In this document: piece by piece, positions 1 through 64,000 of the stretch
How the letters are laid out: each line of letters begins with the position of its first letter
Numbering within the stretch: position 1 is the first letter of the stretch
Origin: Macrolepiota albuminosa
Taxonomy: Eukaryota > Basidiomycota > Agaricomycetes > Agaricales > Agaricaceae
Direction of reading: 5' to 3'
DNA: 64,000 nucleotides
Assembly (NCBI GenBank): GCA_027475525.1
Contig: JAMWFC010000116.1
Span: forward strand, 558,001 to 622,000
Notes under the pieces: generated by a model
Seen by the model: only the letters and a program-made list of their open reading frames with translations
What the model was told of the DNA's origin: nothing
Database searches by the model: none
Translations under genes and position numbers: made by a program

Positions 1-2
1 TC

Positions 3-257
3 CCCAAACAGCGCCCCGAGCCCCCTCCCCTGGTCGAGGTTGAGGACGAGTACCACTACGAGGTTGAAGACATCCTCGACTCCCAGAATATTCGTGGACG
101 ACCCCACTTTCTCGTATGGTGGAAGGGATACGGCCTGGAAGACGACACTTGGGAACTGCGCCAAAACCTCGTAGGTGCCCTCGACAAACTCCAGGACTTC
201 CAGCAACAGCACCCAGGAAATGACCCTCCCGGGCGCAGGACTCACAGACGGCAGTAG
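3..257 (+). CDS. Gypsy polyprotein C-terminus with chromodomain (partial)
   Basis: The open frame enters from the left edge and stops at TAG 255-257. It encodes about 84 residues including EVEDILDSQ, a spacer, then [16 protein letters not shown]. This is the chromodomain signature (aromatic cage residues, WKGY, DxTWE) found after the integrase of chromoviruses. Chromodomains of this class bind modified histone tails and steer integration. The stretch is followed by a short basic tail (GRRTHRRQ). No frameshift is visible in this part. The remaining gag, protease, RT, RNase H and integrase core would lie before the window. Confidence 0.85.
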
Positions 258-555
258 TGGGTGTAACCCCCTCAGTAGGGATTCAACTCCCATGTATACT
301 TTCTGCTTTCCCTTTCTAGATCTTACTCCCTTTAGGTACTGTTTTATAGTAATGTCCCAGAGTCTGGGCAAGGTGCTCTTTCCAGTTTTCTCGCCCCCCC
401 TACTCACACTACTCCCTGACCCCAGAAAATCAAGTATATACATTTTTTTTTAATATAAATACACTATCTCTACAAATCAGCGGTAACAGGGAACAAGACG
501 GACAAAAAGAAAAGAGAAGAAAAAAGAAAAAGATAACAAGGAAACAATGTCGCCC
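258..555. other. Non-coding stretch after gypsy pol
   Basis: It holds T-rich and A-rich runs (for example 440-455 and 505-545) and no convincing coding sequence. It separates the plus-strand pol end from the 3' end of the minus-strand accessory gene, so it may serve as a convergent terminator region. Confidence 0.4.
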
Positions 556-2408
556 CTAACCGGAACTCCCCTCGCCATTCCCCCCCCTCAGCCAACCCTG
601 GAAGTCCTCTCCCATCCCCTCTGAACCGTGTTCCTGCCACACCTCCTCAGCCAGTTGGTCCCAAGACAGGAGCTGTTCGCCCTCGTCCAGGATCCGCTCG
701 AACCATGACCCCGGGGCTGGGACATTCCTCCAGCGGTGCGTGAGCCTCCCCAACAGGTCCAGACCCCGCTCCACCCCGGGGCTACCCACCTCAGACTGCA
801 ACCCCTCTTGCAGAGAAGCAAACACCGCGGCCACTCCGTCCAGGAGCTGACGATGCTCCCAAGCCCAGTCTGGAGATATCAGTGCCGACCCAGCCACAAG
901 AAGGGGAGTACTCACTTAGGGAGGCCATGTGCCCAATCACTACGTCTCAGCACAGAGTCTTGACCAATCCCGGGAGCCCTACCCCCTGCTCCAGCCTGGC
1001 CCCCATAGCGTCCAGCCGAGCCTCGGCCTCCCCCCATGCCACCCTCACCTCCCCCAACTCCTGGAGGGCTGCCTCGCGATCCTCCTCCAGCCCCCACCAG
1101 AGCGCCACCTCCTCCCTCGCCCCCTCCTCGCACTCCTCCCTCTCCTGGTCAGCCTGCTCCAAACGTGCCTGCAGTTCCCTCACCTCAGCGCTCAACGGTC
1201 ACCCGGACAGTGGGGAAAATACCGCTGGGGAAACGCACGCTGGGGAGGCCAGGGATGGGGTCTCCACGGGCAGACGCACCCTTTTGGAGGGCCCTGGGGA
1301 GGGACTGGGCAACGCCCGCTGCTTCCCTTTGTCCAGGCGCCCCCCCTGCCCCTGGGTGTCGGACCAAGGGGCCCACCAGCGCATGATCAGCACCACGGGC
1401 CAGCCCCGGCCCCCCACCCAGGCGACTTCCCGCTGGGCGCCTCCGCGGGCACTGCGGGCATCTCCTCCACCGGCTCCACCAGCTCCGCCACCCAATCCCG
1501 CTCCTTGACCCCCATCCTCTGGGTGACTTCCCTCAGCAGCCATCCCTGCTCCTGGGCGACACAACACGCCCTCCACAGCGCCGACATGGAACAACGTTCA
1601 TGGTTGAGGCGGCAGGCCTCACACACGGCCGCGTCCCGGCAGGATGAGAGGCCCGGGACCTCGAACAAGCAAAGTGTCAGGGGACCCCTCATTCCTTTCT
1701 TCTTTCACTCCTTATTTCTTCACTCTCCTTTCATTCACTTCCTTATTTCTTCTACCATTCTCTCATTTTGCTGTTACTACTTCTTCAACACTATCTGTTG
1801 GTACTATTCTCAACCTTTGAGGTGCTCTGGTTCTTTAGCTATCACTCAGACAAGTGTGGGCCCTTCAGCACCGCTCCAGGCTGCTTAGATAAGCCGGAGT
1901 TTGCCTTTCTGACTTCTAAAGTCCGGAGTTTTCCTCCCTTGTTTGCACACTTGTTTGGTTAGTCAATTTTCGAGTTTTTAAGGTTTTGTTGTACTGTACA
2001 GTTGTTTCCCACGCTTCAGAGGCCCCAGAAGCGTCCAACCTGGCATAGGGAATCCCCAGACTTGTTCTCTTTGGATCTCCCTCTGCCAGGTGAGTAGCTA
2101 CCTTGATATTGTCAGTATATATTCTAATACACTTTGGATCTCCCTCTGCCAGCTGTGTGACTGAGCCACAGCCTCTAGAGGTCGCCCTTACACAAAGCAC
2201 TCCTCGACAAGCGCAGTGCAAGCACTGCACCAAAGTCAGTGAGAAGGATCAGAGGTAGGAAGCCACTCACCGGTCCATTGTTCACGCACCAGGCATGGGC
2301 AGGTAGACCCCGGAACCTCTCCAGGGCCTCCACAAACAGCTCCTGTGTCGCGTCCGCCCACGCAACATGTTGACTCTCCGGGACCTCTGACACAGTCCCT
2401 ATTGCCAT
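556..2408 (-). pseudogene. Antisense Cys-rich/coiled-coil accessory gene in the gypsy element, interrupted by a solo LTR
   Basis: The gene reads leftward from ATG 2408. Exon 1 (2408-2271, 46 codons, MAIGTVSEVPESQ start) ends at a GTGAGT donor. A 46-nt intron ends in TGCAG at 2225, and exon 2 opens with CLHCACRGVLC. There a 518-bp solo LTR (1675-2192) is inserted. Beyond it the frame continues with SCRDAAVCEACRLNHERC and CSMSALWRACCVAQEQ, a Cys-rich, possibly metal-binding module. Then come a G-run frameshift near 1405, a Ser/Pro/Lys stretch, a coiled coil of Glu/Ala/Leu heptads (about 1195-960), a probable intron starting GTGAGT near 915, and an acidic C-terminal segment to 556. Paralogous pieces at 20092-20271 and 24500-25290 confirm the protein layout. 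No named family is recognised. The LTR and frameshifts make this copy inactive; its antisense position between pol and LTR is unusual. Confidence 0.6.
1675..2192 (-). mobile_element. Solo LTR, copy A of a 0.5-kb LTR family
   Basis: It is 518 bp, bounded by TGTAAGGGC (5' end, at 2192 on the minus strand) and CCTGACA, and flanked by a perfect 5-bp target duplication CAAAG (1670-1674 and 2193-2197). Sister copies lie at 22179-22677 and 33443-33961. There are no internal genes, so it is the product of LTR-LTR recombination. It sits inside the coding exon of the antisense accessory gene. Confidence 0.9.
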
Positions 2409-2917
2409 CCTGGAATGACGAAAATGGGGAGCAGGCAATCTAGGACGGAGAGGGGGCTGTGGATGGGGGGGCAGACAGTCATTCGCGCAAAGGTGGGTGC
2501 AGGACGACTGGGATGGGACTCTGGAGAGACACTGGGGCCTGCATCGGGAGCAGGCTCTGGGAACTAGCTGGGACCTGCCTCCGGGGCAGGAATGTTGCGT
2601 TGTTCTGGAAAAGGAAGGTCAGTGGGGCTAAGCGGACGGCATGGGAGCACTCACATTGTTGAGCAAGCGCTGCCATGCGCTCCCGGTTGAGGCAAGCTCA
2701 GTATCACGCGTCTCAGGCTTCCCATGCCATGAGGGGCGTGACCTCATTAGTTTGCGGGGGCATCAGGGAATGCGTCGGCGTGCGTGACATAGTTGAGTTT
2801 GATGGTAAATTTTTTTTCGTTACGTGGCAGGGCAGGCACCGGATCCCATGCTGGTAACCCGGTCTGAACCTCCAGCTACGTGCCCCTTGGAGGGTCTTGG
2901 CGCTGAGAGGGGGGTGA
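2409..2917. other. Upstream region of the antisense gene; polypurine tract at its right end
   Basis: Moderately GC-rich, with G-runs (2465-2475) and no convincing ORF. The last bases before the LTR (gagaggggggtga, 2905-2917) form a purine tract of the kind that primes plus-strand DNA synthesis in LTR elements. Any promoter of the minus-strand accessory gene should lie in the 2410-2500 part; no clear TATA box was seen. Confidence 0.45.
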
Positions 2918-3681
2918 TGTCACGACCCCTCCCCTCTGGAACCTCCCCAGAGCCCCATCCGGGAACCTCTTCCGTCAACCCCACAGCATGCCCCACCCCC
3001 ACAGCCGCTGATGCTACCATCACGCGCATCAAAGACTGCCATCAGCCAACCCCTGGGAACCCTGCATCATGGACCCTGGGATTAACCGCTGTCAACAATC
3101 GGATCATGTGACTCGCTTCCAGCCATCACGCATCACGCATCATAGCTCCCTCCGTGCAAATTGATCACGCGTCCCCACATGCGTGATCCAGGTATACAGT
3201 CCCTGCCCGCTACTCAATAACTCCCAGAACTCATCCCAGACACCCCGGAACCCTGAGACCCGGCCCGTAGTACTTATAGCATAGTTCTCCGCTGTATTCG
3301 CTAGTCTTGATGTTGCATTAACTTGGTTACTTGAATTGTTGTGTGCCCTCTGCTTGACTGGTACGCATCGACTGGCATGTTTGACTAGCACGCTTGAATA
3401 ACTGCATGCTCTAAGTTTGGTACGCACTTCGTGACTTTTAATTTGTTAACCCGGTCTCGTCTTAGAACCCCCGGTTCACGACTCGACCCCCTCCCTATCC
3501 TCAGCTACCCAAAACCCAAAACCCCCAGACCAAGTCCCCTCTCCCGGGATTACTCCTGTCCACGTCTTGAACCCCGGAGTCCTAGCCCCAGAGTTCCAGA
3601 CACCCGAGTATCTGTAGGTCAAGTCTGCATTGTAAGGGCGATTGCTTTTCCGGAAAGCCCCCGACTCAGCGGAACCTGACA
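2918..3681 (+). repeat. 3' LTR of the gypsy chromovirus
   Basis: 764 bp from TGTCACGACC to GGAACCTGACA, with short inverted ends (TGTCACG / TGTCAGG). It is directly preceded by a purine tract and directly followed by LINE sequence in the opposite orientation. The 5' LTR partner is outside the window. Confidence 0.7.
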
Positions 3682-5580
3682 GGCACCATGTTCAGGAAAG
3701 CCCCTTTCACATCCATGAAGACCACCACCACCTCTCGTCCCTTCTGCCACGCATCCTTGATGAAGGATGTCAGTACGTGTATTGAGTTGGTTGTCAATCT
3801 TCCTGGCCTCCCACTATATTGGTGCTTCAGTAGTAAGTTCGCTTTTTCTGCGTGGTATCCGAGTTTAGTTTTGACGCATGATGAGAGAACCTTAGCTATG
3901 GTGTCCAGCAAGGTGATCGGCTGGTACAAATTGGGGTTGCTGTAATCATTGTGGCCTGGCTTTCTCAGCACTACCGTTTTGAATATCTTCCATTGCTCTG
4001 GGTATACCTTGTGTTCAAAGGTTGCACAGAAGATCAGTCTGAGGTATGGGACTAGCATGTACTTAGCTTTCTTCAATACAATGTTTGGTATGCCGCTCAG
4101 CCCTGGTGCCTTGTGTGGCTTGAGCTTGTTGATCGCCACGTATATCTCCCTGTTTGTGATGCCAGACCATTCAAATGCCTGTTCTGTGCTTTCATCAGCC
4201 TCCCTCCCCTGCCGTTCTCCTGAGCCGCTGTAAAAGAAGGCTTTGTGGAACAGCCTCACTTTCCCCTTGTTATTGTCCACCTCCCATTGTCTACCCCCCG
4301 CCTCCTCCTTCAGCGCTGGTGTTCTTGCCTTCTCTCCATCTCCTGGTGCTGCAGTCACAAAGGCCTTTGCGTCCCAAATTGTCCTAGCATCGACCATCTC
4401 CAGCCATTCCTCCCAGTGTTTGCGCTTTGTGTCCTTGATTGCCTGTCCATACATGTTGTGCGCCCTCTGGTAAGCTTCATGTGCTGGGTGGCCTTCTATG
4501 TCCGCAACCTTGTAAGATGCTCTGCTGCATGCTCTTGCCTTCTTCCTCAGCTCTGTCAACTGCTGCGTCCACCACCTCTTCATCTCCATAGACTCTCTCC
4601 TCATCAGCACCTTCTCCTCCACTGTTGCCCTCAGAGCTTCTATGACCCGGTCTAGCCTCTCCTCTCCTCATAATCCTTCCCCTCCCTACTCCCTCTAGTT
4701 TTGATCCCAGCACCTGTTCAAACTCGTCCCAATCTACCGTCCTGAAGTCTCTGCTCTTTTCAGACTTGAACCTCTCCACTGCTACCTCGCACGTTGTGAC
4801 AATCAGAAAGTGGTCAGCTTTCAGTAGTTGCTTGCAGTACAGCACCTCGCATCTCGTGATTCTGTTCTGAAAAGAGCCTGTAACAAAAACATTGTCTGGT
4901 CTTGTTAGATTTTTTGTGCTCTTTGCCCTCAGCATAGGCACATGGGGTCTTGGCGCCATACTCATCCTGTGCCGTGCAGTCATAGCTAGCAGCTCTTCTG
5001 CCGCATCCACGTTCCTTCTTGTGAATAGGTGCAAGTTTTGTGGGTTGTCCCACATTGGGTGATGCCTGTTGAAGTCTCCAACCCATATGTCTGCCATGTT
5101 TCTGCCCCCTACTCGCCCATTTCCCACTCCTTGCAGGTAGAAGTCCAGAGCCCGTAAGCTTCTGGAGTGCTTACAGTTGTTGTATATGTTGAATATATGC
5201 ACCATTCTTTCCTGCATTTTGATGCTTATCCCCACTACATCAGCACACTCGATGTCTAGCCTCTTCCACTTGTCGGTTGTGATCCTCTTGTTTACCAGCA
5301 TGATTGCCCTTGTCCTGCTCACGTCCCTCTCATCATGTCGCTTTGGATATACCGGTCACCAGATCTGCGTGGCTCTTGATTTCTTGTTGAAATTGAAGTA
5401 TGGCTCCTGCAAGCAGATAATATCAGTTGTTACATCCATTGAGTTCAGCAATGCATGCTGCGCTATTAGGGATTTGTCCACATTCTGCTGCCATATGGTT
5501 AGTCTTTCATCTCCACCTCTCTCTAAATGTCTGCCTTCACTATTCCCCCTTCCTTTATTTCCTTCTACGGCATCACTCAT
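3682..5580 (-). pseudogene. LINE ORF2: EEP endonuclease plus truncated reverse transcriptase
   Basis: It starts near 5580, about 45 nt after ORF1 in the direction of transcription. The endonuclease shows the N-terminal LTIWQQNVDKS strand, the catalytic-Glu motif IICLQEPYFN and the GDFNRHHPMWD motif. The frame is broken near 5340 (after KKSRATQIW) and again near 4640. The RT part contains PHKAPGLSGIPN, a Y-N-P-N-x-Y-Q-PITLL stretch and motif A (FMDVKGAF). The YxDD box and thumb are missing because the gypsy LTR begins there. In an intact element the product nicks target DNA and copies the LINE RNA. Confidence 0.8.
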
Positions 5581-5626
5581 TGGGTCGATCTCAGTGATAA
5601 CTGCCGTGCCTGCACCGCTAGGGTTT

Positions 5627-7251
5627 CTAGCAATGCCATGAAGTCATTGTATTGCTTGTTGTTCCAGTTTTCTCCTGTTGCGTTGGTTCCTCCTCCATTC
5701 CTGCCATCTGGCTGCATGGTTGGCTGCTCCACCTGTATTTGTCCAGGGTTGTCTGTGTCCCGCCCATTGGCCTGTCCCGTTTCTCTCCCCCTCTTTCAGT
5801 GTCGACGTCCTCTGTCTGCCCAACTCCCAGTGGCCAGCCTCCTCCCTGCCCTGTCCAGCCCCCAGCAAGTCTGCCTTGTCCACTGCTTTGTACTGCTGCT
5901 GCCATGGTGTTCTTGCCTCCTGTAGTCAGTAGGTTGTCATCCTTCCTCACCCATGTCCACTGCTGATCTGTGGGGTAGAACCTATATTTCATCTCTGGTG
6001 CTCTCTCTGTCAGTCTGTTCTTAGCTTCTATGAATGCTGGACAAGTCCTTGCTACTGCCGGATAGTTGTGCCTGAGGCCTCTCGCTTTGCAATTGATGCA
6101 ACAGAAGGCTCTTGGATTGTTCTCCTTGCAATCTCTCATTCTATGTGCTTTGGCACACATGCCACAAGTGTCATTCTCCTGCTTGCATTCATTAGCAATG
6201 TGACCCTTGCCAAACCTTTGGCACTTCAGACAGTGCTTGGGCTCATAGTCCAGCTTCCTCACATTCACCCTTTTGCCTTGAATGATCAGTCCTTGCCTTA
6301 TGATCATGTTTGCGCCCCTGTCTGTGGCGCACGACAGTATCAGGTGTGCTACCTTCTGGTTTTCGTGCCTTGCCCGCAGTGCCCTTGCCCACTTCACCAA
6401 TACTGGTTCCCCTGGGTGCAGCCCATTCCTGCCTTCAATCATCTCTAGGCCCTCCATTGGGTCATCACCTAGACCCACTGGTATGAATTCCACAAATATG
6501 TTGTAGACTCTGTCAGCTACCTTGGCTCCCACTCTGAACTTGTCGAGGAAGCTCGTCCTCACGTCTGGCATGGCCAGCCATTCCACCGCAATCTGTAGAG
6601 TTCAGTTTGTACATCACGCCCCCATTCTTCAGCTTCCTTGCCAATATGAACTTTACCTCTGGGCTGTTGAGGCCCTGAATGCCCATCAACTCCTTCGCCA
6701 TCCTTGCCTTCTCCACCAGTTCTCTCTCTGTCAACCCCTTCCACCCTTCTCCTCCTTCCCCATTGTCGATGATCATCTGCCTTGACCTGTCCTTTGCTCT
6801 TTTTACGATGTCCTCCTGCTCAGCTCTGTGGGCTGCCTGTGCATAGTCCATCTTCACAGTTGTTGGCTCCTCCGCTCCCCTTGCAGTCCCTTGAATACCC
6901 ACTTGCCTGGGCCACTGTCTCCAGTACCATCCTCTCTGCTTCCCCTGCTCTCACCTCCTCCATTCCTATCGTGATCACCCTCAGTCCTTCCTTTACCTCT
7001 TGCATTACATCTTTCCAAGCCATCAGCATGAGTAGTGCTGCCTTAAGCACATCGGCATCCATGGGGTCCTCGGCTTCGGACAAGGCTCCCGCATCGAGGA
7101 GCCACTCCCTGGCATCCTCCGCCGTTTGGACTTTCGGTACATATTCCTTGTTTCTGCTGGCTCTCGTGGTCACACCTGGTGCTGTGTTTGCCTGTTTGTG
7201 CCCTGTCTGACTGATGTTCTTCGCAGCAATGCCTCCACTATTGGTTGGCAT
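5627..7251 (-). pseudogene. LINE ORF1, Gag-like zinc-knuckle protein
   Basis: It begins at ATG 7251 (MPTNSGGIAAK) and ends at 5627. The N-terminal half is acidic and helical. It passes a frameshift near 6900 (GIQGTARGAEE continues in another frame) and a second near 6590 (YKLNSTDC to EWLAMPDVR). The C-terminal part has CLKCQRFGKGHIANEC and CGMCAKAHRMRDC, two CCHC-type knuckles, followed by a third Cys-rich unit starting CCINCKARG. Such ORF1 proteins bind element RNA and chaperone nucleic acids during target-primed reverse transcription. A Gly/Gln-rich tail follows. The two frameshifts make it a pseudogene in this copy. Confidence 0.75.
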
Positions 7252-7942
7252 TCCGAGTTCAATTTTGTATGGTAGGTATAAGATGTAAGCAGGTGTGCTA
7301 GCAATGGTATTTTACTTCTAATCTATCACCCTCGTCTGTCCTGTGGTCTGTCAAGCCTATAAGACCCAAGTTCCCACGGTGGTCAGATGGTGGTTTAAGA
7401 TCAAAAGCGGTCCCACTCAGACAACTTGTTAATGGAATTCCAGCCTTATCAAGGTAGATTTCTCTTTTTCATTACTTGGCAAAGGATCTCAAGATTACTC
7501 TACTCACAGCATGTTTTTTACAAATCTGTTGTGTCCAAGTTGTAATTATGAGCCAATGTGTATTGTACAACTTGTACCCAGGATCACAGTATTGTACAAC
7601 TTACCTAGGACCTGAAAATTCAAATACACAACAAGATCTTATTTTTTTTTAACCCCCAAGTCTCTGTTCTACTGCAATGGCTTCTAATGATGAATGTGCT
7701 GCCAGTTTGCACCCTGAGACCATTTGAACACTTATGATGGTTGTTGGACGGATATCGGGTCAGTTGTACTGTGTGGTCACGTGTTCTGTAACTTAGAAAA
7801 GCATCATTGTGACATGACATCCTCAGTTGCTATCTTTCACAAAGACTGTACACTGAGGATGTAAGTGTCTTTATGTCATTGTACTTTACATTCACTGTCT
7901 GACCATATGTTTATGGCTAGTTGTTAATTCATCTATAGGTAT
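7252..7942. other. LINE 5' leader and unassigned intergenic sequence
   Basis: The first 150-200 bp probably belong to the 5' untranslated leader of the minus-strand LINE. The rest is AT-rich with no recognisable gene. Minus-strand ORFs here are short and without recognisable motifs. Confidence 0.35.
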
Positions 7943-8305
7943 TGTAGCACTAAGTAAGTCAATAGTCCTCAGTCTCAATAGAAGAACTGTATTGAACCTG
8001 TAGCACTACGTAAGTCAATAGTCTACAGGAGAAGGTAAGGTGGGAAGTAGTATTGAGATTAGTGATATAACACACCCTCAGTCTCAATAGAAGAACTGAG
8101 GGGTGGGAATCGGAAAAACGCGCCACAGAGGGAACCCGGTGGCTGAGAGCAACTGTATAGTACGATTGGGCCTGATTGTACAGACGAAGTAAGGTAGAAA
8201 TGAAAATAGAGAAATAAGAAAATAAACAAATTTTTAATATCCAGAAACGGCAAGTTAACCGGAAGTAACAGAGCGCCGCCGCCACAGCAAGAGTCTACTC
8301 CAACA
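7943..8305 (-). mobile_element. Solo LTR of the copia family, diverged
   Basis: 363 bp, TGTTGG...CTACA on the minus strand, with a perfect target duplication GGTAT (7938-7942 and 8306-8310). Its layout parallels the LTRs of the full copia element at 41.5-46.6 kb: CTGTGGCGGCGGCG near the 5' end, a CAGCCACCG box, the CCCTCAGT...ACTGAGGG hairpin, and a repeated hairpin arm near the 3' end. Sequence divergence is clear, so it is an older relative. Confidence 0.85.
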
Positions 8306-8434
8306 GGTATGAATAAATTAGTTGCTATCTTTCTGGCACGGTTTACAGGTACTTGACTTATGCTCTCTGAGGTATGCCAAGTCTACAGTCTTCGACCGTT
8401 CCACATGTGTTGAGATCCATGCGTGTCATAGAAT

Positions 8435-8589
8435 CACCGTGCGCATTGATTGTTACTGTCAGGGTCGCGCGCTCAGGGCTGGGTGAAAAATATGAGGATA
8501 TATTATACGGACACCGTGCGCATTGATTGTTACTGTCAGGGTCGCGCGCTCAGGGCTGGGTGAAAAATATGAGGATATATTATACGGAC
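8435..8589. repeat. Perfect 77-bp tandem duplication no. 1
   Basis: Positions 8435-8511 are repeated exactly at 8512-8588, with one further matching base at 8589. One of ten such duplications in the window with an identical period; probably an assembly join rather than biology (see findings). Confidence 0.9.
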
Positions 8590-8776
8590 GGGAACGACAA
8601 TCACCCTCAGTCATTACACGGAGACTGAGGGTGAGCACGCAGTTTACTTAGAGAACAATGGACGGATTAACTTACGCATACTATAGAGTGACCTCTGTGA
8701 TATTAGGTATGCGAATACAGTCATTACACGGAGACTGAGGAGTGACCTCTGTGATATTAGATTCCTACTTCTAACA
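8590..8776 (+). repeat. LTR-like fragment with conserved hairpin (copia-related)
   Basis: It contains CACCCTCAGT...ACTGAGGGTG (8602-8634), a 10-bp perfect stem. Then comes a direct repeat GAGTGACCTCTGTGATATTAG (8686 and 8740) separated by a second CAGT...ACTGAGG arm. This is the same architecture as the 3' part of the copia LTRs at 41.5 and 46.3 kb with different sequence, so it is probably an LTR of a related subfamily. The 5' boundary may be the TGTTACTG at 8451. No target duplication was found. Confidence 0.5.
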
Positions 8777-9022
8777 ACATGTGCTTACGGTTTCAGCAAT
8801 CATGTAAACATCTCTAGGCAGCAATAATAAAACTTTATCTATCTTAGATTCCTCAGCTTCGGTCTCAGATTTGAGACAGGCGACCCCACATGAACTCAAC
8901 GCATCTCCGGATCTTCGGTGTTTCTCGCACATGGTCTCGTTTGATCCACCTCTGTTGATATAGGGCATTAAACGCATCATAATGACCGGACAATTTTCAT
9001 CCTTTAAATATCTAGATTATCT
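8775..9022 (+). pseudogene. 3' remnant of an F-box gene paralog (left palindrome arm)
   Basis: Plus-strand translation in pieces gives LTVSAIM, a Ser-rich stretch and SPDLRCFSHMVSFDPPLLI, closely matching the C-terminus of the F-box gene at 49.4-49.58 kb (SPNLQCFLRTVSIDPPILI). DNA similarity extends past the stop into the shared 3' flank. The 5' part is missing or replaced by the LTR-like sequence to the left. It lies tail-to-tail with the nuclease-like gene at 9140-10650, the same arrangement as at 47.9-50.3 kb. Confidence 0.65.
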
Positions 9023-9139
9023 AGATTTCTTAAATTTGTAACACATTGCAGACTAATTTATGGACTCGACACTTGAGATAGTGGTCTCCGTAACTGAGCT
9101 CCAAGTTCAAATGTAAAAGGTAACTATAATCTGTCACTA

Positions 9140-10650
9140 TTATCGTATTGATTGTTTACTATGAACAATGTGCATCGCTGCTTTAATGGCTTCCGCTGAT
9201 TGTGTGCTCTGCAAGGTAGTGATGAGTGATCTGGACTTAGTTTCGGGGTGCAGATACTAACCCAAATCAAGATAAGGCTCATCAGGGACTGAAGGGAGCG
9301 GTCTTTTCCCTCTTTCATGACCTCGATGTCCACAAACGTCTCAGCAGTCCTGACACATACCCTTCCCTCTAAGTCTACTATACCGAAGACCCAAGCTTCT
9401 CCACTTGTAAGAGTAAATGCGAGATTTCGTATGTGATCGTCATGACTGGCGCTAACATAGATCACTCAGCCAACGTTGATAGCAAATCAAATTCGTACGC
9501 ACTTCCACTTTGCCATACTATCAAGTATGTCATTGAATATATCAGATGATTCGGTGCACAACACGATCGAACTTACATTGCGAGGCATTCTGCAATCACT
9601 TGCGGTTCATGATCTATGAGGCTTGCACTCACGCGTTTTGCCTCGTAGATATTGAGAGTATCATGTGATGTAAAGAAATTCAAGGCGCGAGTGGCATTGT
9701 CATTCTCCAACAGCACCTTTCGTACTTCTGTTGATATGGGTAATCAGCCTCTAATATGGTCTAGCAACGTTCTGCATGGACTCACTCCGCTTCGGTACTG
9801 GTTTGTCTCCATATGATGGCAAGATGCTCAATAGCGCATAATCTGAGGTTCCTGCCAGATATGTCACGTTGTGTCCATGTCTAATAGCTGGTGGATCGTC
9901 GCTTTCAGAATTGCGCGACCAGATCAAATATTCCGGAAAGAGTACAGTTCTGTATTTTTGGTTCATGCTATTGATTAGCCGTATACCGTGTAAAAGCCAT
10001 GCATCTATGATGATCCTAGATGCTGCTTCAGACTTGATCCAAGGGTCGATTAAATTATTATAGTATAAGCACAAGCATTGACTAACCTTCTTGTTAACGT
10101 TCTTCTGAACTGTCGACAACGTGTCGAGAAGAGGAGCGTTGTTCCAATGATGATTGACAATGTTTGTAATAGTATCAAGGTTATGGGACACTGCTTGACG
10201 TTCCAAGGCCGGGAGTAGTTTGTCAAGAAAGGCAACTGGACTGCCGCGGTCTACATTAATAATCCTTGTCTGTTGTATACCCAGCCTATCGCTCAGAATT
10301 TCCTTGTCCACGTGGGATAATGATATGACCTAGTTATGTAGACACTCAGTATCCGTTCAGCGTCAAGTGATCGAGTGAATCGTTACCACAGCATTTTCGT
10401 CTTTCCTCTTCAAGTTTTGAATAACTTTCACCTGTTGTAGAGCATTGGACGCTTCGTCGTCGAGGTGCTCGAGCTCTTCGAGGTCAGGCAAATGGTATTC
10501 CGCTTGAACTGCTTTGATCTTGTCTTTAATGGCCTTCAGCCCACGCGTAAGGGACTCGAGTTCATAGTCTGTGAGGTCGCTGGACGATCGTTTGTGCTTC
10601 TTGCTCGGTCGTGAATTATCACTTGCGCGCATCGAGGTAGAGTTAAACAT
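9140..10650 (-). CDS. PD-(D/E)XK-like nuclease-domain protein, copy 1 (multi-exon)
   Basis: Starts at ATG 10650 (MFNSTSMRASDN) and ends at TAA 9142-9140. Intron positions match copy 2: exon 1 ends at ...NAV before GTAACG; exon 2 opens VISLSHVDKEIL; further introns follow VNKK, VPKR, CLA, MAKW and LILIW. Three regions are visible: an N-terminal Lys-rich and coiled-coil part with EELEHLDDEASN, a helical middle, and a C-terminal part with GTSDYALL, then about 45 residues later NIYEAKR, then a conserved LAFTLTSGEAWVFGIVDL. The D...ExK spacing suggests the PD-(D/E)XK restriction-nuclease fold; this is motif reasoning, not a search result. About 400 aa. All splice sites are canonical and no stop interrupts the model. 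Function in the fungus is unknown. Confidence 0.6.
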
Positions 10651-10730
10651 GACGTTAGATCGAAGAAAGCTATGAGATGGGGGAACACATCCAGCTGATA
10701 TTTAAGGAAACCCTCGTCCAAATTCTGACT

Positions 10731-11050
10731 CTAACTCCGTAAGCACGAGGCTTGCATGCCTGGAGTACCTTCACGACGAATGAAGGTCATACCCCATTCA
10801 CCAGGAACACGATTGTCTGTCCCAACATGACTGCGCTGAAAGTCCGAAACTCGTGGCGGCGACCAACATAAAGCCCTAACATCTGTAAGCGTGTGGCTTA
10901 CAATGCGACCATCACCGTGTGTGTAGCGATCCAAATCATTCCTAGAAAAATACGAGACATATTGTGGACTGTGATAAATTTCTTGAAGACGAATAGAATA
11001 GACTTACCCTCTGCTTGTGGGTATACTAACTTCTATTGAGATCGTTTCAC
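10731..11050 (-). CDS. Small two-exon gene of unknown function, left arm
   Basis: An exon ending ...ISIEVSIPTSRG (about 11050-11010) is followed by a GTAAGT...TTTCTAG intron and an exon NDLDRYTHGDGRIVSHTL...GMQASCLRS, stopping at 10731. The right arm carries the same structure with one amino-acid change in the last 67 residues. The upstream limit is uncertain because in-frame stops appear before RLVISFIETA. The stop lies 80 nt before the start of the nuclease-like gene in the same orientation. No family recognised. The near-identity of the two copies could reflect gene conversion rather than protein constraint. Confidence 0.4.
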
Positions 11051-11708
11051 GAGCAGTCTCGATAAAAGATATCACGAGGCGTTTGGACACACAGATACCG
11101 GCAAATCAAGTAATTGAGATAGCCAACTCGTGTTTAGTACAAGAGTCGAATAGAGCGTCGAAAAACGTGTACTCAACCAGTGGCTCATTGATCGATCAAT
11201 TATTGCCACAGAAGGAGTCGTCTGGGTGACCCGTCTGCCCGGCAATCAGACGACAAGTATAAGCATGATCTGCAATCGAGGGCTATGTGGCGATCCTAGT
11301 AGACAACAATCAGGCCAAGCCTGACGCCTCGTTTCACAGACAGAACCCATGACAGACATGTGATAGAATGACTCGTAAGTTGAGCAGTGCGACACACAAA
11401 AGGACGGGGCCTGAACAAGGGTCGAGTATGAAATGAGTCACCATATTGTTTGTGTCAATATACCGGAGCGGAGAAGCAATCCCTTGACAGAAGTGAGATA
11501 ACAGAGAAAAACATTCTTGTGAATGAAGTTTGCGAGTGCACCTTGGTATCAATTCCGCACTCTCAACGATTACGATCCGCACTTGAGCTCACTCGAAGAC
11601 TCGGCCTCCTTTTCCCGCCTTTCTCACTCACATCGACATCTCTCTTCCCATTTGCTTACGGTAAGAACGGGCTGCAGAGTGGTTGTTTGATAAAGATGGT
11701 GTTTTCAT

Positions 11709-11782
11709 GGCCGACTAGCTCAGCTGGTTAGAGCGTCGTGCTAATAACGCGAAGGTCTTGGGTTCGATCCCCACGTTGGCCA
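11709..11782 (+). tRNA. tRNA-Ile (anticodon AAT)
   Basis: 74 nt with a 7-bp acceptor stem (GGCCGAC / GTTGGCC, one G-T pair), D-arm GCTC...GAGC, anticodon loop CTAATAA (AAT, read as IAU), T-loop TTCGATC and discriminator A. The A box (TAGCTCAGCTGG) and B box (GGTTCGATCC) are canonical. One mismatch (T-C) closes the T stem. No intron. A T-run at 11792-11795 can terminate Pol III. An identical inverted copy lies at 13040-13113. Confidence 0.95.
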
Positions 11783-11791
11783 TGCCGCTCC

Positions 11792-11804
11792 TTTTGTCCC
11801 TTTT
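11792..11804 (+). terminator. Pol III terminator of tRNA-Ile
   Basis: Two TTTT runs (11792-11795 and 11801-11804) start 10 nt after the tRNA end. Confidence 0.6.
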
Positions 11805-11922
11805 CGTGGCCTTCAATCTAATCTAGTCTATATTACGTAAGGTTCATCGACTTCTTTGCGAATTGTGGCCAAGTTACTTCACTTTTGTTTTTTTTTATTC
11901 CATCGCCTTTGTATATTGACCC

Positions 11923-12716
11923 ATGACAACCTACTCTGCTTTCTTCTCTTCTGGCCTTCTCGCATCCCGTAACGCCGCTGACTCGTCATCCGACTATGAC
12001 CCATACTCTCCCACTCTGCTTGCATCTCCATTGTCGGATAGTGACATCGAGCCTGACACAGACCGCGAAAACACGCCCACCCCCGAGAACGTCCCTCACA
12101 CCGCTCTCGCTCCAGCTGTCTCTCAAAGGCGTCTACGCAAGCGCCGTTCTAGCCTGACAATCGGCACGTCCCCCATGCACGCTATACGCTCACCCCAACG
12201 CAATGCCGGCGCCGCCCTTCAGCTGCAGATGCACCTCCCCAGCCCCTCCCGCTCTCGCAGTGGCAGCCTCAATGCGACAGGTACAAACAACATCGCGTCT
12301 CAGAGCACCTCACTTGTTGGTCGGATGCGCAGTGGGAGCGTTGGCGCGGCACTCCGGTGGGTCCTCGTGATATTTTTTTTCGTGTACTCTGGGTCTAAAA
12401 ATAACGCATACACTTCAGTCCTCGCCGCAACTTCCGGCGTCTAGTCTCTGTCCCGGCGGCCGCCCCGCCGCCGACGGCGCCGCTCCCCGCCGTACCCGCT
12501 CTCTTCCTCTCTCCTGTACAACCCTGGTTTACCGCGTCACATACCCCGCTCGCCGGCGCATTCCAGAAATCCCCATTCCTCGCACAGAACATTGTCGACA
12601 CCCGTGCCCCTCTCGCCGTTCGCACCACATCTGATCAGCCTACCATTAAGGGTCGTCAGCGCGGGTTCTCGCTGAGCAATGGCCTGACGATCGATGAAGA
12701 GATCAAAGAAAATTAA
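11923..12716 (+). CDS. Ser/Pro/Arg-rich protein of unknown function (243 aa, two exons)
   Basis: ATG 11923 (MTTYSAFFSSG). Exon 1 ends at 12356 in the middle of an Arg codon. The 62-nt intron (12357-12418) has GTGGGT and TTCAG borders, and exon 2 (12419-12716) continues RPRRNFRRLVSVP and ends TIDEEIKEN, stop TAA 12714-12716. The lengths (434 + 298 nt) give 243 codons plus stop with no internal stop. The N-terminus is acidic and Ser-rich (SDYDPYSPTL, SDSDIEPDTD), then basic patches (RRLRKRRSS, SPSRSRSGS), then an Ala/Pro tract (VPAAAPPPTAP). It looks disordered and probably nuclear. GC and codon use resemble a host gene and differ from the surrounding AT-rich DNA. It is the only protein gene in the palindrome spacer. 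Confidence 0.7.
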
Positions 12717-13039
12717 TTGGCACGACATAAGCGTTTATGGATCCAGCAATACACTTCTATCATTATATTCCCCCTGCTCATATCGCATACATATTTATGG
12801 TTTCTCAGCGCATACATAACTTATTGCAATATCCCTAATTAGGTATTCCTTAGTTTCCCTTAATCACAACAATACCTCCATGCAGACGGCGTCCTCCACG
12901 TATTTAAATTTTGCTCGTATATCAATCAGGTAGTCACAACGTACTAAGAAGCCAAGGTTGACAAAACACTGGACAATGATCCACCTGAGAATGGTATTTG
13001 GCGAATGATAATTTTTCCATTTTGGAAAAGTAAAATGAA

Positions 13040-13113
13040 TGGCCAACGTGGGGATCGAACCCAAGACCTTCGCGTTATTAGCACGACGCTCTAACCAGCT
13101 GAGCTAGTCGGCC
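13040..13113 (-). tRNA. tRNA-Ile (anticodon AAT), inverted copy
   Basis: Its reverse complement is identical to 11709-11782 over the 74-nt tRNA. A T-run on the minus strand (complement of 13032-13035) lies just downstream as Pol III terminator. The two tRNAs mark the inner edges of the inverted-repeat arms, diverging around the 1.26-kb spacer with their 3' ends facing inward. Confidence 0.95.
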
Positions 13114-13540
13114 ATCAAAACCTGGTCTTTACGAAACAACCACTCGCCGAAATCTTAGCGTGATCTCATGGAGGATATAACGAAACGTGGGGTAAGCTTT
13201 AAGAAGGCGAGTCTTCGAGTGAGTTCAAGTGTGGATCATACAGTCGTTGAGAGTGCGGAGTCAACACGAAGGTGGTGTAGGTCCACTGTTCACAAAGAAA
13301 AATACTACAAGTTTTTCTCATATCTCAGTTCTGTCAAGGGATTGCTTCTCCGCTCCGGTATATTGACACAAACAGTAAGTATGGTGACTCATTTCATACT
13401 CGACCCTTGTTAAGGCCCGTCCTTTTGTGTGTCGCACTGCTCAACTTACGAGTCATTCTATCACATGTCGGTCATGGGTTCTGTCTGTGAAACGAGGCGT
13501 CAGGCTTGGCCTGATTGTTGTCTGCTAGGATCGCCACATA

Positions 13541-15078
13541 CTGTGCTGTGACGAGATATGCAACCGAGCCTACTTGTGCAACTTCCTTTCCTCAGCTCCA
13601 TCGGTGTACTTTTTGAGAACCGTAAAAATCTCATACATGTATAGAGTCTATATAAAGATGTTGCTATAGATATTTCAAAGGATCCTTTGGTTGTTGAGCT
13701 TTAATAAATCTGATAGTGCTCAAAAAGTCTGATTTCGTGACCACCTCATCATCGGTGAAATGATTCTTGATGAACTATTGTACTTTTTACATAATAACAT
13801 TGCTTAATACATTCAATACAGCTCAAATCTAATTTTCCAAGGCTCTACGTACCCTGAAAAGGCCTCGATGAGAGAGATCTGTGTGGGAGCGTGACATTCT
13901 CAATGAGATTGAAGCTCCGCATGCAGCCTGGCGGTGGCAATGCCTAATTTGGTAGCCTGCCCAAACAAGTTTCCAAGTCCTCGACAACGCGCAGCAACCC
14001 ACCATTAACTCTCTGAGCAATTCTACAGAGAAACTCATTCAAGAGGCTCTTAGAGACCTAAAAAATGGAGTATTTCGTACAGTGGCAGATGCTGCAACGT
14101 ATTACAAAGTCTACAAAAGTACACTCTGGCGTCAACACAATGGGTTAACACTACCAAAGAAAGAAAAATCGAAGCAAGGACGACGAATCAATACATCTGC
14201 CCCAGTGATGACGTCAGAGGAGGGGCTAGCAGAGGCGAGGAAAGAGCGGGCAATTCGGGAGGAGAAGGACAGACAGAAGGCAGAAAAGAAGGCCAAGAAA
14301 GATGCAGTGGATAAGGAAAACTTGATTCGTCGAGCCACAATGGGTACGCAGATGCTCTTTTCTGGTACAATCAGAGGCCAGAACAAGACGGCACTTCAAG
14401 ATCTTGCCTCGGTTCTTGGTTTATCTATAAACGGCACAAAGGCTGACTTACAGGATCGTATCGAGGCTAAGTTCACTGAGGATGAAGATTTGAAGAGTAA
14501 ACCACAATTTGTTGGTTTATTTCACCGCAAACGCACTGCTCCCGAAGATTCAAGTCTGGGTCACGGCACACCACTACAATGTCGTCAACTTGACCTGTCC
14601 AATACTCCTTCTTCATCTGATTTCCCTCCGACTCATTCCTCTGCGACTTCGACTCAAATTAATCCCATTCCCATTGATCATCGTGCTCAGGATCTGAGTC
14701 TACAGGCCGGTCCTTCGACACATCAGGGACTTTATTCCTACCTCATAAATAGAACATATTACACTGGTGCATACTACTATAACTTAGGAATATATGTCAA
14801 TTATTGCGAGCCTTTGCGTGAATGAGCCGATTGTGAGCGGAGTCAGGATTTGAGATGTGACCATGCGTGACCAGCGGTTGCATATCTACGTACTTTCGGT
14901 ATGTCGTGCTCGGCCATTGGCCGACGAAGTTTCCTCTCAAGTTTTTCGCAAATAAAAAATGTAGACCTTGAGATTGGATGTTCTTCTAGTTGATACGAAA
15001 AAATAAAGGTCATAAGCTGAAGGGACGGAGCTACAGAAAATCATTTGTTCAAAAGTTGCATATCTCGTCACGGCACAG
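13541..15078 (+). mobile_element. DNA transposon (Tc1/mariner-pogo-like) with 24-bp TIRs and TA target duplication
   Basis: The left TIR 13541-13564 (CTGTGCTGTGACGAGATATG then CAAC) and right TIR 15055-15078 match in 23 of 24 positions. TA flanks both ends (13539-13540 and 15079-15080). The left palindrome arm keeps the empty site: ggatcgccaca-TA-gccctcg in reverse complement around 11284-11301, so insertion into the right arm postdates the duplication. At 1538 bp with no visible DDE catalytic domain it is probably a deletion derivative. Family assignment rests on the TA duplication and the psq-like helix-turn-helix of its ORF. Confidence 0.85.
13956..14825 (+). CDS. Transposon-encoded protein with psq-like HTH and SAP-like motif
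   Basis: The frame is open from 13956 (after a TAG at 13953) to TGA 14823-14825. It has no in-frame ATG before MGTQM near 14340, so a 5' exon or non-ATG start is likely. The sequence EKLIQEALRDLKNGVFRTVA followed by DAATYYKVYKSTLWRQHNG fits the Pipsqueak/pogo-type DNA-binding helix-turn-helix. A long charged Glu/Lys/Arg helix follows, then LQDLASVLGLSINGTKADLQ, resembling a SAP DNA-binding motif. The Ser/Pro-rich tail lacks a DDE nuclease. It could be a truncated transposase or a domesticated DNA-binding factor carried by the element. Confidence 0.55.
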   Translation, partial: PAQTSFQVLDNAQQPTINSLSNSTEKLIQEALRDLKNGVFRTVADAATYYKVYKSTLWRQHNGLTLPKKEKSKQGRRINTSAPVMTSEEGLAEARKERAIREEKDRQKAEKKAKKDAVDKENLIRRATMGTQMLFSGTIRGQNKTALQDLASVLGLSINGTKADLQDRIEAKFTEDEDLKSKPQFVGLFHRKRTAPEDSSLGHGTPLQCRQLDLSNTPSSSDFPPTHSSATSTQINPIPIDHRAQDLSLQAGPSTHQGLYSYLINRTYYTGAYYYNLGIYVNYCEPLRE

Positions 15079-15309
15079 TAGTCCTCGATTGCAGATCATG
15101 CTTATACTTGTTGTCTGATTGCCGGGCAGACGGGTCACCCAGACGACTCCTTCTGTGGCAATAATTGATCGATCAATGAGCCACTGGGTTGAGTACACGT
15201 TTTTCGACGCTCTGTTTGACCCTTGTACTAAACACGAGTTGGCTATCTCACTCAAATATTTGATTTGCCGGTATCTGTGTGTCCAAACGCCTCGTGATAT
15301 CTTTTATCG

Positions 15310-15638
15310 AGATTGCTCGTGAAACGATCTCAATAGAAGTTGGTATACCCACAAGCAGAGGGTAAGTCTATTCTTTTGGTCTTCAAGAAATTTATCACAG
15401 TCCACAATATGTCTCGTATTTTTCTAGGAATGATTTGGATCACTACACGCACGGTGATGGTCGCATTGTAAGCCACACGCTTACAGATGTTAGGGCTTTA
15501 TGTTGGTCGCCGCCACGAGTTTCGGACTTTCAGCGCAGTCATGTTGGGACAGACAATCGTGTTCCTGGTGAATGGGGTATGACCTTCATTCGTCGTGAAG
15601 GTACTCCAGGCATGCAAGCCTCGTGCTTACGGAGTTAG
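15310..15638 (+). CDS. Small two-exon gene of unknown function, right arm
   Basis: Mirror copy of the gene at 10731-11050: exon ending ...ISIEVGIPTSRG, intron GTAAGT...TTTCTAG (about 15361-15427), second exon NDLDHYTHGDGRIVSHTL to CLRS, stop TAG at 15636-15638. One residue (H versus R) differs in the last 67. The 5' end is uncertain: upstream frames differ between the arms because of small indels. No homologous family recognised. Confidence 0.4.
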
Positions 15639-15717
15639 AGTCAGAATTTGGACGAGGGTTTCCTTAAAATATCAGCTGGATGTGTTCCCCATCTCATAGT
15701 TTCTTCGATCTAACGTC

Positions 15718-17249
15718 ATGTTTAACTCTACCTCAATGCGCGCAAGTGATAATTCACGACCGGGCAAGAAGCACAAACGATCGTCCAGCGAACTCACAGT
15801 TGGTGAACTCGAGTTACTTACGCGTGGGCTGGAGGACATTCGAGACAAGATCAAACTTGTTAAAGCCAGCCTCAACTTGTCCAACCTCGAAGAGCTCGAA
15901 CACCTCGACGACGAAGCGTCCAATGCCTTACACCAGGTCAAAGTGATTCAAAACCTGAAGAGGAAAGACAAGAATGCCGTGGTAATGATTCACTCGATCA
16001 CTTGATGCTGAACGGATACTGAGTGCCTACATAACTAGGTCATCTCATTATCCCGCGTGGACAAGGACATCCTGAGGGATAGGCTGGGCGTACAACAGAT
16101 AACGACGATAAATGTAGCTGACAGGAGTCCAGTCATCTTTTGTGACAAACTACTCCCGGCCTTGAAAGCTCGAGTAGCCTTGAAAGCGCGAGTAGCCTTG
16201 AAAGCTCGGGTAGTGTCTAATGACCTTGGTATGATCGCAGAACTTGTACATCATCGTTGGGATGCTGTTCCTCTTCTCGACACGCTGTTGACAGTCCAAG
16301 AGAACGTCAACAAAAAGGTTAGTCATTACTTGAGATTATATGATAACAACTTAATCGATGTTTAATATAGTCGGAAGCAACGTCTAGGATAATGATAGAC
16401 GCATGGATTCTAAATGGTATACGGCTTATAAAGAGCATCAATCCAGCGTACGACACCGCACTCTTCCCTGAGCTATTAATATGGGCACGAAATTCTGATC
16501 ATGACGACCCACCGGTTATCAGATACCGAGAACAGGTGACATATCTCGCAGGAAGTACGGATTACGCCCTTTTGAGTGTCTTGCCACCTCGAAAACATGC
16601 AGTACCAAAGGAGAGTGAGTCCATTTAGGCCGTTGCTAGGTCATATTAGAATCTGATCACCCTTGTCAACAGGAGTAATACAGAATCTGTTGGACGACGA
16701 TAATGCCGCTCGCGCGTTGCATTTCTTCACGGATGGTGATACTCTCAATATTTACGAGGCAAAACGTGCGAGTAAAAACCTTGAAGCTCATGAGGCACAG
16801 GTCATCGCACAATGCCTTGCAATGTAAGTTCTATCATATTGTGCACCGAATCATCTGGTATATTAAATGACATAATTGATAGCATGGCAAAATGGAAGTG
16901 CGTAATTTTGATTTGCGATCGTGATGAACGTTGGCTAAATAATCTATGTTAGCGCCAGTAATGACGATCTCATACAAAATCTCGCATTTACTCTTACAAG
17001 TGGAGAAGTTTGGATCTTCGGTGTAGTAGACTTAGAGAGAAGGGAATGCATTAGGACTGCTGAAGTGTCTGTGGATACAAAGGTCATAAAAGACGGGAAA
17101 GACCGCTCCCTCCAGTCTCTGATGACCCTTATCTTGATTTGGGTAAGTATCTGCACCTTGAGGATATGTCCAGATCACTCAATACTGCCGTGCAGAGCAC
17201 ACAATCAGCGGAAGACATTAAAGCGGCGATGCGCAGTCTTCAATATTGA
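15718..17249 (+). CDS. PD-(D/E)XK-like nuclease-domain protein, copy 2 (seven exons, 398 aa)
   Basis: The exon model is 15718-15981, 16039-16317, 16371-16614, 16673-16823, 16883-16897, 16953-17142 and 17196-17249. All six introns (50-59 nt) have GT...AG ends and phases add up to 398 codons plus TGA. Start MFNSTSMRASDN; Lys-rich N-terminus; EELEHLDDEASN; an 18-bp repeat expansion giving (ALKARV)3 at 16160-16213, absent from copy 1. The putative catalytic D and ExK are in GSTDYALL and NIYEAKR, followed by QVIAQCLAIMAKW and LAFTLTSGEVWIFGVVDL. Copy 1 shares every intron position. Nuclease assignment is inferred from the motif pattern only. The gene is preceded in tandem by the small two-exon gene and is convergent with an F-box remnant. 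Confidence 0.65.
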
Positions 17250-17404
17250 AGGATCAACACGATAATAGGTGACTCAATTATAATTATCATTACTTTTTAC
17301 ATCTAAGCCCGGAACCAAATTACGTAGACGACTATCCCGAGTTATCGAGTTCATAAACTAGTCTGAAGTGAATATACGATGTTACACATTAAAGAAATTT
17401 AGGT

Positions 17405-17560
17405 AATCTAGAGGTTTCAAGAATGAGAATTGTACGGTCATTAGCCTTGATGAATGTAATGTCCTATATCAGACCAGGTGGATCGAACGAGACCATGTAC
17501 AAGAGGTACTGAAGATGCAGAGATGCGATGGGTTGATGTGGGGTGACAAAAGATGTGTTA
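17405..17560 (-). pseudogene. 3' remnant of F-box gene paralog (right arm)
   Basis: The reverse complement reads like the C-terminal coding and 3' flank of the F-box gene at 49.5 kb (catggtctcgttcgatccacc, then cctctagattacctaaattt). It contains stops and gaps. It mirrors 8775-9022 and is convergent with the nuclease-like gene. Confidence 0.55.
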
Positions 17561-17700
17561 GAGATCACACTGTATATTGAACCTAAGAACAATATTAGAT
17601 TATCTACGGTTCAGTCAGTATATGTTTGTATAAATAAGTAAGCTTGCTCACCCTCAGTCCAATATAAGTGACTTGGGGTGTTCTACGAAACACCCATATT
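17561..17700 (-). repeat. Degraded LTR fragment with copia-type hairpin
   Basis: On the minus strand a stem CACCCCAAGTC...GACTGAGGGTG (17654-17686) is followed by GGTTCAATATACAG, matching the post-hairpin part of the copia LTRs (GGTTAAATATACAG at 41.81 kb). Boundaries cannot be set. Confidence 0.4.
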
Positions 17701-19261
17701 TAACTGGACAATGAGACCATTGTCCACAGTGTGATAGTCTGTCATACAGTGTAAATGTGATGGTGTGTCGGTGTGTGTGTGTGTATGGAATGCATGGATG
17801 GTTTGCACATATGCCATCTACCCTACAGTATTGCTGGGCCAGACTTATGGACACTGTAATACTTGGTGCAAGTATTACTGATAGTTCTGGGGTATTGAGC
17901 TGTATCTGAGAAACTAGAGAGACAGGGAATAAAATTGCCTCAGTGTCTGTTGAATGATATGAAGAACAACTGAGAAAGATAAGATGTAAATATAACCTGC
18001 ATATCAATAAAAAATACATGACTACTTTGGAAACTGACAGAAAGGACATAGTTCTATAACATGGGCTTTCTTGAAGTCTTAGAAAGTCACTTCAAATCCA
18101 CATTGGTGCTTAACAATAAACTTGATGTATTGAAGGGTTGGATACTTTCCAAAATATAGATACTTTGAAAGGTAGAGGATTTTCTACAAACTCCAGCCTA
18201 AGTGATTCACTCTCTGGGAACTACCAAGCCTTTGCCTATTAATTGCCTGCCTATTCTCTACTCTATTTATACTCCTTTTACAGTGCACAGACAACTAGCT
18301 ACACATGACTTCTTATTCCTAACCTCTCAGCATTCCTATCCTAATTTGTTGTTCCATTTTCCATTTGTGTGATGCCTGTTTTAGTACTACCATTCTGTTC
18401 ATCCCTTCTTTGTATCCTCCTTCTATTCATCCCTCCTTTGTATCCTTCTCCCTGTCAGGTTCTGCTGACAATGGGGGCTTCCAAGGGCAAGCAGGTCCTT
18501 GCTAGGCAGACTCAAAGTCTACAGAGCATCTCTGGGCAATGGAGAAGCAAGTCCCAGAGTTTTGGATGAGGCATGAGGATGCTCCAGAGAGTACATGGGA
18601 CACTGGAGTTCAAGGGTGTGATGAAACAAGATCCCAGGCTAAGTCCAGAATTTGGCAAGAGAGGAAACAGAGCCAGGTGAGGCAGGGAGATGGTGGGGAA
18701 GTGATTGGGAAGGAGACTAAGACAGGGAGACTGATACTGAGAGTGGGAGATGGAGAGAAAATTGAAGTGAGACTTAGTAGACCAGGAAACTTTGAGAGAT
18801 TAGAGAGATAGATTGGGCAAGTAAACTGAGATAGACAAGAGAGTATAGAGGCAGGGGTTCTATCAATATCAAGACTACTGTAATGGATTGCTTGCTACCA
18901 GCTATATATCTATGGTGGCTAAGGTCTGGGGTGTTCAGGTGAGCTCCAGGGCTAGGCTCCATGTGATCAGTCCTGTGCATTGTATTGTCTGGGTGCAAGT
19001 CCTGTGTGGCATATTGTCTGGGTATGGGTGTGGCACCCAGGGAGATCAGTTGGGGCCCATTGGTTGGCACAGGGCTGAATGCCAGGGGTGATCAGTGGGG
19101 CCTGGAGCTTGGAGATGCATGGGGCTGAATGCTGAGGGTGATTGGTGGGGCCTGGAGCTTGTTGGTGGGCGCCAGTGCCAGTTGCTTGGTTGGATGACAA
19201 GGGCAGGGTGTCAGGGCTCTTTCTGGTGGCATTGAAGAATCTGCATGGTGTATCAAATGTT
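17701..19261. other. CpG-poor decayed sequence, no intact gene
   Basis: Contains a GT-rich microsatellite (about 17768-17788), a 66-codon ORF near 18369-18569 (KGKQVLARQTQSLQS) and adjacent Lys/Gln-rich fragments up to 18811 that read like an old element remnant. At 19100-19170 a short motif (ggggcctggagctt) occurs twice. CG dinucleotides are rare and TG/CA common. Confidence 0.4.
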
Positions 19262-19352
19262 TTCTACATAGGTGTGGTTTGAACCCAAGCTCTCTCCACT
19301 TGAGAATTATACAATCCTCTTGAGGACCACAATAGTGCCAGCTGAGCAACTG
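19262..19352 (-). repeat. tRNA-like SINE head
   Basis: On the minus strand an A-box-like TTGCTCAGCTGG (19338-19349) and a B-box GGTTCAAACC (19276-19285) are 52 nt apart, within a tRNA-sized segment whose arms do not fold as a functional tRNA. This is the pattern of a tRNA-derived SINE or an old tRNA pseudogene. The SINE body would extend to the left. Confidence 0.45.
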
Positions 19353-20091
19353 TGGCCTCCATGGTGTGTCAGTGGCCCTGAGTGACCTGGTGTGAAGAGT
19401 GTATGTATGATATTATTAAGGTTCAAAGTCCAACAAGATGAATGCAAATGATTTGTACTGGTGATTTCAACTAGGCAAGTGCCTTGTGTTATTTGCAAAG
19501 GCATACTCATATATTGTGCAAGATGTGGTAGATGCTCAATTTTTGAGCAATCTATAGATGATATATTTGGAAGTCAAAACAAGAATGACAGCATCATTGT
19601 CTTGAATCAATTGATGATGTTCAAATTCAAGATCTCCAGACTAGCATCCAGGCACTACCTAGCAAATTGTAAGTGCTAATGATTTGACAAAGTGACAAGA
19701 CAAAAGAAGCATAACAGAAGGTGCCTTCCATTGGTGCCATAGACAATAAAGATGATGTCAACAAGGAAAATAGTGTATGCAATTTAGAGGGTTGCATTGG
19801 AATATGCAATGGATAAAGTGCTAGATATGATATCATCTAGTGCTAGTTCTTGTTGTTTTACAACATTACTATTGCTAGATTAGCACAACAGATTTACCAA
19901 CTTGCCCAGCACTGAGAATGGTTTGGGATCAATCCAAGAAAGGGCTGCCAGCCATTGGCAAGCAACCATGTTCTTCTGCTACTCTTTACTTCTGGCACTG
20001 AAAGATGTTTCCATTGGAAAAAGTGTAAAAGAAACATGTTATACCATTTCCCATGTGACAATTTCTAAAAGAAAAAGTATTTAAACAAACC
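19353..20091. other. AT-rich sequence without recognisable gene
   Basis: Only short ORFs of biased composition. The stretch 19902-20084 reads MPSTENGLGSIQERAASHWQ and could be an eroded coding piece of unknown origin. Confidence 0.35.
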
Positions 20092-20271
20092 AGGCAGGAG
20101 CAGGGGGGCCACAAGGGGGAGGAGATGGCGGTCCTAAGAGGTCTGGAGGAGGATCAGGAGGCCATGCTCTGGGACCTGGAGGGGGCCAGGGTCGCTCAGA
20201 GGGAAGCGGAGGCCGAGTTGGAGGCCTTGAGGGCGAGGTTGGAGCAGGGAGTGGGGTTCTCAGTAGATTAA
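20092..20271 (+). pseudogene. Fragment of the Cys-rich/coiled-coil accessory gene (coiled-coil exon)
   Basis: Plus-strand frame from 20092 gives RQEQGGHKGEEMAVLRGLEE, then a heptad-rich helix, ending RARLEQGVGFS and a TAA at 20269-20271. It aligns without gaps to the coiled-coil exon of the antisense gene at 947-1195 (WGLEEDREAALQELGEVRVA...ARLEQGVGL). The 180-bp block is GC-rich and CpG-containing, in contrast with its AT-rich surroundings, so it arrived recently or has escaped decay. The rest of the gene is absent here. Confidence 0.7.
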
Positions 20272-22173
20272 GCACATATAGGAAGAATGTCTTTGATTTT
20301 TGCCATCATATGATACCTACCATTCATCTGTATGGTGACTTAGTAAGCAATATAGTAGATACACATGAGAAGCATGTCTGCAATATTTACCATCATGTGA
20401 TACATCCGTTTCTTTGTATGTACAATTACATATATATATAAGAAGAATGTCTTTGATTTTTGCCATCATATGATCCATATCATTACTATGTTAATATTTT
20501 ATATCTATCTATGCTAGAATTTAGCTACAGCAGTTGTGTCTGTTTTACCATGATGTTTGCATCTACTCAGTCTATAATGTTGCAACTATGCTAGAATTTA
20601 GCTACAGCAGTTGTGTCTGTTTTACCATGATGTTTGCATCTACTCAGTCTATAATGTTGCAATCAATCAAGGCTTTATTTGGCTGACATTATTTCCTTGC
20701 CAGATGCATTTGATGTCTAGTCAACTCATAGATCTAGCAGTCTCTGTCAAATAGACATATTTTGTTGGTAATTGCGAGTATTTCTATGTCCTGCCTAGTA
20801 CAGGCACAACAAAACACGATGTTAGATTACAGACAATAGCCGCCACATGAAAAATCATATATCAGAGCAGGTACATGCATTACAAATTATAGTTCCTCAG
20901 TTGCCTTCCATGGAGAGTAATCTCTGAATACCAGGGCTGATATACCTCTCGAAAGATTTGGCATATTGCCACTATTCAATAAACATTTATTGTCACTTGA
21001 TAGGTTTTTTTATCTTGCATAATAGAGAATGGCAACAAATCATGGATTTACTAGATTATGGCAATTACTGAATTCATTCCAACCTATGAAGCAACAACAG
21101 GCTATGCTCAAAGCTAAATATTTCTATTCAGACTTTTCTGAGAGTTATTTGGATTCCCATACTACTTACTTCAGACGCTGACTTCAAATCATATGCATCT
21201 TCTCATATTTATCCACAATCACTGGTTTTTTATCCCTCATTGATGTGTTTATGATGAATCCAGGTCACCACCACTATGTTATTGACGTAATGATTCCAAG
21301 TATTTCCTCACCTAAGTAAAGGTATTTATATGTTTTGTCCTTCCAAACCAGGGCGCATACTACACAATTTGATATCTTCTCCACTCCAATCTTCTCCATG
21401 CCATCCCTCTATTTCATCCTCTATGTCCTTCTCCGCTCCCTCATGTGCCTCTTTGTGGTGCTCCTCCATTTAAGTATGATGACAGAGACGACTCATCATG
21501 CTACAATATTTTTCAACAAGACATTCAACATTTAAGTGGCCGTTGTGCATCAATGTGCCATCATTTAGAGTGCTTCTGAGATGCTATTTCCTTTGGACAC
21601 AATATACATAGCAGCACATCAGCATAATAATGTGTGCAAAGCAGGTGGTGGTGCCATGGGAGGTGCAGAGGCGGGACAAGACTTGATCAATAATATTTTC
21701 AAACAATGATGTTACAGACTTTGACACTTTCAAATGCTGTTATAGACTGAGGGTTTGTTGTCTGCACTAGCAAGACATACATTCAAAGACACACAACACG
21801 TCTTTTCATTCTCAATTTACTACCACATGGAGCACTATCGTGAAATCCTGTTGTGGCACCCTCACACATCTTCCCACTGCCTATCTGGGATCAAGATGTG
21901 TGCCATGACTTATCAGAGGATTCTCCAGGTGATGGAGAGGTACTCAGATATGCTGTATCATATCAGACCCACTCATTTCATTTTTCTGTATGTTTTGACC
22001 TCTTGTTTCGCTTGTTCATTGACCTTGATTCAGGAGCTATACATATTGTAATAAATGGAAACATCTCACAACAAAAGTGTTTGATGAACAAGGAATTCTC
22101 ATTGCTGCATTCCATACTCACAAAAATCAACGGCTTGACAAAGTTTGGAGTTACTCAAATACTTCAAAAGAGG
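20272..22173. other. AT-rich decayed sequence, including 77-bp duplication no. 2
   Basis: A motif aagaatgtctttgatttttg occurs at 20283 and 20442. A 77-bp perfect tandem duplication lies at 20509-20662. The + strand ORF starting 21853 (IFPLPIWDQDVCHDLSED) reads as an eroded coding piece and is cut by the solo LTR at 22179. Nothing else is recognised. Confidence 0.4.
20509..20662. repeat. Perfect 77-bp tandem duplication no. 2
   Basis: 20509-20585 equals 20586-20662 and flanking bases differ on both sides. Confidence 0.9.
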
Positions 22174-22178
22174 TTGAG

Positions 22179-22677
22179 TGTAAGGGCGACCTCTAGAGGC
22201 TGTGGCTTAGTCACACAGCTGGCAGAGGGAGATCCAAAGTGTATTAGAATATATACTGACAATATCAAGGTAGCTACTCACCTGGCAGAGGGAGATCCAA
22301 AAAGAACAAGTCTAGGGATTCCCTATGCCAGGTTGGACGCTTCTGGGGCCTCTGAAGCATGGGAAACAACTGTACAGTACAACAAAACCTTAAAAACTCG
22401 AAAATTGCCTACACAAACACTTGTACAAATAAGGAGCAAACTCTGGCAAACTCTGGCTTATATAAGCGGGCTGGAAGCGGTGCTGAGTGGGCCCATACTT
22501 GTCTGAATGGTGGCTAAAGAACCAGAGCATCTCAAGGGCTGAGAGTGGTACTAACAGATAGTGTTGAAAGAATAGAAACAGTAAAATGAAATAATGTCAG
22601 AAGAAGTAAGAGAATGAATGGAAGGAGAGTGAAGAGATAAGGAGTGAGAAAAGGAAGAAATGGGGAGTCCCCTGACA
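22179..22677 (+). mobile_element. Solo LTR, copy B
   Basis: 499 bp, TGTAAGGGC...CCCTGACA, with a perfect target duplication TTGAG (22174-22178 and 22678-22682). Highly similar to copies A and C; it carries the internal duplicated motif ggcagagggagatccaaa seen in all three. Confidence 0.9.
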
Positions 22678-22682
22678 TTGAG

Positions 22683-24499
22683 TGGAACACAAAGCTCATT
22701 GTTGTCAAATATATAGTACACTGGAAGCCTAACAATCCTGATTTCACTTGTATGAAAAGAATTGTGTACGTGAAGTGTTTTTGACAATCAAACTTGCTCA
22801 ATCTTTTGCGCAGTGTGGCAATGTGACAATACCTCATCAAGTAGATCTGGACATAGACAAGGCCAATATTTTCATGCTCGACTATAGGTATGTTTACTTG
22901 ATATATGTCAAAAACCTATTACTAAATGTTCTATTTCTAGTTCTTTTTATTGTAGTTAGTACAATATCTATCTACCCATTCTATATCTGTAGCTGAACAT
23001 CAAGACTAAATACATGTTGCTGGGCTTATGCGGTTTATTTTATTTTATTTTATTTTTTCTTTGCATCTGACTGTAGCTTGGTATATCCTCCATCATTGGA
23101 GCATTAAATGCATTTCTTGTGAGAAACATTGAAAGATACATTGCATTTGCTCTATTGGCAGTAAAGCTGTCATTAATTAAACATCTTTAGTAGAATGGTT
23201 TTATAATATTAGTAGAAGCTCCATTATTAATCATTGGTATTGGTATAGCTAATATAATTACATTAATACTTACTACTAGTCAACCATTCATATTTTCATA
23301 TATAATGTCTTTATGCCAACCTGAATTGTCAACGTTCAGCTAACTGAGCTTTATTGCCAATAAGTTAAAGGAGTACCAAAATGCCTTAATTGCATAGTAT
23401 CATGATTTGTTGTTCCCTTACACTGTTAAATACGTCAGTTTCTGATTATAATAATGTATGCTTATATAATGATAGTTAAATACAATTAACTATTAGCATG
23501 TCCAAGTCATCCAATTGCTTATAACGTCCACAATGAAAAATTATTGGTATCACAATATATTGATGCATAGTCTGTTAGTCTGATTATAGTACACTATTTA
23601 CAACATTTGATCATATATAGTACAATATATGCAATGTACATTTTAGGTTTGCAAGCAAGAAATTATGATACAGGCCTCCTCCCAACCTCCGGTCCCTCCT
23701 CTGTCTCTTCCATAGTCATTGTTGCTGCTCTGTCCGTCATTGCTGCTATAACTGCCGCTTCACCCACCTCTGCTGTTGTCATTGCTTCTTCTAACATTTA
23801 TACCACCATTACAATTATTTCATTCTACGTTAGCATGGGCTGGCCAGCGTCTACTGCTACTTCCATCTAAGTTTCCAATACCACCACATTCCTATGTTGA
23901 TATGCCACCAACAGAGCTCCCAACTGATTGATTCCTTGCATAAGCTCTGATGGAATATGCTGGGGCAACCCTTGCTAGATGAGGGCAAGCACCAAGGAAC
24001 CCCCGTCTAACAACAGTCAGTACTCATGCACCCCTCCTGTATGTGAAAATGTATCAGATAGATATTATAAGACATAGGATCACTTATGCATAACATCTTT
24101 ATGGGCTGACACCAACATGTTCAACAGCCAGTTCCTCCTTTATAAAATTCATGGCTGTGCTGCCTCCACTTGCCATATCTTCTCTATCTCTGATGCCCCA
24201 GGTGCCACATTGTCCGACTTTTGATTTTCAATATGCTTTACTCACGCCTGCAAACTAGCCAACTTGTCTTTGATAGCCACACATAGTACTAAAGCGGCAT
24301 CTTTGGCTCCAAATGCTCTGTCCCTGTGGTGAATTGCCATATTCTGCTCTTCCTGTATGGCCTCCTGAGCATGCTGTTTCTACAGAAAATCCTCTCATGT
24401 GTGCTGCAACTGTAAGGTTATCTGATGCTCAGTTGCCAGGGCCTCTTACAAATGCTGGTACATCACCTCGTCAATAGACAGTTAGGCAGGTATTGGGGA
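22683..24499. other. AT-rich region; possible mitochondrial-DNA-like stretch at 23050-23330
   Basis: Between 23074 and 23340 two adjacent frames give hydrophobic peptides (LGISSIIGALNAFLVRNIER; GFIILVEAPLLIIGIGIANI) with mitochondrial-like base composition. This might be a nuclear copy of mitochondrial DNA, but I cannot name the gene. The rest has no recognisable gene. Confidence 0.3.
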
Positions 24500-25290
24500 G
24501 ATTTTATAGATATCTGATATGTCCAAGCTTGGGGACCTCTGCACATGCTTGTACTCTACTATCTCTACTAACTCAGTTGAAGCTCGGTGTTTCCCTTTGT
24601 CCTGCTACAGAGATGATATGTTCACACTTCCTCCTTGTGATGAACTCTCAGCCTGCACCTCAACCAATTCCACAGCCTTTGATGAACTCTCAAACCATGC
24701 TCCACTTGACTCCATGCCCCTTGATCTGGGCACATTGCCTGTACTCGATGACTTTGTACTCCTGTGTCTATGCACATGATTAAATAATATCAAACCTGAA
24801 TTTGTTGTCTCCTCAAAATACAGCTCTAATGATGCTCAACGCTTTTCCTTATTATGCTGAGTCATTGATGCTTCCTCTATTGATGCAGGCAAAGCTCTGC
24901 ACTTCCTCTTATCCCACCATGTAGTTAATGCCTTTGCCTTCCTTCCTTTCGATGAACTCACCTCACTCATCACTCAGCTCCTCAGCCCTCAATCTGGACA
25001 CACTAGCCAACTGGCTCAGCACTCAGGTAATGTCCCACCTCTGCTCTTTGATCATGCACAATGCTCTCCATGTCTGAGCCATAGAGCATTGCTTGTGCTG
25101 GGCTCAACAGGAAACACAAACCAAGTTATCCCTGCGAGACTTTGCCACTGGTGCTTCAAACTCACATGGCTCACCTTGACATGAGCATAACAAGCACTTG
25201 TGATGGTTGTGACACGCAACCAGGCCAGGAGAACACTCACAGGACCTCTGTTCTGACACCACTTGAGGGTGGGAGGGCCATGGCAAATTG
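24500..25290 (-). pseudogene. Decayed paralog of the Cys-rich accessory gene
   Basis: Minus-strand reading from about 25286 gives HHKCLLCSCQGEPCEFEAP, RRDNLVCVSC, then AQHKQCSMAQTWRALCMIKE. This aligns with CLHCACRGVLC-LFEVPG, CRDAAVCEAC and CSMSALWRACCVAQE of the gene at 556-2408, with every Cys kept. It shows that the solo LTR in the latter sits between VLC and LFEVP. Stops and frameshifts follow; a Ser/Glu-rich part at 24605-24793 (ESSSKAVELVEVQAESSS) may be the C-terminal region. CpG-poor and clearly inactive. Confidence 0.6.
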
Positions 25291-26029
25291 CTCTGATGTC
25301 ATATCAGCTTGATGGATCTGCTGCGCTGCCAGTACTAGCCATACCTGACTAGAACTGAGAACAAGCTATTCAGTACACATTGATGAGCTTACAGCAGGTG
25401 TCGATTGGACTAAGCTGCTTAGGCCTGCCATCTGTGTATTCCTTGCCGGTGCCAATAGGTCAGATGTCAGTGTCAATGAACTTGACCCCATAGATCAGGC
25501 TGCCATCTCTGGGTGGGTGTGCTGGGTAAGTATGCAGACATGCCAGGAAACTATTTACGCTGCTGGAAAAGGTCTGCTATTTGCCACTCATCCAGATGGT
25601 GCTTGTATATTTCTTGGTACTTCTTGTAGCATAGCCATAAAGCAGTAGTGTTGTTACCAGGCGGGGGTGGCATAGGCAAACAGTTAGGGGTAGAGTGGTG
25701 CAACATGGTCAAAGAAGGAGGGTTGGCCAAAATGTTTTTCTTATCTACCTTCTCATCATGATAGCATCAAGCTTCTACTTCTATTACTGCTATGAATACA
25801 TAGCCACCACCACATCACTTAGATGAGTAAATAAAAATAAACCCTGAATTCTGTACATAAGTAACAATAAGAGTGTTATGTGCAGATTTATAGGTTTTGA
25901 GTCCTCTATAAAGTTCATGTATTTTTAACTACTATTTTCAATTGTATTTTTGTTACTTATTGTTTTACTATTTGGGAATAGCATATGCACCATTACTATA
26001 AAATGAAAGTAATAAAAATGAACGTCAAG

Positions 26030-26183
26030 GATGGATGAGAATGTCATTACTCATGTAGACTCCTTGTTGGCTGCATAAGACCTATGCAGTATGTTGTTCC
26101 AAAGCTGATGGATGAGAATGTCATTACTCATGTAGACTCCTTGTTGGCTGCATAAGACCTATGCAGTATGTTGTTCCAAAGCT
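26030..26183. repeat. Perfect 77-bp tandem duplication no. 3
   Basis: 26030-26106 equals 26107-26183 exactly, and flanking bases differ. Confidence 0.9.
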
Positions 26184-26367
26184 CATACCTCAAATGGTAC
26201 AACAAATCACCAATCACATACAGGGTCAATGATGATGATGATGGAAATTTTTAATGCTGGCAATATGCAGTATGTTGTTCCAAGGCTTATACCTCAAATG
26301 GTACAACAAATCACCAATCACATACAGGGTCAATGATGATGATGATGGAAATTTTTAATGCTGGCAA
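26160..26367. repeat. Imperfect 104-bp tandem duplication
   Basis: 26160-26263 and 26264-26367 match with two substitutions (aaagctc versus aaggctt). Unlike the 77-bp series it is diverged and so looks like a genuine duplication. A (gat)4-5 run lies inside each unit. Confidence 0.85.
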
Positions 26368-29059
26368 GCTACAATACTGAGCTAAGAGGCGGGCCAATAG
26401 GCCAGATGTACAGTACTATGTACAGAAAGCGGCATTTGTATGTATTAATGCATTGTTGTATGTAAGCATTTATAAGTAACAGAGTTCATATTGCAATATG
26501 CTCAAAGGCAGATCAAAGAGTAGTTAAGGTTAGGGTTGATCCGAGTTCAAGATAGGGGGGATTTTGTAGCTGATAATTTTTCCTGCTGTGCTGTGCCGAT
26601 GTGGGATGTCGTGACTTCCTGTGGTGTGTGAGTTTCTCACTTATATAGTGGTTTGTCTGGCAGTGTTGGTGTGTTGACATATATCAATAGTGGTGTGTGT
26701 TTGTAAATCAAATCCAATTGACCAAACCCTATGCCAGGGAGGGTCAGTAAATTGGATTATTGGCAGTGGTCAAAATGAATATGTGCCAAAAGAGAGGTGG
26801 AATTTTGCAACCTTGGGGGTTTGAACAAATGTTCTCAGTAAAAACTTGTACCTCTTTGTCAGTGTCTGCCAGAGATGCAATGGCAGACATGCAGTGGAGA
26901 CCACTACTCTACCACTTCTACAATGATCGGCATTTAGTGGATCAACATGGACCATCATCGCTAAATGGACTCGGCTGCTTAGCATACATCTACATGCCAA
27001 TATTACTATGCGTTTCCTGATGTTTAGCCCCCTCATTTTGATGTAATGAAGATTGTCACTGGTTAGTAAGGCACTATTTCACTCTTCAATCAGACCATGA
27101 ATGATTGAGATATCTGAAATTCTACAAAATACTATTCCATACTCTATTATGCCAATGATTGGCAAGCGTGACATTTGGATTCACTATCCTCACTGACGAG
27201 ATATGGCTGCCTTAATTAAACCATTGGGTACAGGTACTCTGGAGTCAGTGCATGTGATATACAATACCTCCAATGTCAATTTAATAAGTTGTGGCTATAA
27301 ACTCAAAAGGACACCTTAGGACCTGTATGTATCACATATGTGTGTTATTGCATTTCTTCGTGAGTATGTTATTGCTGTTCAAAACCAGTACATTGTTTTT
27401 ACTCCAGGTATGCAGCCATCTGAGTGAAGAGATGCCTAGGGCATCGGCTCCCTCTGAAGTATTCACTCGTCAACATAAATATACAATATATTAGTCATTT
27501 AATTATGTTGTTGTAATTGTGTACCACTCGAATATTCGACTATTGTATAGCCACTACAATTATGAACATATATTATTATATTATATATTTAATTACTTAT
27601 TTAGAATATAGTAATAGCATGTAATTTTATGCATATGGTGGCTATGTATCAATCATATATTTGAATAATACACAGCCACTAGGAGTCGGGTCCAATGCTC
27701 AATTGCTGGCTTAGTCGCATCCAAAGAAGCCTTTTCTATCATGATAGCCTTATCCTTTAAATTCTTTATATATGTAAATGGTGGATTTTGCTCATGGTGG
27801 TAGCAAACTTTGCTACACTACTGGCACAATTTTAGTTATACATATACTGTTCAGCTGTAGATCTACCGAGGTGTTTACTAACTGATATGTCTTTAGCTAC
27901 CATGTAGTGTAAGTAGATAGCATTTCAGACATATGGCTATATTAAATTATTTGTTCTAGTGTTATTGTGGCTGTGCATTGTTTGAATATACAACTATTGC
28001 ACAGCCACAAAATCCATGACATTGTGTTGATTACTACATATAGACTGAATTTCATATTATTAGATTATTCTGAGTGCAAAAACATATAATTGAATCTAAC
28101 AGTCATGTAATCTTGTTTTTACCTTTATGTATCATTTGAGGCAATATATCCATCAATATCAGATTCAATTCTTGTACTGCAGTTTATAAAAGTATTGTGC
28201 TTAAATAATTCATTGATCAGGCATTAAGGGAAAAGAAAAAAATAAAATAAAATGAAAAAAAATCCATATATTATTCCCTTCAGTAGGTATTGCCAAACCA
28301 TTTGTCCATACAATCAATTATATAATCAATGTGTTATTTTGATGTAATGATACTTATTACTATATTTATGGTGGAAAACCAACAAATAAAAATTAAAAAA
28401 AAAATACACACACAACAAATAGGCAAAACAAAATTATATGATTGTAATATATGTAAAGGCTAGGTACTACAGACAGTAGTATATGCGGATGCTTGGTACT
28501 TAGGTTAATATAAGAAGGCAGGGAGAGAATGGCAATGAAAGTTTGTGAAACAATTCGAGGAAGGCCAATTGACCAGATATGATAAATAGGACAATTCAGT
28601 GAAAATATAGCAGATCACATTAGGTAGGAATGGCTCAAAAGGTAGTATCAAAGCCATTGTAAGATGTCAGTTGTCAATGTTCATGTAATTCAACATTTGT
28701 TTCTCAAAAATGCCAGTACTGACCATTTTGCCAGCACTCTGTCAGTTTTTTCCATTGTCTTCATGTGTTAGGAGCTTCTTTTTCACTGGCTTGTAGTCTT
28801 TGCATTTGAGTGGTTGCCCCTTCCTCTTTTTGGTAATTGTCAGTATGAGAATAATACATTTATTGTTTATATGGCCACTTACTAGTGCAAATATTTTATC
28901 CAGCAGCATTATTGATCTCAAAACTATTAATATCTTGTATTTCCTTCTCCTCAATAGAATGACTGCGAAAGAAACCTGGGCTGCAACTATATTGCCAAGT
29001 CAGAAGATCTGCAGTTTGATCCTCTTGAACCTTTAATCTCTGTGAGCATTTATGTTTTA

Positions 29060-29690
29060 TGGTTGTTGTCCATATATTCTTATATTTTGTCTCCATTGAG
29101 TGTTATTCTTGCTTGCATATACTCAACAACATTGTCTGATGTTTTCTTAAAACCTCCTCGTGCAATTTTTTCAAGCAATCCATTGGAGTCAGTATCCTTT
29201 TTGAATAGAATGTGAACTTCTCATTTGTCTAAGTCCTTTGCTGGTATAAACACCTTATTGTTTGCATACAATATCTTGTTTCCTTTATCTGACATTTCTT
29301 CTGACCATTCTTTCAGTTTGCCCTCTTTGAACTCCCAGTCAAATGCTTTGTATACTGTTTTTGCTGCAGCCACGGCGTTGTCAAACTGCTGTGTGCTTAG
29401 TCTGTCCAGTTTTATTGGCTGTTTGAAGTATTTACACTTCCAGTTGAATTCACTATATATTTATCAGCCATCTTCAATATGTGTAGCGTTATTGAATGCT
29501 CACCTTATAGATCCTCCTATCTTAAACAGGGGCAAATCTATGTCTGATATTGCACTGTACACAGTGAATGTTGCTTCCTTGTTCATCATCTTGCTGTTCT
29601 CATCTGCTAGTAGTAGTTTCCATATTTTTGGGCTCTTGTATTGCTGGACTACTATCATATTTTTCCATTCTGGGTTCTTCACAAGACATT
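29060..29690 (-). pseudogene. Unrecognised decayed coding sequence
   Basis: The minus strand gives a coherent protein-like reading across several frames: MKNPEWKNMIVVQQYKSPKI, ...KLDRLSTQQFDNAVAAAKTV, ...KAFDWEFKEGKLKEWSEEMS, ...LYANNKVFIPAKDLDK. Stops break it at several points. The composition is that of a real soluble protein, unlike the hydrophobic plus-strand shadow. It may belong with the Helitron-like relic to the right. I do not recognise the family. Confidence 0.4.
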
Positions 29691-31489
29691 AACTCTATGT
29701 GTGGACGTGATACATATATATTTTTATTTCACCTGAATAATGTCATAAAGTCGTGCTTCCTCTCAATACTCGTCATACTCAACATGTTGTTCCAAGATAC
29801 TTTCTATATCAATGTTCATTTAAATATTTCTTTTATAATTCTAAAAGGCTTTATTCAGTACACATTTGCATTGCTTTTGTTATACTCATTGTCCATTTTT
29901 TGTATATGTGTATGTGATGATAAGATAGTCTACAGAATGTCTGGTGAGCTGATACTGTCTCATATTGTATAGCAGCCGTCTATTATAAGCAACTTTTCAG
30001 AGTCAACTATCTGTATAGCTTTTTATTTTCATGTTGCATTGCATTGGTCTGATGCAGGCAATGTTTATGGGTCGACTGTCTGTCTGACTTCTTAGTGATT
30101 TGGATATATTTTATTTCTCCTATTCAACATATTTAGAAACAATAAGATTGACCCAATTTATTGGATCTCCCTATATGCTAATCCTCCAACTGTCTCACAG
30201 ACAACTTCTTTTCTATAGATTCTCCTGTCCCACAGGACTGTGTTCTTTTCTTTTTATTTCAAAGCATATGCATTTCTGCATTAATATATTTTTTATTCCG
30301 CTGTATCATTTTATTTGATCTTAGCTTATAGATTGTCTGTTTTCTGGATACTGAGTGGGTTACTTTGCTTCTAATATCTTTTAGAATTGAAATAGATTAA
30401 TTCAAACTGATTGATTGGTTTGCCTACATATTATCTACATATTACTCTGTTATTACTGCAGGATTAAATAAGGCTAATTCAAATTAACATTTTAGCTTGC
30501 CTGTTGGTATCTCTTACTTCTTACATCATTATAGCTACATTTCTCATAGTATCTGGATGTTTCCACTTTTTTGCCTTTTTATGTTCAGGCTCGCCGGTCT
30601 GGTGCATGTAGAGCTTATATGAAGTCGTGGTTTTTTATGCAGGTGTTGTTGTTCAATTTGTATTGATGTATTCATTTAAGCATGTATTAATGGTTCTTTA
30701 TCCGTCTCTCAAATGGCTGGCTCAAAGCTTCTATTCCATCATTAACTCTGTGTTATTTTTATTTTTATTTTTATTTCTATTTGTTTTAAATATTTTTCCT
30801 CTATATTTAGCTTGTATATTCAGTTTATCATGCAATCATGAGTACTTGTACTAATATATTTGGATTATTCAACTCTTGTTGCTTTTGATGTTTACATGTC
30901 TGTTAGTCTGCCAGGATACTATAAAATCTGCATGCTGCAGGCTTCCTTATTCTTACTCTTCTGCTCTATCTATCTCTCATTATATTTGTTTCTATTTCTA
31001 CGTCATTATACTTGGTACTACCATGCCTCCACACAAAAAGTTGAAGAAATCCACAGATAAACCAGAAAATATGACATGTCCTTTGTATGAACAGCTGCAA
31101 GTTTTGTAAATTTCTATCTACCTACCTAGGTCTTATTATTATACTGATATATTTGACTAAGGAATGCAGACTACTTGAACATATGCATTATGTAATCATT
31201 CATATATATGACCTTGACATGTGTTATCAGTATATTTGCAGCTGTAGTAGCTGGCAACTTGCCTGTCGATGCCGATTCTGCATCTTCCTCTTTAGTCAAG
31301 CACAAAATTAGTGTCACCTATGATGTGTACATCCTTGTATATCATGTTGATTTTAATGATTGCTTATCATTTGTAGTAATAGACTTGTCTACTAGGTGTT
31401 GATTATATATTTTTTGACAAAGTATCTATGTTATCATATCAAGACTTGTACAAGATTTCTGCAAAACTGGCTTAGCTGTTCAGTAGACT
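29691..31489. other. AT-rich decayed sequence left of the helicase relic
   Basis: T-rich plus strand with many short hydrophobic ORFs that look compositional. No supportable gene. Confidence 0.35.
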
Positions 31490-32190
31490 AGATATCTCTT
31501 TCAGTGGTATGAACATGGTATTTGCAGGTGATTTTGCTCAGTTACCCCTTGTCACTAGGCACAAAGGATTGGCATTATATAGTAGAACTGTAGATTTAAA
31601 TACCAAAACGTTGAAGGATTAGGAGTTTGCCATAGGCAAGGCTATATAGCATCAGGTAATGACTGTTGTCATATTGCATAAAAATATGAGGCAGAAAACT
31701 CAGTCTACAGAAGACATGGCTTTGCATACTGCTCTCAAAAACATGAGGTATAGAGCATGCACCAAAGAAGATGTGAAGTTTCTCAGGAGCAGATCATTGG
31801 CCATCTCTAATTCAAAAACATGAGGTATAGAGCATGCACCAAAGAAGATGTGAAGTTTCTCAGGAGCAGATCATTGGCCATCTCTAATAGTTGCCCATCT
31901 ATATCCAACAAACAGTTCAGAAATGTTTCTATAATCACTGCACAAAATGTGGACAAAGATGCTATTAATATTATAGGAAGTACTTGATTCACAAGCAAGA
32001 CCCGTCAGAAACTAGTGCGTTTCTACAGCAAAGATAATCCATCATCCAGAAATGGTGATGAAACAAAAACCATTCATCTCAGTAGACTTAACCAAGTGTC
32101 AATTGCACCAAGCCTACTATACTGCACTATTCTGCTGATGACACCCAAAAGTAGATCAATAGCAGATACAGTTTACAGCTACTGACCCGT
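31490..32190 (+). pseudogene. Helitron-type (Pif1-like) helicase fragment, decayed
   Basis: Plus-strand reading gives NMVFAGDFAQLPLVTRHKG (helicase motif II/III region, GDxxQLPPV type), then YSRTVDLNTKTLKD, HQVMTVVILHKNMRQKTQST, NMRYRACTKEDVKFLRSRSL, SNKQFRNVSIITAQNVDKDA and VRFYSKDNPSSRNGDET. This order matches the C-terminal helicase of fungal Helitrons, which unwinds DNA during rolling-circle transposition. Several stops are present and the Walker A half and the Rep nuclease are not seen. The 77-bp duplication 31735-31888 interrupts it. Confidence 0.6.
31735..31888. repeat. Perfect 77-bp tandem duplication no. 4
   Basis: 31735-31811 equals 31812-31888 exactly, and flanking bases differ. 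Lies within the helicase relic and repeats NMRYRACTKEDVKFLRSRSL. Confidence 0.9.
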
Positions 32191-33079
32191 AAATGTTGGG
32201 CACGCTAAGTGTTTTGAGGGAGTCCTGGACAGGTCTCAGAGAACAAGTCAGAAAGGTATAATTAAGTCGGCAAGAGGGGTTGGCAAGAGATGTGCGCTAA
32301 GGATTGGGTGCCTAAGCAACTAAGTTGAAGTGAGTTAAGTGTGGCAAAAGATGTGGTAAGAAGACAGAAAGGCTTAGTGACAACTAAGCTGCATGTTGCC
32401 TGCCATAGGTGCAAGGCATGTAGGTTTTGTAAGCATAACTGCAGCAAGCAGGCTAAAAGTGTTCAGACAATTGGCAACCAAGAACTTAGCCAGCTCAAAA
32501 GAAATCTGAACTGTAAGGTGAACTGAGTGAGGTAAACAGGGTATTCTATTCTGTGTTGACTATTGACAAGTGGTAAGTATTTATAGTAAGTTAAAGTTCC
32601 CCATCGCCAAGGCAGGGATGGAACAGTAAGAATGTAAGTAAAGGCCATGAATTAAACTAAATAAAAGGAAATTACAAGCTTGCTGTCCATTCTGTCTGTC
32701 TCGAAGTCACCAAGCGTTATTATGTGCCATGGTAAAATGTCAGTCCCACCGTCATGATTTATTGCATTATTCCTAATTTGTAAGTGCTGTCACTGGCTAG
32801 CTGAGCCACATGCTGATTAATTAGCACCACCTGTCAAGGCCTTATTGATAGCATGATGATAGCTGTCATTCCAGCTGCTGCTGGTGCTATCACTAATTGA
32901 TCTTGATGGTTGCTGTGCGTGTCTATTGGGAATGGCCTAGAAAGAATAAATTGTGTGTGCCAAGTTGGGGCACGAGTGCAGCAAGGTGTCTGGAACCGCT
33001 GCTGAGCCTGCTGTTGATGCACCTAGCTTGTGTGGGGTCCTATCACCACAGTGCTACAGCTGCAGGAACGCTCATTATC
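32191..33079. other. No recognisable gene
   Basis: Mixed-composition, CpG-poor sequence with short ORFs only. Confidence 0.35.
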
Positions 33080-33442
33080 TGAGGATTTGATGCTAATAAA
33101 ATACAAGATAAAGCGAGTGGTGCATTGTGCAGGGAATTTCATGACTTGGAACTGCTTGATAAAATAACCAAACTCAGATATATGAATCATGTCTGCTAGG
33201 ATACCATCCAAGAATGTTTTGAGCATAGTGTACTTATCCAGGTATACTGCCATATTCTGGGCATGGTCATTCAGGGTATTGTAGAACTCTTGTACACTCA
33301 ACTTCTTGGTATACTTGGCAGACTGAAAGTCCCGCCTTGCATCCTGTAGTGTTGAGAGGTGCACAAATCAATTGTGCAGTCCTGTAAGGACTCTCTTGAA
33401 CATCCAATCATACTGGACCTAGTTGACATGCAATACTGCTTG
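33080..33442 (-). pseudogene. Decayed gag fragment of the 55-63 kb chromovirus family
   Basis: Minus-strand reading gives HLSTLQDARRDFQSAKYTKK, FYNTLNDHAQNMAVYLDKYT and MLKTFLDGILADM, matching STLQDARRDFQSAKYTEKLG... of the gag at 57.2-57.4 kb at high identity. Differences are dominated by CG to TG or CA changes. The solo LTR at 33443 abuts its upstream end. Confidence 0.8.
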
Positions 33443-33961
33443 TGTAAGGGCAACCTCTAGAGGCTGTGGCTCAGTCACACAGCTGGCAGAGGGAGATCCA
33501 AAGTGTATTAGAGTATGTACTGACAATATCATAATAACTACTCACCTGGCAGAGGGAGATCCAAAGAGAACAAGTCTAGGGATTCCCTATGCCAGGTTGG
33601 ATGCTTCTGGAGCTTCTAAAGCATGGGAAACAACTGTACAGTACAACAAAACCTTAAAAACTTGAAAATTGACTAACCAAACAACTGTGCAAACAAGGCA
33701 GGAAAACTCCAGACTTTAGAAGTCAGAAAGGCAAACTCCAGCTTATATAAGCAGTCTGGAAGCGGTGCTGAAGGGCCCACACTTGTCTGAATGGAAGCTA
33801 AAGAACCAGAGCATCTCAAGGGCTAAGAGTAGTACTAACAGATAGTGTTGAAAGAATAGAAACAGTAAAATGAAATAATGTCAGAAGAAATAAGAGAATG
33901 AATGAAGGGAGAGTGAAGAAATAAGAAGTGAGAAAAGGAAGAAATGAGGAGTCCTCTGACA
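33443..33961 (+). mobile_element. Solo LTR, copy C
   Basis: 519 bp, TGTAAGGGC-type start and CTCTGACA end, colinear with copies A and B. The flanks (GCTTG / GTGTG) are not a perfect target duplication, so it has mutated flanks or is a recombinant join. It sits between the gag relic and a 42-bp gypsy LTR-end fragment. Confidence 0.8.
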
Positions 33962-34003
33962 GTGTGACCTTTAAGCTCTCACAAATCTGTAACTTCGTTA
34001 CAT
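33962..34003 (+). repeat. Fragment of the 3' end of the gypsy LTR seen at 54939-55171
   Basis: gtgtgacctttaagctctcac and the following bases to aacttcgttaca match 55132-55171 with a few differences. Confidence 0.6.
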
Positions 34004-34462
34004 CAAGTCAAAACAAGCATTAATTAAAACTGGAAGAATAAATGTACCACTAATTTATTTGTAGATTCAACAAGATAACAAGATTTGCAATAGATGTATG
34101 TATGACTATCTGTTTTCTCCTAACAATCAATTGAAAATCTTGACATTATTGCTGTATCCTGTTGACAGAGTTTCTGCAATCAACACTGCATGGCCAAGTG
34201 AAACCAAGATAAAATGAGTAATGTCTTGTTAACTCTGATAAAGACTTTCTAGTGCAAAAATGAAAGATCTATAAAAGTGTGCAAGCTGCTAAAAAGGAGG
34301 CTAATTCAGAGAAACACCAACAAATTAAACATCATAAAGAGCATATTGATATATATTTTAGTTGTATTTGGTATTGTCTCCTATGTAGTACAATGGTTGC
34401 ATTTCATGCATATTGAGACATGTCTGAGTGAATGATTTGTAGGAGTTTTAAAGAGTTGTGCT
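34004..34462. other. AT-rich, no gene recognised
   Basis: Short ORFs only; ends where the LINE 3' fragment begins. Confidence 0.35.
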
Positions 34463-34883
34463 TGCACCGCTACTATTCTTTCTAATTTCTTCCCTTTGAT
34501 TTTGCCCCGGTTTTCTTGTGTTTTGTGTTTGGTTTTTGACAATCCGACCTCCCTTGGTTTGTGTTTTTCATTTTTTTGCACTTTCCAATAATTCCCGGCC
34601 CTGTTCCAGATGCATTCTTTTGTTTCCTCTGGATTGTTCATTGGGTAGATTCTGTCTTAGCGGTGCGATTGGTTTCCTGCTCTCTCTTTTTTTTAAAAAA
34701 AAACGGGCTGGTCCTCGTTTTGGAATTGGTACATTATTGCTTTAGGTTTATCATCTACGATGTAGTTTTTCCCCTGATCTACTTGTACTTGGTTACCTCC
34801 TGTAATTCCTTTCATAGCAGTTTTCTATTCCAGGCTACAGGGACTCAGTCGTCCGCTTTTGACGGATTTCAAACTCCTCTTCC
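34463..34883 (+). mobile_element. 5'-truncated LINE copy (3' end only)
   Basis: 421 bp, apparently identical to 47243-47663, the last codons and 3' UTR of the adjacent LINE. It ends at the same base (...ctcctcttcc) and joins directly the presumed 5' end of the full-length LINE at 34884. No poly(A) tail is present in either copy. Confidence 0.85.
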
Positions 34884-35454
34884 AGGGGGGCTCCTTGATC
34901 CGTAACCACCATGTGGTCACAATACCTCACAATACTATACAAGGCGGCTAACCACCGACCTGATTCTCCCTAAACAGGAGAGACACCGAAAGGTGTGAAG
35001 ATCCGAGCCCCCCCCCAATAGTCGACGCCAGCTCGACAGGAGAGAGAACTCCCTAGTCTCAGAGTGAATACGAGAATAACCATTATTTCTCCCCTCACCC
35101 CCACTCGTCCTCTTGGCTGAGTGATGACGTGGCAACACCCCACAAACTAAGAAAGTTAATTTAAGGCAAATGCCGCAATGGGTGCCGACTCGGAAAACGA
35201 GAGGCTTTGGAAAGACAGTTAACACAAACAGAAAGTGCGCACACTGAATCCTCTTCCCAACCTGAGTAGGCTTTTGCCAGAGGCCTCGGAACTAAATGAT
35301 ACGACTATTTTCGTAAGGACTCTGCTAACTCTCCCGCAACCTCGTCTATGGGATGATTCCGCATGGCGGAGACGATCGGGAATGGCGGGACCCACAAACT
35401 AACTCATGTTATGGGTAAGGATGAACCCCTGAATCGTTGAAGGGATAAATATTA
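34884..35454 (+). other. 5' leader of the Tad-like LINE
   Basis: GC-richer than the sequence to the left; starts right after the truncated copy. It contains C- and G-runs (35010-35020) and no long ORF. An internal promoter is expected for this class of element but no defined motif was seen. Confidence 0.4.
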
Positions 35455-37452
35455 ATGGCGATTGAAACAAGAGCTACCACCTCTGCCAGATTGCTACAGA
35501 ACGAACTTGCCACCCCAATTATGACGGAAACTGCAAACCTTCCCCCGCTCACCCAGCCCCAGGCAGCGCAAAGCGAGGCCCCCATTACCAAGGGTGTCCC
35601 CCCCAATAGCAGTGATCCGCAACCACGCACCTTAGAGAAACAGACAGGAGGCGAGGTGGCTAACAAAGAGGACTTACAAGGGCCCCCAGTACAGTGAGTC
35701 GACTGCAGTAATAGAGCAGTACCCTCCTTGATAACCCCAATGCTACAAACCCCTAGTGAGAATGCAAGTGCGGCCCATTACGAGAATGCTTTCCCGCCGC
35801 TGAAACCTCTGGAGGTACAGCCCTTGAGGAAATTGTCTATTAAAATAAACAGGAAATCGGCGGCAAATAGAGAAGCAACTCGGGAAATCGCTACCCCACA
35901 GGAAAAAAGAAACGAAGAGCAGTCTGGGACCCCTACTGAGATGGTACAAGGAGGCGACGCAGTTAGGGAACAAGAAAGGGCAAAACGTCCCCCTCCCTTC
36001 AGCCCAGCTGCTAAAAGGACCCCAAAAAGACACACTTCCGCAACGAACCCCCCTTACGGCACTCCTATCAGCAGATCTCAGATGCAGATGAAGGACAGGG
36101 AGGTCTCCCCGTCCCCCCGTTCCCGCCACATCAACGCCCAGACAGGCATGGAAGACGACCCTTTCAGAGGGGAAAACACTATAGTGGCAGATCCAAACTG
36201 GGACACTATCCTGAACGACTCTCCACCGTCGACTCCTGAGGATGTTATTTTTGCATGCAATGCCAGCAGTCGAGCCACTGGAACTCCAAGCCAGACGAAC
36301 ATGGAGGCTAGGGAAACATCACCCTTTCCATACACCACGATCGACAGGAGCATGGCGGGCACTCCCATCATGATGGGGTCTCATCCCCAGGCCCAAAACC
36401 AAACAGACCGCAAGTCGACGGAAAACAATGTCGTCACCAACAACAGAGGACTGAAACGTACCACCACCCCGAACGGAGGCTGGCCTGAGATACACCTCCA
36501 ACTCTCACCCTGGGACAACGTCGATGACGCACAAGCAGAGGCATGGAATGACGTTACCTCAGCCAAACTATGGGCGAGAACTTTTAGGGGAAGATACGAG
36601 CAGAATAGCCTCGCAACGGTAGACAAAACCCGAGATGTCATAAAGAGTCTATTTGATATTGAAAATGAGGTAGCGTTAGGCGTCTCTTTTCCCCTCCAAA
36701 AACAGAAATTGGAGGCCGAACGTTTTCCTGCTCCGTACCACATGTTAATCTCCGGCCTTACAGAGCAGCAGGTCAGCTTCTTGACTCACCTCGAGGTAGT
36801 TTCCACACCAGAGATCACTCTCTTCTTCAAACCCTTCGAGGAACAGCGACCAACTTTCATTGCAACAATCTGTGGTTTTACATTCAGGAACTCGGACGAG
36901 GTCCACCCGGTGGTAACTGAAATAATCAGTAAGCGCTTCATGGAGTCTAAAGAAATAATCGCGCACCTCATGGAGACTGCCATGGTACCCCTGGACAAAG
37001 CGATGACGGGAATCCTCGAAAATATTTCGGTCAAGTATATCGAAATCAAAAGGAGCCCTGCGAACGGCGGAGACTTTCGCGGATGGAATGTATATCTCCA
37101 TGACTCTCTTTTATCAGACGACGATCACATTCAATTGATAAAACTAATGCGTGCATGCAAGTACCCAACAGCGACGTCAGGTTTTGGCATATCACTACGG
37201 GGCAAGGACACTCTTCTTTGTATCAATTGTAAATCGATTGATCACGATACTCCCAACTGCCCCTTCCCGAATATCCCTGGCTGGCTCGGATATAAACCCC
37301 CCCCTCAGACTGCCGACAGTACAAAGTGTGCGTACAATGATGTCTCCAACCCTCAAGGCGGAGGAGATGGTCCTTTTAGAGGAAGAGGAAGAGGTAGAGG
37401 GGGCAGAGGCAGAGGTCGGGCTCCCTTCCGGAGGGGAAATTTTTTCAATTAG
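35455..37452 (+). pseudogene. LINE ORF1, Gag-like protein with one in-frame TGA
   Basis: ATG 35455 (MAIETRATTSARLLQ). The frame is open except for TGA at 35695-35697 (after GPPVQ), then continues through ATG 35740 (MLQTPSENASA) to TAG 37450-37452; 665 codons overall. The N-terminal half is Pro/Thr/Arg-rich and probably disordered. A folded central region (WARTFRGRYEQN...EITLFFKPFEEQ) precedes a CCHC knuckle (CINCKSIDHDTPNC) and a C-terminal GRGRGRGGRGRGR tract, an RNA-binding RGG tail. ORF1 proteins of this group coat the element RNA. Translation could start at 35740 and ignore the TGA; the open upstream frame argues that the stop is a mutation, perhaps CGA to TGA. Confidence 0.75.
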
Positions 37453-37836
37453 ATAAAGTGATCTACCTAAGCTACGTAGAGCATGTGCTACGTAGAAACT
37501 GTTAATTGTTTTGTGCGCTACCTGCGACCTCTAGTGTGGGGTTTCTTGAGGCTCAGGATGTTTCGAAAAAGCCAAGGACTGAAATATATTGGCCATTGTG
37601 GTGCATGTAGGTCCAAGGCCCAGGTCGCAAGACCAAAGAACGGCAGTCTATAAAAATTAGAGGATGGTGCCGTGCAGCAGCCCCGCTTAAGCCATGAGAT
37701 ATCCAGCTTACGCCCCCACTAAGTAAGCAGGAACATCTCTAAGCAGCGTCCCCCCTGAGAGCTTGGGAAATGTTCTCACCCTGGGATAGCATGGTTGGCT
37801 ACCCAGAAGGTCTTATCAACCACTCCTTACACAAAC
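37453..37836. other. ORF1-ORF2 spacer of the LINE
   Basis: 384 bp with stops in all frames before 37795. It has an imperfect repeat gctacgtagagcatgtgctacgtag (37471-37495) that can form a stem-loop, possibly relevant to ORF2 translation. Confidence 0.4.
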
Positions 37837-40800
37837 ATGAATAACACGGTTTATACTTCATCAGGCCTAGGTTTGAGCCTCGAAACAGCTGGGGGATCAA
37901 TGGAGTTGACCACCATCCATGACCTGACATCTGGCTGTGACGAGTACGGCGGTGGGTCCCCTGATCGGGACTCTGCCTGTGAAGGCAGAGATTTTGATGT
38001 TAGTCATTTGGCTAGCAACAACGATAATCCAGAAGACTGGAGTAACAGTCCAAATGTAGTCAATACAACAGTCCCAGAGGAACTACAAAATACCGGTTCC
38101 CCTACTGTGAGAAACACAAACAACCGAAAAAGAGCTAGAACAGCGGTCACGTCAAAAAACACAAAAGCGGCAATTAAATTGGCCTCACTAAATATACGGG
38201 GATACAGAACAGCTGGCACCTCTCTATCTGACTCAAAATGGAACCATGTTAATCAAATTATGAGGGACAATAAGATTGGAATCTTGGCGGTTCAAGAAAC
38301 TCACTTGAATAATGCGAGAAAGGACGAAATAGAACACCTGTTTGGCAAAAGACTCAAAATCCTCCACTCCGCAGATGAGGAAAACCCCACAACAAGAGGT
38401 GGGGTAGCAGTTGTTCTGAACAAAGATTTGACATGTACAGATAATGTAAGTATGAGAGAAATAATCCCTGGTAGAGCGATGATCGTAAAATCAAGGTGGC
38501 ACAAAAATGAAGAAATAACAATCTTGGCAATTTACGCCCCAAATGTATCAGCTAGCAGTGGGGATGAAAGCAAACTCTTCTGGAAGAAAATCCAAGAATA
38601 TACACAAGATCATCCGTCAACTAAGATCGACGTCATGTTAGGGGACTTCAATATAGTAGAAGATGAACTAGACAGACTACCGACAAGGAGAGATCCAGAG
38701 GAAGCTCTGGATGCCCTGGATGACCTAAAGAGAACACTAAGGGTACGGGACGGCTGGAGAAACATTTATCCTGACAAGAGAGCCTATACCTTCAAGCAAG
38801 ATGCCACGCTGTCAATGTCACAGCTGGACCGAATATATGTCTCAGATGATATTATGGAGACTGCGAGGGAATGGATGATCTCAGCCTCAGGTATACCTGG
38901 CACAGATCATGCTATGGTATCAGTGCAAGTCTCCCACCCAGGAGCCCCGGCAATAGGTAGGGGACGGTGGACCCTCAAGAACCACATACTAAAAGACAAA
39001 AAATTCCGTGACTTTGTTGTCACCGAAGGTCATATGGCCTTAGAAGAAATTGATAGCCTTCCCTCAAGCAGGTCTACTGAGTACAATCCTCAAACTATAT
39101 ACAGAGCGTGGAAGGACAAAATACTTAGAACAGCAAAGCAGAGGGACAAGGAAGTAGTCCAAAAGTACAACCGTGAGAGGAAAATACTGGAGGAATCTCT
39201 TGCTAAATCGCAGGATGATCCTGATCTGGATGACCTCACAAGACAAGACCTCATAAGCAGAACAATAAACCAGCTGGAGGCCCTGGAACGAAGAAACCAC
39301 ATGGACAAGAGAGAAATGGTTTCAATCAAAAACAGGCTCGAAGGTGAAACAATGTGTAAATACTGGACAAGGACAAATAAAACGGCAAAGCCAAGAGACC
39401 TTATATATGCACTTAAAAAAGAGTGCGGTCTAGGGCCTAGGACCATCTATGAGTCCAACACAGCGAGAATGGCAGAGTTAGCGAGAGACTATCATGAAAA
39501 ATTACAACACCAACGACGAGATGTACTGCCTGAAGTCCGGGAGGAAAAAACATGTAAGGTCCTGGAGGCAGTGTCTAAGAGCCTGAACAATACCCAGAAA
39601 GGCAGCCTGAAGGAAGATATATCAACAATAGAGCTAAAGAAGGCATTAAAGCACTCAAAGAATAGCTCGGCCCCTGGAATTGATGGGATTACATATGAAT
39701 TCTGGAAATCATTTAACGACCAGTTTATCGGAGCGTCAAAACAATGTAATCAGGAAGAGGATCCAAAACCAACCTTCAACATACTTGGACTGTTGGAATT
39801 AGTCTTTACCGACATACAGAGACATGGATTGATCCCAGGCTCCAATTTTGCAGAGGGGTGGATGTGTCCCCTGTACAAGAAAGGAGAGAAAACGGAAATA
39901 GCAAACTACCGTCCGATAACATGTCTGAACACAGACTACAAATTATTCACAAAAGCATTATCAACCCGCTTAGCAATAATCATTTCTGATATAATACATC
40001 CTAGTCAAGCCGGTTTTATTCCAGGTAGAAGTATCACAGAACAAACCAAACTAATAAGAATGATGATACATTATGCCGAAACTGAGGATCAAAATGGGAT
40101 GATAGTTGCCCTTGATCAGGAAAGGCATATGATAAAATAGAACATGACTACCTCTGGAGGACCCTGGATAGATTTGGGCTCCCATCAGAGTTTATAAACA
40201 CGGTGAAAACTCTGTACTGTCAGGCAGAAACCAAGATTATGATCAACGGGACCTTAAGTTCACCCTGGAAGATAACTCGAGGGGTGAGGCAGGGAGACCC
40301 CTTATCCTGCTTACTTTTCGACTTAGCCATTGAGCCACTGGCCGCGTCACTTAGAGAATCAAATCTAAAAGGGTACCAGATACCAGGCCAACCTGAGAGA
40401 CTAATTGCGAGCCTCTTTGCCGATGACACAACAACGTTTCTATCAAGTGACGACACGTTGGAGGACTTGGAAGTCATACTTGAGGACTGGTGCATAGCCT
40501 CAGGGGCAAAGTTCAACACTACAAAAACTGAGATTATTCCACTTGGGAACACGGAGTTCAGAGAAACGCTAATCTCCAACCGCGAAATGAAAGAAGGAGG
40601 GAAGAAAATCCCCGAAACAATCCATATTGCCAAGGATGGAGAGGCAACCAGAATCCTAGGTGCCTGGTTTGGGAATAAAACTGATGTAGGAGCGCCATGG
40701 ACAAACACGATTGAGAAAATTGACAGATGCCTAAATAACTGGGAGAAAAGCCACCCCACGATGGAAGGGAGAAAGCTGATTGCGCAAATGATAATTGCAG

Positions 40801-41529
40801 GAATGTCGCAATATCTCACCCAGGTGCAAGGAATGCCCCGTCAGGTGGAGAAGTTACTTACTAAGAGAACAAGTAGCTTCATGTGGGGAGACAAAGCCTC
40901 ACAGATTAACATACAAACACTATACCAAAATAAGAATATTGGGGGCAGAGGCCTTGTAGACATCGCTTCAAGAAATAGGGCAATCTCCGTCATGTGGCTC
41001 AAATCATACTTGAGTTTTGGGCCGGACCGGCCCTTGTGGGCATATATTGCTGACATTCTTCTTGCGAAGAATACACCCAAAACAGAGGAAGGTATAGATA
41101 TGAGGATTCGATGGAATCCTTTCCTCCAATCGTGGAAGACCAGAAGCACAGCAACACAAGGCTCGCTCGCAGATTTGACAGACCTACAAAAGACAGCAAA
41201 AGATTTTGGAGTACGACCAGAGGGTCTAGCTTTTGATCGAGAAATTCTAAAGGAAATGCCAATCTGGTATCATTTTGCTGCGGACAAAAAGATTAGGAGG
41301 CTAAACTCAGGGCGTGTGGCAGAATGTCTTAAGTCTAAGCACAACATGAGACTAGTAAAAGACGCAGAGTTGCTTGCATCCTCCCTCAATAGCCAGGACC
41401 ACCGAAACACCGCAGAGTGTGAATGTCTGTCCTGTATGGAAATAGAAAACAGAACAGGTTGCCTCCATCCAAGCCTGTGTGTGTGTAGAGCCAAAGAAAT
41501 GCTTAGTTTGCTACCCAACAGGTGGAACC

Positions 41530-41867
41530 TGTTGTAATTGACTCCACACTGTGGCGGCGGCGTCTTCCCGGTTACTTAAAGGTTTTTTTTTATTCTTTAT
41601 TTTTTCTCCTTTACCTCCTTCGTCTCAGTACGATCGAGCCCGATCGTACTGTATAGTATATCAGCCACCGTGTTCCCATATGTGGCGTCCTGTACGCATG
41701 ACCAACCCTCAGTTCTTCTATCGAGACTGAGGGTGCGTCATTTACCTCCAGATATTTACTACTTACTTACTTCTGGCCTGTAGACTTAGTGTGTTGCTTA
41801 TATCTACAGGTTAAATATACAGTTCTTCTATCGAGACTGAGGACTTAGTGTGTTGCTTATATCTACA
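41530..41867 (+). repeat. 5' LTR of the copia element
   Basis: TGTTGTAATTG...ATCTACA, 338 bp. Contains an 8-bp perfect hairpin CCCTCAGT/ACTGAGGG (41706-41733) and a 59-bp-spaced direct repeat at the 3' end (gacttagtgtgttgcttat at 41783 and 41842). Confidence 0.95.
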
Positions 41868-41932
41868 GGTTATTGGCCCCGAAAAGCGCTCACTTAAATT
41901 ACGTTCACTCACATCACATCCACTACAAAAAC

Positions 41933-44900
41933 ATGACTTCGACAACCTCTTCCGGGGGAAACGGCAATCCCCCCACATTCCCCGAAGAATTCTTATTCGA
42001 CGGGACGAACTACATAATGTTCAGAGACTGAGTACTCCTAGCGGCAAGACTTAGAGGTGCCGAAGGATACCTTGACGGAACGATCACGACTCCGAACCCT
42101 AAAATGATGGTACCCGCCCCACCAGCAACCGAATGGTGGGACAAAACCCCATCTCACCAAGAGTGGCAGGTCCGAAATGCATGGACCTTAGCGCTAATCG
42201 TATACAATACTAAAAACCCTGTCGGCCTTGGAGTCAAGATGTCAGATACTGCAGCAAAGGTATGGCAAACCTTAAAAGAAGCGTACGGCACCGTCTCAGA
42301 TCTGGGGGCAAACTCGGCTGAAAATGCACTGAGAGCCACAAAGTATGTAGATGGAATGGACTTCCAAGAACATATTTCGAACCTCAGATCGAAATGGAAC
42401 TATGCAGTCGAAAAAGGTGCCGATATTAAGGAGAACCAGTTCCGAGCAATTGTCATTTCGTCTCTCCCAGCCTCCTGGGACTACATTGTTGCATCCCTCC
42501 AATCGACAAAAACCTCAGTTGATCTGATCGCTGGCCTAAATGTGCACTGGGAGCGCCTGAGAGAACGTTTAGCACCCGCAAACAACTCGAGCTCGACAGC
42601 CTTGCTTGCAAAGACCTCGCAAACTCAAAATAAGTTAGTCTGTATCAATTCAAATTGCGGACGCACCGGCCATACCATCGAGAACTGCTACTGGAAAGGG
42701 GGAGGAAAGGAAGGGCAGTTTCCCCCGAATTTTGGGCGCAGAAGAAACGCTTCGCAGGCCCAGACAAACTCAAAACCGCAGACCCCGGCTGCAAATCTAG
42801 CAGCTACTACCACTAGTACCCCCCAGACCACCTATGCCCTGATGGTCAATCCAAATTTCGCGCCCGCAGCTGTCTACGATGATCACTTGAACCCATTGGA
42901 GTCTTACTTATCGAGCGTAGAGGTCTCCGCTAGCGCTTTCGCACTCTCCACGACCGGTGGAGAAACCAGCACCTATGCAGACTCTGGGGCGACGGATCAT
43001 TGTTTTGTGAGGCGTTTGGACTTTGAGGATTATCAGGCTTACCAGAATCCTCGCCAAGGCGTTTCGGCAAACCGCGGTGGTGTATTCAGCATCATGGGGG
43101 AGGGAACTGTGCGGAGGACTGTCACCGTAAAGGGCCAGACATCAGAGTTAGTTTTTAAATCGGCTCTGCACACCCCAGAGCTGGCAGCGAACCTGGTATC
43201 AATCGGAAAGTTCGATGACCTAGGTTTTTCCGTGCTATTCAAGGGAGGGAAAGCAATTTTTGCAGACCCAAATGGACGAACCTTCATGATTGGGGAGAAG
43301 AAAAACCGCATGTACCTCTTGACGTTCACCCCTCCCCATACCGACTCCAAGCCCACGCCTGAAGCCACCCCTGCCATTGTTGCAACGAATCAGGTTCCCC
43401 TTGCGAAGGTGATGGTTGCGACCTCCCTAAATAAGCCGGCGTCACTTGACGTGTGGCACCGACGGTTCGGACATGCAGGCTTGCAGTCCCTTCGGAAGCT
43501 CGATGCCCAGCAGCTCGTGGACGGACTCCACATCCGCGATAAATCTGACTCGCCTGGTAAATGCGAGGATTGCATCTATGGCCGACAGACCACTCGACCC
43601 TACGATGGAACTTCTGAGGGTGTGCAGATCGCAGGGGAGAAAGTGTACATTGACCTTTGGGGACCTGCGACTGTACCATCATTGGGGGGAGCCTCGTACC
43701 TAATGGTGTTCACAGACGCAGGATCGTCGCGGCTGCAGGGAGCGTACCTGGCGAATAAAGCGAGCGAGACCACGTTGACCGCCCTGAAACACTATGTCAC
43801 GGAAACTGAGCGCCAGACCGGAAACAAACTGAAAACCATCCAGATCGACGGCGGTAGAGAGTGGGTGAACAATTTGTGGCACGTGTACTGCCAGGAATTG
43901 GGAATCTTACTGAAACCCGTCGTGCCCTATGCCCACTCACAGAACGGAGTTGTGGAACGGTCAATTCGCACAATCTTTGACGGCGTACGGTGTCTGTTGG
44001 CAGAAAGCGGCCTCCCAAAGAGCCTGTGGGCGGAAGCTGCAGCAACCATTATCTATACACGGAATCTCTTGCCCTCCGCTCGTCACCCAGGAATCGTCCC
44101 AGAGGAAAAGTGGTCAGGAAAAAGGCAGGATGTGGGACATTTACGTCCGTTCGGCTGTATTGGCTATGCCAGGGTCCCCGAGGAATTGATCAGATCTAAG
44201 CTCGACCCTAGATCTGTCAAGTATGTGATGGTAGGATATTCTACTCATGGCTACCGCCTCTACGACAAGACCAACCGTATCGTTGTCACGAGTCGGGATG
44301 TAGTCTTTGAAGAGGGGCAAGGACATCGGACCATCGAAACCTCTGAGGAGGATGATCTGGTAGCTCATGTACCAGTTACTCCGAATCCTGCCACGCCCTC
44401 GATTCCACAACCTAGGCAACAGATCGCTCCACGGATCCGCCAATCTGATGGCCCGCTCCACTCCACGCCACGGGTTACACAACCTGTCCCATGCACTGAC
44501 GACCCTTCCCTTACCCTCCGGCGTTCAACTCGGACTGTCCGCCCATCCCGTGCCATCTTGGAGGCGCGAGAGTCACTGTCCGCCCAGGCGATTGCTCGAG
44601 GAGCAGGGGAGGAGTGGGCAGAGGGGGAGGATGCTCCTGAGGCGATGTCTGCCACCACTACCGCATTTGCCTTCCTCACTTCGACCGGAACTGACAACCC
44701 AGACGCACCTCCACGCAGCTATTGGGATGCCATGAAACAACCTGACCTATGGGTCCCCGCCATGGACGCAGAGCTGGAGGTTATGGAGAGGAAGGAGGTG
44801 TGGTCAGTAATTGATGCGAAGGACGTGCCCCCGGGTAAGAAGGTCGTCGACTGCATGTGGGTCTTCGCGAACAAATTTAATGCCGAGGGAGACATCATTA

Positions 44901-46288
44901 AGAGAAAAGCGCGGTTGGTTGCCAAAGGGTATACACAGATCCAAGGGGAGGACTTCGACGAGACGTATGCCTCTGTTGTCCGCCTCGAATCTATGCGGAT
45001 GACGGTAGCCGTGGCAGCTGCGCTGGGTATGCACGTCTGGCAAATTGATTTCGTTTCCGCTTACCTGAACAGCAAGCTTGAGCACACTGTATTCATGAAG
45101 CCCCCACCAGGTTTTCGAGGGGGGGAGGGTAAGGTGCTGCACCTCAAGAAAACCTTATACGGTCTCATGCAAGGTGGCCATAATTGGTGGCACAACCTTG
45201 ACCGTGCTTACGATGAACTCGGGTATCTTGCGTCGCGAGCAGACGGCTGTGTCAGGTACAAGCGAATCGCTAGTGAACACACCATTACTGATAACTACAA
45301 CGATGATGTCCTAGGGGCTTCTACAACGTTAGAGGGTTCGCGAGTGGCCAAGAGGGAATTAGGGTCTAAATTTGAGGTGAAGGACATGGGCGAGTTAAAA
45401 TATATCCTGGGAGTTCGTTTTGACAGAGATCCTGCCACAGGAGACATATACCTGTCGCAGCGAGCCTACCTGGAACGTATGCTCGAACGTTTTGGTTTCC
45501 GAGCCTCCAATCCTCGACACACCCCCTTACCCCCTGGTCTGGTCCTGACTGAGTCCCAATCGCCCCAAACCGACGAAGACCGAAACTTCATGCTGGACAA
45601 ACCATTCCGGGAGGCATTGGGGTCGTTGATGTGGGCTCAGGCAGCCACACGACCAGATCTGTCTTTTGCGGTTGGGCTCCTCGCACGGTTCCAGAACAAT
45701 CCCGGACCTGCTCACTGGAGAGCGTTGGCTCATGTGATGCAGTATGTGAACGGGACCCTGGAGTACCGCATTGCATATCGACGAGGAGCCGATATCAAAC
45801 CCCGCGGGTATGTCGATGCGGACTACGGCGGTGACCTCGACTCGCGCCGATCTACTGGAGGATACATATTCACGATGGCTGGGGGAGCCGTCTCTTGGAG
45901 TTCCAAACGCCAACCTACCGTTGCTCTCTCCACCACCGAGGCTGAATATATGGCCTTGACCCGTGGGGCACAGCAGGCCATGTGGATGTTTAATTGGCTT
46001 CTCGATGTCGATCTTACTCAAACGCTACCCGCCAGCCTTCGGGTCGATAACTCACCCGCACTTTCGCTCGCGTTGTACACCAAGGGACATGCCCGGGCAA
46101 AACATATCGACATTCGACACCATTACATACGTGAACGTGTTAAGCTGGGTGAGATTGAAGTTACCCACATCCCATCCTCTGAAAATCCCGCCGACTTATT
46201 CACCAAGCCCTTGGGTCGAGTTGCCCATTCACACCTCATTGGACTCCTTGACCTTCGGCCCCAGCTGGAGTCTGGGGGAGTGTTGTAA
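41933..46288 (+). pseudogene. Copia Gag-Pol polyprotein, intact except one in-frame TGA
   Basis: ATG 41933 (MTSTTSSGGN), TGA at 42029-42031 inside FDGTNYIMFRD-stop-VLLAARLRG, then open to TAA 46286-46288, which already lies in the 3' LTR; 1451 codons. Domains with approximate residues: Gag to 300 with a zinc knuckle CGRTGHTIENC (238-253); aspartic protease YADSGATDH (347); integrase zinc part WHRRFGH...CEDCIYG (505-545) and DDE core (YIDLWGP 571, QIDGGREW 635, VVERS 672); RT from 940 with YNDDVLGAS (1120); RNase H with VDADYGGD (1292) and STTEAEYMAL. Gag and Pol are fused in one frame, usual for copia. The YNDD box departs from the common YVDD. A CGA codon would restore Gag, as the surrounding motif suggests. 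Confidence 0.9.
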
Positions 46289-46618
46289 TTGACTCCACAC
46301 TGTGGCGGCGGCGTCTTCCCGGTTACTTAAAGGTTTTTTTTTATTCTTTATTTTTTCTCCTTTACCTCCTTCGTCTCAGTACGATCGAGCCCGATCGTAC
46401 TGTATAGTATATCAGCCACCGTGTTCCCATATGTGGCGTCCTGTACGCATGACCAACCCTCAGTTCTTCTATTGAGACTGAGGGTGCGTCATTTACCTCC
46501 GGATATTTACTACTTACTTACTTCTGGCCTGTAGACTTAGTGTGTTGCTTATATCTACAGGTTAAATATACAGTTCTTCTATCGAGACTGAGGACTTAGT
46601 GTGTTGCTTATATCTACA
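46281..46618 (+). repeat. 3' LTR of the copia element
   Basis: 338 bp, 336 identical to the 5' LTR. Its first eight bases supply the stop codon of the polyprotein. Confidence 0.95.
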
Positions 46619-47663
46619 GAACCCAACCATGGAACAACCTGATGACAGACAAATTCATAATAACGAGGAAGAAGTAAATGAAAACTGCCGCCAGTTAAAC
46701 CTGCGCCTGGCGACCAGTGGCCACCTGGAAAACGTATTTAGAATATTCACGTCTGGTCCCAGAATAGATAACACATACATCCCTGAAGACCCAGGAGTCC
46801 TGCATGAACCCCGCAGAGTATGGATCCACGGATCCGTAGGAAAGAAAAAACGAGTTAGCGATAAGTGTGCACTAGGAGCAGGGGTTCTCTTCGAGGCAAG
46901 AGAAGACCTAAGCTGCGGAAGAAAATGGATTAACGTAGGCACTAACACAAACTCGAGTGCATCCCTTCTAGCTATCCTACTGGCATCCATACAGAGCGGC
47001 ATAAATGCTCCACTATGGATTCTAATAAGATCCAAGGCGGTATATGAGCTACTTACGGAAGACATGGAAGATATGGAAGATAGGGACTTCCTAGGATCAA
47101 ATGATGGAGAACTCCTAAAAACATTGTTGAGCCGTCTGAGAATGCATAGAACAAATGTGTACTTGTGGAATATGTCAGAGGAACTCCCAACAGCGGAAAC
47201 AGGTGCCGCATCCATTTTAGCAAACGAAGCCATAAGTGGACATGCACCGCTACTATTCTTTCTAATTTCTTCCCTTTGATTTTGCCCCGGTTTTCTTGTG
47301 TTTTGTGTTTGGTTTTTGACAATCCGACCTCCCTTGGTTTGTGTTTTTCATTTTTTTGCACTTTCCAATAATTCCCGGCCCTGTTCCAGATGCATTCTTT
47401 TGTTTCCTCTGGATTGTTCATTGGGTAGATTCTGTCTTAGCGGTGCGATTGGTTTCCTGCTCTCTCTTTTTTTTAAAAAAAAACGGGCTGGTCCTCGTTT
47501 TGGAATTGGTACATTATTGCTTTAGGTTTATCATCTACGATGTAGTTTTTCCCCTGATCTACTTGTACTTGGTTACCTCCTGTAATTCCTTTCATAGCAG
47601 TTTTCTATTCCAGGCTACAGGGACTCAGTCGTCCGCTTTTGACGGATTTCAAACTCCTCTTCC

Positions 47664-47960
47664 GTTGTCATCACATGACAAGGCAAACGTTACAATTTGT
47701 GACAACTGTTTTTGAACTTGCAAATTCAACTTCTACGTTGAGTCTCTCTGCTTGCACATGGAAGATAACAACAGCTTAGATATAGTAGAAACAGTGAGGC
47801 CGCATCTGCTGTGTACCTATACTTTACCTTTTGAGTCTCCCAAAGGACATACCCTCTCGTTTTCTTGGTAGTTGGCGTTTCGGCACCCGACTGTTAGAGA
47901 TTGCCCAGTGGATTCCTTCCTCACTGGTAAGTGCTTGGTCATGGAGAGGCAGCGTTTGTC
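47664..47960. other. F-box gene upstream region
   Basis: Non-repetitive flank. A GTAAGT at 47928-47933 may be the donor of a 5' intron, in which case an earlier exon (about 47872-47927) belongs to the gene. No clear TATA box. Confidence 0.35.
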
Positions 47961-49579
47961 ATGCTACTACTTGTTTGGAAGCTTTTTGTTGCCAATAAAC
48001 CCAAGGAATCCCGACATACATTCAGGTTCAGCGACCTACCTTCGGAAATTTTGACCGAAATTCTGAAGCATGTGCACTGGCGTGACTTGCTTATCATGAG
48101 GCAGGTGGGTTCATCGACTTTCATTGCGAAGCCAGAAATAGATCGATGTTTCTAGGTTTGCAAACAACTAAACGACGTTTCGCGAACGCGGGAAGTGTGG
48201 ACGAACCAGTACCGAAGCTATTTGGAAGAGAAAAGATTTAGGATGGAAGCAGAAGAAAGTCTGGACATGTATTCGCCTATGGAACTGGAGTCCTGGGTGT
48301 TGCAACGAAGGAGTGCCGATTGGGAATGGCAATCTAAAAGCCATCCGGTCCATGAGCGCATGATCTGTTTTGATGCACGACTTAGGTTTACTATGGTCCC
48401 AGGTGGACGCTGGCTTCTGACCACTATGGACGACGGTTCAGTGTTGTGCCATGACCTTGAAGATCCCGAAATGCGGAGCAATGTATTAATGCCACCGCGT
48501 GATGACCCGACCAGCCAATTACTATATCGTGTGGCCGTTGAAATCGATCACCTGAGTCCAACGCCCAAGTTTTTCATGGTCACTTATCCTTCAGAATACT
48601 TTGGTCAGTTGAATTACATTCAGATGCGTACTATGATATTGATCGAATCCGGATAAACATTGTAGCACGGCCTTTGAATGGTTCTCTTGATCTTATGATC
48701 TGGTCTGTCCACCTGCGTGGACATGGGTCCTCAGCATGCCTGGAAGCCCATTTTTTACATTCCTTCCCAGCGACTGAACCCCGTACCAGTGTATTATCTG
48801 TCAGTATTTCTGGTAATCTACTCGCCAGGCTTATTTATACCTCCCGGTTCCGGTCGTACATTGAAATTTTTGACTGGAGATCCTGTACAACGTATGTGCA
48901 TCGCAGAACGGTGATTTTTCCTAACGATCCAGACTCTAAGTACCCGGTACGTGAGGCTCCCTCCTTTCATACCAGTCAGTATACACAAGTGTTCACATAC
49001 GCAATGTAGAAATATGTGTTGCTGCTTCCAGGAAGCCGGTTGGCCTTTGTCTCCGCGGACAATCTCTTCGTATACGATGTAGGCGCAATGACCGACGTTC
49101 AGCCTATTGCCCCCGTAAATCCTTGGGTTACGTCAGAACCACGGTGGGCATCATTCGACGGTTATGGGGATAATGCATTTGAACATCTCCAATCGATTCA
49201 GGACAATGACGCCGTTCTTCTTGTTTTGACTTCCGATCAGATCGTTTACCATCTAGTAATCCCTCACAACGTTGAGCATCAGCCGCATCTTGCACGATGT
49301 ATGAACGTTCCCCAGGAATATCATCTGTATACAGCTGGAACACACAAGGCGCTTGTGAAGAAACAAGATTCGACCCTAGTCAAAGTTGGCACCACAAATC
49401 ATCTACATTCAGATGTTGTCACTGCGCATCAACTCACCGTTTCTCCGAATCTTCAATGTTTCTTGCGCACGGTCTCTATAGATCCACCTATTTTAATCGA
49501 GGACATTGGACGCATCATAATTAAGGACAACCGTAAAATTTTCATTCTTGAGACCTCTAGATTTCCCAAATTTCTTTAA
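47961..49579 (+). CDS. F-box protein with a beta-propeller-like C-terminal region, probably frameshifted
   Basis: Exon 1 runs 47961-48104 and contains FRFSDLPSEILTEILKHVHW and DLLIMRQ. A 51-nt intron (48105-48155) interrupts MRQ|VCKQLNDVSRTREVW, together a typical F-box (LPxEIL...VCKxL...W), the Skp1-binding module of SCF ubiquitin ligases. Exon 2 continues to 48946 but needs a one-base shift near 48617 (QLNY|HSDAYYDID). A 63-nt intron (48947-49009) follows and exon 3 opens KYVLLLPGSRLAFVSADN and ends PKFL, TAA at 49577-49579. Repeated strand-like units such as SVSISGNLLARLI...IEIFDW suggest a propeller substrate-binding part; this is inference. The shift is either a mutation or an assembly error. 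It is convergent with a decayed nuclease-like gene, the same pair as in the palindrome. Confidence 0.7.
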
Positions 49580-49679
49580 TATAGAACATCGTATATTCAT
49601 TGCAAACTAGTTAGTGGACTTGGCTACTCTGGATTGTCGCCTACCTAGTATTGTGATGTTGATTAGATATCACTGAAAA

Positions 49680-50300
49680 TTGCTCATTGCTTCTTTAATG
49701 ACATACCCTGGTTGTGTGCTCTGCAAGACAATGATCAGTGATCTGGACCTGTTCTCAAGGGGTTTAGATATTTGGATATTTACCAAAGCAGTCCTAATGC
49801 ATGTCCTTCCCTCTTGAATCCCTAAAGAGTCTCAACTACTGGAATAGATTACTCAGCCAATGCTGAGCTTACATTGCAAGGCATTGGGCAGTTACTTGTG
49901 CTCCATAAGCTGTGAGGCCTTTATATGTGCATTGAGTTTCTGATTACATTTCTGGGACTGCTGCAGATACATTACAATCATCTATTTGCATGATGTTGCT
50001 CACAAAAATCCTTATCAGGGATAAGAACTGTTTTTGGGATGTCTTGTCATGTGGAATGTAGACTTGTTTGTACTATGCCTTCCCTGATGGTTCAGATGAC
50101 CCCCTGAGTCTGACAAAATCGATTTCTGCCACACCAATCATATTTAGCTCCATTAACTTGACATTGGAGGTATTATATATCACCTGCAGTGACTCCAGGT
50201 TACCTGTATCCAAACTATAGTTTAGTTGTTGTGTCTCATTGTTGAGGAGAGGGAAAGCAAATGTCATGCTTGCCAAGAAGTGGAAGAGCAGAGTTTGGTA
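49680..50300 (-). pseudogene. Decayed third copy of the nuclease-like gene
   Basis: The DNA matches the 3' half of the palindrome genes: gtgtgctctgcaa (exon 7 acceptor region), agtgatctggac, then cttacattgcaaggcattgg and a stretch equivalent to 9590-9640. No reading frame survives; CpGs are nearly absent. Its tail-to-tail position relative to the F-box gene repeats the arrangement in both palindrome arms. The 5' half fades out near 50300. Confidence 0.6.
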
Positions 50301-51271
50301 TCCTTGGTGTTATTGCTTTTGAGTCACCTATTCAGAAGGTATATCAAGTACTTCCACCTCCTGTAACCAACCTCGATGACATGATTGCAATTTTATTTTC
50401 TGGTCCTTGCAAGCCTAGAATCTGAGATATCAAACTCTCAATCTTATCAGTTGTAACTGTTGTTGAGCACAGCAAGTCAATGAAAGTTATCTAATAAGAC
50501 ACATTAGGTAGAACCTTAGTGGGTGGTACAAACACTGTGTATTATAAGTAGTATATACCTAATAATACAAAATGGATTGGCCTGACAGTCATGAGGCATG
50601 AGAGAGAAGCAGGGCATGGTCTTTGAGTGAGGTTTCTGTGTTAGCAATGTGTAATGAAATTTTCTTCTCAACAGCCCACATAGAGACATCACAATGGTAC
50701 ATGTCATACATTTGTACAGGAGCTTGCTTTGTGCCATACCATATGTGTCTAGCAGAGTCCACTACACTGTAGTGGAGCAGTCTCCACAGAGCCATAGAAT
50801 ACAGAGCCACAGATGTCTCACAATGTGCTATATGACATGGTTCAGGTGGGCACACACATGCACATGCAGACTTGGCATATGCCAGCATACACTAGGGGCC
50901 AGAAATGGGCATCAGCCCATGAGTGAAAACCTCCTCCATTGGTGGACATCATGGCATGTAAACCCTCCTCAAGGTTCTCACTTCCCTCTCCTCTCTCTTC
51001 CTCCCCACAACAACTTGAGGCTGTGTGCCTCCCCTTCCCTCCTTTTCCCACCTCTGATGCCAGCATATGTCCACAAAAGGGCCCTGCAGACCTACACAAA
51101 GCCTATGCATACCACCAGCAGACATCCATGCAAACCTATGTCGACCCACTCAAACCTACACAGGCCCATGCCAGCCTGCATGAGGCACTAGCAGACATCT
51201 GCACAGGCCTATGCAGGCCCACAGAGGCTGGTTGGGCCAAAAAAAAGTAACTCTTCATCTCATTCTTCATG
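50301..51271. other. CpG-poor, TG/CA-rich sequence, no gene recognised
   Basis: Includes CA-rich stretches (cacacacatgcacatgcag at 50851) and short ORFs of biased composition such as 50694-51191. Possibly the body of the SINE-like repeat whose tRNA-like head follows. Confidence 0.35.
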
Positions 51272-51356
51272 CCTGTAGGGGGGGAATCAAACCCCTGGCC
51301 TTGGGGAAGCCTCCAGCAATAGAATGCAATGACAATTTAACCATTGCACCACAGGT
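51272..51356 (-). repeat. tRNA-like SINE head, second type
   Basis: On the minus strand CCTGTGGTGCAATGGTTAAA contains an A-box-like sequence (51337-51351) and GGTTTGATTCC (51283-51293) is a B box. The paired ends (ACCTGTGG...CCTACAGG) and 85-nt length fit a tRNA-derived element with a long variable arm. Confidence 0.5.
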
Positions 51357-51479
51357 CTGTTACTAACAGATAGAATCAAAGGTCAGATAACACAATGAAC
51401 TGTGGCCCTCCTACATCTCCACAGGTTCCTGCATGGATAATTAGAGGTGGAAAGGAGGCAGCATACCCCCCAAAAACTA

Positions 51480-51990
51480 GCCTACGGAGCTAATGCTTAC
51501 TCCTGCGGGATAGAAGGAGTAGCCCCTATGGTCCCTTAGGACAAGGAATAATAAGAATAGTAGTACTTATACTATTGTCCGTAGGAAATCTACCTACTCT
51601 TAGTAAACCGTAGGAAATAAGGAGAGAAGTCCTTTTTAGTCCTCCTAATTAAGGTAAGGTATAATAAGAAGTCCCTAAGGAGGGGTAGGAAGATCTGCCT
51701 TACGAGTAGAATAAGAATATTAGAAGGAGAGCTAGGAGGGGCTGTGGTTTTCTACCTTTGCCCGCCTCCCCTCCCTACCGTAGGTGGCCCAAACCTCCCC
51801 CCCCCCCTTTCCCCCTAACCACCTTAGTTTTAGAACTTAGGGTTAGGGCTAAGGCTAAAATAAAGCCTACTCCCCGCCTCCCTACGAAGTACGTATAACT
51901 AGTAGTTAGGCCGTAGGCCTTAGTAGTAGTAAGATGTTGGCCTTACCTTTGCCCCTTTACCTTTGCATTTCCCCTACCAAAACCCTGTAG
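51480..51990. other. TpA-rich, CpA/TpG-poor block
   Basis: Dominated by words such as taagg, ccta, tagga and tagta, with few CA or TG dinucleotides. The flanks show the opposite pattern. A 12-14 nt C-run lies near 51800, and ttagggttaggg (51837-51848) is a two-unit telomere-like sequence. No gene. Confidence 0.6.
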
Positions 51991-52119
51991 GTTAGGGAAG
52001 GGGGGAGTATGCTATGAGCCTTGGCCTGACCAAACCTTGGCCTACCAACCCTTGGCCAAAGGGAGGTTGGGCGGGGGGGGCAAAGGCCCCCAAAAGAGTT
52101 TTTGTGGCTTGAAAGAGGT

Positions 52120-52310
52120 GTTGGCATCAGCTGCCATCAGCTGGCATCTGTCAGAATCTGTTGGCAGCTGTTGGGACCTGCTAGCATCTATCGGCATCCA
52201 TCATACATCTGTTGGCATCTGTTGGCTATTTGCTGGCATCTGTGGGCATTTGTGAGCATCTGTTGGCAACTCCTAGCAACCTCTGGCATTGTCTGGCATG
52301 CACTGGCATC
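52120..52310. repeat. Degenerate minisatellite based on (ctgttggcat)n
   Basis: Irregular 10-14 bp units such as ctggcatctg, tgttggcagc and tgttggcatc recur about 14 times. Confidence 0.7.
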
Positions 52311-52768
52311 AGGGTGGAAGAGAAGGAAAGGGGGTGCATGGGCATCTACCACCTGGGATAGCATCTGGGACAGCATGGGGGGTGGCAGAAGAGGGATGGA
52401 GTTGAGGAGAAAGAGGGGGAAGGGGGAGGGGGAGGGGTGTAAGTGTCCACTAGCATGCCAGCAGATGTAGCAAACATCAGATATCAGGTCAGAGGAGAGG
52501 AGGGAAGTGGGGTGCATATGGCAGATGGGGATGGCATGTGAGGTAGTGTGGAGAGTGGAGAGGATGGCACTAAGGAGAAAGAAGGGAAAGGGTGGAAGGT
52601 GTCTGCTGTCCACTGGCATGTGGTAGTGGATGTCAGCAGATGGTAGCTAATGTCCAAAGAAATCTTCCTGTGTAAAAATGACAAATAATTTAGTAGAGAC
52701 AATGCTGGGTTGAAAGAGGAGAAACAAGTCTGGTGGACCTGTGTCCCATCTATAAGCAGATGAACAGA
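52311..52768. other. Purine-rich low-complexity sequence
   Basis: Long G/A-rich runs (52395-52440 and 52490-52600), partly a diverged tandem of a unit with gtgtccactagcatgccagcag / gtgtctgctgtccactggcat. No gene. Confidence 0.4.
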
Positions 52769-53090
52769 TCAAATGGATTTACTGAGATAGTGTCCTTTGA
52801 CCAATCTATGTATATATTATAAAGTTGCAACAAGTCTCAGTAGTTCAGTAGAATATTTATCAATTAGTGATCTATCTTGTGCCAAGCAGTAGGTTTGACT
52901 CCTCCACTGTGCATCATAATAAGACTAATATCAAATGAATTTATCAAGATGGTGTCTTTTGACCAATTTATGTGTATATTATAAGGTTGGAATAAGTCCC
53001 AGTGTTTCAGTGGAATATCTATCAAATGGTAATCTATATTGTGCAAAGCGGTGGGTTCAACTCCTAGGCAGTGCATATATACACTAGTGC
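52769..53090 (+). repeat. Tandem pair (162-bp period) of tRNA-like units
   Basis: Each unit has a leader (gaccaatctatgt...ttataaagttg), an A-box-like cagtagttcagta / cagtgtttcagtgg, and a B-box ggtttgactcc / ggttcaactcc. Units at about 52833-52909 and 52996-53069. The pattern is that of duplicated tRNA-derived SINE heads. Confidence 0.55.
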
Positions 53091-53180
53091 AGGTTTTTTT
53101 GTACTGTGGGTGGGTTTGACTCCCTAATATACTGGTGCCTCTTTTTTTAGTTACCTGTACACTGTACATGCTTGTAGTAA

Positions 53181-53258
53181 GGCCCTGTGGTCTAGTGGAA
53201 TATTGATAAATTAATATTCCATATCATGCATAAGAGGTGGGTTTGACTCTCCCCTTGT
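53181..53258 (+). repeat. Third tRNA-like unit
   Basis: GCCCTGTGGTCTAGTGGAAT has an A-box (TGGTCTAGTGG) and ggtttgactc a B-box 47 nt later. It resembles the pair to the left but lies outside their period. Confidence 0.5.
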
Positions 53259-53262
53259 GTAT

Positions 53263-54004
53263 TCATCAACTACTGTGTGGTTTTTTGCTAATGCATCCCA
53301 TCTTCTGTCCATGACAGTAGCATAACAGATCATATGAATTTATAATAAATTTGTCACTAGCAAAACAGGACGGTTAATCTTCACAAAAAGTAACCAACAG
53401 AAAAGCCATAAATCGTTGTAACTAATGATTAAATTACTTATCTAATGTGTATTCCTTCTCTTCATTAGATTCATGTAATATGTCTGAATAATGCAAAGTC
53501 ATCCAGTGTATATGGCTCCTGAGGTCTGATAAGTATGATGTTTTCATAATTTGCTATCAAGCATGACAAAGAAGATGGTGAGGGTGACTCTGACATATCA
53601 ATGGACACATCATCAGTAAGATCAGCTGGATTGAAAGAGCCAATAGGCCTACATCAACCATGTTGTGCTCTAGAGTAAAATTCTTGTTCTGTTGACATAA
53701 ATGAACTCTGTTTACTAGTGCCAAATTATAACTCACATTGTTGATATAATTTATTAAATCTTCTCTTATCCTTGTATTGAGTCATACATGTCTCATATTC
53801 CTCCCACTGCCAGACATTGTTATCAGTAGATAGGCTTGGGGAAGAAGATTGTTAGGAGGAGGAAGACTGAGATTGAAGAGCTGTTACATGAAATAGCAGT
53901 GGAAGGTTTCTTCTTCATTAGCTGCCATGCCTCCATCCATCTCTTCTGCCATCACAACAAATAGTGGTGGAAGAGTGTCTTTAGTTCCACTCAAGACCTT
54001 CAAG
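53263..54004. other. AT-rich, no gene recognised
   Basis: No coherent reading frame. Confidence 0.35.
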
Positions 54005-54598
54005 TCAATCATCAATGAATGGATTAAAAATATCTACCTGGTCATTGTCAGACGCCCCCAGCTCCATAAATGTCTGGCAGATATGAGCAGAAGGAAGTTG
54101 GGATGCTGCTTGAACCACAACACAAGAGTGTTCCATTGTAGAGCCATACACTAGTCTAGGTTTACCTTTACTGTAGAGGTTGTGGAATGGATGTTGTGGG
54201 GTTGAGGGTTCAATATTTGTCAAAAGTGGCCATTGAGGAGAGTTGACATCAGAGAGAGTGGTAGAATGGGCCATGGAGAGGCAATCTTGAGGATCAGATT
54301 GCTCACCATCAATACTGTTGATATAGAACTCAATGCCTGTCAATTGGCCTATCTGAGCAGGATCCATGAACCTGGCAACAGAACTGACAATGGAAAGAGC
54401 AATGGACTTGCTGTCAGCAAACAGGCAGATCATATTGTTGGCCATTGGAATATGTTCTGTGCTATCCAGCAACCACCACTTGTCTAGGGCTAGAAGTGTC
54501 TGCTGATGGCCAATGGCAGATCTACTACCTCTAAACACACAGAGCAAATTGTCTGGTGATAGGACAGACACTATTCCATCTGCTAATGGCAATGTCAT
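54005..54598 (-). CDS. Unrecognised 197-aa ORF
   Basis: ATG 54598 (MTLPLADGIVSVLSPDN), stop at 54005. Composition is that of a soluble protein: LLALDKWWLLDSTEHIPMAN, FADSKSIALSIVSSVARFMD, GIEFYINSIDGEQSDPQD, ending DNDQVDIFNPFIDD. No motif is recognised, and no signal peptide or membrane segment is evident. DNA around it is CpG-poor, so it may be a fragment of an old element or of a host gene whose other exons are not evident. Confidence 0.35.
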   Translation of the reverse strand: MTLPLADGIVSVLSPDNLLCVFRGSRSAIGHQQTLLALDKWWLLDSTEHIPMANNMICLFADSKSIALSIVSSVARFMDPAQIGQLTGIEFYINSIDGEQSDPQDCLSMAHSTTLSDVNSPQWPLLTNIEPSTPQHPFHNLYSKGKPRLVYGSTMEHSCVVVQAASQLPSAHICQTFMELGASDNDQVDIFNPFIDD

Positions 54599-54938
54599 GG
54601 GAGGCTAGTGGTTGCATGCCTGTTACAGGCCAATAGGAGGGCCTTAGGACATGGATTCAGAGTAGCAGATGTAGATCAGGCAGTAATTGAAAGAGAAACA
54701 AGTATATTGAGAAGAGGAAGAGAGATAGAAACAGAGATAGTAAGGAAACTGAATAAGAAAAAATAAATACCAAGACTAGTGTACCAACTACACAAGTGGG
54801 CCTTTTAGCCTATTGGAGAAGCTTGGGCTTGGACTTGGGTGGGTAGTGAATAGAAAAAGGGCCTGATGTGCCTCTTGATCCAGACCTCAGATGTGATCTA
54901 TATGATGGGGCCTGCTGAGGGTGGAGTTTCTGGATGAT
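54599..54938. other. No gene; flank of the second chromovirus
   Basis: A/G-rich, no ORF of note. Confidence 0.35.
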
Positions 54939-55171
54939 TGTAGCGTAGTCCGCTATGTGGCGTTGGCCACATAGCTTTACTTACTGTATAGTAGTAACTA
55001 TTATATTATATTTATTATAATATAATATTATTTACATTCGTATATAATTAGTTACCAAGCTGCTTACAAAGCAGCTTACTTTTGTTTTACACTACATAGT
55101 CAATAGACCGGTCTGGTCTGATTCTGTACTGTGTGAACTTAAGCTCTCACAAATCCTGTAACTTCGTTACA
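54939..55171 (+). repeat. Probable 5' LTR of the second chromovirus
   Basis: TGTAGCGTAG...CTTCGTTACA, 233 bp, with inverted ends TGTA/TACA and an AT-rich core (54996-55045). A 42-bp piece of its 3' end recurs at 33962-34003. Followed by a leader of 131 nt before the gag ATG. The 3' LTR is not in the window, so the ends rest on this one copy and the fragment. Confidence 0.5.
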
Positions 55172-55302
55172 TTTTTTTGAATCCGCCAGCTAGGATCTAT
55201 TGCCTAGCATCCGACGTCAGTCGTTGAGTTCGTTGACAGAACTCTATCAGCTTCTCGAGCTTCTTGCACAGCCACACCGTGCAAATTTCAAACAGGGGAT
55301 CG

Positions 55303-58300
55303 ATGAGTAATCCCATACCTGCAGCGCCCACTGACGGCAGGCGAAATGCCCACGACCTACGGGGAGACCCAGCAGACACCCAGGACGCGTCAGCGTCCAA
55401 TGCGGGTCAGGTAAGACCCAAGGCTCGAGACCGAGGTCAGAGTACCGACCTAGCCGGGAATGAGAGCGAGGCCCAGAGAGCTGAAAGCTCACAGCAGGAC
55501 GGCCCGCAACGCATCCAGGACAAGATGCCCGGGGGATTAACGCCCCCAGTTACGCAGCTGCCAGGAGGACCGCGACGGTCTAGCCGACTGGCTTCCAAAG
55601 GACCCCCGCAGGATGGCCAACAGTCAACCGGCGCCTATGGCGCCCCAGGAGATGCCGAGTCGTCAGTACGGACTGGGAGAACCCTCCCTGCGAGCCGGAG
55701 CAGTGGGACCAGGCGGTCCACAGCGGGTCCAATGCCTTCTAAAGTAGCGGAAGCCCGCTTAGAAGAGGTACCGGAGGAGGCTGCAAGGCCTGAAGGATAC
55801 CGCGCAGAAGATCGATTTCCGCGCACACCAGCAGTGGAGGAAGCTCCGGAGGTTGTAGAGCTTCCAGAGGAGGTGATGGAGTCGTCAAGTGACGACGACG
55901 TCGGAGCAGAGGAACAGCGGCTGAAAACCGCGTACACCGTGCGCTTGCGGGTGTTCTGGGACTTGCACCCAGAGGTGATGAAATACACCACCCAAGCGCG
56001 ACTCGAGCGCTACGCGTCAGCCCATATAGTAGCACTTAGGCGACAAGGGCACGAAGTGCCCAATGTATTCAGTACGAAATATACTGATTTGATGGTGAGA
56101 GTGCTCACTATGGAGCTGCAAATGTATGTGCAGCGTAAGGCCACACGGCAATCGGGGGTCTCGACCCCCTGGAGCCACACGTCCGAGGAATGCTCGGCAC
56201 GACGCAATCAAGACGTCGGAATCGAGCTAGTGGAGGCACTAGCACGGGCGCAAGAAGTGCCCGAAGTAAGACCGGTGAGTACTTTTTATACTCCAGCAGG
56301 ACAAGGGTGGCGTGAGGAGCCCCCGCACATGCGTAACCATGACCGTAGGACAGATATGTCAGGTCCGGATGGGCACGATAGCACTGTGCTCAAAGTGGAA
56401 AGCGAGGCATCCGTGATGCCGCGCGTGCCCATGGCCGAAACGTTGAGCGACAGAGTCGCGTATCAGTGTATGCGCAATGGCGACCTAAGGACTAAGGGAC
56501 AGTCCCTTATCGACGATCAGGGCATCGTATTCGAGGGCACTAAGCCCATTGACGAGATGCGTCGTCAATTCGTCACGCAGGGTCAGGAGAATCAAGCTTC
56601 TCCAGGTCCAGGGCGGCGCAACGATCATGATCGAGGAGACTTCCTCGATCGAGATGGCGCCACGAGACGTGATGTCCCTGGTAACGGCCGGGATGACGGC
56701 CCTAGGTCGATTCCTCGAGACGAGGGCAATTATGCCCACAGTCGAGGAGGCTCGGGACGTCCCCCGCAAGGTGGACGGGGAAAGTCACTTCCCCATGCCG
56801 CTGATTTGGCGACTAGATCCCCGGGTCAGCGGGAAGCCATCCGAATGCATCGTGAAGCCATGCACGATCGCCTGCATCGAGTAGTCGATGATGCCCTGGG
56901 CGTAACCTTACGGTTACCAGACGGAGTGAAGCTGCGTAAAGCAGACAGTAGGCACATTCGCGCCTATACAGGCGCGTCCAAGTTCAGCGACCTGGAAGAT
57001 TGGGCGATGGATGTATGCACCCATCTTGCCATGTGCTTATACGGAGGTGACCGTATGGAACGAGAACGAATTTTCGTTCTGCCTGAGTTCTTGGCCGGAG
57101 AGGCCATGGGTTGGTTTTGACGGGCAGTACTGCACGTCAATCGTGTCCAATATGACTGGACGTTTAAAGGAGTCCTTACAGGACTGTACGATCGATTCGT
57201 ACACCCCTCAACGCTCCAGGATGCAAGGCGGGACTTCCAGTCCGCCAAGTATACCGAGAAGTTGGGAGTACAAGGGTTCTATGATACCCTTAATGACCAT
57301 GCCCAGAACATGGCAGTATACCCGGACGGGTATACAATGCTCGAAACGTTCTTGGATGGCATTCCAGCGGATATGCGCCGCTATTTGATACGTGAGGACG
57401 GCTTGTCCCCAGAAGTCAACGATGTGGAAGAATTCGTGGCATATGCCATCCGGTATGAGCAGTCTCTGAAGACTGCTAACCACTACGAACATCGGAGTGG
57501 ACACAAAGGGGGATCCAGGCGACTACCGCCTGGTGGGACGCCCTCACGGGGTCAGCATGTGGGGACCTTCCTGGCCAAGAAGACCGATTTGGATCGTGAC
57601 CGCAACACGCGGTTTGTTGTACGCAAGACCCCTGTTGCGAACCGAGGGCGGAGCCGCCCACGCCCAGAGCGGGCGCCGGACGGAGAACGTCCTAAATCAA
57701 GGCCGGACTTCAAACCGGCCAACCCACCAGGTCAGACGGGGACTTGTTTCGTGTGTGGCCAACCAGGCCACTACGCTACCAACTGCCCTGCGAAGCCAGG
57801 ACCCCCGAGGAAGGGGTATACACCCCGCGCCCACCTTCGAGCTGCACATACTGCAGCCGCGAGTGGGAGTGACGGAGACGTATCTGCCGATTCTGAGGCA
57901 GAGAACCCCACAAACGACCAGGAGCCCCCAGAGGAGGCATCGGGCGCCGAGCCCGAGAGTGTGGTCGTGGAGGGGGAGGAGTACGTCACAGTCGACGTAT
58001 ATGACGACGTCTACGACAATGAGTATTACAGTCGCGACAGCGACTCTGAGTGCCTAGCGGCGATGACGGATTGGCCGTCCACAAATGATCCCGAACGGAA
58101 TAACGTAGTTCGGATGAAGAAGGTGACCCTTCGTCGTGCAGAGGGCACTTTGCAGCGCCCTACATTGAAGCGAGCAGACAAGGAGTGCCTGGTCTCGTAT
58201 GTGGACGTAGACGGCCACAAGGCATGGACCCTATGGGACTCTGGGAGTACCACATCGGGCATAACGCCCCAGTTCGCCCATGTGTACGGAATATCCGTGC

Positions 58301-58614
58301 AGGAGTTGGATACGCCATTGGCGTTACAGCTGGGCACCGTAGGGAGCCGAGCCATGGTGCAGTACGGGACAAATGTGAATGTCCAAACGCCGGGCTCACG
58401 TAGCCGTGAATACATGGATGTAGCGAACTTCGATCGCTACGACATGATACTGGGAACGCCATTCATGCGGCGTAACAAAGTCATATTAGACTTTGACCAT
58501 TCTCAGGTGCTAGTGAATGGGAAAGTGATCCCAGCCGAGCGAGCTACAGCAGACGACACTGATAATCGTCTGCGACGTCATCGCACTACGGAGAAACGCA
58601 AGGACTCTCCATGA
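55303..58614 (+). pseudogene. Gypsy Gag-protease, one internal TGA
   Basis: ATG 55303 (MSNPIPAAPTDGRR). The long N-terminal region is Arg/Gly/Glu-rich and disordered. The capsid-like part starts near residue 560 and is interrupted by TGA 57118-57120 (EAMGWF-stop-RAVLHVNRVQ). It continues STLQDARRDFQSAKYTEKLG and FYDTLNDHAQNMAVYPD, a Gag stretch shared with the relic at 33.1-33.4 kb. Next come CFVCGQPGHYATNC (CCHC, about residue 814), an acidic linker and the protease WDSGSTTSG (about 975) with DMILGTPFM near the end. TGA 58612-58614 closes the frame (KDSP), yet the same frame stays open into pol, so either readthrough or a second mutated CGA is possible. Confidence 0.85.
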
Positions 58615-58806
58615 CTTGGCCGGCGCAGAGTGCCGACCGTGGAGGATGGGGAGGAGGAAGTGCAGGCTATGCCTGGACTAAGCGCAGACCACAACGTGGT
58701 AATGATGAGCGAGGAGGAGTATCAAGCCTCCAAGAGGAGCAACGAGCGAATAATCGCTCCTGAGATTCGAGGCGCAAGGCCTCCAGACAAACGCCATCGC
58801 AAGGCG

Positions 58807-58960
58807 AGACGACGGGAGGACTCAGTGGACGTATGTCCACCTACGTCCTCACGAGTCAAGTTGGAAGACTTGAAAGACAGCATAGACGACGGGAGGACTC
58901 AGTGGACGTATGTCCACCTACGTCCTCACGAGTCAAGTTGGAAGACTTGAAAGACAGCAT
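58807..58960. repeat. Perfect 77-bp tandem duplication no. 5
   Basis: 58807-58883 equals 58884-58960. One base is lacking right after 58960 for the pol frame to continue. Confidence 0.9.
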
Positions 58961-59152
58961 CGAGAGGCGGAAGCCTCAGTAGAGGGGGACACACGGTCTC
59001 TATGGGAGCGACCAGCTCCCCTACCGGAGTACGACTGGGCATACGACCCCCGAATGCCGCAAGAGTGGAACGAGCTGGTGGCAGCCACGTGTGCGCAAAA
59101 TGCGCACCAGAGACGGATGACCGTCAAACCAGCGTATCGCCAGCCAGCCCCG

Positions 59153-59306
59153 GACGAGGTATCCGTAGCGTACTCGCTTGTACGTGAGGGAAGAAGCCTC
59201 GTGGCTTATAAGGCAGCGGCAGCGGGTGCGACGAGGTATCCGTAGCGTACTCGCTTGTACGTGAGGGAAGAAGCCTCGTGGCTTATAAGGCAGCGGCAGC
59301 GGGTGC
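59153..59306. repeat. Perfect 77-bp tandem duplication no. 6
   Basis: 59153-59229 equals 59230-59306. One base is lacking right after 59306 for the pol frame. Confidence 0.9.
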
Positions 59307-61331
59307 CCGCTGAGACTACATATACCTGATGACAGTGTCAATCGGGTGCTCGCAATGCGCGAGCAGTATGCACCGCCGCCTCGGCCACCCTCAGAGACGG
59401 TGGAAGTACTTCCCCCGGTACGCATGAAGGGGAAGCAGAAGGCGACAAGCCTTCGTGAGGAAGATATCCCTCGGTTGCGTCAGCAATGGCAAGAAGAATT
59501 TGCCGACATGGTCAATGGGACCAAGGAGGAGCTCCCGCCATGGCGGGAGGTGAACCATGAGATTAATCTCATAGACGAGAACAAGCAGTATAAGTACCAC
59601 TTGCCGCGCTGTCCGCGCGCCCTCCAGGAGCAACTACGCGATAAGACTAATCGCTACTTGAATGCTCAATGGTGGTCCCCATGCACCACCGCTCAAGCTG
59701 CACCGTTATTGTGCATCCCGAAGAAGGATGGAACCCTTCGAACAGCTCTTGATGCGCGTCAGCGCAATGACAATACCATAAAGGATGTAACTCCTTTACC
59801 AGATCAAGAGGTGATCCGGGAAGACGTGGCTCGGGCGAAGTATCGCTCGAAGATTGACCTTACTGACGCTTACGAGCAGGTGCGCATTCGCACCGAGGAC
59901 GTACCCAAGACCGTATTTGCGTCGATCATGGGTACATTCACGAGCAATATAATGCAGATTGGAGACTGCAATGCTCCAGCAACTTTCCAGAGGCTAATGA
60001 CCTCTATCTTCCGAGACGTAATAGGACGTTTCATGCACGTCTACTTAGATGACATATTCATCTACTCGGATACCATGGAGGAGCATGAGCAGCACCTCAG
60101 AGTCGTATTCGAACGACTGCGCAAGTACAAGTTGTACTTGAAGTGGAAAAAATGTGAGCTCTACGCTCAGAGTATAGACTGCCTAGGGCATGTCATAGAC
60201 GAGCGGGGTATCCACCCTGATCAGGACAAGCTCGATCGTATTCGGGAGTGGCGCACGCCCCGAAACTACAATGACATCCAACGATTCGTTGGCCTTGTCA
60301 ACTACATATCGAGCTTCTTGCCCGATGTCACAGCCTATACTGGGCCACTTATGGCCATGACGCAGAACGGGTCACCGTTCAATTGGAGGCCGTTGCACCA
60401 GCGGTGCTTCGAGATGGTCAAACGGATCTGTACGAAGACTCCGGTGATTCGACCAATCGACCCTAGACGGGACGAGCCAATATGGCTCATTTGCGACGCG
60501 TCCAAGACAGGCGTCGGGGCCATGTACGGCCAGGGAAGCAGCTGGCAGACGTGCCGCCCAGCAGGGTTCATGTCGAAGAAGTTCACGACGGCCCAGCAAA
60601 ACTATGCGGTGCACGAGTTGGAGACTCTTGCCATACTCGAGGCTCTCCTCAAGTGGGAGGATAAGCTGATGGGATACCCCATCCACATCATAACGGACCA
60701 CAAGGCCCTTGAGTTCTTTAAAACTCAGGTGAACTTGTCGCCGCGCCAGCGACGGTGGATAGACTACATGTCGAGATACCAGTTCGACATCACCTATGTT
60801 AAAGGTGAACTCAACAAAGTGGCAGACTGCTTGTCACGCTACTTTGAGAGTGATGTAGTCGGGGAGGCTCACGAGCCTCATGAGTATGTGCAGGCAGACT
60901 GCCGCATAGACCCTGATGGAGAGGATTTACCTCTCCACCGATACCAGGAGCTCAGGGAGCATGTCCTGGAAGTACGCGCTATGCGTGACGATGAACGGAG
61001 GCGAAGCACTCGCCTCAGAGAGCAGCGTGAAGAACGGGACGTAGCCGCCCAGTTGCTCAAGGAGCATGAAACCGTGGACCCAGCATCCACTAGGGAGCAC
61101 GAGCGCCACGATGTACCCGTTACGCTTGCGGAGATGCTCGAAGGCGAATTGCCTTCATCCCAGCCTCCTAGCCTGGTCAATGACGACTTCCGGCAGGAGG
61201 TGGTGCAGGACTATGGCGATGATCCTCTCTTCGCCGAGATAATCGCCAATCCTGACGACCATCCTCGGTTCAGGCATGAGCCTGGTGGACTCATCACGAC
61301 GGAGAACCGTCAAGGGGTGGCAGTGGTATGC

Positions 61332-61485
61332 CTCCCCCGTACGCGTACCATTGTTACGCGGGTCTTGGACCAGGCCCATGCCCTGGTGGGGCACTTTGGT
61401 GCCGCCCGCTCCCCCGTACGCGTACCATTGTTACGCGGGTCTTGGACCAGGCCCATGCCCTGGTGGGGCACTTTGGTGCCGCCCG
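61332..61485. repeat. Perfect 77-bp tandem duplication no. 7
   Basis: 61332-61408 equals 61409-61485. One base is lacking right after 61485 (GHFGAAR to TLGYIRRW). Confidence 0.9.
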
Positions 61486-61640
61486 ACATTGGGCTACATC
61501 CGGCGATGGTATTGGTGGCCACGTATGGCCCAAGAAGTGACTAAGTTTTGCGCGTCCTGCGCAGCGTGTCAGAGGGCAAAGTTGCCCCCTGGATCCCCTC
61601 TCGGGAAGCTACACCAGCTACCCGTGCCGGTGAAACCCTG

Positions 61641-61795
61641 GGACTCAATTGGAATGGACTTCGTAGGTCCCTTTCCCGAGTCCAGAGGGTTCGATTACCT
61701 CTGGGTAGTCATATGTCGGACTCAATTGGAATGGACTTCGTAGGTCCCTTTCCCGAGTCCAGAGGGTTCGATTACCTCTGGGTAGTCATATGTCG
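61641..61795. repeat. Perfect 77-bp tandem duplication no. 8
   Basis: 61641-61717 equals 61718-61794, with one further matching base. Repeats the first integrase Asp motif; collapsing it leaves the frame intact (VICR to MTSMVHL). Confidence 0.9.
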
Positions 61796-62822
61796 CATGA
61801 CGAGCATGGTGCACCTCATACCGGTGCGAACTACGCTGACGGCTAAGGAGCTGTCGTGGATCTACCTGAGGGAGATCGTTAGGCTGCATGGGCTGCCTAG
61901 CACCATTGTGAGCGATCGTGACTCAAAGTTCACGTCTCAATGGTGGAGAGAACTCCACAAACTGCTAGGAGCGCGACTCCTCATGTCGACGTCCTTCCAT
62001 CCGCAGACGGATGGGCAGACAGAGCGGGTTAACCGCAGTATAGGTCAGATTTTGAGGGCAGTTGTTCGCCCTGACCAACGGGACTGGGTGGACTGGTGTC
62101 CACTCACTGAGTTCGCGATTAACGCGAGTATCTCGGAGACCACAGGGTATGCGCCCTTTGAACTCAACGGAGGGTACTTGCCCTCCATGCTGCACGAAGT
62201 TCGTGCTGATACGGTAGCTCACCGTGGAGTTGTCGAGTTCGCCAGGCAGGCCCTGGAGAACATCGCGGCGGCGCATGACGCCATCATAGAGGCGCGAGTC
62301 TTTCAGGCGAAGAACGCCAATCACCGTAGGCGAACAGACCCGCCAATAGCTGTAGGAGCGTTGGTATACTTATCAACGCGTAATCTGAGGCTCCCGAAGG
62401 GACGGGCGAGTAAACTCTGCCCGAAATGGGTAGGCCCGTACCGCGTCCTAGACGCGGAGCCAAGTACCTCCAACTACGTGTTGGAGCTGCCTCTGGCATT
62501 ACAGGAACGACGCATCGTTCCTAAGTTTCATGTGTCGCTGTTGCGACCTTATAGCGCGTCTGACGATGCGCTGTTCCCTAACAGGGCGACCCCGGGCCCC
62601 TATGATTTTGGGGCTCGAGACGATGACGAATGGTTCGTCGAGTGCATAATTGGGCACCGGTGGACTGAGCGTAACACGCTCGAGTTTGAGGTACGATGGT
62701 CCCTGGGGGACACAACATGGGAGCCACACTCCCATTGCTCCAAGCTAGCGGCACTTGACCGTTATTTGGAGTTGAAGGGCGTTAAGCGCCCACATCAATT
62801 AAGTAAGCGTGCCGGCGCTTAA

Positions 62823-63002
62823 TTTGATCGGCAGTGCCGATCGCGGCTTGGCTGAGTTGGTCAGCAGCTGTGGCTGAAACACGTCTTAAAAGGCGAAATT
62901 TCTTTTTCGCCTTTTTTCCCCAACCATGGACAGCATGCCCGTGGACGTGGCTGAAACACGTCTTAAAAGGCGAAATTTCTTTTTCGCCTTTTTTCCCCAA
63001 CC
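62823..63002. other. Spacer between pol and the Pro/Gln-rich ORF
   Basis: Contains gatcggcagtgccgatc (62825-62841, short palindrome) and, in each copy of duplication no. 9, a strong stem aaaaggcgaaattt/ctttttcgccttttt. The T-run after the stem would suit a terminator. No LTR seen. Confidence 0.45.
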
Positions 63003-63025
63003 ATGGACAGCATGCCCGTGGACGT
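62870..63025. repeat. Perfect 77-bp tandem duplication no. 9
   Basis: 62870-62946 equals 62947-63023, plus two further matching bases. It repeats the hairpin and the presumed first exon of the Pro/Gln-rich gene. Confidence 0.9.
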
Positions 63026-64000
63026 AAGTGACAGCAGCAGCAGCAGCTACAGCAGCAGCAATTTGAGAGTACGCCGTCGGTCTTACCGTCGGCTGAAGGG
63101 GGGGGGCAGATGGCTCCCCCGCTGACCCAAAATGCGCCCCAGTGGGGACAATCGCAACAGGCGGTGGGCTTCCCACAGCAGCAGCAACAACCAGCGGCGG
63201 GCTACCCGCCGCAGCAGCCGGTGATCAGTGGCTATCCGCCACTTCAAACCATGCAGGGCAACTTCATGCCCCAGAACGCACCTGTGGGCGGCTATCAGCC
63301 CCAACAACCAGCACCGGGCGCTTATGCGCCACATCACACCGAGGGCCAATTCCAGCAACAGGCCTACGGGGGGCTAGTCAGCCCCCAAGCAGCGCCGGCA
63401 TGGAGGCAGCTTGCCCCTGTACCGGCAACAGGGCAACTGGGGACACATCCTTTTCCCCAGTTTACCGCCCCGGCGCACTACCCTGGGATGGGTGGTGTGC
63501 CCGTAATGATGCCGTACCCCCCGGCTTGGATGGGGGCTTGGGGCGCAATGCCCCAGTACAGCGACTCGCATGAGTCGCAAGCCAAGGGAGGCCGGTCGAT
63601 TTCCCTGTCGACCACAGTACCAACCGATAACCTAGAGGGACGCCAAGCATCCCTCGTGCAGGCCACCGCGGCCATTGAGAGAGCAGAAACTCTCAATACA
63701 GAAATAACCTAGAGGGACGCCAAGCATCCCTCGTGCAGGCCACCGCGGCCATTGAGAGAGCAGAAACTCTCAATACAGAACGGAGCGTCGGTTCATTGTC
63801 CGATGCGCCGACGGAGAGCCTGGCCAAGCTCTCCTTGCTACAGCGGCTGGAAATGCCGCACCAATCCGAGCCCAGCTCGGAAGAAGAGTCGCGTCCTCGA
63901 CGCGACAAAGGAAAAGCACGGGCTGTCGAGCCCACTCACAGCCAGGACTTAGTCCTGGCTACCCTTCTCCAACGACTGGGAGATAACGGGTACGATGTAC
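63003..64000 (+). CDS. Pro/Gln-rich ORF downstream of pol (partial, runs off window)
   Basis: A likely first exon MDSMPVD (63003-63023) ends at GTAAGT. An 86-nt intron ends GGGCAG at 63109, followed by MAPPLTQNAPQWGQSQQ. The protein is rich in QQQQ, GYPPQQP and QPAPGAY, then GMGGVPVMMPYPPAWMGAWG. After duplication no. 10 is collapsed it continues RSVGSLSDAPTESLAKLSLL and RRDKGKARAVEP and remains open at 64000. The style resembles disordered Gag N-termini of fungal gypsy elements, so it could be the start of another element's gag or a third ORF of the 55-63 kb element. No domain is recognised. Confidence 0.5.
63627..63780. repeat. Perfect 77-bp tandem duplication no. 10
   Basis: 63627-63703 equals 63704-63780. 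It breaks the Pro/Gln-rich ORF; collapsing it keeps the frame (ETLNTE to RSVGSL). Confidence 0.9.

What the first reader, a model, noticed from the sequence alone, without database searches (positions are those of the whole stretch)
8435..63780. Ten perfect tandem duplications, all with a 77-bp period
At 8435, 20509, 26030, 31735, 58807, 59153, 61332, 61641, 62870 and 63627 a segment is repeated exactly once, head to tail, always with period 77 and with identity ending 0-2 bases beyond the unit. The contexts are unrelated (LTR region, AT-rich relic DNA, helicase relic, gypsy pol, non-coding hairpin). Biological duplications would vary in length and diverge. 77 is a common largest k-mer in de Bruijn assembly, where neighbouring contigs share exactly k bases. 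The simplest reading is that contigs were joined without merging the overlap, at branch points in repeats.
Basis: partly seen in the sequence, partly recalled or inferred. Interest (0 to 1): 0.9.

Follow-up and report, generated by a model that had tools for sequence, protein, structure and literature searches.

The report
Unmerged 77-base assembly overlaps
The ten exact 77-base tandem repeats are almost certainly a computer artefact: neighbouring pieces of a short-read assembly, which share exactly 77 bases, were glued end to end without removing the shared part, so they say nothing about the living fungus but do corrupt its assembled sequence.

Summary
In detail: all ten sites are exact head-to-tail pairs of period 77. 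They are not local. In about 315 kb of non-redundant sequence sampled from this 100-Mb, 129-contig fungal assembly, 80 of 81 exact tandem pairs with periods 20-300 have period 77, in transposons, kinase loci and arbitrary stretches alike. Four results speak against biology. (1) Exact runs exceed 77 bases only as often as chance predicts (45/24/6/5 observed, 45.0/22.5/8.4/4.1 expected). (2) The other haplotype (contig C54) lacks exactly one 77-base copy at 3 of 3 sites compared. (3) In 17 doubled transposon relatives examined, the copies are exact (15) or 76/77 (2), mostly at other offsets. (4) At 14 of 25 testable sites another copy differs at the base next to the 77-mer, against 604 of 4,521 control draws; at two host sites a haplotype difference lies exactly at the edge. 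Edges of a k=77 de Bruijn graph, joined without trimming their overlap, would look like this. Software and species were not identified; no reads were available.

The parts
8435..8589 (.). Exact tandem pair, period 77, run 78; inside a short repeat
   Evidence: 24 other places match only from about the start of copy 2 onward (query 227-229 or later, to 455 or less); none spans both copies. No C54 counterpart was found; no branch partner was found: the 77-mer is not exact in the two copies fetched.
20509..20662 (.). Exact tandem pair, period 77, run 77
   Evidence: The other haplotype (C54) has one copy and differs (C for T) at the base directly left of the 77-mer.
26030..26183 (.). Exact tandem pair, period 77, run 77; its end overlaps the start of an inexact 104-base tandem
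   Evidence: C54 has one copy and differs (T for C) at the base directly right of the 77-mer.
31735..31888 (.). Exact tandem pair, period 77, run 77
   Evidence: Of the places paired up (C54 included) have one copy, 33 of them with pieces overlapping by exactly 77; 2 are doubled, at other offsets. No edge difference found: C54 differs inside the 77-mer.
58807..58960 (.). Exact tandem pair, period 77, run 77, in a gypsy-type element
   Evidence: 8 exact copies of the 77-mer elsewhere in held DNA: next base C in 1, T in 7; own C.
59153..59306 (.). Exact tandem pair, period 77, run 77, in a gypsy-type element
   Evidence: 6 exact copies of the 77-mer elsewhere in held DNA: next base C in 4, T in 2; own C.
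61332..61485 (.). Exact tandem pair, period 77, run 77, in a gypsy-type element
   Evidence: Many relatives break here into two pieces that overlap in the subject (one copy); 8 places align across the junction, 7 of them examined.
61641..61795 (.). Exact tandem pair, period 77, run 78, in a gypsy-type element
   Evidence: Many relatives break here into overlapping pieces (one copy); 6 places align across the junction and were not examined.
62870..63025 (.). Exact tandem pair, period 77, run 79, just downstream of the long gypsy-type frame
   Evidence: Relatives are single or doubled; 22 places align across the junction, 10 of them examined.
63627..63780 (.). Exact tandem pair, period 77, run 77
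   Evidence: Relatives were not searched for separately; no other exact copy of the 77-mer in held DNA.

Best explanation
The pairs are false duplications made by software. A short-read de Bruijn assembly with k=77 was cut into edges (unitigs) at branch points, where haplotypes or repeat copies diverge. Two neighbouring edges both contain the 77-base branch word. When a later step laid edges or small contigs in order, the shared word was written twice instead of once. The true DNA at each site is expected to hold one copy (inferred from haplotype and paralogue comparison; no reads seen). Shown here: the exact period, its dominance in sampled sequence across the assembly, chance-level extension, single copies in the other haplotype at three sites, and branching at the word's edge at about half of the testable sites. 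Inferred: the de Bruijn graph itself, k=77, the concatenating step, and polishing as the cause of the few 1-2 base mismatches.
For: Ten exact sites. Period spike: 80 of 81 exact pairs of period 20-300 (window 10, gypsy loci 45, kinase loci 16, arbitrary 2-kb stretches 9). Run lengths fit chance extension of a 77-base word (chi-square p 0.80). C54 lacks exactly 77 bases at 3 of 3 sites compared (31735, 20509, 26030), with 6/377, 8/377 and 10/725 mismatches otherwise. Edge differences between haplotypes at 20509 and 26030. Branching at 14 of 25 testable 77-mers against 604 of 4,521 matched control draws. Doubled relatives: period 77 in 17 of 17 examined, 15 exact and 2 with 76/77, junctions at about query 196-261 against 228 in the window. 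At 31735, 35 places single and 2 doubled at other offsets. In kinase locus L068, a 75-80% relative on C95 has one copy at site 1430: its two pieces overlap by 77. Adjacent edges of most de Bruijn assemblers overlap by K, and SPAdes graphs are built with k 21,33,55,77 (passages of PMC7379835).
Against: No reads or assembly graph. 11 of 25 testable 77-mers showed no branch in the held sample, and 55 of 80 had no usable exact copy there; unsampled copies or a missing haplotype may explain this, but that is not shown. At 31735 and 8435 no edge difference was found. Nine period-77 pairs (13 in the larger, partly selected set) carry 1-2 mismatches, which plain concatenation does not give. The two N gaps in the sample show no overlap across them. 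Related copies are sometimes doubled at or near the same place (4 of 17 within 4 bases), which a shared graph node or a shared real duplication could both give.
Confidence: 0.97

Rival explanations
1. Real tandem duplications of fixed length, made by a cellular or transposon-borne process that copies exactly 77 bases (for example fill-in after staggered nicks 77 bases apart).
For: Exact copies of fixed length in transposons and gene loci. Related copies are sometimes doubled at or near the same offset.
Against: No spread around 77; one copy in the other haplotype at 3 of 3 sites compared; edges coincide with divergence between copies far more often than control positions, which a nicking process would not know about; extension matches chance.
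Confidence: 0.005
2. Inherited duplications within transposon subfamilies, amplified with the elements.
For: 22 places (site 62870), 8 (site 61332) and 6 (site 61641) align across the junction as if doubled.
Against: In 17 of those 36 places examined, the pair is exact (15) or 76/77 (2) within each locus although the loci differ from the window, and 13 of 17 junctions lie more than 4 bases away from the window's. Non-transposon sites show the same pattern.
Confidence: 0.005
3. Also an assembly artefact, but of another kind: fixed-length overlaps left by gap filling, patching or contig merging with a 77-base anchor, rather than unmerged graph edges.
For: Sites are patchy: none in 25 of 30 arbitrary 2-kb stretches but 3 in one. 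Mismatched pairs suggest a later editing step.
Against: Branching directly at the edges of the word is the specific mark of a graph node and is not expected of an anchor placed anywhere.
Confidence: 0.02

Closest known systems
K-base overlap between adjacent edges of a de Bruijn assembly graph (PMC7379835, passages read)
   Same: One exact shared length at every junction, at branch points, independent of sequence content.
   Different: Normally trimmed when edges are joined (recalled); here both copies were left in the sequence.
False duplications in genome assemblies, heterotype and homotype (PMC9516828, passages read)
   Same: Duplicated assembly sequence without a duplicated original; [quoted passage not shown]
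   Different: Those classes come from haplotypes or read errors and include whole genes and scaffolds; these have one fixed short length.
Minisatellites and other tandem repeats (recalled)
   Same: Head-to-tail copies.
   Different: Always two copies, one length, unrelated units, one copy in the other haplotype where compared.

Membership tests
Unmerged k-mer overlap artefact | One fixed duplication length across unrelated sequences | tested here: met
   80 of 81 exact pairs at 77; the window's ten units unrelated
Unmerged k-mer overlap artefact | No homology beyond the word except by chance | tested here: met
   Run-length fit, p 0.80
Unmerged k-mer overlap artefact | The word is a branch point: another copy has a different neighbouring base | tested here: met
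   Met as an enrichment, not at every site: 14 of 25 testable against 604 of 4,521 control draws; 2 of 3 C54 comparisons
Unmerged k-mer overlap artefact | Homologous places hold one copy | tested here: met
   3 of 3 C54 alignments; 35 single and 2 doubled elsewhere for 31735; mixed single and doubled relatives at gypsy sites
Unmerged k-mer overlap artefact | Junction absent from raw reads; k=77 in the pipeline | not testable with these tools
   No reads, graph or assembly record held; species not identified
Biological tandem duplication | Lengths vary and copies diverge with age | tested here: not met
   Single length; copies exact in 15 of 17 doubled relatives although loci differ
Minisatellite | Variable copy number of a related unit | tested here: not met
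   Two copies at each of the ten sites, unrelated units

The most novel reading that the evidence does not exclude
A minority of the pairs are real: this fungus has an enzyme or repair route that duplicates exactly 77 bases at places where sequence copies diverge, in one nucleus of the dikaryon but not in the other.
Probability: 0.004. Interest if true: 0.95.

Novelty: not a real feature. Interest (0 to 1): 0.15.

Why it matters
It has no biological novelty, but practical weight. At 0.15 sites per kb in arbitrary stretches (9 in 60 kb; 95% bootstrap 0.03-0.30), the 100-Mb assembly would hold about 15,000 such pairs (roughly 3,300-30,000), some 1.2 Mb of false sequence (extrapolated). Since 77 is not a multiple of three, a pair inside an exon shifts the reading frame, so gene models, pseudogene counts and transposon dating from this assembly need care (inferred). 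A period histogram of exact two-copy tandems is a quick test for such assemblies.

Tried and rejected
Biological readings (fixed-length duplication, inherited subfamily duplication, minisatellite) were tested and set aside as described. A first idea that the 8435 pair begins exactly at the edge of a repeat was dropped: the repeat's similarity continues to the left of the word in the two copies fetched. Overlap across N gaps was looked for in the two 100-N gaps seen and not found. The first branch test (16 of 27 against 637 of 4,843) counted other copies that themselves lay in a tandem pair; I reran it without them and with ten more loci (14 of 25 against 604 of 4,521) and use the second.

Species and software: three protein searches gave only distant relatives (best identity 54%, 50% and 46%), the named ones mostly mushroom-forming fungi, with some plants for the copia-type protein. 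A paper search with '129 scaffolds' as one term listed 15 of 497 papers, none holding that term. Paper searches aimed at this kind of artefact listed no paper whose title or abstract start describes this signature; two searches returned nothing. I read passages of two papers only. Searches for a second haplotype at kinase loci L051 and L068 (E up to 1e-30) found only 66-80% relatives, and L036 has repeat-like relatives of 71-91%, so no haplotype test was possible there. One search (plasmid collection) gave no match.
Full report
WHAT IS THERE. The window is G000:C107:558001-622000, strand +, of an assembly of 100,137,612 bases in 129 contigs. All ten pairs are present as described: period 77, exact, runs of 77-79 bases. 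The units are unrelated to each other and the chance expectation is nil. Four sites (8435, 20509, 26030, 31735) lie before base 32,000; six (58807-63780) lie in or just beside a gypsy-type retrotransposon (frames; the name is my reading of the translations, no domain search was run).

HOW FAR IT GOES. Non-redundant material: the window (64,000 bases), 26 gypsy loci (88,791), 28 protein-kinase loci (102,189) and 30 stretches of 2 kb (60,000), in all 314,980 bases. Twenty of the 2-kb stretches begin at seeded random points (the first 20 of 60 drawn over 15 contigs of known length, shortened to 2 kb; fetched); ten more were taken at round positions on ten other contigs. Left out: five loci identical to others (L006, L014, L030, L055, L075), L001 (the window itself) and L081-L089, which were fetched for particular sites. 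Of 81 exact tandem pairs with periods 20-300, 80 have period 77 and one has period 26. By class: window 10; gypsy 45 (0.51 per kb); kinase 16 (0.16 per kb); 2-kb stretches 9 (0.15 per kb, in 5 of 30). Inexact pairs (80-99%, periods 40-160) in the window and L002-L080: nine at period 77, and one or two at each of 50, 51, 63 and 104. The nine have 1-2 mismatches and all lie in gypsy loci; L005 and L006, counted separately there, are identical.

SHARP ENDS. If two independent flanks meet a shared 77-base word, the run should exceed 77 only by chance: expected 45.0, 22.5, 8.4 and 4.1 for +0, +1, +2 and +3 or more; observed 45, 24, 6 and 5 (p 0.80). Duplication guided by short homologies would give more long extensions (general knowledge).

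THE OTHER HAPLOTYPE. Several kinase genes occur as near-identical pairs on different contigs (L057/L058 98.9%, L063/L064 99.8%, L065/L066 98.8%), as expected if both nuclei of a dikaryon are partly present (inferred). For this part of the window, contig C54 (minus strand) is the 98-99% counterpart. At 31735, 20509 and 26030, C54 aligns with one 77-column gap and otherwise 6, 8 and 10 mismatches in 377, 377 and 725 aligned bases; the 26030 alignment has one further gap, of 12 bases. At 20509 C54 holds the 77-mer once and differs at the base directly left of it; at 26030 it holds it once and differs directly right of it. At 31735 C54 differs inside the 77-mer, so it is not the branch partner there. 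The 104-base tandem beside 26030 is a useful contrast: it is present in both haplotypes and its copies are not identical.

BRANCH POINTS. Of 80 non-redundant sites, 25 have the 77-mer exactly elsewhere in the held DNA, outside any tandem pair; in 14 of the 25 some other copy has a different base next to it (13 on the right, 2 on the left, one on both). Control draws in the same loci: 604 of 4,521 matched draws. The binomial tail is 6e-7, but sites and control draws are not independent. An earlier version without the tandem-pair exclusion gave 16 of 27 against 637 of 4,843. In the window, 58807 (others C 1, T 7) and 59153 (others C 4, T 2) are of this kind; the other eight have no exact copy of the word in the DNA held then.

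RELATIVES. For 31735, I paired 74 of the 78 rows (left out: the window itself and three short rows). They give 35 single places (33 with an overlap of exactly 77, the others 74 and 75), 2 doubled places and 2 unpaired pieces; itself scored 40 of 113 candidates. The two doubled places (C100, C26) hold 76-of-77 pairs at other offsets, about 20 and 150 bases away by my reading of the coordinates. In kinase locus L068 the relative on C95 has one copy at site 1430: its pieces 923-1457 and 1458-2163 overlap by 77 bases in C95. For 62870 and 61332, 22 and 8 places align across the junction (my count, which scored 40 of 428 and 40 of 861 candidates); I fetched 10 and 7 of them, over a spread of identities. 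Six further places align across the 61641 junction and were not examined. All 17 have a tandem of period 77, exact in 15 and 76/77 in 2. Full alignments to the window are 87-99% identical, which also counts bases misaligned between offset junctions; the second alignments are 90-100%. Junctions map to about query 196-261 (window 228), within 4 bases of it in 4 of 17; mapping is approximate where alignments have gaps. An inherited duplication should share its junction and let its copies drift; these mostly do the reverse.

MECHANISM. Adjacent edges made by most de Bruijn assemblers overlap by K bases, and that paper built SPAdes graphs with k 21,33,55,77 (passages of PMC7379835). That 77 is SPAdes' usual last k for reads of about 150 bases is recalled. 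Joining such edges without trimming produces this picture: both copies of the branch word, at haplotype differences and at divergence points between repeat copies. Density is highest in the gypsy family, where a graph should branch most. The mismatched pairs are most simply explained by later polishing with reads from several copies (inferred, untested). Which program did this is unknown.

LIMITS. No reads, no graph, no named assembly. The sample is about 0.3% of the genome, and the genome-wide extrapolation is wide (0.03-0.30 sites per kb). The finding is a data error built on a known property of assembly graphs, not biology.

Noticed in passing
G000:C92 offset 506,815; C90 offset 236,323; C114 offset 351,482; C110 offset 44,048 (L117-L122, L125-L128, L005/L006, L013/L014, L029/L030, L074/L075): Long exact duplications within one contig at constant offsets: 500 of 500 bases identical at 2 of 3 probes in C92 and at the single probes in C90 and C114, and identical locus pairs of 3.3-3.6 kb. 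L005/L006 and L029/L030 carry the same 77-base pairs in both copies, so these may be contigs placed twice; identical real copies would look the same.
   Followed up: partly
G000:C107:2259169 and 2443150 (L054, L055): 3,759 identical bases 183,981 apart on the window's own contig, including the same 77-base pair, but a probe at 2350001/2533982 does not match (132 of 500).
   Followed up: partly
window 26160-26367: An inexact 104-base tandem present in both haplotypes, apparently genuine.
   Followed up: partly
L084 and L085; window about 8408 onward: A short repeat beginning TGTTGAG and ending TTCTAACA in two copies elsewhere; it looks like a solo LTR (my reading), in L084 with a possible CATGC flanking duplication and none evident in L085.
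   Followed up: no
window 42032-46288: A single open 1,418-aa Ty1/copia-type frame; best relative 54% identical over 99%.
   Followed up: no
window 37759-41537: A LINE-type endonuclease and reverse transcriptase in two overlapping frames; relatives of the first frame carry endonuclease and, in part, RT domains, 46% identity for the best-scoring one.
   Followed up: no
L046:177-276 and L061:3289-3388: Gaps of exactly 100 N with no overlap between their flanks; fixed-size gaps suggest a scaffolding step.
   Followed up: partly
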